55,295 nt of DNA. Origin: Saprospiraceae bacterium (GTDB lineage: Bacteria > Bacteroidota > Bacteroidia > Chitinophagales > Saprospiraceae). The notes under the pieces are model-generated. The model had not been told where the DNA came from. It saw only the letters and a program-made list of their open reading frames with translations, and ran no database searches. Of this stretch, positions 1 through 55,295 are shown one piece after another. The stretch is from positions 1 through 55,295 of the forward strand of contig JAIPBL010000037.1 in assembly GCA_021739645.1 (NCBI GenBank), given 5' to 3'. A program made the translations under genes and the position numbers. Numbering within the stretch: position 1 is the first letter of the stretch; every line of letters starts with the position of its first letter.

Positions 1-7
1 TTGAAAA

Positions 8-119
8 GCCCCCATAGGGGGCCTGCCCTCAATACGTGTTCCTAACGGCCCTCATGACTTGAAAACGTGCTATTTTTAAGGCAAAGCCGAAAGAACATAA
101 CCACCTGCAAAGCAGGTGG
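8..119. repeat. Two short hairpins at the window edge
   Basis: Positions 8-22 form GCCCCC-ATA-GGGGGC. Read on the minus strand this hairpin is followed by TTTTC, so it could end a minus-strand transcript. Positions 101-119 form a perfect 8-bp stem CCACCTGC-AAA-GCAGGTGG, about 25 nt upstream of the first gene. The sequence between and around them shows no convincing open frame. The second hairpin may be a leader structure or a palindromic repeat; its role is unknown. Confidence 0.5.
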
Positions 120-143
120 ATTTCTAATTTGCATTAAAAAGCC

Positions 144-1172
144 GTGTTTAGATTCGAGCATCCATCCTACCTCTACGCTTTTGCACTTTTGCCGCTGCTG
201 GCCTTGGTGTTCTGGTTGTTTTGGCGCTGGCGCAAACAGGCGATTGGCCGCTTTGCAGAAAGCCACCTTGCACCGTTGCTGATGCCGGAGGCCAGCCGCT
301 GGAAACACCGCCTTAAGTTTGGCCTCATTCTGCTGGCCATGGCCTTCCTCATCGTTGGCGCAGCGAACCCGCAGTGGGGCAGCAAACGGGAAAAGGTGAA
401 ACGAAAGAGCGTGGACGTGCTCATCGCCCTCGACATCTCGAACAGCATGTACGCCCAGGACATCGCTCCCAGCCGGCTGGAACGGGCAAAGAAATTTGCC
501 GAGAACCTCGTGGAAAAGCTAAAGGGCGAACGCATCGGCCTCGTGTATTTTGCCGGGAGCGCCTACCTCCAAATGCCCGTTACCACGGACTACGCCGCTG
601 CCGAATTGTTCATTCGCAGTGCCAGTCCTGAACTCGCTGCTTCGCAAGGCACGGCGCTTGGAGAAGCTATCAGCGTAGCCCGAAGGTCATTCCGCAGCGA
701 TGAGAGCAAGGCGCACAAAGCACTCGTCATCATCACCGACGGGGAAGACCATGACGGCGAGGCCGATTCCGAAGCGGAAAAAGCAAGAGAAGAAGGCATT
801 ATCCAGTTCACGGTGGGCGTGGGAACGGCCCAGGGCGGACCTATCCCGATGAGCATCGGCGGTCGGGAGGAATACAAACGGGACGAGAGCGGCCAACCGG
901 TCATCTCAAAACTCAATGAGCCGATGCTGCAAGACCTCGCCGCCAAGGGTGGCGGCACCTACCTGCACATCAGCCAAGGCGATGCTGCCGTGGCCGAGGC
1001 CCTTCAATCCCGCATTGACCAACTGGAAAAACAGGAACTGGAAGTGCGAGCGTTCTCATCGTTCAACAGCTATTTTCAGTATTTTGTCTTCATCGGGCTG
1101 GCGCTGCTGGTGGGGGATTGGTTGATTACTTGGCGGCGGCATCGGTTGGAGGAGCGGGATATTTTTGGGTGA
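144..1172 (+). CDS. VWA domain protein, BatA/BatB-like (copy 1)
   Basis: This is a 342-residue membrane-anchored von Willebrand factor A protein of the Bacteroides aerotolerance (Bat) type. The likely start is GTG at 144, because it aligns exactly with the ATG start of the next gene. Two hydrophobic helices (about 12-30 and 58-73) precede the VWA domain. A complete MIDAS motif (DISNS, D97/S99/S101) and a later TDGED segment indicate metal binding. A C-terminal helix (about 309-327) is followed by an arginine-rich tail, so the VWA domain sits between membrane anchors. Bat proteins are usually encoded beside MoxR ATPases and DUF58 proteins, and those genes would lie left of the window. The gene is a tandem duplicate of the next one: the proteins have equal length, and 55 of the first 60 residues are identical. 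The biochemical role of this family is not settled. Confidence 0.88.
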   Translation: MFRFEHPSYLYAFALLPLLALVFWLFWRWRKQAIGRFAESHLAPLLMPEASRWKHRLKFGLILLAMAFLIVGAANPQWGSKREKVKRKSVDVLIALDISNSMYAQDIAPSRLERAKKFAENLVEKLKGERIGLVYFAGSAYLQMPVTTDYAAAELFIRSASPELAASQGTALGEAISVARRSFRSDESKAHKALVIITDGEDHDGEADSEAEKAREEGIIQFTVGVGTAQGGPIPMSIGGREEYKRDESGQPVISKLNEPMLQDLAAKGGGTYLHISQGDAAVAEALQSRIDQLEKQELEVRAFSSFNSYFQYFVFIGLALLVGDWLITWRRHRLEERDIFG

Positions 1173-1270
1173 ACAGCTTCCCGTACCATGCATTTACGCA
1201 TACCCCGTAGTGAACTTTACGCCAAGTAAAGACGATAGGTATTAAAGCAGGAGACCTTAGGCAGCGGCCA

Positions 1271-1303
1271 TCTAAAGTCTAAAATCTCTTGTCTAATGTC
1301 TCC
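1271..1303. repeat. Short-period 5' leader array before VWA copy 2
   Basis: The phrase TCTAAAGTCTAAAATCTC and a variant of it repeat in the last 40 nt before the ATG at 1310. The array is G-poor on the coding strand. It belongs to the family of locus-specific leader arrays described in the findings. Confidence 0.55.
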
Positions 1304-1309
1304 TACAAC

Positions 1310-2338
1310 ATGTTCCGATTCGAGCATCCATCCTACCTCTATGCATTTGCTTTACTGCCTTTGTTGGCCGTCATGTTCTGGTTGTTTTGGCGCTGGCGCA
1401 AAAAGGCAATTGGCCGTTTTGCGGAGAGCCACCTTGTGCCGCTGCTGATGCCGGAAGCTTCCCGCTGGAAACACCGCCTAAAATTCAGCTTGGTACTGCT
1501 AGCAGTAACTTTCCTCATCGTCGGGGCAGCCAACCCACAGTGGAGCGGCAAGCGGGAAAAGGTCAGGCGAAAGGGCGTGGATATTATCATCGCCCTCGAC
1601 ATTTCGTTGAGCATGTACACCCAGGACATCCTCCCCAGCCGAATAGAACGGGCGAAAAAATTTGCTGGAAAACTCGTTGAAGAATTGAAAGGCAACCGTG
1701 TGGGTATCGTCTATTTTGCTGGGGAAGCCTACCTCCAAATGCCCGTCACCACGGACTATACCGTTACCCAGATGTTCCTCCGCATCGCCAGCCCCGACAT
1801 GGCGGGAACGCAAGGCTCGGCCATTGGCGAGAGCATCAGCATTGCCCGCACGGCGCTCAAAGACAGCGGTAAGGACTCGTATAAGGTGCTCGTGCTCATC
1901 ACAGATGGCGAGGACACGGGCGGCAAGGCCGTGGAGGAAGCCCAAAAAGCACGGGAAGAAGGCGTCATTCAGTTCACCATTGGCGTCGGCACGACGAAAG
2001 GGGCGCCCATTCCCATCCTATCGAACGGGGCATGGCAGTACAAGCAGGACGATAACAAGGAGGTTGTGCTGTCCCGCCTCAACGCTACAATGCTGCGGGA
2101 CCTCGCCGAAAAGGGCGGCGGCATGTATTTCAACGTCATGGACGGCGACGATGCCGTGGCCGACGCCTTGCAAGCCCGGATTGACAAGCTGGAGAAAAGG
2201 GATTTCGAAGTACAGGGATTTACCTCCTTCGACAGCTATTTCCAGTATTTCGTCTTCATCGCCCTTGCGCTGCTGGTGGTGGATTGGTTCGTCTCTTGGC
2301 GGAAGGGGAGGCTGGAGGGGCGGGATTTGTTTGGGTGA
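1310..2338 (+). CDS. VWA domain protein, BatA/BatB-like (copy 2)
   Basis: This 342-residue paralogue of the preceding gene has the same architecture: two N-terminal membrane helices, a VWA domain with intact MIDAS (DISLS, D97/S99/S101), and a C-terminal helix. The ATG at 1310 is preferred over an in-frame TTG at 1289, because it gives the same N-terminus (MFRFEHPSYLYAF) and exact length as copy 1. Divergence is low in the N-terminal membrane region and higher in the C-terminal half of the VWA domain. In the known Bat operon, BatA and BatB are paired VWA proteins, so the duplicates may act as a heteromeric pair. The 137 nt between the genes holds no frame, only a leader array. Confidence 0.88.
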   Translation: MFRFEHPSYLYAFALLPLLAVMFWLFWRWRKKAIGRFAESHLVPLLMPEASRWKHRLKFSLVLLAVTFLIVGAANPQWSGKREKVRRKGVDIIIALDISLSMYTQDILPSRIERAKKFAGKLVEELKGNRVGIVYFAGEAYLQMPVTTDYTVTQMFLRIASPDMAGTQGSAIGESISIARTALKDSGKDSYKVLVLITDGEDTGGKAVEEAQKAREEGVIQFTIGVGTTKGAPIPILSNGAWQYKQDDNKEVVLSRLNATMLRDLAEKGGGMYFNVMDGDDAVADALQARIDKLEKRDFEVQGFTSFDSYFQYFVFIALALLVVDWFVSWRKGRLEGRDLFG

Positions 2339-2390
2339 GGCGGTGTTGCCTCACGTCGATTGGTTGGTAGGATAAGCTGGTACAAGTGCT

Positions 2391-2454
2391 GCTAACGTTT
2401 AGGCTATGCGCAGTGTCCCGAAGGGCATTGCGTATAGGTGTTGTTGTGTGGCGT
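2391..2454 (+). repeat. attC-like flanking element, left side of CPBP cassette
   Basis: The element begins with GCTAACGTTTAGGC. It contains an imperfect hairpin in which CTATGCGCA (2404-2412) pairs with TTGCGTATAG (2428-2437) around TCCCGAAGGG. It ends with GTTGTGTGGCG, 6 nt before the stop codon of the CPBP gene. The layout (TAACGTT core, imperfect stem, GTTGTGTG end) resembles attC-like repeats I recall flanking single-gene cassettes in Bacteroidota. No integrase is visible here. Confidence 0.5.
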
Positions 2455-2459
2455 TTCAT

Positions 2460-3146
2460 TTATTTATTTATTAGTTGAAAGGCCCAATCATAGAAGATTC
2501 GGTCCTTGTTCAGGTAGATTAGAGTTAATCCAATCGTATCATAAAAACCATGTGTAAATACGAGCAAAGCAAGATTAGTTCTGTTCTTGTAAAATGTAAA
2601 AAAGAATATTGTACTTGCTAATCCCACGGCAATCATTCCAGAAGTTCCTTGATAGTTATGAGAAACTCCAAAATAAACTGAGAGTACAATAGCTGAGATA
2701 AGCCAAGATTTGTTAGAATTTCCAAAAAATTCAGCAAGATGTTTCATGTAATAACCACTAAACAAGAATTCTTCTCCAAAAGCGGCAAATATCCACATGA
2801 TTAAAAACAGAGGAAGAAAGCTGGCAAAATCCCCTCTTATTTCCTCTATTGAACTCAAATCAATCTTTCCAAAGTATATTTCCAAAAATGGCTGTATACA
2901 TATATCGATTATGAGAAATATAGCTATTGCAAGTAATAAACCTTTCAAAATAGTTCTGAGACTTATTTTTTGCCCAAACCCAAATTTCGCCCAATTCCAA
3001 CCACTTTTCCACAGCAAGAATAGAGCAATAAAAAGACCAAAAAAGTACCCAAAATTTCTATCGGCAATAGACAATATAGGTGCAACAATCATTACGACTA
3101 TTACTATGAAGGGCTTTGAAAGGAAATTGAAAAATTTATTTATCAT
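2460..3146 (-). CDS. CPBP family intramembrane protease (Abi/CAAX type)
   Basis: This 228-residue polytopic membrane protein has the three CPBP motifs: a glutamate pair at E125-E126, FGVSH (H163) and HGFYD (H199/D203). The family cleaves membrane-associated substrates and includes prenyl-protein proteases and bacteriocin-immunity proteins. The first motif normally reads EExxxR, but here it is EEFLFS, so serine replaces the arginine at position 130. Several hydrophobic helices (about 12-28, 35-47, 66-82, 110-125, 149-162, 170-186, 193-211) support the assignment. The gene is far richer in A+T than its neighbours and is bracketed by inverted attC-like repeats, which suggests recent horizontal acquisition. 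Its substrate cannot be inferred. Confidence 0.8.
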   Translation of the reverse strand: MINKFFNFLSKPFIVIVVMIVAPILSIADRNFGYFFGLFIALFLLWKSGWNWAKFGFGQKISLRTILKGLLLAIAIFLIIDICIQPFLEIYFGKIDLSSIEEIRGDFASFLPLFLIMWIFAAFGEEFLFSGYYMKHLAEFFGNSNKSWLISAIVLSVYFGVSHNYQGTSGMIAVGLASTIFFFTFYKNRTNLALLVFTHGFYDTIGLTLIYLNKDRIFYDWAFQLINK

Positions 3147-3160
3147 TTCTGTTTTTTAAT

Positions 3161-3222
3161 GACACACAACATTTGCATACATGCCAAATGGCGTATATTT
3201 CCGCTTCAGACGACGTTTGAGC
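3161..3222 (-). repeat. attC-like flanking element, right side of CPBP cassette
   Basis: On the minus strand this reads from an AACGTC core through an imperfect stem (ATACGCC near GGCATGTAT) to GTTGTGTGTC. It stops 14 nt before the CPBP start codon. It shares the GTTGTGTG end with the left element but in opposite orientation, so both ends point into the gene. The remaining stretch to 3408 is C/A-rich on the plus strand and holds no gene. Confidence 0.45.
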
Positions 3223-3408
3223 AGTTTCGTACAAAAATATATCTCTTGCGAGCGTATTTTATGCGAACTAGCCTTACAATTTCAACCCATCCACCAGCCT
3301 TAACCTCGTTCAACACACCTCCACTTCCCAGCAAATCTAAACACCCCATCCAATAATCCTATCAATCATAGTATTAATTCCCCCCAAATCCATCGTCAGT
3401 TCCCATCT

Positions 3409-5538
3409 TCAGCCACCCACCAGCTCCAAAAACTCATCCTCCGTCATAATCGTCACCGTACCGAGCGCCGTTGCTTTTTTCAGTTTGCTGCCAGCGTCCT
3501 CGCCCACGATGAGGTAGTCGAGGTTGCCGCTCACGGCACTGGTGTTCTTTGCCCCGGCGGCTTCGGCCTTGGCTTGGGCTTCTTTTCGGCCCATTTTCAT
3601 CAACGTTCCGGTGAACAAAATCGTCTTCCCGACCAGCGGGGCGTCGGCGTTCACGGCCTTCGGGCGGTCTTCTTCGGTTTGGGTGAAATTGACGCCGAGC
3701 GACTCCATCTCCTTTAAAATCTCCACGTTTTTTTCATGCTGGAAAAACCGGATAACGTTGTGCGTCACCACCGGCCCGATGTCCTTGATTTGGCGGAAAC
3801 GCTCCTCGTCCCAGTCCTTCAGTTCCCAGATGTTTTGGACTTCGGCAGCCAGGATTTTGCCCGCCTTGATGCCGAGGTGGTGGATGGTCAGGCTGTGCAG
3901 GAGGCGATGAATTGGATTCTTTTTCGCTTTCTCGATGGCAGCTCGGAGGTTGTTGGCCGATTTTTCACCAAAACCCTCCAACTGCGCAATCGCCTCATAA
4001 TCAAGCCGGTAGATGTCCGCAATATTGCGGAGCCAGCCCAAACGGAAGAACCGCTCGATTTGGCTCTCACCGAAGCCGTCAATGTCCATCGCATTTTTCG
4101 AGACGTGGTAAATCATGCGCTGAATCACCTGTGCTTCGCAATCGGGGTTCTCGCAGCGCCAGGCGGCCTCATCTTCTGCCCGCACCAGTTGCGTTTGGCA
4201 GACGGGGCAGTTGGTGGGAAAAACAATCTCCTGCTCCGAGCCGTCCCGCAGTTCCTCCATCGGTTTCACGATGTACGGAATCACGTCGCCCGCCCGTTCC
4301 ACCAGCACCGTGTCGCCAAGGCGCAGGTCTTTGTTTCGGATAAAATCCTCGTTGTGCAGGCTGACCGAGGAGACCGTCACGCCCGCCAGCGCCACAGGTT
4401 CCAGCTTCGCAACGGGCGTGATGCTGCCGATTTTGCCGACTTGGAACTCGACGTTGAGCAGCTTCGTGGTCGCCTGTTTTGCCTTGAACTTGAAGGCAAT
4501 CGCCCAGCGTGGGTGGTGCGCTGTGCTGCCCGTCCGCTGCTGGAGTTCGAGGCTGTTGGCCTTCACCACCATGCCGTCGATTTCGTAGCCGTAGCTCTCC
4601 CGTTTATTCTGCCATTCCACGCAGAAGGCGGCAACTTCTGTGATGTTTTTACAGACCTTTCTTTCGAGATTCGGAGGAGTGTCCTGCGGAATCTTGAAGC
4701 CTAATTTACCCAATAAATCAATTGTGTCGTCGTGCGATTTCAGCAAGCCAAAAGCGTTATTACCATTGGCATCCACAGCATAGCCGAGCTGGTAAATAAA
4801 CGCCTCGATGCGGCGACTGGCGGTCTCCGAGGGGTCTTTGGTGCGAAGGCCGCCTGTGGCAGCGTTGCGGGGATTGGCGAAAAGCGTCAGTTCATCAGCG
4901 GCACGCTGCTCGTTCATTTTCACAAAAACATCCTTGCGGATGAGGGCCTCGCCCCGCAGTTCCGCCTTCGCAATGCCAAATTTAGAGAACTCCGCCCGCA
5001 GCGGTACGGAGCGCAGGGTGCGGATATTGGCGGTGATTTCGTCGCCGAGGGCGCCATTGCCACGGGTGGCGGCCCGCACCAGTTGGTCGTTTTCGTAAAC
5101 AAGGGCGATGGTGCCGCCGTCGAATTTCGGCTCCACACAGTATTCGATGTCAAGGTCGGCAGGCAGGCCGAGGTAGTTCTTGATGCGCTCATCAAATTCC
5201 TTGAGGTCTTCGGCATCGTAGCTGTTGTCGAGGGAGAGCATGGGTGTGAGGTGCTCGACGAGGTTGAACTCCTCGGTCAAATCGCTGCTCACCCGCTGTG
5301 TGGGCGATTCGGGGGTAACGAGTTGGGGATGCGCCGCCTCGATGGCTTGCAGCTTTTTGTAGAGCATGTCGTACTCGAAGTCGCTCACGACGGGGTCGTT
5401 GAGGGCATAGTAGCGCCATTCGTGGTAAATGATGGTTTCCCGTAGTTCGGAAATGCTCGATGCATCCGTGGGTTCAGGCTGGGCGAGGAGTTTTTTCGAC
5501 AGGTCGAAAAGGCGGCGTTGTTCTTCTTTTGAGTACAT
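3409..5538 (-). CDS. ligA: NAD-dependent DNA ligase LigA
   Basis: This essential enzyme seals nicks in DNA during replication and repair, using NAD+. The 709-residue protein has the full bacterial domain order: an N-terminal Ia region, an adenylation domain with the nucleophile motif KFDG (K138), an OB fold, a four-cysteine zinc finger (CPVC and CENPDC), helix-hairpin-helix repeats, and a C-terminal BRCT domain starting near GKTILFTGT. The active-site motif is KFDG rather than the more usual KLDG or KIDG. The start is ATG at 5538; the preceding in-frame TTG is less likely. A TAnnTTTG element lies about 40 nt upstream. The long open frames on the opposite strand are shadows of this gene. Confidence 0.97.
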   Translation of the reverse strand: MYSKEEQRRLFDLSKKLLAQPEPTDASSISELRETIIYHEWRYYALNDPVVSDFEYDMLYKKLQAIEAAHPQLVTPESPTQRVSSDLTEEFNLVEHLTPMLSLDNSYDAEDLKEFDERIKNYLGLPADLDIEYCVEPKFDGGTIALVYENDQLVRAATRGNGALGDEITANIRTLRSVPLRAEFSKFGIAKAELRGEALIRKDVFVKMNEQRAADELTLFANPRNAATGGLRTKDPSETASRRIEAFIYQLGYAVDANGNNAFGLLKSHDDTIDLLGKLGFKIPQDTPPNLERKVCKNITEVAAFCVEWQNKRESYGYEIDGMVVKANSLELQQRTGSTAHHPRWAIAFKFKAKQATTKLLNVEFQVGKIGSITPVAKLEPVALAGVTVSSVSLHNEDFIRNKDLRLGDTVLVERAGDVIPYIVKPMEELRDGSEQEIVFPTNCPVCQTQLVRAEDEAAWRCENPDCEAQVIQRMIYHVSKNAMDIDGFGESQIERFFRLGWLRNIADIYRLDYEAIAQLEGFGEKSANNLRAAIEKAKKNPIHRLLHSLTIHHLGIKAGKILAAEVQNIWELKDWDEERFRQIKDIGPVVTHNVIRFFQHEKNVEILKEMESLGVNFTQTEEDRPKAVNADAPLVGKTILFTGTLMKMGRKEAQAKAEAAGAKNTSAVSGNLDYLIVGEDAGSKLKKATALGTVTIMTEDEFLELVGG

Positions 5539-5578
5539 CAACGAGGGTTTATGGATATGGAATTTTGAGGATTCAATG

Positions 5579-5586
5579 CAAAATTA
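5579..5586 (-). promoter_or_regulatory. -7 promoter element for ligA
   Basis: The minus strand reads TAATTTTG, an exact match to the Bacteroidota -7 consensus TAnnTTTG, followed by a C/A-rich leader and the ligA ATG. No clear -33 TTG at standard spacing was found. Confidence 0.5.
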
Positions 5587-5587
5587 T

Positions 5588-5749
5588 TCAAGCATCTCTG
5601 GTTATCCACCAAAGAAAGTCTTTAGGCGATGGCATATAAGTGAGTTTTCCGTTTAGTAGCTCATAAGGTGCCCCTTCGGGCAATTTCATATAATCCTCCG
5701 TCGTGTAGTTGCTTTTATTTTTTACGGTCAACAGCACGTATTCTCTCAT
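5588..5749 (-). pseudogene. Truncated Uma2-family endonuclease remnant
   Basis: A 53-residue frame starting MREYVLLTVKN carries the characteristic N-terminal signature of Uma2 (DUF820) nucleases: Y-T-x-E-D-Y, then LPEG, PYELLNGKL and MPSP. Intact members run to about 180-200 residues with the catalytic core after MPSP. Here the frame leaves the family after PKDFLW and stops next to the ligA promoter, so only the first quarter remains. An open extension upstream to 5884 shows no family resemblance. This is a decayed copy or the end product of a deletion. Confidence 0.6.
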
Positions 5750-5928
5750 TTTGTCCCGGTAGAGCAGCACGTTTTTATCCAAGAGCGCATACTTTCGCCC
5801 TTCCAGTTTTTTTGGCAAAATCGGTGACCTTGTGAAAAGACTGCTCTCTGTTAGCCCGTAATGGAATGGATGTGGCCATGGCACTTACGTTTTGAACAAA
5901 AATAGGGGATTTGAAAGAAAATGAAAAC

Positions 5929-6351
5929 TCATTCCACCACCGCCACACATTTCAACTCAATCGCAATCGGCGTTGGCAACGAGTCAATGCCCACGGTGGT
6001 GCGGCAGGGCTGGTTGTCCTTAAAATACTCAGCATAAATGCGGTTGTAGGTGTGAAAATCCCGTTGCATATCGGTGAGGAAAACGGTCACGTCCACCAGC
6101 GAGTCCCAAGTTGCGCCGCTGGCCTCCAGCACCGCCCGTACGTTTTTGAACACGCTGTGGCACTGTGCCTCGAAGTCGAACTCGGTGAAATTGCCCGAAG
6201 CACTGCGGGTCAGACCGGGAATCCCGTCCGTTACAGCGTCCCGTGGCCCGATGCCGGAGAGGAAAAGGAGGTTGCCCACCCGGCGGGCGTGGGGATAGAG
6301 GCCGACTGGCTTTGGGGCGTTGGTGGTGCTTATTTTTTCAGAATTGGACAT
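5929..6351 (-). CDS. RidA family (YjgF/YER057c/UK114) deaminase
   Basis: This 140-residue protein belongs to the RidA superfamily, whose archetype hydrolyses reactive enamine/imine intermediates from PLP enzymes. The segment GIGPRDAVTDGIPGL and the end CRTTVGIDSLPTPIAIELK contain the substrate-carboxylate-binding arginine (R117) and the conserved glutamate (E132). The long insertion after GPRD resembles 2-aminomuconate-deaminase-like subgroups, so the substrate may differ from that of classic RidA. It is the last gene of an apparent minus-strand unit after the DUF1080 and MocA-type genes, separated from the latter by an inverted array. A role in their pathway is possible but unproven. Confidence 0.88.
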   Translation of the reverse strand: MSNSEKISTTNAPKPVGLYPHARRVGNLLFLSGIGPRDAVTDGIPGLTRSASGNFTEFDFEAQCHSVFKNVRAVLEASGATWDSLVDVTVFLTDMQRDFHTYNRIYAEYFKDNQPCRTTVGIDSLPTPIAIELKCVAVVE

Positions 6352-6367
6352 TTGATTGATTGTTGAG

Positions 6368-6430
6368 ATTGTTGGATTGCTAAATTGTTACGGGCTAAAT
6401 AACAATTCAACAATATAGCAATCCAACAAT
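6368..6430. repeat. Inverted array between MocA-type and RidA genes
   Basis: The left arm (6368-6389, ATTGTTGGATTGCTAAATTG and on) and the right arm (6401-6430) are near-reverse complements around an 11-nt spacer. The right arm abuts the stop codon of the MocA-type gene, and the left arm ends 16 nt before the RidA start. On the coding strand the sequence is G/T-rich after the stop and C/A-rich before the start. Confidence 0.7.
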
Positions 6431-7581
6431 TAAATCTTTACCCATTTCGCCTCGCTCTTCCCGCTTGCAATTACTTTTTCGATAAACTTCATCCCACGTA
6501 CCCCGTCGCTCACGGTCGGAAAATCTTGGTAAACGGAGTCAACCTGCTTGCCATCCAGGCGGGCGCGAACGCAGTAGGCAAAGTTGCGGTAAATATTGGC
6601 GAAGGCTTCCAGATAGCCCTCTGGGTGACCACCGGGGATGCGAGCATGGGCAGCAGCAGCTGGGTAGAGCGTACCTCCGCCCGTGCGCAGGATTTCCATC
6701 GGCCTGTCTAACCATTTGACAATGAGCGAGTTGGGCTCCATCTGAAACCACTGCAAGCCCGCCTTCGTGCCGTAGATGCGGATGTTCAGGTTGTTTTCTT
6801 CCCCAGCACAGATTTGGCTGGCATGGAGCACACCTTTTGCGCCACTGTCAAAATGGAGCAGCACGTTTCCGTCATCGTCGAGCAAGCGGCCTTCCACGAA
6901 GGTGCTGATGTCGGCGCAAAGCTCCGTGATTTGCAGCCCAGAAATGTACTCGGCAAGGTTCTCGGCGTGAGTGCCGATGTCGCCCATTGCGCCAGCGATG
7001 CCCGACTTCGTGGGGTCGGTGCGCCAGCCAGCTTGCTTGCTGCCAGTGTCCTCCACCTTGGTAGTAAGCCAGCCCTGTGGGTACTCCACCACGATTTTTC
7101 GGATTTGACCAATGTCGCCGTTTTTTACCATCGCACGGGCCTGTTTCACCATCGGGTAGCCGGTGTAGTTGTGCGTGAGGGCGAAGAGGAGGCCTGTTTC
7201 TTCCACCAGTTTTTGCAGGTGGAGCGCCTCTTCCATATTGAAACAAAGCGGCTTGTCGCATACGACGTGGAAGCCGTTTTCCAAGGCCATTCGAGCTGGG
7301 GCGTAGTGCATGTGGTTCGGCGTGACGATGCTCACGAAGTCCATGCGTTTGCTTTCTGGCAGCTTTTTTTCTTCCAACATCATTTCCTCGAAACTGCCGT
7401 ACGCCCGTGCCGGGTCAATGCAAAGGTCTTCGCCGGAGAGCTTTGATTTCTCAGCATTGGAGCTGAACGCCCCGCAAACCAGTTCAATTTCGCCATCCAG
7501 CGCGGCAGCCATGCGGTGTACCCCGCCGATGAAGGCACCCCGGCCACCGCCGACCATGCCCATTCGTATTTTCCGTTTCAT
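6430..7581 (-). CDS. Gfo/Idh/MocA family NAD(P)-dependent oxidoreductase
   Basis: This 383-residue cytoplasmic oxidoreductase has an N-terminal Rossmann domain starting [12 protein letters not shown]. The conserved catalytic-lysine segment reads CDKPLC (EKP in many members), and the C-terminal domain begins near GDIGQI and contains DIGTHAEN. The family oxidises or reduces sugars and inositols at a ring hydroxyl. The start is [10 protein letters not shown] at 7581, because the upstream extension is a leader array. The preceding gene encodes a DUF1080 lipoprotein. DUF1080 (3-keto-disaccharide hydrolase) and MocA-type oxidoreductases are known partners in 3-keto-glycoside metabolism, so a role in glycan or glycoside use is a reasonable inference. 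Confidence 0.9.
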
Positions 7582-7590
7582 AAGTTTTTT

Positions 7591-7666
7591 AATGATGAAT
7601 GATAAATGGTGGAATGATGAATCAATTGCGGGTGAGCCAAAATTCATCATTCTACCATTCATCATT
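7591..7666. repeat. Inverted array between DUF1080 and MocA-type genes
   Basis: The left arm (7591-7622, built from AATGATGAAT phrases) is inverted in the right arm (7642-7666). The right arm overlaps the stop codon of the DUF1080 gene, and the left arm ends 9 nt from the MocA-type start codon. The unit differs from that of the next array downstream, so each junction has its own phrase. Confidence 0.7.
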
Positions 7667-8444
7667 AAATATTCCGAATCTTAATGTTTCTGAACCGCAC
7701 CTCGTGCTCGTGGTCTTGCAGGCCGATATATCCTTGCTTGGTGAGGCCGTACTGCGGGTAGTCCTTAAATTTTGACTTGGCAAGTTGCTCTTTCCATTTG
7801 GCGGAGCCGACCTCATATTCGAGGCACTTGGCTCCATTCAGCCAATGTTCCACTTTGCCATTGTTTTGGACAATGCGAGCGGTGTTCCACTCACCAATGG
7901 GTTTCATGGCGCAGCCAGCACTTGCCTCCATGTCGTAGTTGTCGCCAGTACGGTGGGTATCCATGTTAAAGCTGGGGTCTGCCTTGGCCCAAGCATCATT
8001 GTCGATGAGTTGGAATTCCGGCGCATTATGCCACATGGCACTGTCTTTTTCCTCTAATATGAAGTAAAAAATACCGCTGTTGGCCATTTCGGAAAGGAGA
8101 AAGTCAACGGACAGTTCGAAGTTCCCAAATTTCTCGGTGGTGATGATGTCTCCACCGAAGTCATCTGGTTTGGGATTTGGTGTGGCGGCGATGACCATTT
8201 CACCGTTCTGGACAGACCACCCAAGCTTGGGCAGGTCAGTACGATTGTAGCCACGCCAGCCGCCCAGGGTCGAGCCATCGAAGAGCAGCCGCCAGCCTTC
8301 GAGGCTTTCAGCTTCCGACAAGCCATTGGCCGGGGTAACTGCCGGAACGTTTGTATCGGCTGTGGTGGTTTCCGAAGATTGATTGCTCTGGCAGGACGCC
8401 AGCACAAATGCGGTAATCAGTAAAGTAAAAAATTGATTTTTCAT
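7665..8444 (-). CDS. DUF1080 (3-keto-disaccharide hydrolase) lipoprotein
   Basis: This 259-residue exported protein has a lipoprotein signal (MKNQFFTLLITAFVLASC), so it is probably anchored in the outer membrane or periplasm. The mature part starts with a low-complexity linker, then the DUF1080 jelly-roll signature GWRLLFDGSTLGGWRGY, ending with the typical YGLTKQGYIGLQDHEHEVRF segment. Family members cleave 3-keto-glycosides or bind glycans. The start is placed at the lipoprotein signal; the upstream frame is intergenic. It heads a likely unit with the MocA-type oxidoreductase and RidA, downstream of a strong terminator. Confidence 0.88.
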   Translation of the reverse strand: MKNQFFTLLITAFVLASCQSNQSSETTTADTNVPAVTPANGLSEAESLEGWRLLFDGSTLGGWRGYNRTDLPKLGWSVQNGEMVIAATPNPKPDDFGGDIITTEKFGNFELSVDFLLSEMANSGIFYFILEEKDSAMWHNAPEFQLIDNDAWAKADPSFNMDTHRTGDNYDMEASAGCAMKPIGEWNTARIVQNNGKVEHWLNGAKCLEYEVGSAKWKEQLAKSKFKDYPQYGLTKQGYIGLQDHEHEVRFRNIKIRNI

Positions 8445-8567
8445 GCTGTCCAGTTTTGCTTTGTTTTGAAACAGGGGCAAGGTAGAAAAAATCTGAACGG
8501 TGTTCAAAACACAGCACGAGACTTTTTTTAAGTGGTTGGCTATCAAAATTTTACGACGGTAAAAACA

Positions 8568-8602
8568 AAAAGCCTCCAGCGAAATCAACGCTGGAGGCTT
8601 TT
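8568..8602 (-). terminator. Rho-independent terminator of the phosphoesterase gene
   Basis: A perfect 10-bp stem (GCCTCCAGCG at 8572-8581, CGCTGGAGGC at 8589-8598) has a 7-nt loop. On the minus strand it is followed by TTTTTGTTTTT, just after the stop codon at 8621. Confidence 0.88.
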
Positions 8603-8620
8603 CATTTGTCAAACCCACCC

Positions 8621-10273
8621 CTACCTTTTCACTAGGCGGTAACGTCTCAGCACCTTTCGGTCGTCCCGAACAATGGCTAGGTATTTTCCGGGAGGCAAAT
8701 GGCTCAGTTTGAGCGATTTCAGGTATTCTCTTGGCGTTTGGTTGGTCAGCTCGATGCGGGTAACTTCCTGTAACTTGGGGTTGATGACCCGGATGACCAC
8801 GTTGGAGGGTGCCTCAACGTTGTATTTTACTTGTGCATCACCATCAGCATCTGTCATGACAAGTGGGCAGTCATCCCAGTTGCCGGTTTCGTCCTCGGCC
8901 ACCTCCCCTTGTTTCGCTGTGGGTGACTTGGCTGGAGGGAGCATTGACTTTGTCATGGTGCTTGGCTCACCCTGGGCACCGCCACGAGACACCAGCATAT
9001 CCTGCTCGATGGCTGGCATATTCATTTTATTTGCAGCAATGGTAATAACGTCGCCTGTAGGTGGGCTCCAAATATGGATGCCAATCGGGGCCTTGAAGAT
9101 GTTTTTTGGGTCAATATTCGCTACCCGCCCGGCACCGTCGGTTTGGATGATGCGCACTTCTATTTTTTCTTTGTCCACAAAAATCCAACTAAACTGGTTG
9201 AAACTCTCGCTGGCACGAGTCCAGGGCTTGTCGTCGTCATTGTTGCGGAGCGGAGCACCCCAGCAGCCCTCACCTACATAGACCGTTCCACGCTGGTCAT
9301 CACGGACAAAGCCTTCCGAACTGCCCGGCCCATTGTCGGGTCGGATAGGCCAGGTGCTTTTCACCACGTGGGCGTCACATTCCACCACGAGGTCCATGTT
9401 GTACTTGAGGAAAAGTGGCGCCCAATGCGCCACTTGGTCGTTTTTCTCTGCTTTGCGTTGTGTATGCGGGCGCATGGGAAAATGGTATTGACCAATTCGC
9501 CAGTTAGCATTTTGGCCGTAGATGCGAAGGTCGCTTTCGAGCCAGTCCCTTTGGTCTCCGCCCGCCGAAATCAAGGTATTTAAGGTGTAAATTCGCAGAA
9601 GGTCGCCACCAAGTGTGGTTGCATAAAAACCACCAAGAGCTCGCATGTCAAACAGGTCAATCAAAGAGCGGTTGCTGGATTCATGATTACCACGAGTAAC
9701 AATGACAGGGGTAATGCGGCCATCCTCGGCAATGCTAAGTTGCCAATCGTCAAACCAATCCTGCCATTCTCTTGGGAAATCATTTTCTGTGAAGTCACCG
9801 CCGAACATAACGCAATGGGAGCGGAGCTTGGCCACCATGATGTTGGCATCTTGCCGGGCATCCCGATGGTTGCGGGAATCGCCACCTGCGATGATAGAGA
9901 GCCTGTGATTAGGGCTGTTGGGAGCAGTGGTAAAAAAATACCGGAGGCTCGTCCCCTCGCTGTCTTTTACCAAAAAATAGTAAGTCATGTTTGGCAACAG
10001 ATTCTCTAGCCGCACGAAATGGTTGTTCATGTCCTCGGCCATTTGAATGCGGTCGGGGAGTTTGCTGAGGCCATATTCATCGGCATTTTTGCCAAAATCA
10101 TTCACATCGAGCAGTAGCACAGGGTCGGTACCGGACACTTGGTTCCAGGCGATGGTTGCCGAAGTAGAGGCATTGCCCTGCCAGATAACCCGAAACTTGT
10201 CGGCACGCCCAAAGACGCTGCCTGCCAAGCTGGTCAGCAACAAAATTTTAAGGATATGGGCTTGTTTACGCAA
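8621..10273 (-). CDS. Secreted purple-acid-phosphatase-like metallophosphoesterase
   Basis: This 550-residue exported phosphoesterase has an N-terminal signal peptide (about 1-22), a fibronectin-III-like domain (about 25-117), then a calcineurin-like core with GGDSR (D132), GGDFTEND (D160), RGNHES (N196-H197) and later histidines (QYHFPMRPH, ECDAH). This is the order seen in purple acid phosphatases, which hydrolyse phosphate esters outside the cell. The C-terminus (about 470-550) is a beta-rich tail ending LPPGKYLAIVRDD plus a basic end, resembling type IX secretion sorting domains. The start is probably TTG at 10273: no in-frame ATG precedes the signal peptide, and a stop lies just upstream. 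It is followed by a strong terminator. Confidence 0.87.
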   Translation of the reverse strand: MRKQAHILKILLLTSLAGSVFGRADKFRVIWQGNASTSATIAWNQVSGTDPVLLLDVNDFGKNADEYGLSKLPDRIQMAEDMNNHFVRLENLLPNMTYYFLVKDSEGTSLRYFFTTAPNSPNHRLSIIAGGDSRNHRDARQDANIMVAKLRSHCVMFGGDFTENDFPREWQDWFDDWQLSIAEDGRITPVIVTRGNHESSNRSLIDLFDMRALGGFYATTLGGDLLRIYTLNTLISAGGDQRDWLESDLRIYGQNANWRIGQYHFPMRPHTQRKAEKNDQVAHWAPLFLKYNMDLVVECDAHVVKSTWPIRPDNGPGSSEGFVRDDQRGTVYVGEGCWGAPLRNNDDDKPWTRASESFNQFSWIFVDKEKIEVRIIQTDGAGRVANIDPKNIFKAPIGIHIWSPPTGDVITIAANKMNMPAIEQDMLVSRGGAQGEPSTMTKSMLPPAKSPTAKQGEVAEDETGNWDDCPLVMTDADGDAQVKYNVEAPSNVVIRVINPKLQEVTRIELTNQTPREYLKSLKLSHLPPGKYLAIVRDDRKVLRRYRLVKR

Positions 10274-10605
10274 AAGTCAATTATTTTATTTGCTGGAACG
10301 AAGGGGATTCCCCTGCTTTAAATGGGACGTCTAATCCAACGGTTTGCCACATTGCTTATTGTTAAAATTGTGTTTGAATTTTGACTTTAGTGGTTTTGAA
10401 TTAAACAGCAGGCGGTTACTTCCATGGGTTTTTATTATAACTTCGCCCCACCTTTTACGAAGGTAAATATTTTTTAAAACCTGTTTACGGGCAAAAGGTT
10501 GTTCAAGGTTCATTACCAACTTTTCTTGGGTTTGGAATGGAATTTTTGAAAACAACCCTGTTTGCCATCACAAAGCCATTTTTCAATCAAATTTATACAA
10601 AAATT
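10274..10605. other. Divergent intergenic region, phosphoesterase/glyA
   Basis: These 332 nt separate two divergent genes. I see no credible frame; the minus-strand frame at 10331-10555 lacks family features. The stretch before glyA is A/T-rich and G-poor, as expected for a leader without a Shine-Dalgarno site. The minus-strand sequence TGACTTTTGCG next to the phosphoesterase TTG is close to a -7 element. Confidence 0.5.
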
Positions 10606-11895
10606 ATGATAACAGATACCGCCGTTTTCGACCTGATTGGTAGGGAACTTAAACGCCAGCGCCACGGCATCGAGTTGATTGCTTCCGAAAACTTTACCAG
10701 CCCCGAGGTCTTACGGGCAATGGGTTCTTGCCTGACCAATAAGTATGCAGAGGGTTATCCCGGCAAACGCTACTACGGTGGCTGCGAGGTGGTGGATGAG
10801 GTGGAAAACCTCGCCATCGAGCGCCTCAAAGAACTCTTCGGTGCGGAGTACGCCAACGTGCAGCCACATGCCGGCGCACAGGCGAATGCGGCAGTTTTCC
10901 TCGCAGTTTTGAATCCCGGCGACAAAATTTTGGGCCTGAACCTCGCCCACGGCGGCCACCTCTCCCACGGCTCACCCGTCAATTTCAGTGGCAAAGTTTA
11001 CCAGCCCGTTTTTTACGGCGTGGAAGAAGCCACTGGCATGATCGACATGGACCGGGTGGAGGAGCTGGCCATTGCGGAGCGACCAAAACTCATCGTCTGC
11101 GGCGCATCTGCCTACTCCCGTGATTGGGACTACAAGCGTTTTCGGGAAATCGCCGATAAGGTGGGCGCCCTGCTGCTAGCCGACATCGCACACCCTGCTG
11201 GCCTCATTGCTGCCGGACTACTCAACAACCCGATGGAGCATTGCCACATTGTCACTTCCACAACGCACAAAACGCTGCGTGGCCCTCGTGGTGGCATCAT
11301 CATGATGGGTAAAAATATTGACAACCCATGGGGGCGTGCGATGAAGAACGGCAACCTTATAAAAATGGGCACCATCCTCAACAGTGGCGTTTTTCCTGGT
11401 ATGCAGGGCGGGCCACTGGAGCATGTCATCGCTGCAAAGGCAGTGGCTTTCGGTGAGGCATTGCAGCCGGAGTTCAAGGCTTACGGCGCTCAGGTGATGA
11501 AAAATGCACAGGCGATGGCGGCGGCTTTTGTTGAAAAAGGCTACAAAATTATCTCCGGCGGCACCGACAACCACCTGATGCTGATTGACCTACGCTCAAA
11601 GGGCGTGACGGGCAAGCAGGCCGAAGAAGCACTCGTTCGGGCAGACATTACCGTGAACAAAAACATGGTGCCTTTCGATACAGCCACGCCGATGATCACT
11701 TCCGGCATCCGCATCGGCACGGCAGCCATGACCACCCGTGGCTTCACCGAGGCCGATTTCCGCCGCACCGTCGAGTGGATCGATGCACTGGTGATGGACG
11801 TGGAGAACGAGGAGTTGATTGTGGAGACAAGGAATGAGGTGAACCGGTTCATGCAGGGGTTCCCGCTCTATGAAGCGTCTTCCGTAATAGTTTAA
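10606..11895 (+). CDS. glyA: Serine hydroxymethyltransferase
   Basis: This PLP enzyme interconverts serine and glycine while charging tetrahydrofolate with a one-carbon unit. The 429-residue protein shows the classical N-terminus ([17 protein letters not shown]), the YPGKRYYGG segment, HPAGL, and the PLP-lysine motif [13 protein letters not shown] (K222). The start is ATG at 10606; an upstream in-frame ATG would add 23 residues outside the family. The stop is only 2 nt before the scpA start, so the two genes are probably co-transcribed and translationally coupled. Confidence 0.97.
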
Positions 11896-11897
11896 AA

Positions 11898-12695
11898 ATG
11901 ACCACCACCGCCACCTACAATATCCACCTCCCCCAGTTCGAGGGGCCGTTCGACCTGCTGCTGTTCTTCATTGAGCGGGATGAGTTGGATATTAACAACA
12001 TCCCCATCCATACCATCACCAATGACTTTCTTGACTATATCCGCCAGATGGAGGCGCTGAACGTGGACTTGGCGAGCGAGTTCATCCTCGTGGCGGCCAC
12101 ACTTTGCCGCATCAAGGCGAAGATGCTCATCCCCCGCAAGCCGGTGGACGAGGAGGGTAACGAGATTGACCCACGAGAAGAATTGGTAAACCGCCTTCTG
12201 GAGTACAAGCGCTATAAAAGCGTGCTCGACGAAATGCGTCAGTTCGAGGAAACCCGTGCGCTGCAGGAGCATCGGGGTAACGTAAGCCGGGAACTACAAC
12301 AAATTGCCACAAAGGCGCTGGTGGATGTGGAGTTGGAGAGTCTAACGCTTTTCAAACTGCTGAAAACTTTCGAGAAGCTGGTGCTCCGGATGGAGTTGGA
12401 GGATAAAAAGCACGTGGTTCACACCATCGTCAAGTTTGACTACACCATTTCTGGACAGCAGGACTATATTTTTTCCAAATTAACAAAAGGTAAAAAGGCG
12501 GATTTCAGGTCGCTGTTTGCGAAGCTTGAAAACCGTATCCAGGCCATCGTGACTTTTCTTGGACTTTTGGAGTTGCTCAATATGCAACGATTGGCCATTA
12601 CCCAAGGGCTAGGGATGAATAATTTTTGGGTGAGCTTACCGGAAGAAAAAGAGGTGGTGGAGATAGTGGACATGCCTGACCCGAGCGATAATTAG
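11898..12695 (+). CDS. scpA: Segregation and condensation protein ScpA
   Basis: This is the kleisin subunit of the bacterial SMC-ScpAB condensin, which bridges SMC heads during chromosome segregation. The 265-residue protein has the N-terminal kleisin signature FEGPFDLLLFFIERDELDI, a helical middle with RIKAKMLIPRK, and a C-terminal winged-helix segment (about 195-250) that would contact SMC. The gene starts 2 nt after glyA. scpB and smc are not in the window. The linkage to glyA is probably incidental. Confidence 0.93.
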   Translation: MTTTATYNIHLPQFEGPFDLLLFFIERDELDINNIPIHTITNDFLDYIRQMEALNVDLASEFILVAATLCRIKAKMLIPRKPVDEEGNEIDPREELVNRLLEYKRYKSVLDEMRQFEETRALQEHRGNVSRELQQIATKALVDVELESLTLFKLLKTFEKLVLRMELEDKKHVVHTIVKFDYTISGQQDYIFSKLTKGKKADFRSLFAKLENRIQAIVTFLGLLELLNMQRLAITQGLGMNNFWVSLPEEKEVVEIVDMPDPSDN

Positions 12696-12721
12696 CACGG
12701 CATCTCCTCTGTTGAAAAACA

Positions 12722-13192
12722 TCAACTATTTAACCGCCCCTTCGACTTCATCATCCTGTCTATATCACGCTTAGAGTCTTTTGCCTTGATGGATTCTCGT
12801 TTATCGAACGATTTTTTGCCCTGCGCCAGGGCGATTTCCACTTTCACCAAGTTTCTGTCGGAGAAATAAATCTTGTAGGGCACGATGCTCAAGCCCTTTT
12901 CCTTCACCCTTTTTTCCAGCTTGCGCAATTCGGATTTATGCAGCAGCAGCTTGCGGTCACGACGAGAGGGACGAGCACTGTAGGAATTGGCGTTTTCGTA
13001 TTCCTTGATGTACATGCTTTTTATCCAAAGCTCCCCGTGGATAAACATACAATAGGCATCGCTGAGGCCAGCATGTCCCGCCCGAATGGACTTCAACTCT
13101 GCCCCGCCCAGTACAATGCCCGCCTCCAAATTGGAGAGGAATTGGTATTCGTGAGAGGCTCGACGGTTGACTATTTCTTTTGGTTGTGCCAT
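12722..13192 (-). CDS. smpB: SsrA-binding protein SmpB
   Basis: This trans-translation factor binds tmRNA and mimics the anticodon arm in stalled ribosomes. The 156-residue protein has the OB-fold core with NRRASHEY near the N-terminus, GAELKSIR, and AYCMFIHGELWI. A basic C-terminal tail (KAKDSKRDIDRMMKSKGRLNS) folds into the mRNA channel in characterised homologues. The length is typical. No tmRNA gene was recognised in the window. A short leader array precedes the start codon. Confidence 0.96.
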   Translation of the reverse strand: MAQPKEIVNRRASHEYQFLSNLEAGIVLGGAELKSIRAGHAGLSDAYCMFIHGELWIKSMYIKEYENANSYSARPSRRDRKLLLHKSELRKLEKRVKEKGLSIVPYKIYFSDRNLVKVEIALAQGKKSFDKRESIKAKDSKRDIDRMMKSKGRLNS

Positions 13193-13196
13193 TTAT

Positions 13197-13230
13197 TTTG
13201 GTTGATGGTTCCGGGGTTAAAGGTTCAACG
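13197..13230. repeat. Leader array before smpB
   Basis: On the plus strand, GGTTGATGGTTCCGGGG and GGTTAAAGGTTCAACGG repeat a GGTT phrase. On the smpB coding strand this becomes a C/A-rich stretch ending 4 nt from the ATG. Confidence 0.5.
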
Positions 13231-13236
13231 GAAGAA

Positions 13237-13566
13237 CTACTTCAATCTAACGGCTGTTCCATACGCCAGTATTTCGGCTGCGTTTTGCATCACCATGGAG
13301 GTCATGAAACGCACGTTAATAACGGCATCGGCGCCAATTCGTTCAGCATCGGCCAACATTCTGCCAATTGCCTGCTCTCTGGATTCGGCGAGCAGCTTGG
13401 TGTATTCGGTAATTTCCCCGCCCACAATGTTTCGCAGACCCGCCACGATGTCGCGTCCAATATGCCTTGCCCGCACGGTACTCCCCCTTACGATGTCAAT
13501 GACTTCGATGATTTCCCGGCCGGGAATAAAATCAGTGTTGGATATCAGCATATTGTCTTGTTTCAT
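13237..13566 (-). CDS. YbjQ/UPF0145 family protein
   Basis: This is a 109-residue member of the UPF0145 (YbjQ) family, sometimes called a putative heavy-metal-binding domain. Family features are the GREIIEVIDIVRGSTV core, the RDIVAGLRNIVGGE helix, EYTKLLAESREQA, and ADAERIGADAVINVRF before the C-terminal strand. These proteins are thought to form pentameric rings, and no enzymatic activity is established. It ends 44 nt before smpB and starts 18 nt after the LysE-type gene stop, so a shared minus-strand transcript is likely. Confidence 0.9.
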   Translation of the reverse strand: MKQDNMLISNTDFIPGREIIEVIDIVRGSTVRARHIGRDIVAGLRNIVGGEITEYTKLLAESREQAIGRMLADAERIGADAVINVRFMTSMVMQNAAEILAYGTAVRLK

Positions 13567-13584
13567 TTTATGAGAATTTGAAAA

Positions 13585-14217
13585 TCATTGGTTTAACGCC
13601 CGGACAAACAAAACTATTCCGAAAATGGTAAGCGTTACCCCTGCCACTTTTCGAATCAAAAGGATGTTCTTAGGCTTTAGCCAACGCCGCAGAGATTTGG
13701 CAAGTCCGACCTTAATGCTGTCGGTGCAAACAATGGTACCGAATAGTCCGCCGTAAAAAAGCTGTGCTTGGTCAGGCTCCAACGCTTCTTCCGTAAAAAG
13801 CATCCCCGAAACACCCAACCAGAAAAAAAACGTGAACGGGTTGACGGTGTTGATGAGAAAACCCTTTGTCCAAAGGGAAAATCGGGAAGAGAACCTGACT
13901 GCTTTTTGCTGTTCGAAAAGCTCCTCTGGCGGCGGCTTCAACAACAACATGCTCCCTCCTACCACCACCAAGATGACCCCTCCGGCAATACCCAGCCAAA
14001 ACTCCAGCCCATCCCATTTGGCCAATTCGGCCACGTAGGATACGCCAAAATAGGTAATGGCCACAAATATCAGGTCGCTGACCCAGATGCCCGCCGCTAC
14101 CATGACGCCCGCCCGAAAACCCTCCTCAATGCTCGTCTGCAACAATGCAAACACGATTGGCCCAGTGAGTACACTGAGCACAAGCCCGAGTTTGATGCCG
14201 TTCCAGAGTAGCTCCAT
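13585..14217 (-). CDS. LysE/RhtB family amino-acid exporter
   Basis: This 210-residue inner-membrane protein has the six-helix LysE topology. The N-terminal signature GLVLSVLTGPIVFALLQTSIEEGFRAG precedes hydrophobic segments near 39-62, 69-88, 112-140, 145-165 and 186-205. NTVNPFTFFFWLG matches the conserved N-P-x-x-F/W region of helix 4. Members export amino acids or related metabolites by proton motive force. The substrate cannot be read from the sequence. It sits 18 nt upstream of the YbjQ-type gene on the same strand. Confidence 0.9.
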   Translation of the reverse strand: MELLWNGIKLGLVLSVLTGPIVFALLQTSIEEGFRAGVMVAAGIWVSDLIFVAITYFGVSYVAELAKWDGLEFWLGIAGGVILVVVGGSMLLLKPPPEELFEQQKAVRFSSRFSLWTKGFLINTVNPFTFFFWLGVSGMLFTEEALEPDQAQLFYGGLFGTIVCTDSIKVGLAKSLRRWLKPKNILLIRKVAGVTLTIFGIVLFVRALNQ

Positions 14218-14319
14218 GTTGATTTGGCCGGAAGAACCGGATTCAAATTATTTTTAAAAATATTTTAAACCTGCTGAACATCAGCCTGTTGTTGGCTTAT
14301 AAGTCAAAAATCATCTTTT

Positions 14320-14730
14320 TCAAAAATAGACGGTCGCAACTAATTTGCGCCTACCCCCGTAATTTCGGAACTCGCAGAGGTAAATGCCCTGCCAAGTGCC
14401 AAGATTCAACTTACTGCCCGAAATCGGGATGGTAACCGAAGCACCGGACAGCACCGCCTTCACATGAGCAGGCATATCATCCGAACCTTCGATGGTATGC
14501 GTGAGAAATGGCAGACCTTCCGGAACGAGGCGGTTAAAGAACCCTTCGAAATCCACCCTGACCGATGGGTCAGCGTTTTCGTTGATGGCAAGTCCGGCGC
14601 TGGTGTGCTTGATGAACAAGTGCAACAAGCCTTCCGACGGCAAAGGTTCGATTTGGCTCATCACTTCGTTGGTAATCAAGTGAAAACCACGTGTGCAAGC
14701 GGCCAACAAAATCTCGGTCTGTTTGATCAT
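14320..14730 (-). CDS. YjbQ/UPF0047 secondary thiamine-phosphate synthase-like protein
   Basis: This 136-residue single-domain protein of the UPF0047/YjbQ family carries the diagnostic segments LLHLFIKHTSAGLAINENADPSV, THTIEGSDDMPAHVK and LGTWQGIYLCEFR. E. coli YjbQ has weak thiamine-phosphate-synthase activity, and the true function is unresolved. The conserved histidines and acidic residues that define the family's putative active site are present. It is a single gene with its own -7 promoter element 29 nt upstream of the start. Confidence 0.92.
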   Translation of the reverse strand: MIKQTEILLAACTRGFHLITNEVMSQIEPLPSEGLLHLFIKHTSAGLAINENADPSVRVDFEGFFNRLVPEGLPFLTHTIEGSDDMPAHVKAVLSGASVTIPISGSKLNLGTWQGIYLCEFRNYGGRRKLVATVYF

Positions 14731-14758
14731 CGTTAGAAAATAGGGTTTAGGCGCTTTG

Positions 14759-14766
14759 CAAAATTA
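14759..14766 (-). promoter_or_regulatory. -7 promoter element for the YjbQ-family gene
   Basis: The minus strand reads TAATTTTG followed by CAAAGC, an exact TAnnTTTG match 29 nt upstream of the start codon. Confidence 0.5.
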
Positions 14767-15107
14767 GAAAGTTTAAGGCTTTGGCAGTTTTTTTTTCACA
14801 GGTGGGGGGCCTACGTTTTGTTGACCAAAAGGAGTCTGTGCCAAATTTTAGGGAAAATACAGGCTTAAATTAGTTTTTTATGGCATATTTTTCGCTATGG
14901 AATCCGCTACCAACCTGAGAACGCTACAAAACGCCTTGTTTTACTGATATTATTAATATTTTCACCAATACGATAGTAAAAAAATAATTCGGGTATATTT
15001 ACGCAAACACTGGTTTATTTGGAAAAATTTTTATTATTTTGGTAAAATTTTCCTCTCAGCATTCACTGTGGACAAGCTAATCAGAGAACACCAATCAAGT
15101 AGAAACG
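14767..15107. other. Intergenic region upstream of rpoN
   Basis: About 340 nt are very A/T-rich from 14860 to 15060. TATTATTTTGG around 15032 resembles, but does not exactly match, a -7 element for rpoN. No gene, RNA or repeat was recognised. Confidence 0.4.
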
Positions 15108-16670
15108 ATGCTGAAACAACAACTTACTCATAAGTTACAACAGAAACTTTCCCCACAACAGATCCAGCTGATGAAGCTTTTGCAGATACCAACTGCAATC
15201 CTTGACCAACGGATACAGGAAGAATTGGAAGCCAACCCTGCACTGGAAGAAGGCGACATCTTGGAAGAAGAATCCATGGAATTAGGCCGGACAGAGGACA
15301 CCAAAGCGGAAGACGACCAAGCTGAACGTGAAAACGACGGCGAGGGGGAAAACGAGGTGGATGACCTAGAGCGGGAAGAGACCATGCCGGAAGAAGAGGT
15401 GTTGCTTGACGACTACCTCAACGACTACATGGACGACGACGAAGCCAGCTACAAATACCAAGCAGAGAATGGTGGGCAAGATGAAGAAAATAAGACCTTG
15501 CCTGTAGCCGTGGAGGACACTTTCCACGAATACCTCGAAACGCAGATCGGCATGCTCGATTTCAAAGAAGAAAGGGAGCGCATCATTGCTCGGCAGATCG
15601 TCGGCAGCATTGATGACGACGGCTACCTGCGCCGTGAGAACGATGCCATCCTCGACGACTTGGTGTTTTCACAAAACGTGAGCGCCCGGCCAGAGGAAAT
15701 CGAATTTTGGCTTGCCAAAATTCAGCGCTTCGACCCACCGGGTGTAGGTGCAAGAAACCTTCAGGAAAGCCTGCTGCTCCAGATTGAGCACAAGATGACT
15801 AGGACGGAAACCGCCTTTGATGAGCGGCTTATCCTGCAGATTTCCCGCAAAATCATTGCGAACTACTTCGATGAGTTCACCAAGAAGCACTACCAGCGCC
15901 TCCAACGCCAGCTCAGTCTCACCGAAGACGAACTGAAAGAAGCCATTGACGAGATACTCAAGCTGAACCCGAAGCCAGCCAGCGGCCACGTCACGAACTC
16001 CCGCAGCACGCACTACATCGTGCCGGATTTCATCATCATCAACAACGATGGCGAACTGGAACTTTCGCTCAACTCCCGCAATGCGCCTGACCTCCACATC
16101 AACAACCACTACCGCGACATGCTGCGCTCCTACAAGCACACCGTCACCGGACGTCGGGCTACGAACAAGGAGAAGGAGGCCATCATGTTCATCAAGCAGA
16201 AGATTGACAGCGCCAAATGGTTCATTGATGCCATCCGCCAGCGGCAGCAGACGATGTTCAACACGATGTACGCCATCATGAACTACCAGTACGATTACTT
16301 CACGAGCGGCGACCAGAAATGCCTCCGCCCGATGATTTTGAAGGACATCGCCGACATTACCGGGCTGGACATCTCCACCGTTTCACGGGTGGCCAACAGC
16401 AAATTCGTGCAGACGGAGTTCGGTACCAAGCGCCTCAAGGACTTCTTCTCCGAAAGCCTCCAGACACAGGACGGCGAGGAGGTTTCCACTTTGGAAGTGA
16501 AGAAAATCCTCACCGACATCATCAGCGCCGAGAACAAGCGCAAGCCGCTTTCGGACGAAAAGCTGAAAAGCATGTTGATGAAAAAGGGCTACAACATCGC
16601 CCGCCGCACCGTGGCGAAGTACCGGGAGCAATTGAATATCTCGGTGGCGAGGTTGCGCAAAGAGCTTTAA
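15108..16670 (+). CDS. rpoN: RNA polymerase sigma-54 factor
   Basis: Sigma-54 directs RNA polymerase to -24/-12 promoters that need an AAA+ activator. The 520-residue protein has the glutamine-rich activator-interacting region I (about 1-50, LSPQQIQLMKLLQIP), a long acidic region II (about 45-140, here very rich in D/E), the core-binding region, a helix-turn-helix (ITGLDISTVSRVANSKFV), and the C-terminal RpoN box ARRTVAKYREQL. The length and acidic linker are typical of Bacteroidota. No sigma-54 activator gene lies in the window. Confidence 0.97.
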   Translation: MLKQQLTHKLQQKLSPQQIQLMKLLQIPTAILDQRIQEELEANPALEEGDILEEESMELGRTEDTKAEDDQAERENDGEGENEVDDLEREETMPEEEVLLDDYLNDYMDDDEASYKYQAENGGQDEENKTLPVAVEDTFHEYLETQIGMLDFKEERERIIARQIVGSIDDDGYLRRENDAILDDLVFSQNVSARPEEIEFWLAKIQRFDPPGVGARNLQESLLLQIEHKMTRTETAFDERLILQISRKIIANYFDEFTKKHYQRLQRQLSLTEDELKEAIDEILKLNPKPASGHVTNSRSTHYIVPDFIIINNDGELELSLNSRNAPDLHINNHYRDMLRSYKHTVTGRRATNKEKEAIMFIKQKIDSAKWFIDAIRQRQQTMFNTMYAIMNYQYDYFTSGDQKCLRPMILKDIADITGLDISTVSRVANSKFVQTEFGTKRLKDFFSESLQTQDGEEVSTLEVKKILTDIISAENKRKPLSDEKLKSMLMKKGYNIARRTVAKYREQLNISVARLRKEL

Positions 16671-16690
16671 AACAGCAGTTTATGATAAAC

Positions 16691-16729
16691 AAAAACGGGC
16701 TTCGTCAGGTATGGCGAGGCCCGTTTTTT
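16691..16729. terminator. Hairpin terminator between rpoN and the carboxylase gene
   Basis: ACGGGC (16695-16700) pairs with GCCCGT (16719-16724), with partial extension into the loop. It is followed by TTTTT on the plus strand and preceded by A residues that give U residues on the minus strand, so it may serve both convergent genes. Confidence 0.75.
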
Positions 16730-16741
16730 GATTTGATGAAA

Positions 16742-18283
<1,542 letters not shown>

Positions 18284-18286
18284 AAC

Positions 18287-18331
18287 TTGGATTTACAATT
18301 TTGGATTTACGATTTACGATTCGGAGCGCCT
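18287..18331. repeat. Leader array before the carboxylase gene
   Basis: Phrases TTGGATTTAC and GATTTACGATTTAC repeat within 45 nt, beginning 4 nt from the ATG. On the coding strand the array is C/A-rich with almost no G. I do not see a gene in the rest of the 305-nt gap. Confidence 0.65.
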
Positions 18332-18414
18332 CTTAGTTTGGGAGACTTTATCGTTGAAAAAAGTAAATCTCGGTGTCTCACTTCTAGAATCAATTTCAGG
18401 GGTAAAGTTATTTA

Positions 18415-18591
18415 AAGTTGGCAGTTCGACAGTTGGCAGTGCGCAGTCAGTTTGACAGTTGTTTAGCAGAGTATTCTTTCAAATGATAAGAGCGAGGTCG
18501 GTTGCCCAATCTCGCTCTTTTATATTTATGTTATGAATTGCTGGGTAAGCAGTTCCTGACTGCAAACTGCCCACTGTCGAACTGCCAACTA
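18415..18591. repeat. Paired inverted arrays flanking a terminator
   Basis: The left array (18415-18461) repeats GGCAGTT/GACAGTT phrases. The right array (18550-18590) is a close inverted copy that overlaps the stop codon of the bifunctional nuclease gene. A hairpin terminator lies between them. The left array contains GGCAGTGCGCAGTCAG (18435-18450), which recurs almost exactly inside the large outer-membrane gene near 42095. Confidence 0.65.
18488..18523 (-). terminator. Terminator of the bifunctional nuclease gene
   Basis: AAGAGCGAG (18488-18496) and CTCGCTCTT (18511-18519) form a 9-bp stem. A T-run follows on the plus strand and an A-run precedes it less strongly. It lies about 70 nt past the nuclease stop codon. 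Confidence 0.7.
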
Positions 18592-19200
18592 TCCTTCCTC
18601 CTTCCGCCGATTGATTTCGTCCCGAATCTTGGCAGCCTGCTCGTAGTCCTCTTTGCCGAGCACGTCTTCGAGCAGTCGGGAGAGTTCTTCCACGGAGTAG
18701 GAACTGAGGGCCGCACCTTTGGCCGCACGCTGCTTGGTAGCAGCACCACCGCCACGGCTAGTAGAAGCTTTTTTGGTAGCGCCTTCTGGCTCTTCGAGTA
18801 CCACGCCAGCGGCGTCGAGGATGAACTCGTAGGTAAAAATTGGACAGTTGAAGCGCACGGCCATGGCAAGTGCATCGGAGGTGCGGGAGTCAATTTCATG
18901 TATCTCGCCGTTGCGCTCGCAGACCAGCCGGGCGTAGAAAATCCCGTCCAGCAAGTTATTGATGATAACCTCCTTGAGGTCAACGTTGAAGGTTTCAAAG
19001 GCATTCTTGAACAGGTCGTGGGTCAAAGGACGGTTGGGGGCCATGCGTTCCATGGCAACGGCAATGGCCTGTGCCTCGAACCCGCCGATGACGATGGGCA
19101 GCCGACGGGTGCCGTTTTGCTCGCCCAGAACCACGGCGTAATTGTGCGATTGCGTGACGCTGTGGGATAGGGCAACTATGTCGAGTTCTATTTTTTTCAT
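18589..19200 (-). CDS. Bifunctional nuclease family protein (DUF151) with UVR motif
   Basis: This 203-residue protein starts MKKIELDIVALSHS. The DUF151 domain (about 1-135) has LPIVIGGFEAQAIAVAM and the SRTSDALAMAVRF motif; plant and bacterial homologues show RNase/DNase activity. A low-complexity linker rich in A, K and G (about 140-168) leads to a C-terminal UvrB/UvrC-type helical motif (SRLLEDVLGKEDYEQAAKIRDEINRR). That motif mediates protein contacts in UvrABC and in Clp-associated McsA. DUF151 plus UVR is a known architecture in Bacteroidota. The ATG at 19200 is preferred over a TTG three codons upstream. Confidence 0.9.
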   Translation of the reverse strand: MKKIELDIVALSHSVTQSHNYAVVLGEQNGTRRLPIVIGGFEAQAIAVAMERMAPNRPLTHDLFKNAFETFNVDLKEVIINNLLDGIFYARLVCERNGEIHEIDSRTSDALAMAVRFNCPIFTYEFILDAAGVVLEEPEGATKKASTSRGGGAATKQRAAKGAALSSYSVEELSRLLEDVLGKEDYEQAAKIRDEINRRKEEG

Positions 19201-19220
19201 CGAAGCCAAAGGTGTTTAAA

Positions 19221-19252
19221 ATTGGTTGACGGTTGTGGGTTGACGATTGACA
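19221..19252. repeat. Leader array before the bifunctional nuclease gene
   Basis: GGTTGACGGTTG, GGGTTGACG and ATTGACAG repeat a GTTGAC phrase. On the coding strand it is C/A-rich and ends about 20 nt before the start codon. The stretch 19253-19536 contains plus-strand frames without family features; I see no gene there. Confidence 0.55.
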
Positions 19253-19536
19253 GCATTCAAAACGTTGATTTTCAAAATATTGCGTCATGTCAAATCTGCG
19301 CAACCACCCTTGTTTTGATTTGCTCGAAAAAAAGGCGGTTCGTCTTTTTTTCCAAAATCCTGCGAATTTCTACTTTTCCATTGAAAACAACAATCCGCAT
19401 TTTAAAACATGTCACGTCGAGCCTCAATTACTTGGCCAGCAGCGAAGCAGGACATCTATTTTTTGTAAAAGTAAAAAGAAGGTTGGAAAAGTGGGAGGCG
19501 GCAGGAGAATTTACCAGCCCAATGTCAAAACAGTTT

Positions 19537-19581
19537 CGGGTGAAATGGCCCTAAATTTCTGATAACCAACCATTTCACCCG
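19537..19581 (-). terminator. Hairpin downstream of the C1 peptidase gene
   Basis: GGGTGAAATGG (19538-19548) is perfectly inverted as CCATTTCACCC (19570-19580), starting 14 nt after the peptidase stop. The T-run on the minus strand is weak, so its strength as a terminator is uncertain. Confidence 0.6.
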
Positions 19582-19593
19582 GAAAAAACAAAA

Positions 19594-21171
19594 TCACTTA
19601 TCAATTTCAATCACCGTCGCCACCGCATTTTTACCGTTCAGGTCACAAGCGAATTCCACCGCGTCAGGGGCTAAAAACTTAACGTTCGGTACTTCAACTG
19701 GCCCGATGGCTTCCCGCACCTTGCCAAGGTAAGTACCCTGCCGGCTGGTGTTGATGCGGCTGTTCACCACGTTCCAGTCGAGCGGCGTCTTAGATACCAC
19801 CACGGCGATGTAGTCCCGCTTGCCCTTTTCGTCGGGCGTCATGGAGTGGTCCTTCGGAAACAGGCGGGTGCCGGTGATGCCGCAGTACGGCGAGTGCTTT
19901 TCGGTGTAGGGGAACAGCACGTAGCTCGACCCATCCACCTCTTGCCCGAACACATAAACATAGCACTCGATGGAGTTGGTAATGGCAACTTTGAACTTCG
20001 TGCCCATTTTCATCGGCGCACGGGTGCGGAAGGTGCGGTCGCCTGCCGCCGCCAAGGGAATGAGCGTTTGCGAAGCATTGTCCACGAGGCCGAATTTCAC
20101 CGAAAGCTTGTTCGCATCGTATTTCATGGCATCGCCCATCGGGTAGAGGCCGTAGCATTCTTTTGTGAAATGCTCGAATGCATCGTAGGGAATCCAGGCA
20201 GTGCCGTTGTTCCCCCACTCAGGGCCCCAGGAGTTCATGATTTGCACCATCTGTCGGTCGTCGTCGTAGCCAATGACGCACATGGCGTGGCCGCTGAACC
20301 CGTAGCCGCTGTAGTCCCGCTGGGTGGGCTGCCAGACGCTTTTGCCCACCATGTTCTGCATGAACGTGCCGCCCACCATCATGCCGATGACGACCGGAGC
20401 ACCCTGTGCCAAGTGTTGCTTCACTCCCTGCATATCAAGGCCGTAGTCATCGCCTCCACGGGAAAGGCGGTTGTAGCCTTTGGTTCGGAACTGGGCGGCC
20501 TCATTTGCCATTGACTGGGTGGGCTGGCGGCTACAGTCGCTGTCGTCGTAGCCAAATTTGCCGAAGGGCAAGTCGCCGTGCTTCTGCAAGGTCTCCATGG
20601 CATTGTTCATGTAGGCGCCGTTGCAGCCTTTGAGGGCTATCTGGTTGTAGAGGTAGGAGGGGCTGAAGGCCACGCTGTTGGGGTCAACGCCCGTGGCCCT
20701 CGCTTGCAGGATGGTGCGGGCGGCATAGCTGCCGGCCCAGCCCACACAGGAGCCTTGGTTGCCCTGGTGCATTCGTTTGGGGGCGTATTTTAGCAAGGAG
20801 ACCGAACGTGGGAGTTGATTTTCCGCCCCACCGTAACTGGTGGACAGCGGCTCGAAGACATCTGCTTTGTCGTATTCCGCTTCACTCAAAACGGCACCGA
20901 AGGTGAACTGCTCCTGGTCGTCGGTACCACCACCGGATAGGTCGCCACTGCCAGAAAGGTCGCCGCAACCACCGCTCATAAAGTACCAGATAGCTACGCC
21001 TGCCAGCACAAGCAGTAGGAGTTTTGGTTTTTTAAACAAGAAACCTAAAAGGAGCGGGGCGAATTGTAGCAGGCTACCAAGCCCGCCACCGCCACTGCTG
21101 CCACGTTGGTTTTGGTTGTTGTTACTTGGTCTTTTCGGCTGTTCGGGGTCTTTTTCCATTCTGATTGGCAT
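19594..21171 (-). CDS. Membrane-anchored C1 (papain-like) peptidase with DUF4384-like domain
   Basis: This 525-residue protein starts with a disordered, N/Q/G-rich cytoplasmic segment, followed by one membrane helix (about 49-65). The peptidase domain (about 115-345) has a papain-type active site: oxyanion Gln and Cys in HQGNQGSCVGWAGSYA (C142), His in SGHAMCVIGYDD (H295) and Asn in IMNSWGPEWG (N313). The C-terminal domain (about 370-525) includes KFKVAITNSIECYVYVF, LFPYTEKHSPY and a predicted beta sandwich resembling DUF4384, which accompanies peptidases and kinases in bacteria. With no signal peptide but an internal anchor, the catalytic part is probably periplasmic. An alternative start is the in-frame ATG four codons in. 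No substrate can be inferred. Confidence 0.82.
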   Translation of the reverse strand: MPIRMEKDPEQPKRPSNNNQNQRGSSGGGGLGSLLQFAPLLLGFLFKKPKLLLLVLAGVAIWYFMSGGCGDLSGSGDLSGGGTDDQEQFTFGAVLSEAEYDKADVFEPLSTSYGGAENQLPRSVSLLKYAPKRMHQGNQGSCVGWAGSYAARTILQARATGVDPNSVAFSPSYLYNQIALKGCNGAYMNNAMETLQKHGDLPFGKFGYDDSDCSRQPTQSMANEAAQFRTKGYNRLSRGGDDYGLDMQGVKQHLAQGAPVVIGMMVGGTFMQNMVGKSVWQPTQRDYSGYGFSGHAMCVIGYDDDRQMVQIMNSWGPEWGNNGTAWIPYDAFEHFTKECYGLYPMGDAMKYDANKLSVKFGLVDNASQTLIPLAAAGDRTFRTRAPMKMGTKFKVAITNSIECYVYVFGQEVDGSSYVLFPYTEKHSPYCGITGTRLFPKDHSMTPDEKGKRDYIAVVVSKTPLDWNVVNSRINTSRQGTYLGKVREAIGPVEVPNVKFLAPDAVEFACDLNGKNAVATVIEIDK

Positions 21172-21268
21172 GGCGTCTGTTTTTTTGTTGGTGAAAAATT
21201 AGGGGGGAAAATTAGCGATTTCTGAAATCAAACCGTCCCGATTTCCTCCATCTGGGTTTTATGAAAAT

Positions 21269-21318
21269 AAAAAAGCCACCAATTTAGATCCGGTTTGGGT
21301 AAAAACTGATGGCTTTCC
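21269..21318 (-). terminator. Terminator of the GCS2-like/CBS gene
   Basis: On the minus strand, GCCATCAGTTT pairs imperfectly with AAATTGGTGGC and is followed by TTTTTTATTTTC. It lies about 35-80 nt past the stop at 21352. Confidence 0.7.
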
Positions 21319-21351
21319 CTTTGCCATTTATACGCAATGTCTGGCAATTTG

Positions 21352-23295
21352 TCACTTGTTGGCAGCCAGTTCCAGCCGCTCCATCAAGCGGGAAGACACC
21401 CGGAGGAAGTCCATTTCCGTGATGATTCCCACCAGTTCGTTGTCCTTTTGGTGCACGACGGGGAGGCAGCCCACCTTGTTTTCCCGCATGATTTTAAGAG
21501 CCGCCATGATGGTTGTCCTTGGCGTCACCGTCAGCGGTTTTGTCAACATGATGTCCTCCACGGTGGAGGTTGGCGTTACGTCACTGAGTTTGTTGTTGTG
21601 CGAATAATGCCGCAACAAATGACGGGAAGTTACAAGCCCAACGAGCCTTCCCTTGGCGTCTTCCACGGGCATGTAGCGGATTTTGCGCCAGTTCATCATC
21701 TCCGCCACAAAGTCAATCAAGATGTCTTTTTGGACAGTGATGAGGTCGGTGGTCATGAATTCCTCGACACGGAGGCGGCTTGGAACATACTCTTCCAGTT
21801 CGCTGGGTTCGGGCAATGGCCAGGTGTGTACGGGCATTTCTTTTTCCTGATTTTTGACGATGCAGGCGGTCATTACGGCGGTAGCCTCGTCGGTGGTGAT
21901 GGATTCTTTCAATTTGGTAAAGGCTCGTAGCTGCCAGCGGGCGCCGGTCATGTGCGCCTTTGCCCGGTCGTGGATGATGCCGAGGTAACGGTCAATATCG
22001 GCGGAGTCCACGCCTTTCATCTCCAGCCCTTCTTTTGCTACAGGCAACAACTCGTTGATAATCAAGTCGGTAGCAGTGTGTTTTTTATCATCAAACCAAT
22101 TGAATTTGGTGTCAATGCCATATTGTGCAGCCTTCATAAAATTATCCCGGACGTCTTCCCAAGAAAGCCGGGTGGTCACGTCGTAGCATCTTTTTTGCAT
22201 ACCAATCATGGCGCCTAGCCAGAATGCGGCGTTGGCCACCTCGTCCACGATGGTAGGTCCTGCTGGCAGCACCCTCGCCTCGATGCGCAAGTGCGGCTGG
22301 CCGTTGTCGCTGATGCCATAGCAGGGGCGGTTCCAGCGGTAAACGGTGGAGTTGTGAACTTGGAGTGCTTTGAGCTTGGGCGTTTTTTTCTTCAAAATTT
22401 GCTCGATGGAGTCTTCCACCTCGTCAGCGGTCATCAGCACCCGGAAACGGGCGATGTCTTCCTTATAAATTTCGAGGATGGAACCCTGGAGCCAGCCATT
22501 GCCGAAGTTGACCCTTGGGCTGCGCTCCCGCAAGTGGTCGTGCGAGGTGCGGGTGTCAAGCGCCTGCTGAAACAGGGCGATTCGGGTTTCATGCCAGAGC
22601 CGTTTGCCGAATACCATCGGCGAGTTGGCGGAGATGGCGATGATGGGCCCCGTGAGCATCTGGGCGATGTTGTAAAGGCAGACGAAGTCCTTCGGCTCCA
22701 CTTGAAGGTGTACCTGAAAGCTGGTGTTGCATGCTTCGAGCAGTGGCGAGTCGTGCTTCACGTGCAGCTCGTCAATGCCGAGCAGGTTCAGTTCGAAGGA
22801 ATTGCCGATGAGGTGGCTCTCCAGCGCCTTCATCAGGCCCATGTAGCGGGGCTTTTCGGTCAGGTTTTCGAGGTCGAGGTCGGTTTTCCGCAGGGTGGGC
22901 AGGATGCCAGTCAAGGCAATGTTTGCACCAAATTTTTCTAGTGTTTTTCGGATGGCAGCGATGTTGCCAAGGGTTTCGTCCTCCATCTGTCGGAAACAGT
23001 TACCGGTGAACTCCACGGGCGTCATGTTGGTTTCCAGGTTGAATTGCGCCAGCTCTGTGTCGAGCCAGGCACAATCTTTCATTGCCTCGATGACTTTCAG
23101 GTTAATTTTGGCCGGCTTGTAGGTTTTGCTGTCCACGATGCACATCTCCTGCTCTGCTCCGATTCGGGTAATACCAGTCTCGAACCAGTTGTGGTCTATC
23201 ATATACTCCAGTGACTGGAGGTCGTTCAGCAGGTTGCGCATGAAGGTTTGAAGCTCCTTCTGGTCTTTCGCTACGGAAACTTTCGCTTCGCCCAT
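21352..23295 (-). CDS. Glutamate-cysteine-ligase-like (GCS2) domain fused to a CBS pair
   Basis: This is a 647-residue two-part protein. Residues about 1-500 resemble the GCS2 family of carboxylate-amine ligases: RIGAEQEMCIVD near the N-terminus, ELNLLGIDELHVKHDSPLL, EACNTSFQVHLQV, and a basic patch near LRIEARVLPAGPT. Residues about 525-640 form two CBS domains (FMTTDLITVQKDILIDFVAEMM and IMLTKPLTVTPRTTIMAALKIM), which usually bind adenosine nucleotides and regulate an attached enzyme. A plausible reading is an ATP-dependent ligase gated by nucleotide state. The amine and acid substrates are unknown, and glutathione synthesis is not implied. It is followed by its own terminator. Confidence 0.8.
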   Translation of the reverse strand: MGEAKVSVAKDQKELQTFMRNLLNDLQSLEYMIDHNWFETGITRIGAEQEMCIVDSKTYKPAKINLKVIEAMKDCAWLDTELAQFNLETNMTPVEFTGNCFRQMEDETLGNIAAIRKTLEKFGANIALTGILPTLRKTDLDLENLTEKPRYMGLMKALESHLIGNSFELNLLGIDELHVKHDSPLLEACNTSFQVHLQVEPKDFVCLYNIAQMLTGPIIAISANSPMVFGKRLWHETRIALFQQALDTRTSHDHLRERSPRVNFGNGWLQGSILEIYKEDIARFRVLMTADEVEDSIEQILKKKTPKLKALQVHNSTVYRWNRPCYGISDNGQPHLRIEARVLPAGPTIVDEVANAAFWLGAMIGMQKRCYDVTTRLSWEDVRDNFMKAAQYGIDTKFNWFDDKKHTATDLIINELLPVAKEGLEMKGVDSADIDRYLGIIHDRAKAHMTGARWQLRAFTKLKESITTDEATAVMTACIVKNQEKEMPVHTWPLPEPSELEEYVPSRLRVEEFMTTDLITVQKDILIDFVAEMMNWRKIRYMPVEDAKGRLVGLVTSRHLLRHYSHNNKLSDVTPTSTVEDIMLTKPLTVTPRTTIMAALKIMRENKVGCLPVVHQKDNELVGIITEMDFLRVSSRLMERLELAANK

Positions 23296-23301
23296 GATAA
23301 T

Positions 23302-23338
23302 ATTGTTTGAGATTGTTTGATGGTTGTTTGGGATTGCA
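23302..23338. repeat. Leader array before the GCS2-like/CBS gene
   Basis: TTGTTTGAGATTG, TTTGATGG and TTGTTTGGGATTG repeat a TTGTTTG phrase. On the coding strand this is a C/A-rich, G-free stretch ending 7 nt before the ATG. Confidence 0.6.
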
Positions 23339-23509
23339 AGGAGGTTTCCTACTTTTCATCAACTAATTACACCATCCCGCCTCCCAGGTCGTTTTAACGA
23401 AGATTTTTCCTCCCAGCAAAAGAATCATATTTGTAGTAATTAGTCAAACTTGTTCGTGAATAAAAATTTTTAAACCATGTTCTTCGTTTTAGGAAACAAA
23501 CCTTTGGTG

Positions 23510-24040
23510 ATGAAAAAGTCAGCACTATTTATTTTCGTATTGCTTTTATTTTTTGGTTGTAAAAAAGTAACCGAACCTCCAAGCGCACGCATCGTGGTCG
23601 GTAATTTGAAGTTTTCCATAGACCCCTCTGTGCAGCCACCCTTCACCTATTACCTTCCCATCAACAGTGTCAGCCTCGGTGCTTTCGCCCAACTCGACGC
23701 TGCTGGCATTGATACTGCCAACATAAAGAACATATTGCCGGGCCGAGCCACCCTTACGGCACTCTTCGGTAACGGAAACCTTGATTTCATCGAAGCGGTG
23801 TCTGTGCGCCTTTGTTTGCTGGGCAATAACGTGGAAAACTGCGGCCAGGAGGTTTTCTACCGAGATCCCACCCCATTTGACGTTGGCGCAGAACTGGAGC
23901 TTGGCGGCAGTGCAGTCAACGACATCCGGGAGTATGTGTTGCAAAAACAAATCAACGTGCAGGTAAAATTGGAGCGCCTTCGCGACGTGCCGGAAGGTTC
24001 TTTTGAAGTGGTGCTGGAGATGGAGTTTGAGGTGCGGTAG
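23510..24040 (+). CDS. Hypothetical lipoprotein
   Basis: This 176-residue protein starts with a clear lipoprotein signal (MKKSALFIFVLLLFFGC) and then KKVTEPPSAR. The mature part is predicted to be mostly beta with alternating hydrophobic residues; it contains DTANIKNILPGRATLTALFGNGNLDFIEAVSV and VQVKLERLRDVPEGSFEVVLEMEFEV. I recognise no family. The start is at the lipoprotein signal, because the upstream frame (MFFVLGNKPLV) lies outside it. It stands alone between divergent and downstream promoter regions. The protein is probably on the periplasmic side of a membrane. Confidence 0.75.
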   Translation: MKKSALFIFVLLLFFGCKKVTEPPSARIVVGNLKFSIDPSVQPPFTYYLPINSVSLGAFAQLDAAGIDTANIKNILPGRATLTALFGNGNLDFIEAVSVRLCLLGNNVENCGQEVFYRDPTPFDVGAELELGGSAVNDIREYVLQKQINVQVKLERLRDVPEGSFEVVLEMEFEVR

Positions 24041-24250
24041 CTGTTTACTATTCTTTTGAGAATACCATAAGCCTGAAGAATTAATGGCAAATTCAATATT
24101 CAAGTGCAACAGGTGTTACCCCCTGTGTAATTTCTTAGATTCAAGTTTGAAGTGCAACTTTTAGGTGAAAAGTAAGACCAGCAGAAATACTCACCTTTCG
24201 CCTCTACCAAAAGTTGAATGATTAACGGGACTGATATTTGTCAAAGAGGA
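24041..24250. other. Intergenic region upstream of the desaturase promoter
   Basis: This region, together with the promoter and 156-nt leader that follow, makes a 395-nt gap. It contains two near-direct copies of TTCAAGTGCAAC/TTGAAGTGCAAC (around 24099 and 24148) and a small CAGG/CCTG hairpin near 24108-24126. I see no gene. Confidence 0.4.
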
Positions 24251-24279
24251 TTGCTCGTTAAATTCTTTTCCTACTTTTG
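24251..24279 (+). promoter_or_regulatory. Promoter of the fatty-acid desaturase gene
   Basis: TTG at 24251-24253, 18 nt of spacer, then TACTTTTG at 24272-24279 matches the Bacteroidota -33/-7 arrangement. The predicted leader is about 150 nt long, which is unusual in this window and could hold regulation. Confidence 0.55.
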
Positions 24280-24435
24280 CAGGCTCCAAATTTTTGGGCA
24301 ACCTGCTAAGAACCCTCCCATTTACAGTGAACCTCCCGCTTGGAAACTTAAAACCCGGGTTTTTGTTCTCGTATGCCGAGTAGCTAAAAACAGATACAAT
24401 TTTGGTTTCAAGCATTTTATTTTCAAACTACATCA

Positions 24436-25539
24436 ATGAATTATTCAGCAATCAAGTTTCCTAGAACGGACAGCACGGATTTTTTCAAAACGCTGAACAG
24501 CCGTGTGAACGCCTATTTTCAACAAAACGACATCAGCAAGTACGGCAATTGGAAGCTGTACGTCAAGTCTGCGGTCGTGTTCAGCATCTTCCTGACGCCG
24601 TATTTCCTTATCATCTCCAACAATTTCAACCAGTGGGCGATGTTGCTTTTCACCATCGTACTGGGCATGGGCATGTCCTTCGTGGGCATGTGCGTGATGC
24701 ACGACGGCAACCATGGCACCTACTCCCGCAACCAGTGGGTAAACAACCTCATGGGCAGTTCCATCTACATCCTGGCGGGCAATGTGTACAACTGGAAAGT
24801 ACAGCACAACGTGCTTCACCATACTTATACCAACATCAACGGCATGGATGAGGACATTGATGCCCGTGGCCTCCTGCGCCTCCACAAGGAGCAGGATTGG
24901 AAGCGCTTTCACAAATTTCAGCACTACTACAGCGTGCTGCTCTATGGCTTGATGACCATCAGTTGGGCCATCAGCAAGGACTACAAGCAGATGAAAGGCT
25001 ACATCAGCCGGGGCATTTCTTTTGACAAAAAAGTAAACCCGACCAAGGAGTGGTCTATTCTCATCGTCACCAAAATCCTGTACTTGTCCATTTGGGTGGT
25101 ATTGCCCATCATCGTGCTGGACGTGGCTTGGTGGAAAGTCCTGATTGGCTTCTTCGTAATGCACTACACGGCTGGGGTAATCTTGGCACTGGTGTTCCAA
25201 TTGGCGCACGTGGTCGAAAGCACGGACAACCCGATACCGGACGAAGGCGGGAATATGGAAAATACCTGGGCCATCCACCAGTTGGCCACCACCGCCAATT
25301 TCGCTCGCAAAAACTGGCTGGTATCGTTCTTCGTGGGTGGACTCAATTACCAGATTGAGCACCATATCTTCCCGAACATCAGCCACGTGCATTACCCGAA
25401 AATTTCAAAAATCGTAAAAGAGACGGCGCTTGAGTTTGGCTTGCCCTACAATGAATACCGCACCACTCGCCAAGCCATCTTTTCCCACTTTCGGGCATTG
25501 AAGGAGCTTGGCAGGCAGCCTGTGGCAATGGCGGCCTGA
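24436..25539 (+). CDS. Membrane fatty-acid desaturase
   Basis: This 367-residue integral-membrane di-iron enzyme introduces a double bond into an acyl chain. The three histidine boxes are present: HDGNHG (HxxxH), HNVLHHTYTN (HxxHH) and QIEHHIFP (QxxHH) near the C-terminus. Four to five hydrophobic segments (about 47-66, 69-90, 155-172, 205-245) fit the family topology. The Q in the last box and the overall layout match front-end or linoleoyl-CoA-type desaturases, though the double-bond position cannot be told from sequence. It is a single-gene unit with its own promoter and a strong terminator. Cold-regulated membrane fluidity control is a plausible role, by inference only. Confidence 0.93.
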   Translation: MNYSAIKFPRTDSTDFFKTLNSRVNAYFQQNDISKYGNWKLYVKSAVVFSIFLTPYFLIISNNFNQWAMLLFTIVLGMGMSFVGMCVMHDGNHGTYSRNQWVNNLMGSSIYILAGNVYNWKVQHNVLHHTYTNINGMDEDIDARGLLRLHKEQDWKRFHKFQHYYSVLLYGLMTISWAISKDYKQMKGYISRGISFDKKVNPTKEWSILIVTKILYLSIWVVLPIIVLDVAWWKVLIGFFVMHYTAGVILALVFQLAHVVESTDNPIPDEGGNMENTWAIHQLATTANFARKNWLVSFFVGGLNYQIEHHIFPNISHVHYPKISKIVKETALEFGLPYNEYRTTRQAIFSHFRALKELGRQPVAMAA

Positions 25540-25556
25540 TTTTCAGCATTTTTTTT

Positions 25557-25612
25557 CGTAAAAAACACTGTGTGACTTTTGCCCTCAACAGCATCACACA
25601 GTGTTTTTTATT
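25557..25612 (+). terminator. Terminator of the desaturase gene
   Basis: AAAAACACTGTGTGA (25561-25575) is inverted as TCACACAGTGTTTTTT around a 19-nt loop, 22 nt past the stop. The stem is long and ends in a U-run. Confidence 0.85.
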
Positions 25613-25844
25613 TGGGGGCCAAATCCAAATTTCGGCAAAACTAGCCGGAGTTCCCATGGAGGAACTCGCCGCCCAGACCGGTTTTTCGCCGTGTGCGGCA
25701 ACTAGATGGATGCCCGGAATTTTGTAATGGCCCGTTAAAGTTGGCAAGCTGCTCAAACTGTTGGTAAAGGCATGGGCCAAGGGGGTCATGCTTTGTCCCT
25801 TCTCCTTTTCACTAAATTCCTATGTTCGCAAAAAACAAAATTCA
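25613..25844. other. Intergenic region before the exodeoxyribonuclease gene
   Basis: About 230 nt have no credible frame; minus-strand frames here lack family features. TATGTTCG at 25821 resembles a degenerate -7 element 24 nt before the ATG. The leader after it is A-rich. Confidence 0.4.
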
Positions 25845-26621
25845 ATGCTCACTACCATAATTTCTTACAACGTCAATGGCTTTCGTGCTGCCGCAAAAAA
25901 AGGTTTGTTCGATTGGCTGAAGCAAGAAAACCCCGACATCATTTGTTTTCAGGAAACAAAAATGCAGCCCGACCAAGTGGAGGCAGCGCCTTTCGAGGCA
26001 CTTGGTTACACTTCCCATTTTTGGCATTCGGCGGAGAAGAAGGGCTACAGCAGTGTCGCCACTTTTTCAAAAAAAATACCCGACCAAGTGGTGCTGGGCT
26101 GTGGCATTGAAAAATATGACCGGGAAGGCCGCATCCTCCGCACCGACTTCGGCGACTGGACGCTGCTCAATTGTTACTTCCCTTCGGGAACGAGCGGGGA
26201 GGAGCGGCAGGGTTTCAAGTACGGGTTCCTCGATGATTTTTTCAACTGGATTGCGGAGCTAAAAAAAGAGCGCCCCAAGCTCATCATCGTGGGCGACTAC
26301 AACATCGCCCACACCGACATTGACATTCACAGCCCGAAGACCAACCAAAAGTCCTCTGGCTTTCTGCCCGAGGAGCGGGCCTGGATGACCAAGTGGTTCG
26401 AAAGCGGCTTCACCGATGCCTTCCGGCACATCAATCCCGACAAACGGGACGACTACTCCTGGTGGAGTGCACGATTTAATTCACGGGCCAACAACAAAGG
26501 CTGGCGCATTGATTATCAGTCGGTTACCAATAATTTGAGGGATAAAATACTTGATGCCCGCCACCTCGGCGAAGCTGTCCATTCTGACCATTGCCCGGTA
26601 CTAATGAAGATTGACATTTAA
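25845..26621 (+). CDS. xth: Exodeoxyribonuclease III (AP endonuclease)
   Basis: This base-excision-repair enzyme cuts abasic sites and trims 3' blocked ends. The 258-residue protein shows the exonuclease-endonuclease-phosphatase fold motifs: SYNVNGFRAA, CFQETKMQ (metal-binding Glu), GDYNIAH (Asp/Asn), YSWWSARFNSRANNKGWRIDY and a terminal SDHCPV (catalytic Asp-His). Length and motif order match xth/exoA. The start is ATG at 25845; the upstream in-frame extension is intergenic. It converges on ribA across an inverted array that may act as a shared terminator. Confidence 0.95.
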   Translation: MLTTIISYNVNGFRAAAKKGLFDWLKQENPDIICFQETKMQPDQVEAAPFEALGYTSHFWHSAEKKGYSSVATFSKKIPDQVVLGCGIEKYDREGRILRTDFGDWTLLNCYFPSGTSGEERQGFKYGFLDDFFNWIAELKKERPKLIIVGDYNIAHTDIDIHSPKTNQKSSGFLPEERAWMTKWFESGFTDAFRHINPDKRDDYSWWSARFNSRANNKGWRIDYQSVTNNLRDKILDARHLGEAVHSDHCPVLMKIDI

Positions 26622-26700
26622 CGGTTTCAGGTTTTTGGTTTCAGGTTTCAGGGTTGGCACGGCACTTCCCTGCAACTTGAAACCTTAAACCAAAAACCGT
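26621..26700. repeat. Inverted array between convergent xth and ribA
   Basis: The left arm (26621-26653) is built of GGTTTCAGG and GTTTTTGG phrases. The right arm (26668-26700) is its imperfect inverse, ending 2 nt before the ribA stop. Because the genes converge, both 3' ends are G/T-rich on their coding strands, in line with the rule seen at other loci. Confidence 0.7.
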
Positions 26701-26701
26701 T

Positions 26702-27286
26702 TCACCTCCCTAAGAGGTGCCCCATCAGTTCCCGTTTTGTGCGCAGATATGCGGCGTTTTCCTTTTTCGGTTCGATGATGAGCGGCTCCCGGCTGACAAT
26801 TTCGATGCCTGAGTTTTCAATGGCCTCGATTTTTAGCGGGTTGTTGGTAAGCAGGCGGATTTGGCGGATGCCAAGGTCGTGCAGGATTTCCACGGCGAGG
26901 TCGTACTGCCGAGCGTCCACCTCAAAGCCGAGGTGGGTGTTGGCGGAAGCCGTGTCGAAGCCCTTGTCCTGAAGGTTGTAAGCTTTAAGTTTGTTGATGA
27001 GGCCGATGCCCCGGCCTTCTTGCCGAAGGTAAATTACGACGCCATGCTGTTCGGCGGCGAGTTCGAGCGCCTTGTCCAATTGTTCACCACAGTCGCAGCG
27101 GCGGGAGTGGAACAGGTCGCCGGTCATGCACTCGGAGTGGATGCGCACGAGGATGGGCTGTGTCACGTCCAATTTTTCATGAACCAAAGCTACGTGCGGT
27201 GTCACATCATCGGGTGAAGAGGCGTAGGCGAGAATGTTAAAATTTCCCCAATCAGTTGGCAAAAAAGCCTGTACTTGTCGTTGCAT
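26702..27286 (-). CDS. ribA: GTP cyclohydrolase II
   Basis: This enzyme performs the first committed step of riboflavin synthesis, opening the imidazole ring of GTP. The 194-residue protein has the zinc-binding cluster ECMTGDLFHSRRCDCGEQL, the catalytic region YLRQEGRGIGL, then KAYNLQDKGFDTASAN and the LLTNNPLK segment. It lacks the DHBP synthase domain often fused in other bacteria, so 3,4-dihydroxybutanone phosphate must come from a gene elsewhere. The start MQRQVQAF at 27286 is preferred; the in-frame extension to 27352 lies beyond the family N-terminus. A -7 element is about 87 nt upstream. Confidence 0.93.
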   Translation of the reverse strand: MQRQVQAFLPTDWGNFNILAYASSPDDVTPHVALVHEKLDVTQPILVRIHSECMTGDLFHSRRCDCGEQLDKALELAAEQHGVVIYLRQEGRGIGLINKLKAYNLQDKGFDTASANTHLGFEVDARQYDLAVEILHDLGIRQIRLLTNNPLKIEAIENSGIEIVSREPLIIEPKKENAAYLRTKRELMGHLLGR

Positions 27287-27372
27287 AAAAAGCCAGTTGG
27301 CGCTTTGGCAATTTTGCCCTCGGCAAATTTTCCAAAGTCGCTCAATGAACACCCACTTGGGGTTTTAGTTCG

Positions 27373-27380
27373 CAAAAGTA
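27373..27380 (-). promoter_or_regulatory. -7 promoter element for ribA
   Basis: The minus strand reads TACTTTTG, followed by CGAAC, an exact TAnnTTTG match in the divergent region shared with the response regulator. No FMN riboswitch was recognised in the short leader. Confidence 0.5.
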
Positions 27381-27405
27381 CGCACCACCATTCAACCCAT
27401 TGCCA

Positions 27406-28104
27406 ATGACGCCTAAAATACTCTTGGTCGAAGACGACGAAACGCTGGGTTTCCTGCTCAGCGAGTTTTTGCGCAGCCGTGATTTTGAGGTCACTTGGGC
27501 AAAGGATGGCGTGGATGGCCTCCGCCAGTTCAACGCCGACCACTTCGACCTCTGCCTCCTCGACGTGATGATGCCCGCCCTCGATGGCTTCACCGTCGCC
27601 GAACTATTGCGCCAGCGCCAAGCCGATTTGCCCATCATTTTCCTCACCGCCAAGTCGCTCCATGCCGACGTGGTGCGTGGCTTCAAGGCGGGTGCCGACG
27701 ACTACATCAAAAAACCGGTGAACGAAGAGGAGTTGGTGGTGCGCATCCAAGCTGTGTTGAAAAGGACAGCGCCGGGGCAGGCGGGGTCATCCGATAACGA
27801 GGTACGGACGGTGTTCCAGGTAGGCGACTATATTTTTGACAGTGAAAAATGCCGATTGCAGCTTGGGGAGCAGGTGACCAATTTGACCGAAATGGAGGCT
27901 CGTTTGCTCAAGATGCTTTGTGAGAAAAGTGGCAAACTCCTCCAACGGGAATGGGTTTTGGAAAAAATCTGGGGCCGCAGCGACTTCCTCGCCCGCAAGA
28001 GCATGGACGTTTTCATCTCCCGCCTTCGCAAATATTTGTCGGAAGACCCCCGTGTGAGCATCACGAATTTGCACGGGAGTGGGTTTGTGTTGGAGGTTCC
28101 TTAA
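27406..28104 (+). CDS. OmpR/PhoB-type response regulator
   Basis: This 232-residue transcription factor has a receiver domain (about 1-118) with the acidic pair near E9-D11, the phospho-acceptor D53 in LLDVMMP, and the conserved lysine in YIKKPVN. The C-terminal winged helix (about 135-230) contains LTEMEARLLKMLCEKSGK and SMDVFISRLRKYLSEDP, typical of the OmpR subfamily. No histidine kinase is adjacent, so it is an orphan here. ATG at 27406 is preferred over a TTG two codons upstream. It is divergent from ribA and overlaps the SH3 gene tail-to-tail. Confidence 0.93.
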   Translation: MTPKILLVEDDETLGFLLSEFLRSRDFEVTWAKDGVDGLRQFNADHFDLCLLDVMMPALDGFTVAELLRQRQADLPIIFLTAKSLHADVVRGFKAGADDYIKKPVNEEELVVRIQAVLKRTAPGQAGSSDNEVRTVFQVGDYIFDSEKCRLQLGEQVTNLTEMEARLLKMLCEKSGKLLQREWVLEKIWGRSDFLARKSMDVFISRLRKYLSEDPRVSITNLHGSGFVLEVP

Positions 28105-28697
28105 TCCAATGTACCGCTCCGTTTCTTCTTGACATAGTGGACGCCAGCACCATAAACCCAACCCACGGTGCCCCGCTTGGTTTTGATTTTCACGTAAGGT
28201 TCGTTTGCTTTCTCCTTGCCAAGGTTTACTTCATAGGTGGAGTCGGTCACCTCATTCATGTAGTATACCTCATCGAAGAGTTTGAGTTCACCGAGCAGTT
28301 GGCCTTTCAAGCCGGGCTCTTTGCGAACTTTCAGCTTGTCAATGGTAACGTAGAGCTTGGAAAGGCCTGCTGCTGCTGCGGTTTCGGCAGGAGCAGTTGT
28401 TTGAGCCGCCTGTGTCCCAGCAGTTGGTGCTGTAGTTGCCGCTTCGCCATTTATTGGCGTATATGTGCCTGGGGAGGAGGTTGGAGCGGCAGGCTGTTGG
28501 ACTGGTTGCTGCGCAATGGGTGGTGGGGTTGCTGCTGTTTGTTGTTGGTTGGCGAGGCTGTCCTGCATGGTTTCGATGGCCTCTGCGCTTTGCGCTTCTT
28601 CCTTGTGAGCATTGCATTTGGAGACCGTCCACATCAGGAATATCAGTGCGAGCACACCGATAACGATATATTCAACTTTTGATAACAGTCCTTTCAT
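28101..28697 (-). CDS. Membrane-anchored SH3-domain protein
   Basis: This 198-residue protein has one N-terminal membrane helix (about 9-26), followed by a low-complexity linker rich in A, P, T and Q (about 45-110). A bacterial SH3 domain (about 112-190) contains LYVTIDKLKVRKEPGLKGQLLGEL and a terminal GTVGWVYGAGVHYV. Such SH3 domains often bind peptidoglycan peptides, so an envelope role is likely. Its stop shares a TTAA with the response-regulator stop, giving a 4-nt tail-to-tail overlap. The signal may be an uncleaved anchor rather than a lipoprotein signal, although a Cys follows the helix. Confidence 0.78.
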   Translation of the reverse strand: MKGLLSKVEYIVIGVLALIFLMWTVSKCNAHKEEAQSAEAIETMQDSLANQQQTAATPPPIAQQPVQQPAAPTSSPGTYTPINGEAATTAPTAGTQAAQTTAPAETAAAAGLSKLYVTIDKLKVRKEPGLKGQLLGELKLFDEVYYMNEVTDSTYEVNLGKEKANEPYVKIKTKRGTVGWVYGAGVHYVKKKRSGTLD

Positions 28698-28815
28698 CTT
28701 AATTTGAGGGTTTGAATTAAGTTTGCAGTTCTTTCGAGCTGGAGCAATTTTGCATTATTTTGATTTGCAAAAAAGCAACCAAAACTATGAAAAACACGAA
28801 TTCCTTGCAAAAGTA

Positions 28816-29919
28816 ATGAATGACCTCCTTTATAAAGTAGCATTGACCAAAATCCCCATGGTGGGCGCCGTGACGGCCAAGGCATTGGTCAGTTATTGCG
28901 GCGGAGCCAGAGAGGTGTTCGAGGCAAAGAAAGTGGACTTGCTCAAGATTCCAAGTATTGGCGAGGTCATCGCCACCAATGTTGCCGATAAGGCCGTACT
29001 GGAAGCGGCTGAAAAGGAGCTGGCTTTTATTGAGAATCACGACATCACGCCACTTTTTTACCTGCACAAAAACTTCCCCCAACGGTTGCGCAACTTGTAC
29101 GATGCACCGGTTATGCTCTACTACCGTGGCAAGGCCGACCTCAACCACTACCGCACGGTGGGAATCGTGGGCACACGCACCCCAACGCCTAACGGACTCA
29201 GTATTTGCGACGAATTGGTGGAAGGGTTAAAAAACTATAATCCATTGATTATAAGCGGTTTGGCTTATGGAGTGGACGTTGCAGCACATAAAAAAAGTTT
29301 AGACGTGGGCCTTGAAACCGTGGCAGTATTAGGTCATGGCCTTGCCAATATTTACCCGGCACAGCACCGCAAGGTGGCATTGGAAATGACAGAACATGGT
29401 GGGCTACTTACTGAGTTCGCCAGCCACGTAGGGCCAGAGCGGGAAAACTTTCCGATGCGAAATCGTATTGTTGCTGGCTTGTGCGATGTGCTAATCGTAG
29501 TTGAAACGGCTCAACGTGGTGGCTCCATCATCACCGTCCAACAGGCGATTGGTTACAGCCGCGACGTGTTCGCAGTGCCGGGAAGGGTGAAGGACAAGTT
29601 TTCGCAAGGCTGTAATTTTTTGATAAAAAAGAACATGGCCAACCTGCTCGAAAGTGCTGAAGACTTGGCAGCGACACTTCGCTGGGCTACCGAAGTCGAC
29701 GGGGTTGTTCCTCAACCAACGCAAGGCCGCCTCTTCGACGAGCTTACTGACCAAGAGAAATTGGTCGTTGACTTGATTCAAAAAGAAGAAGAGGCAGGCG
29801 TGGACCAATTGAGCTATGCTTCCAAAATTGGCCAAGGCGATTTGGCTTCGCTTCTCCTGAACCTGGAGTTCAAGGGCTTGGTTCGGTCGTTGCCAGGGAA
29901 ACGTTATGTACTTTGTTAA
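28816..29919 (+). CDS. dprA: DNA-processing protein DprA
   Basis: DprA loads RecA on incoming single-stranded DNA during natural transformation. The 367-residue protein has an N-terminal helical (SAM/HhH-like) region, the extended Rossmann fold with GIVGTRTPTPNG, SGLAYGVDVAAHKKSL, TVAVLGHGLANIYP and NFPMRNRIVAGLCDVLIVVE, and a C-terminal winged helix. This is the full-length form. ATG at 28816 is preferred over earlier in-frame starts, which add non-homologous residues. No other competence genes are adjacent. Confidence 0.95.
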   Translation: MNDLLYKVALTKIPMVGAVTAKALVSYCGGAREVFEAKKVDLLKIPSIGEVIATNVADKAVLEAAEKELAFIENHDITPLFYLHKNFPQRLRNLYDAPVMLYYRGKADLNHYRTVGIVGTRTPTPNGLSICDELVEGLKNYNPLIISGLAYGVDVAAHKKSLDVGLETVAVLGHGLANIYPAQHRKVALEMTEHGGLLTEFASHVGPERENFPMRNRIVAGLCDVLIVVETAQRGGSIITVQQAIGYSRDVFAVPGRVKDKFSQGCNFLIKKNMANLLESAEDLAATLRWATEVDGVVPQPTQGRLFDELTDQEKLVVDLIQKEEEAGVDQLSYASKIGQGDLASLLLNLEFKGLVRSLPGKRYVLC

Positions 29920-29992
29920 AAATTAGCGTTTTGACTTTATTGAAGTCTCATCGTCTTTATGTCACTTAGATTCAAGTCACAAAATAATTGAA

Positions 29993-31135
29993 ATGAAAAG
30001 AATCACCCTGTTTTCGCTCCTCTTGTTGGTACTCTCCTGCAACCCCAAACAAACGGGAAAGGTTGGTGAACGGCATCAAAATCCGTCACTAATTGATGAC
30101 ACAACAACATTTATCGCTCCCAAAAATATCATCTTGATGGTAGGAGACGGCATGGGCATCACGCAGATTACGGCTGGCATGTACCTCAATGGCAACAAGC
30201 TCAACTTGGAGCAGTTCAAGTACATTGGGCTACACAAGTCCTACTCATCCAGCGACCTAGTGACTGATTCCGCAGCGGGTGCCACGGCATTTGCCTGTGG
30301 CCAAAAAACCTACAATGGTGCTGTTGGGGTTGATAAAAAAAGAAAACCTGTGCAAACCATCTTGGAAGAGGCTGAACAGAATGGCTTGGCCACTGGCCTC
30401 GTCGTCACTTCTTCTATCACCCACGCAACGCCGGGCAGTTTTTATGCTCATCAGAAAAGCAGGGAGATGGTAGAAGAGATTGCGGCTGATATGCTCAAGG
30501 TGGATGTTGACTTTTTTATTGGCGGCGGTAAAAAAGACTTCGACAGACGAAAAGATGGGCAAAATCTCATAGAGCAATTGACCCAAAAAGGCTACGTCAT
30601 CTCAACTTTTTTGGACAAGGATTTTCAGAAAATCAAAAACATTGACCCAACCAAAAACTTTGGATACTTCAGTGCCGATGGTGAGCCATTGCCTTTCTCG
30701 CAGGGTCGTGACTATCTTGTGCCTGCCAGCCGTTCAGCGGTGGAATTCCTGTCGGAACAACCGGCGAAGGGCTTTTTTCTGATGATTGAAGGCTCACAGA
30801 TTGATTGGGGCGGTCATGCTAACGATTCGAAGTACATCACCAGTGAAATGATTGAGTTTGACAATGCTATTGGGGCTGTGCTCGATTTTGCTAAAAAGGA
30901 CGGGCAGACACTCGTCATCGTCACTGCCGACCATGAGACCGGGGGCTATGCCATAAACCCCACTTCCACTATGGACAACATCGTTGCGGCATTCACCACG
31001 GACAAACATACGGCGGCACTCATTCCCGTTTTTGCGTGGGGCCCGGGCGAGGAACTTTTTAGTGGTATTTATGAAAACACTGCTATCTACGACAAGATTC
31101 GACGGGCGTTCGGTTTTGACAAGAAATTGCCGTGA
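29993..31135 (+). CDS. Alkaline phosphatase, lipoprotein
   Basis: This 380-residue phosphomonoesterase is exported through a lipoprotein signal (MKRITLFSLLLLVLSC, lipidated Cys16). The active-site features of the alkaline phosphatase superfamily are visible: metal-binding D52 in MVGDGMG, nucleophile S93 in TDSAAGATAFACG, GSQIDWGGHAND, and the late TADHETGG. It is shorter than E. coli PhoA and fits the compact Bacteroidota form. It would release phosphate from organic esters at the cell surface or in the periplasm. A very strong terminator follows. Confidence 0.93.
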   Translation: MKRITLFSLLLLVLSCNPKQTGKVGERHQNPSLIDDTTTFIAPKNIILMVGDGMGITQITAGMYLNGNKLNLEQFKYIGLHKSYSSSDLVTDSAAGATAFACGQKTYNGAVGVDKKRKPVQTILEEAEQNGLATGLVVTSSITHATPGSFYAHQKSREMVEEIAADMLKVDVDFFIGGGKKDFDRRKDGQNLIEQLTQKGYVISTFLDKDFQKIKNIDPTKNFGYFSADGEPLPFSQGRDYLVPASRSAVEFLSEQPAKGFFLMIEGSQIDWGGHANDSKYITSEMIEFDNAIGAVLDFAKKDGQTLVIVTADHETGGYAINPTSTMDNIVAAFTTDKHTAALIPVFAWGPGEELFSGIYENTAIYDKIRRAFGFDKKLP

Positions 31136-31140
31136 GGCAC

Positions 31141-31179
31141 AAAAAAGAAAGGCGGCCGTTTTGGCCGCCTTTCTTTTTT
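31141..31179. terminator. Bidirectional terminator, alkaline phosphatase/DUF4783
   Basis: A perfect 17-bp stem (31141-31157 and 31163-31179) with core GGCGGCC/GGCCGCC and A/T ends gives a U-run on both strands. It sits between two convergent genes. Confidence 0.92.
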
Positions 31180-31199
31180 GTGAAAATTCAAAATTGATT

Positions 31200-31589
31200 T
31201 TATTCTTTGTCGAATCTCAGTTCTTGGATGACTTGTTTAGTGCCGCTCACTTTCATGTAGATGTACACTCGATAAGTTCCGCTTGTTGCGGTCATGTTAC
31301 CGATACAATATTGTGAGTCCTGACCTTTGGAGGCACCTTGGTGTACCTGTTTAAAAGAGGAAGGTTTGTTTTTTGTAAAAAAATCCTTCATCACTTGAAT
31401 GGCTTGCGCCTTGGTGTAGGTTTCCTCCTTGTCCAGTACGGCGATTTCCACGCTGGAATCGAAGTATTGGCCAAGGGCATCGGCATTGCCACTGCTGATG
31501 GCTTTCGTGATGGCGTCAAGGTTCAGTTCCTCCGTATTGACAAAAGCAATCGAAGGCGCAAGAAGAAGGACGAACAAGAAATTTTTCAT
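31200..31589 (-). CDS. DUF4783 family protein
   Basis: This 129-residue exported protein has an N-terminal signal (MKNFLFVLLLAPSIAFVN). The remainder matches DUF4783, an NTF2/SnoaL-like fold found mainly in Bacteroidota: LDAITKAISSGNADALGQYFDSSVEIAV, an AQAIQVMKDFFTKNKP helix, and C-terminal strands with GTYRVYIYMK. No catalytic residues are established and the function is unknown. It is a single gene sharing its terminator with the convergent alkaline phosphatase gene. Confidence 0.85.
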   Translation of the reverse strand: MKNFLFVLLLAPSIAFVNTEELNLDAITKAISSGNADALGQYFDSSVEIAVLDKEETYTKAQAIQVMKDFFTKNKPSSFKQVHQGASKGQDSQYCIGNMTATSGTYRVYIYMKVSGTKQVIQELRFDKE

Positions 31590-31905
31590 GGTTTAAATTT
31601 TTGTGAACACACCAACCCAAAATTCGAACGAATGTATTCTGCCTAAAGAGTCAGCGAAGTTCCTTAATTCATATCAAACAAACAAACAATAGTTTTTATA
31701 TGTTCACTTGATTCGATAGTTAGGACGGTTGAAGTTGCAGGGGGTAACGGTGGAGAAAGTTAAGTTCCTTAAAATCATTCCTGCAAATTAGGTGACAACT
31801 TTAACGTTGAGTGTCGTCCTGTTCGTACCTTCCCTTGTTTATTTTTTTCTTTTAGAACAAAGGCCATAACGTGTGCCTTTTCAAAAGTGACACGGCAGCA
31901 GTTGC
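31590..31905. other. Intergenic region between DUF4783 and gpmI
   Basis: About 316 nt hold no credible frame on either strand and no obvious repeat. The region is divergent, so it should contain promoters for both genes; only the gpmI one matches the consensus. Confidence 0.4.
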
Positions 31906-31913
31906 TATTTTTG
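31906..31913 (+). promoter_or_regulatory. -7 promoter element for gpmI
   Basis: TATTTTTG is an exact TAnnTTTG match 39 nt before the GTG start of gpmI. Confidence 0.5.
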
Positions 31914-31952
31914 CTTCCTAAAAGTCATTCTAACTTTTGTAAATCTTTTATT

Positions 31953-33479
31953 GTGAAAACAAAACACGTAATGCTGGTCATCCTCGATGGATGGGGGAAG
32001 GGACAAAAACCATCTGCCGACGCTATTGCCCAAGCTGACACACCGGTGGTGGATGCGCTGCTCAAATCATGCCCTAATTCTGAGTTGGTAACTTTCGGTG
32101 AGGAGGTTGGCCTGCCCGAAGGGCAAATGGGTAACTCAGAGGTTGGCCATCTGAACATCGGCGCAGGGCGAGTTGTCTATCAGGAACTTGCCCGTATCAA
32201 TAAGTCTGTTCGAGATGGTGAGCTTCAGCAACACCCAGTTTTGCTCAATGCATTTCAATATGCAAAAGCAAACAACAAGGCGGTGCATTTCATTGGCCTT
32301 TTGTCCGATGGTGGGGTGCATTCCCACACCAGTCACCTGCAAGCACTTTGCGATGCTACGCAAAAACAGGGGCTTAGTCGGGTTTTTGTCCATGCTTTCA
32401 TGGATGGGCGGGATACCGACCCAAAATCTGGGCTTGGATATTTGGAAAAATTATTACAAAACATTGATAGTCAGTCAATTAAACTGGCATCTGTCATCGG
32501 TCGTTACTATGCAATGGACCGTGATAAGCGTTGGGAGCGCATAAAACTAGCCTATAACCTGTTGGTGAAAGGCATTGGCGAAAAAACAACAAATCCATTG
32601 GCTACCATTGCCAAACGTTACGAAGCGGATGAAACCGATGAGTTTCTCAAACCCATCGTATGTGTGGGAGAAAATCGGCAACCCGTTGCCACAATTCAGG
32701 AAGACGATGTGGCTGTTTGTTTCAATTTTCGAACTGATCGCCCGCGGGAGATTACGACTGTGCTAACGCAAGCGGATATGCCCGAGTTTGGCATGGAGAA
32801 ACGGAATCTCTACTACGTGACTATGACACGCTACGATGAAAAATTCCAGAATGTCCAAGTCGTTTTTGAAAAAGACAATCTGAACAACACGTTGGGCGAA
32901 GTGCTATCCGATGCGGGACTTACCCAAGTGCGTATTGCTGAAACAGAAAAGTACCCACACGTCACTTTCTTTTTCTCTGGTGGGAGAGAGGCTACTTTTG
33001 AAGGGGAACGCCGCTTGATGATACCATCTCCAAAAGTTGCCACATACGACCTTCAACCCGAGATGAGTGCTATTGGAATTACGGACGCCATCATTAAAGA
33101 CATAGAAATTAATCAGCCTAATTTTATCTGTCTTAATTATGCCAATGCCGATATGGTTGGGCACACCGGTGATTTCAAAGCAGCGATGCAAGCGGCGGAA
33201 ACTGTGGATGCTTGCTTGGGTCGTCTGCTGGCCTGTGGGAAAGAGCATGGATACGATGCTATCGTAATTGCAGATCACGGCAATTCAGATTACATGATAA
33301 ACGAAGATGGTACGCCGAATACTGCACATACCATGAACCCAGTCCCCTGTGTGTATGTAGGGTCAGCGGGCCTTAAAATTGCCAATGGAAACCTGGCGGA
33401 TATTGCGCCTACTATTCTTGGGTTGCTTGGCATCTCTTTGCCCAAAGAGATGGATGGCAAAAATTTGTTGTCGAAATAA
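31953..33479 (+). CDS. gpmI: Cofactor-independent phosphoglycerate mutase
   Basis: This glycolytic enzyme interconverts 3- and 2-phosphoglycerate without 2,3-bisphosphoglycerate. The 508-residue protein starts with GTG, giving MKTKHVMLVILDGWG (metal ligand D12). The nucleophile S62 is in GQMGNSEVGHLNIGAGRVV. Later segments include FMDGRDTDPKSG, RYYAMDRDKRWER and the metal-binding IADHGNSDYM. The GTG is preferred because family proteins begin just before the I/VLDGWG strand and the upstream frame is intergenic. A small lipoprotein gene follows 16 nt downstream. Confidence 0.96.
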   Translation: MKTKHVMLVILDGWGKGQKPSADAIAQADTPVVDALLKSCPNSELVTFGEEVGLPEGQMGNSEVGHLNIGAGRVVYQELARINKSVRDGELQQHPVLLNAFQYAKANNKAVHFIGLLSDGGVHSHTSHLQALCDATQKQGLSRVFVHAFMDGRDTDPKSGLGYLEKLLQNIDSQSIKLASVIGRYYAMDRDKRWERIKLAYNLLVKGIGEKTTNPLATIAKRYEADETDEFLKPIVCVGENRQPVATIQEDDVAVCFNFRTDRPREITTVLTQADMPEFGMEKRNLYYVTMTRYDEKFQNVQVVFEKDNLNNTLGEVLSDAGLTQVRIAETEKYPHVTFFFSGGREATFEGERRLMIPSPKVATYDLQPEMSAIGITDAIIKDIEINQPNFICLNYANADMVGHTGDFKAAMQAAETVDACLGRLLACGKEHGYDAIVIADHGNSDYMINEDGTPNTAHTMNPVPCVYVGSAGLKIANGNLADIAPTILGLLGISLPKEMDGKNLLSK

Positions 33480-33495
33480 ACATGCACTTGGAATT

Positions 33496-34062
33496 ATGAA
33501 ATTAATCCAGAAAGGTTCGATGTTTTCTGTGCTGCTAATTTGTGTTTCGGTTTTGGCTTGTACTCAAAGCGAAGTGGTTAGCGCGGATGCTGCTACACAA
33601 CAATTTTTTGATTTAAAAGGATATTTCAATGCTGAAGCACAACGCCTTACTGCTGAGGGCATTCGTCAAGCAACAAAGGTTGTTGTGGCAGATGGTAAAA
33701 CGGAGAGCCGCAATATTGACAATATAGACTACGAACGAGAGCTTAGTTTTTTCGCAGCGTCTGACAATAATCGCCCCGCTTGGACTGACAAGTATGTAGT
33801 AGATACTTTGTTTAATGAACTTAATCAAGTTGTGCAGTTAAATTACAAATGTATTGATGATAAGTTGAAAATCCGAAATATCGTTGTGGATTTTGATGGC
33901 ATTGATGTAAATAAAATATTTATCGAAAACAATACCTCCAATTCTATTGCCACCTCCAGCCAAAATCTTGTTTATCAGCCTGCCATTGGCTATAGTATTG
34001 AGAGCCATCAAAAAGTGGCAATTGGAGATGAGCAACTGTTCAAAGTGTCTGTCAAATTTTGA
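33496..34062 (+). CDS. Hypothetical lipoprotein downstream of gpmI
   Basis: This 188-residue protein begins with a lipoprotein signal (MKLIQKGSMFSVLLICVSVLAC). The mature part starts TQSEVVSADAATQQFFDLKGYFNAEAQRL and is predicted mixed alpha/beta, ending in strands around VVDFDGIDVNKIF and VYQPAIGYSIESHQKVAIG. I know of no named family; such proteins are common in Bacteroidota. It lies 16 nt after gpmI and ends at a strong terminator, so it is probably co-transcribed with it. The gene is somewhat AT-richer than its neighbours. Confidence 0.75.
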   Translation: MKLIQKGSMFSVLLICVSVLACTQSEVVSADAATQQFFDLKGYFNAEAQRLTAEGIRQATKVVVADGKTESRNIDNIDYERELSFFAASDNNRPAWTDKYVVDTLFNELNQVVQLNYKCIDDKLKIRNIVVDFDGIDVNKIFIENNTSNSIATSSQNLVYQPAIGYSIESHQKVAIGDEQLFKVSVKF

Positions 34063-34077
34063 TAAAAGAAACTAAAA

Positions 34078-34114
34078 ACAAAAAGCCAAGCATTGGTTTG
34101 TGCTTGGCTTTTTG
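34078..34114 (+). terminator. Terminator after the gpmI unit
   Basis: AAAAAGCCAAGCA pairs with TGCTTGGCTTTTT around an 8-nt loop, 16 nt past the lipoprotein stop. A parS-like palindrome begins 2 nt later. Confidence 0.88.
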
Positions 34115-34115
34115 C

Positions 34116-34133
34116 TTGTTCCACGTGGAACAA
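34116..34133. promoter_or_regulatory. parS-like ParB-binding palindrome, copy 1
   Basis: TTGTTCCACGTGGAACAA is a perfect 18-bp palindrome. Its core differs from the canonical parS TGTTTCACGTGAAACA by one symmetric pair of bases. It lies in the short gap between convergent genes, directly after a terminator. Confidence 0.78.
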
Positions 34134-34147
34134 ATCCCTTTATGGCA

Positions 34148-35449
34148 TCAATAATTGCGCAGCAACCAATCCTTGAAGGATTCATAACCAATACCCATTT
34201 TCGTTGTGCTTTTCTCTCTCTCAGACAGAATTGCCAACCTTTCTGGCACTTCGATTTTTTGTCCTAGGATTCGTTCCACGTCCGGCAAGAATTTCGAAGG
34301 ATGGGCTGTTTCAAGCACCACTCCTTTTGTGTCTTTATTTTGCGCTTGGTGTTTGGACAGTGCTAAGTAACCCACGGCACCATGTGGGTCAAGAACGTAG
34401 CTGTATTTGCTAAAAACATCCCGCATGCATCCCTCTGTTTGTTTGTCGTCGAATGAGTAGCCTTTAATGTCACCTTTAATATTGTTCCACGTGGAACAAT
34501 AAATATCTAATATTCTTGCGAAATTGGAAGGATTGCCCACGTCCATTGCATTGGACAGCGTGACTACTGATGGGCGAGGGGTATATGTTCCGCTGTAAAG
34601 ATAGGCGGGGACGACATCGTTGGAGTTGGTCGCAGCGATGAACTGATGGATTGGAAGCCCCATTTTTTTAGCGAATAGCCCTGCCGTTAGGTTGCCGAAA
34701 TTACCACTTGGAACACAGAATGCCACTGGGTTCCCATCTCTTGGAAGTTGTTTGTATGCTTCAAAATAGTAAAACGATTGGGGTATCAAGCGTGCTATGT
34801 TGATGGAGTTGGCGGAACTGAGGCGGATGTTATTGGTTAAATTCTTGTCGAGAAAAGCCTGTTTGACCAGTGCTTGGCAATCATCAAATGTGCCATCCAC
34901 CTCTATGGCTGTCACATTCTCACCAAGCGTCGTCAATTGCTTTTCCTGTAAATGACTAACCTTGCCAGAAGGGTAGAGTATTACCACCTTGATGCCCGGC
35001 GTCTTATAAAAACCAGCGGCAACTGCTCCGCCAGTATCGCCGGAAGTGGCAACGAGTATGACCAACTCCCGGTCATTTCCCTTGTTGAAATAGCTCATCA
35101 ACTGCGCCATGAACCTTGCGCCAAAATCCTTGAAGGCTAAAGACGGGCCATGGAAAAGCTCTAAAATATAAGCCTCCTCGCTCAGCTTGACCAAAGGTGC
35201 GGGAAAGGTGATGGATTGTTCGATGATATTCTGAAGGTCAGTTTCTGGAATTACCCCCTTTAAAAGATGCTTGCAAACCTCAAAACCAATCTCCTGAAAA
35301 GAATAGTCTTTTAGGTTTTGGATAAATTCATCAGGAAGCGGAGGAATGGCTTCCGGCATAAAAAGACCATTGTCGTCGGGCAACCCCTTGAAAACGGCCT
35401 CTTCCAAAGAGACAAAATTGGTGGTATTTTTTGTGCTGTAAAGGCGCAT
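34148..35449 (-). CDS. thrC: Threonine synthase
   Basis: This PLP enzyme converts O-phosphohomoserine to threonine, the last step of the pathway. The 433-residue protein has the long N-terminal region of the yeast/E. coli class (YSTKNTTNFVSLEEAVFKGLPDDNGLFMP), the PLP lysine in GPSLAFKDFGARF (K107), and the phosphate-binding loop VATSGDTGGAVAAGF. ATG at 35449 fits the family N-terminus. It lies 65 nt after thrB on the same strand. A perfect parS-like palindrome is embedded in its coding sequence, read through as the residues C-S-T-W-N. Confidence 0.97.
   Translation of the reverse strand: MRLYSTKNTTNFVSLEEAVFKGLPDDNGLFMPEAIPPLPDEFIQNLKDYSFQEIGFEVCKHLLKGVIPETDLQNIIEQSITFPAPLVKLSEEAYILELFHGPSLAFKDFGARFMAQLMSYFNKGNDRELVILVATSGDTGGAVAAGFYKTPGIKVVILYPSGKVSHLQEKQLTTLGENVTAIEVDGTFDDCQALVKQAFLDKNLTNNIRLSSANSINIARLIPQSFYYFEAYKQLPRDGNPVAFCVPSGNFGNLTAGLFAKKMGLPIHQFIAATNSNDVVPAYLYSGTYTPRPSVVTLSNAMDVGNPSNFARILDIYCSTWNNIKGDIKGYSFDDKQTEGCMRDVFSKYSYVLDPHGAVGYLALSKHQAQNKDTKGVVLETAHPSKFLPDVERILGQKIEVPERLAILSEREKSTTKMGIGYESFKDWLLRNY
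34480..34501. promoter_or_regulatory. parS-like ParB-binding palindrome, copy 2 (inside thrC)
   Basis: This is a perfect 22-bp palindrome whose 16-bp core, TGTTCCACGTGGAACA, is identical to copy 1. It lies in the thrC coding region, where synonymous codons are constrained to keep the palindrome. Confidence 0.8.
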
Positions 35450-35513
35450 TTAGTTGGTGGTTGCACAGGCATCGGATCTTTACAAAGAATGTCCGCTACC
35501 TGTATTTTGTAAA

Positions 35514-36446
35514 TTATAGTTTTATGGCACCATCTTGATTGATAGTGGAAATGTACAAATCATGAGCGATGCCTGCTTGCGAATAAACCCGCTTCATAGC
35601 CTCACCCACCTCTTCAGCTATCAGGCTGTTGGCGCTCAGGGCAAATATGGAAGGCCCAGCACCGGAGATACTGCACCCCAGCGCACCGGCTTTCATCACG
35701 GCTTCTTTTAATTCGTAAAAATGAGGTATCAACTTTGCTCGCTGTGGTTCGATAATAACGTCCTGTAAAGCCCGTCCAATAAGTGCAATGTCCGAGTTGT
35801 AAAGCCCGATGATGAAGGCACCCAAATTGGCATTTTGTTGGATGAATTTTTTCAAGGGAACCGCATCGCTCAAAATACTCCGTGCGCCTTTGGTCAGCAC
35901 TTCTACATGCGGGTAGATAACCGTGGTATAAATACCCTTTGGCATAGGCAACCGGTGAAAGTCCATCGTTTCATTGTCACGAATAAGCACAAGGCCGCCC
36001 ATGAGCGAAGGGGCTACGTTGTCGGCATGCCACCCTCCAGACGCAATGTATTCACCTTGAAGTGCGAAGGGCAGTAGGTCCTTTTTCTCTAATGGGCGTT
36101 TCAAAAGTTCATTGATGGCCATCACTCCTGCCACGGCACTTGCCGCACTGCTGCCAAGTCCGCTTCCTATTGGCATTTTTTTATGGAGTTCCATTTCAAC
36201 ACCTCGCCCCGTTTCTCCCAAATGTTCGAGGAGTTTTAATGCGGCAAATCCAGCGGTGTTTTTTTGAGGGTCGTAGGGTAGTTTGCCCTGTGCTCCAGCG
36301 ATGAGTGTGATACGAAGCCCCGGTGTGTCGCTGAACCTGACGATGACCTCATCGCCCGGTTGCTCCAAAGCGAAACCCATGACGTCGAACCCAACAGCAG
36401 CGTTTCCTACGGAGGCTGGGGCGAAGACTTTTATTCCTGGTTGCAT
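35514..36446 (-). CDS. thrB: Homoserine kinase
   Basis: This GHMP-family kinase phosphorylates homoserine, feeding threonine synthase. The 310-residue protein starts MQPGIKVFAPASVGN, has the ATP-binding GHMP motif PIGSGLGSSAAS (92-103), and ends with the motif SISGAGPSIFAL. The start at 36446 is chosen because the frame upstream to 36629 is A/T-rich intergenic sequence. It is the first gene of a thrB-thrC unit; thrA and asd are not in the window. A -7 element lies 30 nt upstream. Confidence 0.95.
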   Translation of the reverse strand: MQPGIKVFAPASVGNAAVGFDVMGFALEQPGDEVIVRFSDTPGLRITLIAGAQGKLPYDPQKNTAGFAALKLLEHLGETGRGVEMELHKKMPIGSGLGSSAASAVAGVMAINELLKRPLEKKDLLPFALQGEYIASGGWHADNVAPSLMGGLVLIRDNETMDFHRLPMPKGIYTTVIYPHVEVLTKGARSILSDAVPLKKFIQQNANLGAFIIGLYNSDIALIGRALQDVIIEPQRAKLIPHFYELKEAVMKAGALGCSISGAGPSIFALSANSLIAEEVGEAMKRVYSQAGIAHDLYISTINQDGAIKL

Positions 36447-36475
36447 ATTGTGGTGTGTATATTTAAAACAAGCGC

Positions 36476-36483
36476 CAAAAGTA
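36476..36483 (-). promoter_or_regulatory. -7 promoter element for thrB-thrC
   Basis: The minus strand reads TACTTTTG followed by GCGCTTG, an exact TAnnTTTG match 30 nt upstream of the thrB start. Confidence 0.55.
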
Positions 36484-36658
36484 AGACTTAAAGTAAAAAA
36501 CTTGAGATTGTTAGGAAATAGCCTCACAGTGTGTGAAGCGAGGCAGGAAATTTTAGGCGCATATTTATATATAAAATATTTAACAAATAAATGATTGGGT
36601 CTACCTGCCGCAAAACTACGCTTCATCATGGCAATTAAGTTTGCTTAACTTTACCTGC

Positions 36659-37783
36659 ATGGAGGATTTACGCTTTAAAAAATGGCGACTGATATTGGGC
36701 AAGCAGTCTGACCCGGAGGTAGAGGTTGGCCTCGACGGGGAGGCCGCAGGCATGGACAATGTACTGGAGGCACTCTACAACAATGAGCGGAAGGGTGGCC
36801 TTGGTGCATCTTCCCCAAACGTCAACCGCTGGTTGGGCGACATCCGGCAGTATTTTCCCACATCTGTAGTGCAGGTGATGCAGAAGGACGCTGTGGAGCG
36901 GTTGGAGCTTCACCGACTATTATTGGAACCCGAGCTGCTCCAGTTGGTGGAACCCGATGTCAGTCTCGTCGCCACCATGCTTTCGCTCAACAAGGTCATG
37001 CCTGCCAAAACCCGGGAGACTGCCCGCATGGTGATAAGGAAAGTAGTAGAGGAGTTGGAGAAAAAACTTCGGAACCCACTTCGTCAGGCAATAGAGGGAG
37101 CTTTGAGCCGGTCGGTGCGCAACCGACGGCCAAAGCTAAACGAGGTGGATTGGAACCGAACCATTCGACTCAATTTAAAGCACTACCAGGCTGATTATCA
37201 GATAGTTATACCAGAAAATATTGTTGGTCTTGGCCGAAAGGGGCAGGCACTACGCCAGGTGATTCTGCTGGTTGACCAAAGCGGCTCCATGGCTTCCTCT
37301 GTTGTTTATGCTGGAGTGATGGGCGCTATAATGGCATCCCTAAAATCGGTGCGAACCCATTTTGTGGCGTTCGACACAGCCGTGGCAGACCTGACCAATG
37401 AAATGAAAGACCCCGTTGACCTGCTCTTTGGCGTGCAGCTTGGTGGTGGGACGGATATCAATAAGGCGTTGGGCTATGTGCAAACGCTTATTCAAACGCC
37501 TTCCGATACCATACTGTTACTCATCAGCGACCTCTTCGAAGGGGGCAATCAAGCTGAAATGCTTAAGAAAGCTGCTGCTATCAAGGCTTCGGGCGTGAAC
37601 TTCATTGTACTTCTAGCCCTGGATGACAAAGGAGCACCTTCTTTTGACAAGTCCTTAGCCGCAACATTGGCTTCAATTGAAATTCCAAGTTTTGCGTGTA
37701 CCCCGGACAAATTCTCGGAACTGATGGAAGCGGCCATTGGTAAAAAAGATATGACAAACTGGGTTGGCAAACTCAGTGAGTAA
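36659..37783 (+). CDS. CoxE-like VWA domain protein
   Basis: This 374-residue soluble VWA protein has no signal peptide. The N-terminal helical part (about 1-190) includes LRFKKWRLILGK and LVATMLSLNKVMP. The C-terminal VWA domain has MIDAS VDQSGSMASS (D206/S208/S210) and a later threonine/glycine metal loop GGGTDINKALG. The layout resembles CoxE/YehP-like proteins, which usually work with a MoxR-type AAA+ ATPase as a chaperone for metal-cofactor insertion. No such ATPase gene lies next to it, so its partner is elsewhere. The ATG at 36659 is only about 10 nt after a TAACTTTA sequence, so the message could be nearly leaderless. Confidence 0.82.
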   Translation: MEDLRFKKWRLILGKQSDPEVEVGLDGEAAGMDNVLEALYNNERKGGLGASSPNVNRWLGDIRQYFPTSVVQVMQKDAVERLELHRLLLEPELLQLVEPDVSLVATMLSLNKVMPAKTRETARMVIRKVVEELEKKLRNPLRQAIEGALSRSVRNRRPKLNEVDWNRTIRLNLKHYQADYQIVIPENIVGLGRKGQALRQVILLVDQSGSMASSVVYAGVMGAIMASLKSVRTHFVAFDTAVADLTNEMKDPVDLLFGVQLGGGTDINKALGYVQTLIQTPSDTILLLISDLFEGGNQAEMLKKAAAIKASGVNFIVLLALDDKGAPSFDKSLAATLASIEIPSFACTPDKFSELMEAAIGKKDMTNWVGKLSE

Positions 37784-37858
37784 TGCCGCTTTAGAGCATT
37801 GTCAGAGTTCAATTTAAAAACAACCACTAAAGCCGCCGTGCTTTGAGGAAAGAATTTC

Positions 37859-37866
37859 TACTTTTG
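37859..37866 (+). promoter_or_regulatory. -7 promoter element for prs
   Basis: TACTTTTG followed by CACC is an exact TAnnTTTG match about 145 nt before the prs ATG. A long leader is therefore predicted. Confidence 0.5.
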
Positions 37867-38011
37867 CACCACAAAACAATCTTTGGTTGGGCAGCAATTT
37901 TTATGATTAGTGTGGGAAAACATATAGGCTAATCTTATTGGTCGTAAAGTTGGATTTTTCCAAAATCGGTTTGCTTACAACCAAAATCCATTTTCCCTTC
38001 CAAATTCTATT

Positions 38012-38962
38012 ATGACAAATGCTATGGTCGAAGTAAAAATTTTCTCAGGAACAAACTCGAACTACCTTGCCGAGAAGATAGCCGACTATTACGGACAACC
38101 CCTTGGAGACATTTCAGTCAACCGATTCAGCGACGGTGAGATGCAGCCTGTCATTAATGAGTCAGTGAGGGGCGCTTATGTTTTCCTCGTTCAATCCACT
38201 TTTGCCCCAGCCGAAAACCTAATGGAACTGTTGCTGGTAATTGATGCTGCCAAGCGGGCATCGGCAGGCTACATCACCGCTGTTATGCCTTATTTCGGTT
38301 ATGCTCGCCAAGACCGCAAGGACAAACCGAGGGTACCCATTTCCGCAAAACTTATCGCCGAACTTTTACAAGCTGCTGGCGCTGACCGGGTCATGACCAT
38401 GGATCTTCATGCTGACCAGATTCAGGGCTTTTTTGATATCCCCGTGGACCACCTCAAGAGTGAAGCCATTTATATGCCGCACTTGGAAAAAATGGACCTA
38501 ACGAATGTACTTTTCGCTTCGCCAGACGTGGGTGGTGTAAAACGAGCAAGAACTTACGCAAAGCATTTTGGCAAAAACCTCGTCATCTGCGACAAGTACC
38601 GCAAAAAGGCTAATGAAATTGCCGAGATGACTGTTATAGGTGATGTGAAAGGGGCCGATGTCATCTTGGTGGACGACCTTGTGGATACGGCTGGAACCCT
38701 TTGCAGGGCAGCTGATATCATCTTGAAGGAAGGAGCGAACAGCGTGCGTGCTATTTGTACTCACCCCGTCCTTTCTGGAAAGGCATTTGAAAACATTGGA
38801 AAATCTGCACTTTTAGAATTGATAGTTTGTGACACTATCCCCATACCACAAGCAAAGCAACCTGATAAAATAAAGGTACTTTCCACTGCAAAGCTTTTTG
38901 CAAGGGCAATAAGAAACACACACGAGCACCGCTCGATTTCAGCCTTATTTATTGAAGGGTAA
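38012..38962 (+). CDS. prs: Ribose-phosphate pyrophosphokinase
   Basis: This enzyme makes PRPP for nucleotide, histidine and tryptophan synthesis. The 316-residue protein has the family N-terminus (VEVKIFSGTNSNYLAEKIA), the catalytic flexible loop YFGYARQDRKDKPR, the metal-binding TMDLHADQIQGFF, and the PRPP-binding loop VILVDDLVDTAGTL. An ATG four codons downstream (MVEVKIF) is an alternative start. The gene is single, with a long leader, and converges on the ArsR-type gene. Confidence 0.96.
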   Translation: MTNAMVEVKIFSGTNSNYLAEKIADYYGQPLGDISVNRFSDGEMQPVINESVRGAYVFLVQSTFAPAENLMELLLVIDAAKRASAGYITAVMPYFGYARQDRKDKPRVPISAKLIAELLQAAGADRVMTMDLHADQIQGFFDIPVDHLKSEAIYMPHLEKMDLTNVLFASPDVGGVKRARTYAKHFGKNLVICDKYRKKANEIAEMTVIGDVKGADVILVDDLVDTAGTLCRAADIILKEGANSVRAICTHPVLSGKAFENIGKSALLELIVCDTIPIPQAKQPDKIKVLSTAKLFARAIRNTHEHRSISALFIEG

Positions 38963-39005
38963 CGAATGCCCGTTGCTACTTTTCACTTTACCAGTCCGTT
39001 CTTGA

Positions 39006-39320
39006 TTAACGCTTTGGGATACTCAAGAACGCACCAATCGCTTTTACAGCATTGGACAGTTTACTATAATCTACCTTGTAATGGATGAACTTGCCATCAC
39101 GCACTGTTTCGACAAGACCTGCCGACCGGAGTATGCGCAGATGCTGTGAGGTGATAGACTGTTCCAACTTTAAAGTGTTGTAGATTTTGTTGACATTGAT
39201 TGTCTCGTGTTCATCGATGAACTCCAAGATTTTCATGCGCAGTGGATGCGCCAATGCCCGTAGTATTTCAGACGATACCTGTAGCTTATCATCGTTGATG
39301 ATTACCTTAGCCTTTCTCAT
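39006..39320 (-). CDS. ArsR-type winged-helix regulator
   Basis: This 104-residue transcription factor has the ArsR-like fold: LRALAHPLRMKILEFIDEHETINVNKIYN, then the recognition helix region QSITSQHLRILRSAGLVETVRDGKFIHYKVD. No clear metal-binding cysteine motif is present, so it may sense something other than metal, or act as a constitutive or oligomeric regulator. The start is ATG at 39320; a TTG three codons upstream is less likely. No obvious target gene is adjacent; an insertion sequence lies upstream, possibly separating it from a former neighbour. Confidence 0.88.
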   Translation of the reverse strand: MRKAKVIINDDKLQVSSEILRALAHPLRMKILEFIDEHETINVNKIYNTLKLEQSITSQHLRILRSAGLVETVRDGKFIHYKVDYSKLSNAVKAIGAFLSIPKR

Positions 39321-39400
39321 AGAAGTCAAAATTTTTTGGCGAAAAGAAGTTGTAGAGGCAAATATGCGCTATTTATTTATCTTTTCAAAAAAGTTATAAA

Positions 39401-39438
39401 AAAAATGCTGTAAGCCCAAGCAGGTTTACAGCATTTTT
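39401..39438. terminator. Hairpin upstream of the ArsR-type gene
   Basis: AAAAATGCTGTAA (39401-39413) is a perfect 13-bp inverse of TTACAGCATTTTT (39426-39438), giving a U-run on both strands. It could insulate the regulator from transcription coming out of the transposase gene. Confidence 0.75.
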
Positions 39439-39472
39439 GAAAAGCCTTAAAATAGAAGTGTAAAAAATATAG

Positions 39473-39495
39473 CAGGCACATATTCTATGTGCCTG
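39473..39495. repeat. Perfect hairpin near the left edge of the IS
   Basis: CAGGCACATA-TTC-TATGTGCCTG. There is no adjacent T-run, so it is more likely an IS-end or regulatory hairpin than a terminator. Confidence 0.5.
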
Positions 39496-39583
39496 TAAGC
39501 TTTGTCTTGGCTTGAATCAAGCTTTTTTCATCAAAGGATAATAATTTGATTTGAGTGTGCTAAAAATTAGTGGAAAGCGTATG

Positions 39584-41047
39584 TTAAGCCGCTTTGGCTA
39601 AAGACGTTTTCCTGTTCTTATGGCTGATGAAGGACATAAAATCCTCCATGTCCCCATTCAGTTTGACAGCCCTTAAATCCAACATGTTTTGCGCCCCATC
39701 GGAAGACCACCTCATCCCGCTATGTTCCATCCTGTCCTTGACCAAATGCCTGCAATTGGACTCCACCAATGCAGAGCTGACGGGGTAGCCTTTTTCAAGA
39801 AAGGATTTGTAATCCATTTTGTGCTGATGGTTTGTAAAATAGGTAATGGCTGTTTGTATTTTATCCGTTTTGCTTTTTGACAGCCTGCCTTTTTCGACAA
39901 TCCTTTCCAGGTCTTTGATTACTTTGGGAGTCTGGCTGTTGAGCAAATCGGTCAACATTTCCCTGACCCAATCTGTCCGCAGTTTCGAGCCTTCCCCCAG
40001 CAGGGCATTGGCACATTCCCAGACATATTCGCTGACATGGACTATGTCCAGGACAATCCCGTCAAACCTGGATTCCAGGCCATACTGTTTGACATACTTT
40101 AATACTTTGTCCTCCAGGCCAATGCCGGCATCTATCGGCACGACAAAACGGCTCTCAGGGTGGTGCATCATGGATTTTATGTACCCTATCCCATAAGCAA
40201 TGCTCTTTTCCTGGTCTGCCAAAAAGGCCCTCCGGTGGATGCCCTGGTGCCAGCGGTTATCATTGGGCAGGCTTTCCTTTTGCAGGTCTTGTTGTCCTTC
40301 ACCCCTGACCGGAGTGTGGCCCATCAATCCGTTGATGACCTTTGCCACATCCCGCTCTTTCGGTTCAAACCAGGACATTACCCCCACTGTTGCCATTTGT
40401 TTGACGTCCCTTTTTTCCCCTTTGCCCAAGCGCTTTATCTCTTTGGGCCGGCTTTTGTCTTTTGCCTTTATTTTGGGCACGCCCTTGCCATCGAAAGAGG
40501 CGCTGAAACATACCGGGCCTGCAGGCAGTGGCCTTTCTTTTTGCCCGTAATACTGCCCAACCTCTGAGCCGAGGTTTTCTGCGTTCCGTTTTGAACCCAC
40601 ATCTTTCAGCCTCAGTCCCAGCAAATCGTTCATCAGCCGGACGCTTTCCCTGAAATTTGTTTCACTTGCATTGGCCCCGGTCAGTTCTTGTATATTGTAT
40701 GACCATAAATCCGGTGGCATTTCCAAGGCTTCGTCCAACGGGTACAGCATCCCGCTGACCTTCGACCACAAACCGGGGCGGCTGAATTCCAACAACCCAA
40801 ACAGGCTCAGGTATTTGCGGGGGCGGGCCCCCTTTTTACGCAGGGGCTCCCCTCCGTTGGCCTTTGGTGCCTTATCCGATAGTTGTGCCTTTTTTACGCT
40901 GATGACAAATTTCAGCAAACTCAGACATAAGGAAAGTACTTGCCCTAAATAGCTCTTTTCCATTTGTCCGATGCTAACATCGCTTTCCACGAACCCGGCC
41001 GTCAGCGATTTTAGTTTTGCCATTTCCGAGTCCAGCAATTCGTGCAA
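39584..41047 (-). CDS. ISKra4 family transposase
   Basis: This 487-residue DDE-type transposase has the ISKra4 layout: an N-terminal helical part with LRKKGARPRKYLSLFG, an acidic catalytic residue in SFDGKGV, another in VPIDAGIGLEDKV, and LDIVHVSEYVWECANALLG. The C-terminal block is the family hallmark: YPVSSALVESNCRHLVKDRM, then SGMRWSSDGAQNMLDLRAV. The frame is intact, so it may still be active. Translation may start at TTG 41047 (giving MHELLDSEMAKL) or at the ATG at 41023. Confidence 0.9.
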   Translation of the reverse strand: MHELLDSEMAKLKSLTAGFVESDVSIGQMEKSYLGQVLSLCLSLLKFVISVKKAQLSDKAPKANGGEPLRKKGARPRKYLSLFGLLEFSRPGLWSKVSGMLYPLDEALEMPPDLWSYNIQELTGANASETNFRESVRLMNDLLGLRLKDVGSKRNAENLGSEVGQYYGQKERPLPAGPVCFSASFDGKGVPKIKAKDKSRPKEIKRLGKGEKRDVKQMATVGVMSWFEPKERDVAKVINGLMGHTPVRGEGQQDLQKESLPNDNRWHQGIHRRAFLADQEKSIAYGIGYIKSMMHHPESRFVVPIDAGIGLEDKVLKYVKQYGLESRFDGIVLDIVHVSEYVWECANALLGEGSKLRTDWVREMLTDLLNSQTPKVIKDLERIVEKGRLSKSKTDKIQTAITYFTNHQHKMDYKSFLEKGYPVSSALVESNCRHLVKDRMEHSGMRWSSDGAQNMLDLRAVKLNGDMEDFMSFISHKNRKTSLAKAA

Positions 41048-41182
41048 TCTTTTTTTTGATTATCTTGCATTGGGAGTTCTTTTGATTTGGATTTTTATGC
41101 AAAATCAAATTTACAAATTCAAAATGAACTCCCTATTTCGTATAGGGCAATTGCAAGAAATTAAGAGTCAAGGATTTCCAGC

Positions 41183-41215
41183 AAAAAGGGCTGGTTCCAT
41201 CCAGCCTTCTTTCGT
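41183..41215 (+). terminator. Terminator-like hairpin right of the IS
   Basis: GGCTGG pairs with CCAGCC around TTCCAT, with flanking A and TTCTTT runs, giving an intrinsic-terminator shape on the plus strand. It has no intact plus-strand gene upstream, so it may belong to a gene displaced or lost when the IS arrived. Confidence 0.5.
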
Positions 41216-41317
41216 TTGTTTTTAATGCTCAATTTCGAGTTTTCCTTTTCCAAAAGGGACTGGGTTTCAAAAATGGCCTTCACAGAAACTTTTATCAGGC
41301 CATAAAGTAAGTTAAAT

Positions 41318-41325
41318 TACGTTTG
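41318..41325 (+). promoter_or_regulatory. -7 promoter element for the large outer-membrane gene
   Basis: TACGTTTG is an exact TAnnTTTG match 25 nt before the ATG at 41351. Confidence 0.5.
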
Positions 41326-41350
41326 TTACCCAAACCCGACCACTGGCTGG

Positions 41351-44300
41351 ATGAGCAGAATCTTTTACATTTTCCTTTTGGCAATATTGCCCACGCTGGC
41401 TGCCGCGCAAATTTCGAACCTGCGCAGCAAGACCATCCCTGTGCTCACCCTACCCCAGTTGCTCGATACAATCACCGTCGTCCCCGGCTCGGTGGAGGTT
41501 ACTGATGCTGCCACTGGCGAGCACATTTCCCCCCAATTTTTTACCCTAAAAAACAACCGAATCAGCTTCGACACTACATACATCATACCTCATACCTCAT
41601 ACCTATTCATAAAGTATCGGGTGCTCCCCTTCAACCTCGCCGCCCCCCTCGCCCGCCTCGACACCTCCGTGCTGAAAAAACCCGGCGATTTTCTCACAGG
41701 ATACCAATACGACCCCTATGCCGATGAGCAGCGACCCCTACTCCCCCAGCGTGGCCTCGACTACAACGGCAACTATACCCGTGGCCTTTCCTTCGGCAAC
41801 AACCAAAACCTCGTGCTCAATTCGCAGTTCAACCTGCAAATGGCGGGCACCCTCGGCGACCTCGAAATCCTCGCCGCCATCACCGACAACAACATCCCGC
41901 TGCAGCCGGAGGGCAACACGCAGCAGCTCCGGGAGTTCGACAAGATTTTCATCCAAGTCTCAAAAGACCGAACCAAGCTCATCGCTGGCGACTACGAATT
42001 GGCCAAGCCCAACGGCTATTTCATGAATTATTTCAAAAAACTACAGGGCGCTACTTTTAGTCGGCAGTGGGCCCCTTCCAGGGTGACAAAAAGCAGTGGG
42101 CAGTCAGGGACTGGGAAACTCGAAACCAAAGCCAGCGCAGCAATTGCTCGTGGCAAATTCGCCCGAAACACGCTCTCCGCACAGGAGGGAAACCAAGGCC
42201 CGTACCGCCTCGAAGGCGCCGAGGGCGAGCGGTTCATCATCGTATTGAGCGGCACGGAGAAGGTCTTCGTGGACGGCAAGCTCCAGCAGCGGGGCCTCGA
42301 TGCCGACTACGTGATTGACTACAACGCCGGGCACGTCACGTTCACCAACCGCCGTCTCATCACGAAGGACAGCCGCATCGTCGTTGAATTTGATTACAGC
42401 GCACAGGACTACCAGCGTTCGCTTTATGCTTTTAACAACGAGTGGCAGGGCAAAAACTACCGCCTCTACCTCAACACCTACTCCGAGCAGGATGGCCGCC
42501 AACCCATTGACGGCGACTTCTCGCAGAACGAGTTGGAGGTGCTGCGCAATGCGGGCGACAGCTCCTTCAGCGCCGTCGTCAGTTCCATTGACACGGTGGA
42601 AGAGTTCAGCGCATTTCGGGTTTTGTACGAACTGCGGGACACAGTGGTGAACGGCACGACCTACCCTAACGTGCTGATTTTCAGCTCCAACCAACAGTTG
42701 GCGAAGTACTCGGCGGGCTTCTCCCTCGTCGGTCAAGGCAACGGCAACTACCTCCTCGACACGGAGACTGCCGCCAATGGCCGGGTCTATCGCTGGGTGG
42801 CACCCGACCCCGTGACCGGACAACCAACTGGCCAATTTGAGCCAATTCGGCGGCTGGTAGCCCCCAATCGGCAGCAGCTTTACACAGCTGGAGGGGAGTT
42901 TTCCCCTTCGGCAAAAACGAAGCTCCGGGCGGAGATGGCGCTGAGCAATTTTGACCAAAACCGCCTGTCCGGTTTTGATGACGGGGATAACGTTGGGCTG
43001 GCTGGGACGGTGGGGATGAAGCAGGTTATACCCCTGACCCGACCCCTGACCCCTAAAGGGGAACCTAACTCCGCACTTCCCAATGTAGGTTCCCCTTTAG
43101 GGGTCAGGGGCAACGGCGCAACCATCGAACTGGAGACCAACTACGAATTTGCGCAGCAAAAATTCAAGGAACTGAACCCGTACCGACCTGCCGAATTCAC
43201 CCGTGACTGGAACGTGAATCGGAATGTGAACGACGTGGGCATCGTGACGCGACCGAGCAACGAGCACCTGTTCAACGGCGGAGCTACGCTGCGGACACCC
43301 AAAATGGGCAGTTTGCAGTACAACGCAGGGGGCTTTTTGAGGGACACACTGTACACGGGTATCAAGCATTTTGCCAAATATGCCTACTTGAAAAACGGTT
43401 GGGATGTTTGGGCACAGGGCGATATTTTGACTTCGAAAAGCACCTTGGAGCGGAGCGAATTTTTTAGGCCAAAGGCCAATTTTGCCGTGCCGTTCCTACG
43501 GGACAGCACTGGCACAAAATACTGGAAAGCAGGCATCTACGGCGAGCGGGAGCGGAACAGCCGTTTCACCAAACAACTCCAAAACAGCGGGCCAGATACG
43601 CTGAACGCCGCCAGTTTTTATTACGATTTGGCAAAAATATACGTGGAAAGCCCTGAAAATGAGACGTTTAACTTCAAGACCAGCTACCTGCGCCGCCTTG
43701 ATTACGCCCCCAACGGTGAGGAGTTTAGTGCCTCCACTACTGCCGATGAGCTGAACCTGAACGGCGACTGGCAGCAAAGCCGCAATTCCCGCCTCGGCTG
43801 GAATTTCACCTGGCGGCAGCTCGCTATCCAAGACACCACGCTCTCGAAACTCGACCCCTCAGATACCTACCTCGGCCGCCTCGACTACTCGCTGAACCTG
43901 CTGCGGGGCGTGGCCCAAAGTGCCACGAGCTACGAAATCGGCTCGGGGCAGGAGCGCAAATTGGAGTTCACTTACCTGCAAGTGCCTGCGGGCGAGGGCA
44001 CCCACCAGTGGACCGACCGCAACGGCGACGGCAAGGTGCAGCTCGACGAGGTAGAAATTGCCCCGTTCCAGGACGTGGCCAATGCGGTGCGGGTGACGGT
44101 TTTCACAGATGATTTTATCCGCACGAACAACGTGACCTTCAACCAGAGCTTGCGGCTGGAACCGAAGGCGATTTGGTTCAATGCAACGGGCGGCAAGAAA
44201 TTTTTGAGCAGATTTTCGACACAAAGCAGTTTGCAAATTACCCGCAAAGTGCGCCAACTCGACGGGGTGAGCGCCTGGAACCCATTCCAACTGAACGTGG

Positions 44301-44968
44301 CGGATACGGCGCTGGTGAGTACCCGGTCGTCGGTGTACAACACGCTGTTTTTCAACCGGGCCGACACGAAGTACGACCTCCAACTGGGTATGTCCGACAA
44401 CCAGAACAAGTTGGTGCAGACGACGGGCTTCGAGAGCCGAAGGCAGCAAACCCAGTTTGTCAAGACCCGATGGAATGTGTCAAAGTCCATCAGTTTTCAA
44501 ACGGAATTCAACCTCGGCACGGACGAGCAGGGGTCGGAACAATTTGAGAGCAAGCGTTACCGAATCGAGTCGTGGGAGACGAAGCCGCAACTGACCTGGC
44601 AGCCGTCGAACAACTTCCGCATGGGCGCTACCTGGCGGCACAAGCAGGCTGAAAACCGTCTGGACACCCTCGGAGAAAATGCCAAAACCAACGACCTGAA
44701 ATGGGAGCTGACCTTCAATCAGAGCGCCACGACCAGCATCCGGTCGGAGTTTTCCTTCGTAAAAATTGCATTCAACGGACAGGCGAACTCCCCGGTCGGC
44801 TTTGCTTTTCTGCAGGGCCTGCAAAACGGGAAGAACTTCATCTGGAGCATCACGCTCGATAGGCAAGTGGCGAAAAATATCCGGATTGGTATCACTTACG
44901 AGGGACGGAAGACGGGGCAAGCAAACTTGGTGCACGTGGGAAGGGCGCAGGTGGGAGCGGTGTTTTAA
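41351..44968 (+). CDS. Large SprA-like outer-membrane beta-barrel protein
   Basis: This 1205-residue exported protein has a signal peptide (about 1-19) and is then almost entirely predicted beta structure with alternating aromatic/polar strands. The segment around 138-210 (YTRGLSFGNNQNLVLNSQFN, then DLEILAAITDNNIPLQPEG and LIAGDYEL) strongly recalls the repeated barrel units of SprA, the type IX secretion translocon, but the length is about half. A calcium-binding-like loop DRNGDGKVQLDEVE is near 887-900. The function is unknown; a surface or secretion-associated barrel is inferred. Three stretches (about 74-88, 247-257 and 560-587) are translated short-period or palindromic repeats of the kind otherwise found between genes. 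Confidence 0.72.
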   Translation: MSRIFYIFLLAILPTLAAAQISNLRSKTIPVLTLPQLLDTITVVPGSVEVTDAATGEHISPQFFTLKNNRISFDTTYIIPHTSYLFIKYRVLPFNLAAPLARLDTSVLKKPGDFLTGYQYDPYADEQRPLLPQRGLDYNGNYTRGLSFGNNQNLVLNSQFNLQMAGTLGDLEILAAITDNNIPLQPEGNTQQLREFDKIFIQVSKDRTKLIAGDYELAKPNGYFMNYFKKLQGATFSRQWAPSRVTKSSGQSGTGKLETKASAAIARGKFARNTLSAQEGNQGPYRLEGAEGERFIIVLSGTEKVFVDGKLQQRGLDADYVIDYNAGHVTFTNRRLITKDSRIVVEFDYSAQDYQRSLYAFNNEWQGKNYRLYLNTYSEQDGRQPIDGDFSQNELEVLRNAGDSSFSAVVSSIDTVEEFSAFRVLYELRDTVVNGTTYPNVLIFSSNQQLAKYSAGFSLVGQGNGNYLLDTETAANGRVYRWVAPDPVTGQPTGQFEPIRRLVAPNRQQLYTAGGEFSPSAKTKLRAEMALSNFDQNRLSGFDDGDNVGLAGTVGMKQVIPLTRPLTPKGEPNSALPNVGSPLGVRGNGATIELETNYEFAQQKFKELNPYRPAEFTRDWNVNRNVNDVGIVTRPSNEHLFNGGATLRTPKMGSLQYNAGGFLRDTLYTGIKHFAKYAYLKNGWDVWAQGDILTSKSTLERSEFFRPKANFAVPFLRDSTGTKYWKAGIYGERERNSRFTKQLQNSGPDTLNAASFYYDLAKIYVESPENETFNFKTSYLRRLDYAPNGEEFSASTTADELNLNGDWQQSRNSRLGWNFTWRQLAIQDTTLSKLDPSDTYLGRLDYSLNLLRGVAQSATSYEIGSGQERKLEFTYLQVPAGEGTHQWTDRNGDGKVQLDEVEIAPFQDVANAVRVTVFTDDFIRTNNVTFNQSLRLEPKAIWFNATGGKKFLSRFSTQSSLQITRKVRQLDGVSAWNPFQLNVADTALVSTRSSVYNTLFFNRADTKYDLQLGMSDNQNKLVQTTGFESRRQQTQFVKTRWNVSKSISFQTEFNLGTDEQGSEQFESKRYRIESWETKPQLTWQPSNNFRMGATWRHKQAENRLDTLGENAKTNDLKWELTFNQSATTSIRSEFSFVKIAFNGQANSPVGFAFLQGLQNGKNFIWSITLDRQVAKNIRIGITYEGRKTGQANLVHVGRAQVGAVF
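41576..41612. repeat. CATACCT short array inside the outer-membrane gene
   Basis: Phrases ATCATACCTCATACCTC and CATACCTATTC repeat in frame and are translated as part of a tyrosine/isoleucine-rich patch. The period and composition match the leader arrays found between genes. Confidence 0.5.
42092..42119. repeat. GCAGTGGGCAGTCAG array inside the outer-membrane gene
   Basis: GCAGTGGGCAGTCAG within this stretch matches GCAGTGCGCAGTCAG of the intergenic array at 18436-18450 in 14 of 15 positions. It is translated as a serine/glycine-rich stretch. Confidence 0.5.
43031..43110. repeat. In-frame palindromic element inside the outer-membrane gene
   Basis: The 25-bp arm 43043-43067 is a perfect inverted copy of 43086-43110, with an 18-nt loop. 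CCCCTGACC is additionally repeated just upstream (43031-43039). The element is translated without frame disruption as a proline/glycine-rich insertion (containing PLTPKGEP and SPLGVRG). Confidence 0.88.
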
Positions 44969-45046
44969 AGCATGCATTAGGGTGCTAAAAGTCACTAATA
45001 GAGCCAAGGTGTTAGCTGTAAATTGCCTCCTTAAATTCCAATTCGC

Positions 45047-45577
45047 ATGAAAAAAATCACCTTTTTTTTGATGATGATGCTATCTGGGCTCTGGTTGTTT
45101 GGCCAAGAAACCACCATGGCAGAACACGAGGAAGCAACTTTTAAGAAATTCCGAATAGCGGTAGTGATGGGCCATACTGCCGTGCCGTCCGGCGAAAAAC
45201 CAGCACATTTATTTGTGCCGTCCTGGGGCATCGATGCAGAATATTGGGCAAGTCCTAACTGGGGCTTGGGCATACATACCGACATGGAGTTGCAGAGTTT
45301 TGTGGTGAAACTGGCTGAGGGAGAGCACCTGGAACGGGAATACCCGATGGTAGTCACGTTTGAGCTGTTGGTAAAACCGCTAAAGAACACAGTGCTGCAG
45401 GTTGGCCCCGGCTATGAGTTTGAAAAAAACAAAAACCTCAAACTGCTTCGTGTGGGTTTGGAATATGAATTCGAGCTGCACGGCGGATGGGATATTTCGC
45501 CAACTGCCTTTTATGATGCCCGCCTAGATTCATTCGATACCTGGACAATTGGGTTGGGGATAGGCAAGCGGTTTTGA
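45047..45577 (+). CDS. Small outer-membrane beta-barrel protein
   Basis: This 176-residue protein has a signal peptide (MKKITFFLMMMLSGLWLFGQ) followed by alternating amphipathic strands. Examples are WGLGIHTDMELQSFVV, MVVTFELLVKPLKNTVLQVGPGYEFE and LRVGLEYEFELHGGWDISPTAFYDARLDSFDTWTIGLGIGKRF. The terminal aromatic F and the even strand pattern suggest a small outer-membrane barrel. I cannot assign a family. It starts 79 nt after the large outer-membrane gene on the same strand and may be co-expressed. Confidence 0.75.
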   Translation: MKKITFFLMMMLSGLWLFGQETTMAEHEEATFKKFRIAVVMGHTAVPSGEKPAHLFVPSWGIDAEYWASPNWGLGIHTDMELQSFVVKLAEGEHLEREYPMVVTFELLVKPLKNTVLQVGPGYEFEKNKNLKLLRVGLEYEFELHGGWDISPTAFYDARLDSFDTWTIGLGIGKRF

Positions 45578-45598
45578 GCTAGCTTGCATCGCCAAGGG

Positions 45599-46042
45599 TT
45601 AGTTTGAATTCCTATCCCGTCCATCTCTCGACTCGACCCGCACCCCAATCATACTCAACAACAGCCAGAGCAGCAGCCCAACGAAGGCGAGGATGATGCC
45701 AATGACCAAAAACAGGATGCCAAGGTAAGGAATCACGATGCCCAGCACGATGAACATGCCGCCCAGAATCATCACAATCAGTCCGACAAAGCCAAGGCTG
45801 ATGCGCTGTACCAATTTTGATTTTTGGAAATGCTTGCTCACCTTTTTCTCCCACCATTTTTTTAGCCAGCCGCTGCGTTTTGTTTTTTTGAAATGCTTCG
45901 CATGGACAGCTTTGCTTTCCGATTTGACAGCAGAAACGGCGTGGTTCGATGTTCTGGCTGAACTGGATGCAGCCGAAAGGGTGGGCATGGAAACGGCAAA
46001 AAGGAGTGCCGTGAAAAGGGAAATAAGCAGGTTGAGTTTCAT
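45599..46042 (-). CDS. Hypothetical membrane protein with basic linker
   Basis: This 147-residue protein begins with a signal peptide (about 1-24). A strongly basic segment rich in K, H and S follows (about 40-75, KHFKKTKRSGWLKKWWEKKVSK). Two or three adjacent hydrophobic helices come next (about 83-102 and 104-128), ending in a short charged tail. Similar small proteins with a signal peptide, basic linker and hydrophobic tail are common in Bacteroidota but unnamed. It is a single gene converging on the small barrel gene. Confidence 0.7.
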   Translation of the reverse strand: MKLNLLISLFTALLFAVSMPTLSAASSSARTSNHAVSAVKSESKAVHAKHFKKTKRSGWLKKWWEKKVSKHFQKSKLVQRISLGFVGLIVMILGGMFIVLGIVIPYLGILFLVIGIILAFVGLLLWLLLSMIGVRVESRDGRDRNSN

Positions 46043-46136
46043 CGAGAAAAAGGAGTTTTAATAAAAAATTCAGTGGGTGAATTGCAAAACGATGATGCTT
46101 GAATTCACCCCACTCCCCTATTTCCCGAAGAAAAAA

Positions 46137-47291
46137 TCATGTAGCGGCGTAGGTCCGCTTTCGCCAAAAAACGCCAGCGATGCCTATCAAAAATAAAGCA
46201 ACAGAAATAATCTCCGCCTGTGTTGGATGAAAACCTGCAATATCATACACCTCGTTTACCCTGATTTTTTCAATCCAAAACCGCTCAAAACCATTGAGTA
46301 TCAGGTAGATGAAGAAAATCATCCCTGGAATTTTCACCCGTTTACGGATAGACCAGAGGAAGGCACCGATTGCGAGCGAAGCGATTAGCTCGTACAGTGG
46401 TGTGGGGTAAACCGGGTTCGCCAAATGTTTGCAATGAAGCCACTGGCAACCCTCGATGGCAATACCTGTATTGTTGACGTTGTGCGGATAGTCGTAGGCC
46501 CAGAACCAATCCGGCAAAAACCACCAATCGGGCATGGCAGCGGCGTCAATGCCCCAGTCACCATCGCCTGCAAGCTGGCAGCCGATTCGGCCCACGCCAT
46601 AGCCGATGATGAGTGCTGGCGCCACGGAATCAGCCGTAGGCCAAAACGGGATGTTGTGCTTGTGCAAGTACCAAGTGACGCCGAGGTAGCCGCAAATCAG
46701 GCCACCGTAAATGGCGAGGCCACTGCCGGAAAAGAAGATGCCAATGGGGTCGTCAAAGAAACCAGCTGGCGCTTCTAGGATGGCAAATATCTTGGCGCCG
46801 AGTATGCCGGTGACAGCGGCGATGATGGTCAGGTCGCCGATGCGGTCGTGCGGGTAAAGGTTGCTGACGACCTCTTTCGGCTTGGGTAGCACCTGTTTTT
46901 TCTTTTCCCACCAGCGCATAGCGCCAAACACGATGGCGAGGCCAATGCCCGCTGGCCAGTTGCCTTTCAGCGAAAGCAGCACAGCGGCAGCATCTTGCTG
47001 AAACTCACCAAAATGCTGAAAAATATAGACAAGTTTGAGACCGATGAGCAACCCGAACAGTGCGTTGGAGGCTATCTCCCAAATGGTCGCTGGTTCACCA
47101 ATGGTTGTTTTTACCACTGTCGGTTGGTAAAGACCCTCCTCGGCCTTGCGTTTCAGTTCAAGGTAAAAAAAAAGGGCCGCCGAGAGGATGGCCACCACGA
47201 GCATCACCCCGAAGGTTTTGAAGACAGAAGTCCAGTTGTCTGGCTGTGTGCCGAAGATGTCGTGAAAAAGATAGGAAAGGTCCGGGTACAT
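46137..47291 (-). CDS. lgt: Prolipoprotein diacylglyceryl transferase
   Basis: Lgt attaches diacylglycerol to the lipobox cysteine, the first step in maturing the lipoproteins predicted in this window. The 384-residue inner-membrane protein has several helices and the Lgt region GYGVGRIGCQLAGDGDWG, in which the arginine corresponds to the essential residue of the GRIGNF signature, plus PTPLYE-like HLANPVYPTPLYE. It is longer than the E. coli enzyme, with an insertion after the first helices. The start MYPDLSYLFHD at 47291 is preferred over an upstream in-frame codon. A -7 element is about 40 nt upstream. Confidence 0.9.
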   Translation of the reverse strand: MYPDLSYLFHDIFGTQPDNWTSVFKTFGVMLVVAILSAALFFYLELKRKAEEGLYQPTVVKTTIGEPATIWEIASNALFGLLIGLKLVYIFQHFGEFQQDAAAVLLSLKGNWPAGIGLAIVFGAMRWWEKKKQVLPKPKEVVSNLYPHDRIGDLTIIAAVTGILGAKIFAILEAPAGFFDDPIGIFFSGSGLAIYGGLICGYLGVTWYLHKHNIPFWPTADSVAPALIIGYGVGRIGCQLAGDGDWGIDAAAMPDWWFLPDWFWAYDYPHNVNNTGIAIEGCQWLHCKHLANPVYPTPLYELIASLAIGAFLWSIRKRVKIPGMIFFIYLILNGFERFWIEKIRVNEVYDIAGFHPTQAEIISVALFLIGIAGVFWRKRTYAAT

Positions 47292-47331
47292 AAAGTGCTT
47301 GTTTTGGTTGCCTTTCGGCAATGAGTTCCGG

Positions 47332-47339
47332 CAAAGATA
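47332..47339 (-). promoter_or_regulatory. -7 promoter element for lgt
   Basis: The minus strand reads TATCTTTG followed by CCGG, an exact TAnnTTTG match 41 nt upstream of the lgt start. Confidence 0.5.
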
Positions 47340-47384
47340 GGCAGCGGGTTGGGAGTTTTAAATTTTGAGTAATTTCTCAAAAAT

Positions 47385-47981
47385 TCAACTCAAAATAGCT
47401 TGCATCAATTCGTGAAAATCGGCAGCATCGGCATACAGCCGGTCGGAGTAGCAGGTAGCCCGAAAAGTAAGCAGATAAGGCTGGTCATTTCGGAGCGTCA
47501 GTTCAATGGTGATGTTTCCAAAAAGCTGGTCAATCTTTTGCCCCTCAGCCCAGCTTTGCCGGGGCTTTAGGTAGTAGCGCTCAACGGTTTGCACCCAATC
47601 TTTTTCCGACCAGGTTCGGGTGTCCGAATGCTGCAAGCGATAATTGAACAAGCGCACTTTTCCTTGGAGGAGGTCAAGCAGATGACTGGCATCTTGCCGG
47701 GAATAATCTGTTTGGGAAAAATGAATGGCGAAGCCTTTGGAAGAGGGGGTGTTCAGAAAAGTAAACGCCCGGTCAACGCTTTCAGGCATGGACTGGTACA
47801 TGGCATACCCTTCGGCCAGCGAGCTGATGATGCGACGACAGACTAGCGTGTCTTTCCAATTTTCAAAAATTTCTTTCTCTTCAGCGCTGCGCACCAATGC
47901 CGCTCTAAGAATAGGCCGGGAGGCAGAACTTTGCTCCGCCTCCCGGAAGAAATTTTTGAAGAAATCCCAGACGTTGGTCAT
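47385..47981 (-). CDS. Hypothetical protein co-transcribed with ferritin
   Basis: This 198-residue soluble protein has no signal peptide or membrane helix and starts MTNVWDFFKNFFREAEQ. The first half is helical (LRAALVRSAEEKEIFENWKDTLVCRRIISSLAEGY). The second half is mixed with an aromatic-rich strand region near VERYYLKPRQSW and ITIELTLRNDQPYLLTFRA. I recognise no family. Its start codon lies 2 nt after the ferritin stop, which implies translational coupling; a role linked to iron storage is possible but not shown. Confidence 0.75.
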   Translation of the reverse strand: MTNVWDFFKNFFREAEQSSASRPILRAALVRSAEEKEIFENWKDTLVCRRIISSLAEGYAMYQSMPESVDRAFTFLNTPSSKGFAIHFSQTDYSRQDASHLLDLLQGKVRLFNYRLQHSDTRTWSEKDWVQTVERYYLKPRQSWAEGQKIDQLFGNITIELTLRNDQPYLLTFRATCYSDRLYADAADFHELMQAILS

Positions 47982-47983
47982 GG

Positions 47984-48517
47984 TCAGGCAGCTCCGCCAC
48001 CAGCGGCCTCTGCGGCGATGGCGGCTTGATTGATAGCCTCCATCTCCTTATCGATGAAGTAGAGACTCTGTGTCCCATCGCCGATGAGGCGAATACGGTC
48101 TAGCACGGTACGCATGAGCGCCTCCTCTTCCCGTTGTTCGTTGATGTACCACTGGAGGAAGGTTTGTGTGCCGTGGTCGTCCTCCTTATTGGCGAGGGTG
48201 ATGAGCTTGTTGATGCTCTGTGTCACCTTCTGCTCGTGTTCGTACACCTCTTTGAACAGCAACTGTACGGTATCGAACTTTCGGGGTGGCTCCTTGATGC
48301 CGGGCGTGAGCGCAAATCCATCTACATCAGAGAGGTATTCAAAAATTTTGAGCATGTGCATCCGCTCTTCTTCCGACTGCCGCTTTAGGAAGTCGGCGCA
48401 GCCATTAAGCCCTTGGTTGTCGCACCAAGTGGCCATGCTGAGGTAGAGGAACGAGGCATAACCCTCAAACTCAATTTGCTGGTTTAGGGCTTCTTCCATT
48501 TTCTTAGAAATCATCAT
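47984..48517 (-). CDS. ftnA: Ferritin
   Basis: This 24-subunit iron-storage protein oxidises and stores iron. The 177-residue monomer has the four-helix bundle with the ferroxidase residues: E near QIEFEGYASFLYLSMATW, the EEERMHMLKIFEYL pair, and the E/Q in FLQWYINEQREEE. A short C-terminal tail (AAIAAEAAGGGAA) is low complexity. The start MMISKKMEEAL is chosen because upstream codons up to 48595 lie in the leader. TACTTTG near 48580 on the minus strand resembles a degenerate -7 element. A hypothetical gene follows 2 nt downstream. Confidence 0.95.
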   Translation of the reverse strand: MMISKKMEEALNQQIEFEGYASFLYLSMATWCDNQGLNGCADFLKRQSEEERMHMLKIFEYLSDVDGFALTPGIKEPPRKFDTVQLLFKEVYEHEQKVTQSINKLITLANKEDDHGTQTFLQWYINEQREEEALMRTVLDRIRLIGDGTQSLYFIDKEMEAINQAAIAAEAAGGGAA

Positions 48518-48722
48518 GTCGCTAAATTTTTTATCGTTAAAATCGCTTTGTTTACGCCTTACAAACGAAAACCGGAACAAAGTAAAACGAAGCAAACGGT
48601 GTTTGGTTTGAAAAATTCAGAAATACGATGGAATTGGTGCGTTAATCGGGTTTTTACACCAAAACAAGGCACAAGTGAAAAGGTATGTGGAAAAATCGGG
48701 TTCTTTGGAAGGATAATTTGTC

Positions 48723-48730
48723 TATTTTTG
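48723..48730 (+). promoter_or_regulatory. -7 promoter element for the parA unit
   Basis: TATTTTTG followed by CCCG is an exact TAnnTTTG match 52 nt before the parA ATG. A TTTG 15 nt further upstream is a possible -33. Confidence 0.5.
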
Positions 48731-48782
48731 CCCGTCCTCCAATCAAGAAACAAAAGGGGAAAAAAATAGGCAAACGAGCAAT

Positions 48783-49544
48783 ATGGGAAAAATCATCTCA
48801 CTATTAAACCATAAAGGTGGTGTAGGAAAGACTACAAGCGCCATCAACATCGGCGCAGGCTTGGTTGAGCTGGGCAAAAAAGTGCTGCTCATTGACCTTG
48901 ACCCACAGGCCAACCTTTCCCTTTCATTGGGCATTCCCCGCCAACCTAATACCATTTATGAGGCACTGCGCGGCGAATCGGAATTGGAACCTTATAACGT
49001 TCGGGAAAACTTGGATGTGGTCATGTCCACCCTCGACCTCTCTGGCGCAGAGATGGAACTCATCAATGAGGCGGGCAGGGAGTACATTTTGAAGGAGCTT
49101 TTCGAACCAATCAAAGAAGATTACGATTTTATCATCATTGACTGCCCTCCATCGCTTGGCCTACTTACCCTGAACGCATTGGGCGCCAGCGACTACGTCT
49201 ATATCCCGCTGCAAACACAGTTTCTGGCCTTGCAGGGCTTGGCAAAAATTAAGCAGGTAATTGACAAGGTGAAGTTCAGGTTGAACAAAAACCTCGAAAT
49301 TGGCGGGGTCATTGCCACTATGTACGACTCCCGGAAGATTCTGAACCGTGACGTAGTGGAAACTATCAAGAAATATTTTGGTGAAAAAGTCTTTGAAACC
49401 CTTATCCGTGACAACGTCGCACTGGCCGAGGCACCCTCTCAGCGACAGGATATTTTCAACTACAGCCGGAGCAGCATCGGCGCACAGGATTATATGAGCT
49501 TGTGCGAAGAAATATTGTCAAGAATCGAAGCGGACAATAAATAG
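48783..49544 (+). CDS. parA: ParA/Soj family ATPase
   Basis: This ATPase segregates DNA or positions protein cargo by dimerising and binding the nucleoid. The 253-residue protein has the deviant Walker A KGGVGKTT (11-18, signature K11), a Walker A' region LLIDLDPQANLS, and a Walker B IIIDCPPSLG. It lacks the N-terminal extension of plasmid type Ia ParA proteins, so it fits the Soj/type Ib-like chromosomal group. A small ribbon-helix-helix gene lies 78 nt downstream with its own start, forming a likely two-gene system. No ParB (HTH type) is present next to it. Confidence 0.93.
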   Translation: MGKIISLLNHKGGVGKTTSAINIGAGLVELGKKVLLIDLDPQANLSLSLGIPRQPNTIYEALRGESELEPYNVRENLDVVMSTLDLSGAEMELINEAGREYILKELFEPIKEDYDFIIIDCPPSLGLLTLNALGASDYVYIPLQTQFLALQGLAKIKQVIDKVKFRLNKNLEIGGVIATMYDSRKILNRDVVETIKKYFGEKVFETLIRDNVALAEAPSQRQDIFNYSRSSIGAQDYMSLCEEILSRIEADNK

Positions 49545-49550
49545 TATCAT

Positions 49551-49609
49551 TAGTCAATGAGGATATTTTTTGTTTAAAACAAACACCTCAATGACCATTG
49601 ACAATTAAC
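49551..49609. repeat. Inverted array between parA and its partner
   Basis: TAGTCAATGAGG with TTTTTTGTTT (49551-49575) is inverted as AAACAAACACCTCAATGACC plus a second ATTGAC (49578-49606). On the coding strand the sequence after the parA stop is G/T-rich and that before the next start is C/A-rich. Confidence 0.6.
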
Positions 49610-49622
49610 TTGATTCAGCATT

Positions 49623-50144
49623 TTGAGCAAAAAGAAATTCACAGACGGACTCGAAAGCCTCTTTTCCAAAGACAACGTCAAGGAGAGCGGGCAGGGTACT
49701 ACCTTCTTGGAGGGCATCAACTCTGACGAGATGAAGCCTGGTGTCGGTAAGTCAACTGTGACAAAAAGCTCTTCCCGCAAGAACTTCACCACCGACCTCG
49801 ATTCCCTACTGCAAGAGGCCATGCAGGAGTCCTTCGATGAGCAAATCAAAGAAAAAGAAACTGCCGCCAACACACCCAAGGCGCAACCTTTCCACCAACA
49901 GGCGCATCGCCGCAAGCCACTCAGCGGTCTTGATATGCTTATTCGCCGTACAGTGGAGCGTGGCGACGTTGAGGAAGACCAAGTGTCTGGCACCCGGCGC
50001 CTCACAGTCAGCTTCGACAAAGCAAAACTCAACAAACTCAAAATCATTGCTCGCATGGAAAAGGCCTACCTCAAAGACATCCTGGGCGACATCGTAGAGG
50101 AATATATCAGGCGCTATGAAAATAAGAAGGGTAGCGTCGAATGA
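49623..50144 (+). CDS. Ribbon-helix-helix partner of ParA with three ParB-box-like motifs
   Basis: This 173-residue protein starts with TTG: a stop lies 10 nt upstream in frame and no ATG intervenes. The C-terminal 50 residues form a ribbon-helix-helix: strand GTRRLTVSF (123-131), then helices LNKLKIIARM and LKDILGDIVEEYIRRYE. Three related motifs lie in the otherwise disordered N-terminal part: KKFTDGLESLF (4-14), RKNFTTDLDSLL (52-63) and RRKPLSGLDMLI (96-107). These resemble the basic GLDALL-type N-terminal box by which ParB contacts ParA. It therefore looks like a DNA- or protein-binding adaptor for the upstream ParA rather than a ParB. Confidence 0.72.
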   Translation: MSKKKFTDGLESLFSKDNVKESGQGTTFLEGINSDEMKPGVGKSTVTKSSSRKNFTTDLDSLLQEAMQESFDEQIKEKETAANTPKAQPFHQQAHRRKPLSGLDMLIRRTVERGDVEEDQVSGTRRLTVSFDKAKLNKLKIIARMEKAYLKDILGDIVEEYIRRYENKKGSVE

Positions 50145-50181
50145 GTTGTCAGTAGATAGTTAGCATCTGCTTCACCTCATA

Positions 50182-50218
50182 AAAAAGCGCAACCACTCAA
50201 TAGGTGGCTGCGCTTTTT
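50182..50218 (+). terminator. Terminator after the parA unit
   Basis: AAAAAGCGCAACCAC and GTGGCTGCGCTTTTT form a stem with one mismatch around a 7-nt loop, shortly after the stop codon at 50144. The U-run is clear, and it also faces the convergent fadD gene. Confidence 0.85.
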
Positions 50219-50255
50219 AGTTAGGGTGTCCTGTCCTGAAATAGGGTTAAATTTT

Positions 50256-51920
50256 TTACCCATGCTCCTCCCGCAGCTTCCGCCGCAAAATCTTCCCCAC
50301 GTTCGTCTTTGGCAACTCCTTTCTAAACTCCACGGACTTCGGCATTTTATAGCCAGTTAATCCTTGACGACAATGCTCCAGCAGTTCTTTTTCGGTGAGT
50401 GATTGATCTTTTTTTACCACATAAATTTTCACCACCTCGCCTGACTTTTCGTCGGGCACACCGATGGCGGCGCATTCCAGCACTTTCGGATTCTCCATCA
50501 CCATGTCCTCAATTTCGTTGGGATAAACGTTGAAGCCAGACACGAGAATCATGTCCTTTTTGCGGTCAACAATTTGGAAATAGCCGTCCGGGTGCATCAG
50601 GCCGATGTCGCCAGTGCCGAGCCATCCGTCCTTGATGGTTTGGGCAGTGGCATCGGGGCGGTTGTAGTAGCCCTTCATCACCTGTGGGCCTTTGATTTGA
50701 ATTTCACCCGTTTCGCCTTGCGGCAACGGGTTCCCGGCATCGTCCACGATGCGCATATCGGTGGAAGGCACGGGAAGTCCTATGCAACCGACTCGGCCCG
50801 AACCATCGAGCGGATTCACGCTGGCCACGGGTGAAGATTCCGTCATGCCATAGCCCTCGATGAGTGGTGCACCCGTCACCTTGCGCCATTTTTCGGCCAC
50901 CACCTTCTGCACAGCCATGCCGCCACCGAGGGCGAAGCGCAGGGCGCTAAAGTCTTGCGAAGCAAAATCGGGGTGGTTGAGCAGTGCGTTGAACAGGGTA
51001 TTTACCCCCGTCATAATGGTCACCTTGTGGTCTTTGAATTCCTTCATCACCGATGGCAAGTCACGGGCATTGACCACCAGCACCGTAAGTGCCCCAAGGC
51101 TGAACAGCGCCAAGCAGTTGACCGAAAAAGCGAAAATATGGTACAGCGGTAGCGGTGATAGCCCAACCTCGTTTTCACCCATGCCCGACGGTGCAATCCA
51201 CGCACTGATCTGCATCATGTTCGCCACGAGGTTTCGGTTGGTAAGCATGGCGCCCTTGGCAACGCCTGTAGTGCCGCCTGTGTACTGTAGGCAAACCACG
51301 TCCTCTGGACTGTGCTGGATTGGTTTTACCGTAAAACGCTTGCCCTGGTCAAGTGCATAACTAAACGTGACCGTGTTGGGCAGGTTGTAGTTCGGCACCA
51401 TCCGCTTGATGTACCGCACGGCGAAGTCCACAAACCATCCCTTGAAGCCCAACATCTCGCCAATGCTGGTGATGATGACGGTCTTGATTTGCGTATCTGG
51501 CAGCACTTCTTGCAGGTGCGAGGCGAAGTTTTCGCAAATGACGATGGCCTTCACGCCAGAGTCGGTGAACTGGTGGCGCATCTCTCGTGGCGTGTACAGC
51601 GGGTTGGTGTTCACGATGACCAGCCCGGCCCGTAGGCAGCCAAACAGGGCAATCGGATATTGCAACAGGTTGGGCATCATCAGCGCCACTTTGTCGCCAG
51701 GCTCCAAGCCACGGGACTGCAGGTAGGCCCCGAACTGCATGGAATATTTGTCCACTTGGGCATAAGTCAGCGACTTGCCCATGCAGGTAAAGGCTTTTTT
51801 ATTGGAAAACTTCTTGAAGGTTTCGTCCAAAAGGGCCACCAACGAGGGGTAGGCGGTTTCATCAATATTGGCGGGAATTCCCTTCGGGTAATTCGTCAGC
51901 CATGGTCTTTGCTCAGTCAT
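50256..51920 (-). CDS. fadD: Long-chain fatty-acid-CoA ligase
   Basis: This ligase activates fatty acids to acyl-CoA through an acyl-adenylate. The 554-residue protein has the ANL-superfamily signatures: the P-loop YTGGTTGVAKGAML (about 213-226), GYGMTESSPVASVN, WLGTGDIGLMHPDGYFQIVDRKKDMI, and the C-terminal lysine region PKTNVGKILRRKLRE. The N-terminus TEQRPWLTNYPKGIPANID matches proteobacterial and Bacteroidota FadD. It is a single gene with a leader array just upstream. Substrate chain length is inferred from family similarity. Confidence 0.94.
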   Translation of the reverse strand: MTEQRPWLTNYPKGIPANIDETAYPSLVALLDETFKKFSNKKAFTCMGKSLTYAQVDKYSMQFGAYLQSRGLEPGDKVALMMPNLLQYPIALFGCLRAGLVIVNTNPLYTPREMRHQFTDSGVKAIVICENFASHLQEVLPDTQIKTVIITSIGEMLGFKGWFVDFAVRYIKRMVPNYNLPNTVTFSYALDQGKRFTVKPIQHSPEDVVCLQYTGGTTGVAKGAMLTNRNLVANMMQISAWIAPSGMGENEVGLSPLPLYHIFAFSVNCLALFSLGALTVLVVNARDLPSVMKEFKDHKVTIMTGVNTLFNALLNHPDFASQDFSALRFALGGGMAVQKVVAEKWRKVTGAPLIEGYGMTESSPVASVNPLDGSGRVGCIGLPVPSTDMRIVDDAGNPLPQGETGEIQIKGPQVMKGYYNRPDATAQTIKDGWLGTGDIGLMHPDGYFQIVDRKKDMILVSGFNVYPNEIEDMVMENPKVLECAAIGVPDEKSGEVVKIYVVKKDQSLTEKELLEHCRQGLTGYKMPKSVEFRKELPKTNVGKILRRKLREEHG

Positions 51921-51921
51921 A

Positions 51922-51962
51922 ATTTGAAGTTTCGAGTTTTAAGTTTTGGGTTTCGAGTTGGG
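51922..51962. repeat. Leader array before fadD
   Basis: TTGAAGTTTCGAG, TTTTAAGTTTTGGG and TTTCGAGTTGG repeat a GTTTCGAG phrase, starting 2 nt from the fadD start codon. On the coding strand this is C/A-rich and G-poor. Confidence 0.6.
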
Positions 51963-52030
51963 GCTAATTAGGCTAAAATACAAAGTTTATGCTTGATGCA
52001 GGCTTTTATGCCTTTACTTTTTCTTGGCGC

Positions 52031-53173
52031 TCATATTTTGCTCAAAATCGCGGCGGCCTTCGCCAGCGTTTCTTCTTTTTTTGCGAAACAAAGCCGAATG
52101 ACCCGCTCCTGTTTGTTATTGCTGTAAAAAACAGAGACCGGAATGGCCGCTACCCCATGCTCGGTGATGAGCCGTTTCACAAACGCCATGTCCGGCTCGT
52201 TGCTGATGGCCGAGTAGTCGTAAAGCTGGAAGTAAGACCCCTCGCTGTGCAGCGGCTTGAACCTCGAACCTGACATGGCGTTGAGCAGAAAGTCCCGCTT
52301 TTTCTCAAAAAAACTGTTCAGTGTCAGGTACTCCTCCTGCTGCTCGAAGTACTCGGCCACTGCGTACTGCATCGGCGTGTTCACCGCAAAAACGTTGAAC
52401 TGGTGCACCTTGCGGAACTCCTTCGTGAGGTCGGGCGGGGCCACGATGCAGCCGAGCTTCCAGCCGGTGGTGTGCAGCGTTTTACCGAAGGAAAAAACCG
52501 CCATGCCCCGTTCAAAAATCTTGGGGTATCGCAGCAGGCTCTCATGCCGCTCACCGTCGAAGACGAGGTGCTCGTAGGCTTCGTCGCAGAGCACGAAGAT
52601 GTCCCGGTTCACGGCGAGGTGTTGGAGTTCTTTCCAGTCCGATTCCTTCAAAGTTTTACCCGTCGGGTTGTGCGGCGTGTTCACTACAATCATGCGGGTT
52701 TTCCAGGTGATGAGGCGTTCGAGCAGCCGCCAGTCAATGGTATAGTCAGGTCCACTCATTTCGTAGGTGATGGGCCTTCCTGCGTTCACCTCCACAGCGG
52801 GGCGATAGCAATCGTAAGCGGGTTCTATCAAAATCACCTCGTCGTCAGGTCGGATGAAAGTGGAAATGGCGCAGTAGAGTGCCTGCGTGGCGCCGCTGGT
52901 TATGGTGATTTCAGTATCCGGATCCACGCTGAGGCCGTAGAGTGACTGGATTTTTTCAGCCACGATTTTGCGGAGCGCAGGCACACCGGGCATGGGGGCG
53001 TACTGGTTGTGGCCTTGTCGGATGTATTTGTCCACCAGCCCTTTGAGGCGGTCGGAGCAGTCGAAGTCGGGGAAGCCCTGCGCCAGGTTTATGGCTCCAT
53101 GTTCAGCAGCCATAGCTGACATGATGGTAAAAATGGAGGTGCCGACACCCGGAAGTTTGGAAGATAGCAGCAT
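52031..53173 (-). CDS. Methionine-type class I aminotransferase (YbdL-like)
   Basis: This 380-residue PLP aminotransferase of fold type I closely follows the YbdL/kynurenine aminotransferase pattern. The N-terminus has NLAQGFPDFDCSD; SGATQALYCAI and NTPHNPTGK follow; and the PLP lysine is in SFGKTLHTTGWKLG (K231). The latter motif is characteristic of methionine aminotransferases that make or use 2-oxo-4-methylthiobutyrate. An inverted array separates it from the phosphodiesterase gene upstream on the same strand. Substrate assignment rests on family motifs only. Confidence 0.9.
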   Translation of the reverse strand: MLLSSKLPGVGTSIFTIMSAMAAEHGAINLAQGFPDFDCSDRLKGLVDKYIRQGHNQYAPMPGVPALRKIVAEKIQSLYGLSVDPDTEITITSGATQALYCAISTFIRPDDEVILIEPAYDCYRPAVEVNAGRPITYEMSGPDYTIDWRLLERLITWKTRMIVVNTPHNPTGKTLKESDWKELQHLAVNRDIFVLCDEAYEHLVFDGERHESLLRYPKIFERGMAVFSFGKTLHTTGWKLGCIVAPPDLTKEFRKVHQFNVFAVNTPMQYAVAEYFEQQEEYLTLNSFFEKKRDFLLNAMSGSRFKPLHSEGSYFQLYDYSAISNEPDMAFVKRLITEHGVAAIPVSVFYSNNKQERVIRLCFAKKEETLAKAAAILSKI

Positions 53174-53202
53174 CTGTTTAGCGTTCTGATTTGGTTGTGT
53201 CT

Positions 53203-53270
53203 GGTTTCAGGTTTTGGGTTTAACGTTTCAGGGCAGCCCCGTGAAACCTGAAACCAAAAACTTGAAACCC
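53203..53270. repeat. Inverted array between the phosphodiesterase and aminotransferase genes
   Basis: The left arm (53203-53233, GGTTTCAGGTTTTGGG phrases) is inverted in the right arm (53241-53270). The right arm ends exactly at the stop codon of the phosphodiesterase gene. On the coding strand it is G/T-rich after the stop and C/A-rich toward the aminotransferase start. Confidence 0.7.
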
Positions 53271-54020
53271 TCATTCCGTTTTATTCCCTTCGTAATACAC
53301 CACCGCACTTTCCACCACGCCATCTTGGCGGAGTTTGATTTCCCGAAGACCGATTTTCAGGTGGTCGAGCACAAACGCTGGCTCCTGCCATTTCATCTGA
53401 AAATAGGTCGTGGGCGTGATGTGGACGGTCAGGTTTTTCACGCAAAGCATTTTCTCCACGTGGTAATGCCCACAAAAAACATACACCGGGTGCTGGTGGC
53501 CGTACATGACAGCTTGCACCTCGGCCATATTGCGAAGCGGATAGTTTACATCCATATAAGGTACGCCGCCCTCCACGGGTGGGTGGTGCATGAAGATGAT
53601 TGCGGGAGCATTTAATTGCGCCAGCTCCGAGCCGAGCCATTCGAGTTGTGCCTTGGAGACCGTCCCATTAGAGGTTTCGAGCAGCAGCAGGGGCTGGCCA
53701 TTTACCGTCAGTTTATAATAGAGGTCGTCGCCCGTCAGGTGTTTTTCCAGTCCGAACACTTGGGCCAGTATTTTGGAGCTGTCGTGATTGCCACCGATGA
53801 CCGTGTAGGGTAAGCCAAGGGCATCGAGGTGCTGCTTCATCCAGTGATAGACTTTTTCTTCGGGGGTATCAAAAGCAAGGTCGCCGGAGAGGATGAGGAG
53901 GTCGGGGGCGAAGGATTTTGCAGCTTGTAGAATATCCAAAAAATTCTGCCGCACGTCCACCCCATGGGTGAACTCAGTTTCGTTCGCTACGTGCAGGTCA
54001 GTGATTTGAATAAGTTTCAT
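53271..54020 (-). CDS. CpdA-like metallophosphoesterase
   Basis: This 249-residue calcineurin-like phosphoesterase has all five metal motifs: QITDLH (D8/H10), SGDLAFD, IGGNHDS, FMHHPPVEGG and CGHYHVEK. The spacing fits class III 3',5'-cyclic-AMP phosphodiesterases (CpdA/Icc), so cAMP or a related phosphodiester is a likely substrate, though not shown. It has no signal peptide and is cytoplasmic. It is divergent from an McrB-N-like gene, and the two share an inverted array upstream. Confidence 0.85.
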   Translation of the reverse strand: MKLIQITDLHVANETEFTHGVDVRQNFLDILQAAKSFAPDLLILSGDLAFDTPEEKVYHWMKQHLDALGLPYTVIGGNHDSSKILAQVFGLEKHLTGDDLYYKLTVNGQPLLLLETSNGTVSKAQLEWLGSELAQLNAPAIIFMHHPPVEGGVPYMDVNYPLRNMAEVQAVMYGHQHPVYVFCGHYHVEKMLCVKNLTVHITPTTYFQMKWQEPAFVLDHLKIGLREIKLRQDGVVESAVVYYEGNKTE

Positions 54021-54031
54021 GCTACTTTAAT

Positions 54032-54109
54032 GGTTTCAGGTTTTTGGTTTAAAGTTTCAGGTAGGGCAGGTGGGTGAAACCTGAAACTATTGAAACATGA
54101 AACCAAACC
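54032..54109. repeat. Inverted array between divergent genes
   Basis: GGTTTCAGG/GTTTTTGG phrases (54032-54061) are inverted in 54074-54109. Here the genes are divergent, so both leaders are C/A-rich on their own coding strands. The phrase is the same as at 26621-26700 and 53203-53270. Confidence 0.65.
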
Positions 54110-54215
54110 ATCCTCTCCCGCAAATATGTGGCATAGCCGCCAAGTTTTCGATGATTTTTTACGACAAATGCACTTCTTTGTGCCTTGCGGCAAAAAACAG
54201 CCCGAAATTGCGGCC

Positions 54216-54899
54216 ATGAATCTACAGAAACTCAACGACGCCATGCGGCAGTACGCCGATTTTCTTCGCAAAAACCCAAAGCACGACCCCTGCCTGCCGT
54301 GGGAGTCGCAGCGCATTTTTCAGGAAAACTGGGACGTGGAGGCACTGGACTTCCGAACGATGTTCGACCGCAGCCTCGAAAACTCCCGCTCTCGCCGCCT
54401 CTGGAAACGGGAACATTACGAACCGAAGGAGATGATGCTCAAGTTCATCGAAATGGACCGGGAGTTCGTGCGATTTGTTTTCCAAGACCTCTTCAACGAG
54501 GCCAAAGACTTGGACGGGCGCATTGGCCGTTTCGTGTTCCACTGCGACGAGTTGTTGGCCGCTTGGCGGGAAGCGCACCCTGGCTCCAAACTCAACAGCC
54601 ACTACCACCACGACAATTACCAGATGGTGTCCATCTACCTCGCCTTCCGCTACCCGACTCAGTACCTGCCCTTCGATTTCGACAGCTTTCGGCGGCTGAT
54701 GGAGCTGCTCGGCAGCCGTGACGTGCCGACGGTGAACGAGCTGGGTCGCTACTTCAAGGTAATGCGCACAATTTTTACTTTTTTGAAAAAAGACGCCGAA
54801 ATACTGGCGATGCACCAGAAGCGGCTGACGCCGGGGCTTTATTTTGAGGGGGAGACGCTGCTGGTGGCGGGGGATTTTATGCTGGTGATTACGTGGTAG
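54216..54899 (+). CDS. McrB-N-terminal-like protein (lone domain)
   Basis: This is a 227-residue soluble protein (start at 54216, MNLQKLNDAMRQYADFL; earlier in-frame ATGs at 54090, 54126 and 54168 are possible). Helical segments and the stretch SHYHHDNYQMVSIYLAFRYPTQYLPFDFDSF with LGRYFKVMRTIFTFLKKD recall the N-terminal part of large McrB-like AAA+ restriction GTPases in Bacteroidota. The AAA+ domain is absent and the frame stops after VITW, so this is either a stand-alone domain or a remnant. The evidence is my recollection of the family only. No restriction partner is visible before the window ends. Confidence 0.5.
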   Translation: MNLQKLNDAMRQYADFLRKNPKHDPCLPWESQRIFQENWDVEALDFRTMFDRSLENSRSRRLWKREHYEPKEMMLKFIEMDREFVRFVFQDLFNEAKDLDGRIGRFVFHCDELLAAWREAHPGSKLNSHYHHDNYQMVSIYLAFRYPTQYLPFDFDSFRRLMELLGSRDVPTVNELGRYFKVMRTIFTFLKKDAEILAMHQKRLTPGLYFEGETLLVAGDFMLVITW

Positions 54900-54926
54900 T
54901 TTTAAGATACTACTTTGTTTCTCTGC

Positions 54927-55094
54927 TCACTTGTTGGTATGAACTGCATCAAACAATGTGTTGAAAGAATTGCACTTTTCCAAATCCAAAAGTTGTTGAA
55001 AGTCCCTTTTCTCCAAACTGCTAACAAGAGCTTCAATGTCCCCTTGTTTCTTTTTATAAGTTTGGCCAATTAAACCAAGTATTTGCCCAAGCAT
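54927..55094 (-). CDS. Possible 55-residue protein
   Basis: A frame from ATG (55094) to TGA encodes MLGQILGLIGQTYKKKQGDIEA and 33 further residues. It has a hydrophobic N-terminal third and a helical, charged remainder. No family is recognised. The upstream TTTGACTAAC could belong to a promoter. It may be a chance frame. Confidence 0.3.
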   Translation of the reverse strand: MLGQILGLIGQTYKKKQGDIEALVSSLEKRDFQQLLDLEKCNSFNTLFDAVHTNK

Positions 55095-55295
55095 ACTAGT
55101 AGTTAGTCAAATCAATTCTGACAAGTAGGTGTTTGTAGTTAAAACAAACGCCATGAATAAGAGTATGTTTTGAAATCCAAAAGAGGATTTTTGAAAAATT
55201 GACAATCGGTTGAAGAATGGGAATTGGCCGAGTAATTTGTGGTTGCAAAATCATCAATTACTATGGTCAAAGTCAAACTCCCTTTCAGGCGTCAG
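55095..55295. other. A/T-rich window end
   Basis: No full gene is visible. A plus-strand ATG at 55263 (MVKVKLPF and on) opens a frame that runs off the window and might be the 5' end of another gene. Confidence 0.3.

What the first reader, a model, noticed from the sequence alone, without database searches (positions are those of the whole stretch)
1271..54109. Gene-end arrays: C/A-rich before starts, G/T-rich after stops, each locus with its own phrase
About a dozen gene junctions carry short-period arrays (phrases of about 7-10 nt) that differ from locus to locus. Examples are 1271-1303, 6368-6430, 7591-7666, 13197-13230, 18287-18331, 18415-18591, 19221-19252, 23302-23338, 26621-26700, 49551-49609, 51922-51962, 53203-53270 and 54032-54109. 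A single rule fits them. On the coding strand the array just before a start codon is C/A-rich and nearly G-free, and the array just after a stop codon is G/T-rich. Tandem genes therefore get a G/T arm then a C/A arm, convergent genes two G/T ends, and divergent genes two C/A leaders; all three cases occur here. Since this phylum rarely uses Shine-Dalgarno sites, the C/A arrays could be structure-free translation leaders. The pairing into inverted repeats suggests an intercistronic stem or a copying mechanism that spreads both arms together.
Basis: partly seen in the sequence, partly recalled or inferred. Interest (0 to 1): 0.78.

Follow-up and report, generated by a model that had tools for sequence, protein, structure and literature searches.

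The report
Gene-end hairpins with changeable seven-letter phrases
Many gaps between genes in this bacterium hold a hairpin built from a repeated 7-8-letter DNA phrase that sits right against the gene ends, and related species often keep a hairpin at the same spot but spell both of its arms with a different phrase, which suggests that such gaps are copied and rewritten as whole units.

Summary
The arrays are real. They belong to a dispersed class of intergenic hairpins built from degenerate 7-8-nt phrases (34.9, 47.5 and 67.5 per Mb in samples of three congeneric genomes). Array hairpins are G/T-first in 75 cases, C-first in 3, unskewed in 3; convergent gaps, which have no start codon, give 18:0. 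Rehm 2015 states the same rule for one heptamer family each in Xanthomonas and Nostoc, so the rule is not new. Structure-free leaders are not supported: in folding predictions with the upstream arm these leaders are more paired. What looks new: many phrases in one genome; at 11 of 14 orthologous junctions that could be compared, species differ in phrase, in both arms; hairpins hug or overlap stop codons; one genome carries one phrase at eight junctions within 11 kb, one a clean insertion between stop and start, one a replacement. A Chloroflexota genome shows the same chirality, several phrases and stop-hugging. Best reading: self-propagating arrays copied between gene ends as units. The enzyme, and my proposal of G/T 3'-end copying during repair, are inference.

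The parts
1271..1303 (.). one-armed GTCTAAA-type array, C/A/T-rich on +, overlapping the mechanically called TTG start at 1289
6368..6389 (+). 5' G/T arm of ATTGTTGG/ATTGCTA hairpin
   Evidence: orthologous junction
6409..6430 (+). 3' C/A arm of the same hairpin, against the stop of the minus-strand gene 6430-7563
7598..7622 (+). 5' arm of AATGATG hairpin
   Evidence: other copies in the genome; orthologs
7642..7666 (+). 3' arm of AATGATG hairpin, overlapping the stop of the next minus-strand gene
13197..13230 (+). one-armed degenerate GGTTGATGG array before the start of the minus-strand gene 12722-13192; the orthologous gap is 9 nt in G008
18287..18331 (+). one-armed GATTTAC array before the start of the minus-strand gene 16742-18283
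18416..18450 (+). 5' arm of AGTTGGC hairpin
18556..18590 (+). 3' arm of AGTTGGC hairpin, ending in the stop of the minus-strand gene 18589-19200
19221..19252 (+). one-armed degenerate GGTTGAC array (by eye)
23302..23338 (+). one-armed ATTGTTTGAG array at a divergent junction; G012 carries a GGATTGAA hairpin there
26620..26653 (+). 5' arm of GGTTTCA hairpin, convergent junction, overlapping a stop codon by 2 nt
26668..26701 (+). 3' arm of GGTTTCA hairpin, flush with the other stop codon
49551..49562 (+). 5' arm of a degenerate GTCATTG hairpin (by eye)
49586..49609 (+). 3' arm of the GTCATTG hairpin; G005 and G011 carry a GTTTGATG-type phrase here
51922..51962 (+). one-armed GAGTTTT/GAGTTTC array before the start of the minus-strand gene 50256-51920
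53203..53233 (+). 5' arm of GGTTTCA hairpin
53239..53269 (+). 3' arm of GGTTTCA hairpin; G003 has the same phrase, G005, G006, G008 and G011 an ATTGTTG phrase, G012 nothing
54032..54061 (+). 5' arm of GGTTTCA hairpin, divergent junction
54075..54109 (+). 3' arm of GGTTTCA hairpin; G008 has the same phrase, G003 and G012 a GGTATTGGGAATT phrase

Best explanation
These are members of a dispersed, self-propagating class of gene-end hairpins made of degenerate 7-8-nt phrases. Shown here: the arm read outward from either flanking gene is G/T-rich, so the pair is nearly always G/T-loop-A/C; the unit sits flush against, and often inside, the stop codon; it occurs in many phrase families per genome; between related species the site is kept while both arms carry another phrase, or the site is empty; one genome carries one phrase at neighbouring junctions. 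Inferred: existing arrays act as templates. When an intergenic gap is broken or opened and trimmed back to the gene ends, the outward 3' ends (G/T strand on both sides) copy a donor array, often a nearby one, with slippage on the 7-nt unit, and the two extended ends are joined. That writes the same new phrase into both arms and leaves the array flush with the codons. The G/T bias of the 3' end could come from RecA's preference for TGG-type single strands. Trimming cannot go far into a gene without killing it, which would fix the position at stop and start codons. Any effect on mRNA is secondary.
For: Chirality 75:3 (3 unskewed) in three congeneric genomes, 18:0 in convergent gaps; 27:4 distinct hairpins at score >=22 in 80 loci of a multi-phylum pattern scan, with 50 array sites without partner; 24:2 (6 unskewed, 5 of them N-run artefacts) in 400 kb of Oscillochloris. 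Stop-hugging: 69 of 91 stop-side arms overlap the stop or begin within 10 nt, versus 25 of 59 start-side arms; Oscillochloris 20 of 25 versus 5 of 23. Both arms respelled: of 66 junctions examined, 14 give 63 species pairs in which both hold an array hairpin; the phrase differs in 39 pairs at 11 junctions. Among the 24 same-phrase pairs the two arms of a hairpin match each other better than the same arm of the other species in 16. Spread: GGTTTAG at eight junctions in 11 kb of G008, with an insertion between stop and ATG that is absent in four of five relatives, and a GGATTGCG hairpin of five relatives replaced; neighbours share phrase in G008 (p=2e-4). Phrase word order is shared between loci in Fibrella (p=0.0016 with 53 arms; p=0.0024 with one arm per site, 36 arms). 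RecA preference for TGG repeats: abstract of PMC3763553.
Against: No enzyme or intermediate was identified, and breaks were not observed. Phrase clustering is absent in G003 and weak in G000, and the G008 signal rests mostly on one cluster. In 8 of 24 same-phrase pairs the same arm is closer between species than the two arms within a hairpin. Priming by microhomology with the stop codon was tested and not found beyond 1-2 nt: the whole stop continues the array period in 7 of 99, the same as the preceding codon. The predicted rise in divergence towards the loop is weak (0.18-0.28 in arms, 0.35-0.38 at the centre). One-armed arrays follow the outward rule only weakly here (16:6, p=0.052). For the query holding two window arrays, no match longer than 60 nt exceeds 84% identity among 58 matches (itself apart), with 40 of 104 candidates scored, so no fresh copy was seen. 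Clean C-first heptads exist: one GAGGCGT-type array in Oscillochloris.
Confidence: 0.42

Rival explanations
1. Selected RNA hairpin at mRNA 3' ends or between cistrons (protection against 3' exonucleases, processing or termination). Any stem will do, so the spelling is free to drift or be replaced.
For: Found at junctions that contain a stop codon and depleted between divergent genes: 55/639 tandem, 18/157 convergent, 2/164 divergent (divergent vs tandem p=2.7e-4, vs convergent p=1.1e-4). Hugs stops. Stem kept while spelling changes. Rehm 2015 reports that the majority of its repeats are transcribed (abstract passage).
Against: Does not explain the chirality or the 7-8-nt period, since a stem of either handedness pairs equally well. 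Not ordinary intrinsic terminators: a T run follows in 3 of 73 array hairpins versus 56 of 154 plain hairpins in tandem and convergent gaps. At some junctions relatives do without: G012 has 0 nt at window 53174-53270, and four relatives have nothing between stop and ATG at one G008 hairpin.
Confidence: 0.25
2. Purely local mutation: slippage makes a 7-nt array, and a G/T-rich nascent strand snaps back on itself by G.T pairing to copy a second arm; no copying between loci.
For: Would explain gene-independent chirality, one phrase for both arms, and lone arrays (reasoning; no call tests it directly).
Against: Phrase families and word order are shared between loci, neighbouring junctions share phrase in G008, and a complete hairpin stands at a site empty in four relatives with the neighbours' phrase.
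Confidence: 0.15
3. REPIN-like miniature elements moved by a Y1 (RAYT) transposase.
For: Dispersed inverted pairs in gaps between genes; Y1_Tnp matches in G000 (7), G003 (3), G008 (3) and Fibrella (3), some weak or broken.
Against: No Y1_Tnp match in Oscillochloris, which has 412+412 four-unit GATT-heptad matches, nor in bacterium A37T11. Many phrases per genome and no fixed core seen.
Confidence: 0.07
4. One reading: C/A arrays are structure-free translation leaders, and the G/T arms follow from pairing.
For: Leaders without arrays are also G-poor; the 25-nt C/A leader alone is predicted more open.
Against: Convergent gaps, which have no start, are 18:0 G/T-first; arrays are rare at divergent gaps (2 of 164); with the upstream arm included the leader is predicted less open; tandem hairpins lie a median 2 nt from the stop and 14 nt from the start.
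Confidence: 0.05
5. G-quadruplex elements, as proposed for the Xanthomonas and Nostoc heptamers.
For: Same strand and position rule in that study; 28 of 75 G/T arms have four or more GG tracts, which could allow two-layer quadruplexes.
Against: 43 of 75 arms have no GGG tract and none has four.
Confidence: 0.03

Closest known systems
GGGAATC (Xanthomonas) and GGGGA(T/C)T (Nostoc PCC 7120) heptamer repeats, Rehm et al. 2015, PMC4692102
   Same: 7-nt unit, mostly intergenic, paired in 'convergent' orientation (70 and 75 cases in the two Xanthomonas genomes), preferably within 50 bp of a stop on the sense strand or of a start on the antisense strand, overlapping stop codons, under-represented between divergent ORFs (sections 11 and 13 and passages read).
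   Different: There one G-rich phrase was studied per genome, few inverted pairs were found in Nostoc, and increased genomic stability is reported around the repeats. Here many phrases per genome, 43 of 75 arms without any GGG tract, and both arms respelled at orthologous sites.
Heptanucleotide P6b stem of the Nostoc tRNA-Leu intron, Class I TDNGATT and Class II NNTGAGT, Kaasalainen et al. 2015, PMC4476775
   Same: Hairpin of 7-nt words of the same GATT/GAGT types; one class repeatedly replaces the other at a fixed site (passages read). Of four cyanobacterial introns read by eye, the Nostoc FACHB-892 one is clearly G/T-first with GATTTTG words, one looks alike, two were not judged.
   Different: A single RNA-gene locus with two classes, not a genome-wide set of gene-end hairpins.
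TAACTGA direct repeats of Beggiatoaceae, Cyanobacteria and some Bacteroidetes, MacGregor 2015, PMC4679880
   Same: 7-nt arrays next to start codons; indels mostly in 7-nt increments between two close Cyanothece strains (abstract and one section read).
   Different: One heptamer, direct repeats (one indirect repeat in BOGUAY), mostly before starts in that genome; no stop-hugging inverted pairs reported in the parts read.
REPINs and RAYTs, PMC3116915
   Same: Dispersed inverted doublets forming hairpins (passages read).
   Different: Fixed 16-mer core and transposase link there; here no fixed core seen, and no Y1 transposase match in two carriers.

Membership tests
Gene-end heptamer repeats of the Rehm 2015 type | 7-nt tandem unit between genes | tested here: met
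   lags 7, 14 and 21 enriched, lags 8 and 16 also; 36 lag-7 and 24 lag-8 arrays in 490 gaps versus 0.4 and 0 in shuffles
Gene-end heptamer repeats of the Rehm 2015 type | G-rich strand outward from the ORF, close to stop (sense) or start (antisense) | tested here: met
   49 of 57 skewed arrays; 75:3 hairpins; lone arrays weaker, 16:6
Gene-end heptamer repeats of the Rehm 2015 type | depleted between divergent ORFs | tested here: met
   2 of 164 versus 55 of 639 tandem
Gene-end heptamer repeats of the Rehm 2015 type | G-tracts able to form three-layer quadruplexes | tested here: not met
   of 75 arms, 43 have no GGG tract, 18 one, 11 two, 3 three, 0 four; no folding assay
REPIN | inverted doublet forming a hairpin | tested here: met
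REPIN | associated RAYT (Y1) transposase | tested here: not met
   no match in Oscillochloris and A37T11, which carry the arrays; proximity in G000, where matches exist, was not examined
Intrinsic terminator | stem followed by a T run | tested here: not met
   3 of 73 versus 56 of 154 plain hairpins
TAACTGA repeats | TAACTGA direct repeat | tested here: not met
   exact double unit in 2 of 412 fetched loci, both cyanobacterial (Nostoc, Nodularia); none in the fetched loci of this genome or its relatives
Structure-free translation leader | leader more open than other leaders | tested here: not met
   predicted 0.430 versus 0.528 with the upstream arm; 0.772 versus 0.659 for the leader alone

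The most novel reading that the evidence does not exclude
A bacterial counterpart of interstitial telomere repeats: G/T-outward arrays at both ends of an intergenic gap serve as recombination-ready 3' ends. After a break, resection runs back to the array or the gene end, and both ends are rebuilt by copying a donor array, so the spelling changes but the handedness does not. The arrays would then guard gene ends in several phyla and explain gene-end heptamers in Cyanobacteria, Xanthomonas, Bacteroidota and Chloroflexota with one repair-based mechanism.
Probability: 0.15. Interest if true: 0.88.

Novelty: new variant of a known kind. Interest (0 to 1): 0.62.

Why it matters
In the papers seen here, heptamer arrays at gene ends are described one phrase at a time. 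The data here suggest one phenomenon: a fixed handedness and a fixed place, with a spelling that differs in both arms between related species. If so, intergenic sequence in these genomes is from time to time overwritten as a unit, which bears on promoter and UTR evolution, on comparative genomics of operons, and on how bacteria repair breaks between genes. The handedness, shared by this GC-50% genome and a GC-68% Chloroflexota genome, is a sharp target for a mechanism.

Tried and rejected
Leader hypothesis as cause of the rule: rejected by convergent gaps and by predicted accessibility. Intrinsic terminators: T-run test negative. RAYT mobilisation: two carriers give no Y1_Tnp match. Stop-codon microhomology priming: only the last two stop bases match the array period more often (0.51 each), which base composition alone may give; whole-codon continuity 7 of 99, the same as the preceding codon. 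Divergence gradient from gene end to loop: weak; one bin with an indexing fault (8 alignment columns) ignored. Stops in all frames as a reason for 7-mers: considered and dropped because several phrases carry no stop (no call). Rfam at gathering threshold: 0 matches in the window. No tRNA in the window. Neighbour clustering not reproduced in G003. Literature: in the rows listed by the full-text searches I saw no paper on multi-phrase respelling at orthologous gene ends; some of these searches matched hundreds of papers and listed few, most subscription journals are not held there, and the original cyanobacterial STRR papers are recalled only.

Limits of the statistics: genes were called by a home-made dicodon caller trained on each genome, so start positions are approximate. 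Gaps outside 15-400 nt (15-350 in Oscillochloris; 20-600 or 25-600 in the own-genome scans) were dropped. 'Array' needs a lag score of 7 or more, and a few of the 75 are not clean heptads; of the three C-first ones, one is a TTTCGTT-type repeat and the others are not clean heptads. For orthologous junctions I chose array-rich segments, the window, and the G008 cluster, so the share of changed phrases is not a genome average; species pairs at one junction are not independent. In one search the 39 'different' pairs fulfil 'within better than between' almost by construction, so only the 24 same-phrase pairs inform (16 to 8). In one search, 56 of 112 species-junction cells pass the hairpin test; the other 56 include visible but degenerate arrays as well as empty sites. 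One search counts some hairpins from both arms; one search is the de-duplicated count, and two of its four C-first rows are a second look at loci that also count as G-first. The Fibrella word test left out one arm of another phrase (TAC words).

Full report
What is in the window. The 13 stretches are degenerate tandem phrases at gene junctions. TRF or an ungapped lag scan finds 10 of them; 13197, 19221 and 49551 are seen only by eye. Seven are inverted pairs with a G/T arm on the left and a C/A arm on the right (six by hairpin score; 49551 by eye); six have one arm.

Beyond chance. In 268 gaps of a 455-kb sample of the same genome, runs of 8 or more matches occur 23 times at lag 7, 22 at lag 14, 12 at lag 21, 14 at lag 8 and 15 at lag 16, against 1, 1, 1, 3 and 0 in one dinucleotide shuffle. 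Of 240 gaps up to 350 nt, 49 hold a hairpin scoring 28 or more; none of 720 shuffled gaps does. In 490 gaps of 832 kb, 36 lag-7 and 24 lag-8 arrays are found, against 0.4 and 0 in shuffles and 1.8 and 1.4 for coding DNA scaled to the same length. Of 57 skewed arrays (14 unskewed set aside), 49 obey the outward rule.

Chirality and place. Three congeneric genomes were sampled (G000 832 kb, G003 400 kb, G008 400 kb; 960 gaps of 15-400 nt). Of 81 array hairpins, 75 are G/T-first, 3 C-first and 3 unskewed; in convergent gaps 18 are G/T-first, none C-first, 1 unskewed. Plain hairpins are 74:32, with 59 unskewed. G/T-first array hairpins occupy 55 of 639 tandem, 18 of 157 convergent and 2 of 164 divergent gaps. 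In tandem gaps the outer edge lies a median 2 nt from the stop and 14 nt from the start (p=5e-6). Of 91 stop-side arms 26 overlap the stop and 43 begin within 10 nt; of 59 start-side arms 1 overlaps and 24 are within 10 nt. One-armed arrays follow the rule less strictly (16 to 6, p=0.052, with 17 arrays dropped because a partner arm was detectable).

Not a leader device. Gaps without arrays already show G-poor leaders (coding-strand G .131, C .227 over 392 starts) but no G/T excess of this kind after 330 stops (G .208, C .201). In tandem gaps of 50-160 nt the 20 nt before the start are predicted less open with an array (0.430, n=45) than without any hairpin (0.528, n=251); only when the leader is folded alone is it more open (0.772 versus 0.659). 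A T run follows 3 of 73 array hairpins in convergent and tandem gaps versus 56 of 154 plain ones, so these are not ordinary intrinsic terminators. Nor are three-layer quadruplexes general: 43 of 75 arms have no GGG tract and none has four.

Both arms are respelled together. Orthologous junctions were read in congeneric genomes, located by anchors of up to 250 nt in the flanking genes that are about 67-96% identical. At window 53174-53270 G000 and G003 spell GGTTTCA, G005, G006, G008 and G011 spell ATTGTTG, and G012 has nothing between the genes. At 54021-54167 G000 and G008 spell GGTTTCA, G003 and G012 GGTATTGGGAATT. At C132:116100 four species use four phrases, and at one G008 junction five species use five spellings. 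Of 66 junctions examined in chosen, array-rich segments, 24 hold at least one hairpin passing the array test, and 14 allow 63 species-pair comparisons; the phrase differs in 39 pairs at 11 junctions. Among the 24 same-phrase pairs the two arms of a hairpin are closer to each other than to the same arm of the other species in 16 and not in 8.

Spread. In G008 the GGTTTAG phrase stands at eight junctions within 11 kb of one region; orthologous junctions were found in relatives for six of them. At one, four of five relatives have the stop directly followed by ATG (G003 has other DNA there), and G008 has the hairpin exactly between the two codons. At another, five of five relatives share a GGATTGCG hairpin filling the space from TGA to ATG, and G008 has GGTTTAG instead. 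Of the relatives only G013 shows the phrase, at two of the eight. Neighbour sharing is significant in G008 (22 similar pairs below 10 kb against 5.4 expected, p=2e-4), suggestive in G000 (mean similarity below 3 kb p=0.019, but similar-pair count p=0.13) and absent in G003. In G000 and G013 one upstream ORF takes its TGA stop from the array itself (frame read by eye). Phrase families are shared between loci, and in Fibrella the order of words within arms is shared between loci (p=0.0016 with 53 arms; p=0.0024 with one arm per site).

Other phyla. The 80 returned loci come, by record title, from Bacteroidetes, Cyanobacteria, Chloroflexi, Acidobacteria, Planctomycetes, Verrucomicrobia, Patescibacteria, and delta- and gammaproteobacterial lineages. 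After de-duplication 27 hairpins are G/T-first and 4 C-first, and 50 array sites have no partner; by long ORFs the 27 lie in tandem (9), convergent (7) and divergent (2) gaps, inside an ORF (5) or at a locus edge (4). Whole genomes give 412+412 four-unit matches in Oscillochloris sp. ZM17-4 against 0+1 for the reversed control pattern, and 44+50 against 0 in Fibrella aquatilis (Bacteroidota); in the two cyanobacteria the reversed control is itself abundant, in Nostoc more so than the pattern. In 400 kb of Oscillochloris (Chloroflexota; GC 68%) array hairpins are 24 G/T-first to 2 C-first with 6 unskewed (5 of them N runs), use several phrases (AATGTTG, AGGGGAC, GATTGCA, GTTGAGT), and 12 of 25 stop-side arms overlap the stop codon with 8 more within 10 nt. 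One of the C-first ones is a clean heptad. The tRNA-Leu intron of a Nostoc carries a GATTTTG-type hairpin with the same handedness, clear in one of four introns read; that is no protein-gene end.

What it most likely is. The place and handedness are kept while the spelling differs as a unit and can sit at neighbours. I read this as arrays that propagate by being copied. The specific model (gap broken and trimmed to the gene ends, G/T 3' ends on both sides copying a donor array, ends joined) is inference. It would account for flush codons, common phrase, chirality, replaced spelling and local donors. RecA's preference for TGG repeats is from the abstract of PMC3763553, which also says that RecA does not use Chi as a nucleation site. 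Against the model stand the absent enzyme, the weak gradient inside arms, the negative stop-codon register test, and the lack of fresh near-identical copies of two window arrays (capped scoring). A selected mRNA 3'-end stem is the main rival; it explains stop-hugging and free spelling but not handedness or period.

Known kinds. Kaasalainen et al. 2015 (PMC4476775, passages read) describe replacement of one heptad class by another in a Nostoc intron stem. MacGregor 2015 (PMC4679880, abstract and one section read) describes TAACTGA arrays near starts. In the rows listed by the searches I saw no text that reports many phrases per genome with both arms respelled at orthologous gene ends, or local phrase spread; subscription journals are mostly not covered.

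Host.

Noticed in passing
window 18488-18521: A terminator-like hairpin (AAGAGCGAG...CTCGCTCTTTT) sits in the 105-nt loop between the two arms of the AGTTGGC hairpin.
   Followed up: no
own genome, e.g. C56:137941, C56:138719, C80:113038, C132:217409 (sample coordinates): A separate dispersed palindrome family, GTAACACGGACTGCCAGTCCGTG..., not heptad-based.
   Followed up: no
own genome C132:222025-222316 and C80:32705-32912: A ~200-bp nested hairpin element with GTGCCGTTAGGCAC and GCGTACCTACGGCACGC arms in two copies.
   Followed up: no
G005, junction orthologous to window 53174-53270: The gap is 467 nt: extra DNA of several hundred nt lies between the two ATTGTTG arms, which still hug the two genes.
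   Followed up: partly
three congeneric genomes and Oscillochloris: Plain hairpins also lean G/T-first (74:32; 60:3); part may be decayed arrays.
   Followed up: no
Nostoc sp. FACHB-892 and Sphaerospermopsis genomes: The reversed control pattern TTAGNNNTTAG... is itself abundant (74/51 and 161/236 matches), so TTAG-type heptads are another cyanobacterial phrase.
   Followed up: no
window 15108-16670 +: RNA polymerase factor sigma-54 (TIGR02395, 384.9 bits, over cut-off).
   Followed up: no
G008 L339, about 12.2-14.9 kb: Repeated CATCCCCCTAACCCCCTTCAAAGGGGGAATT blocks in gaps, a further dispersed palindromic repeat also seen in G000.
   Followed up: no
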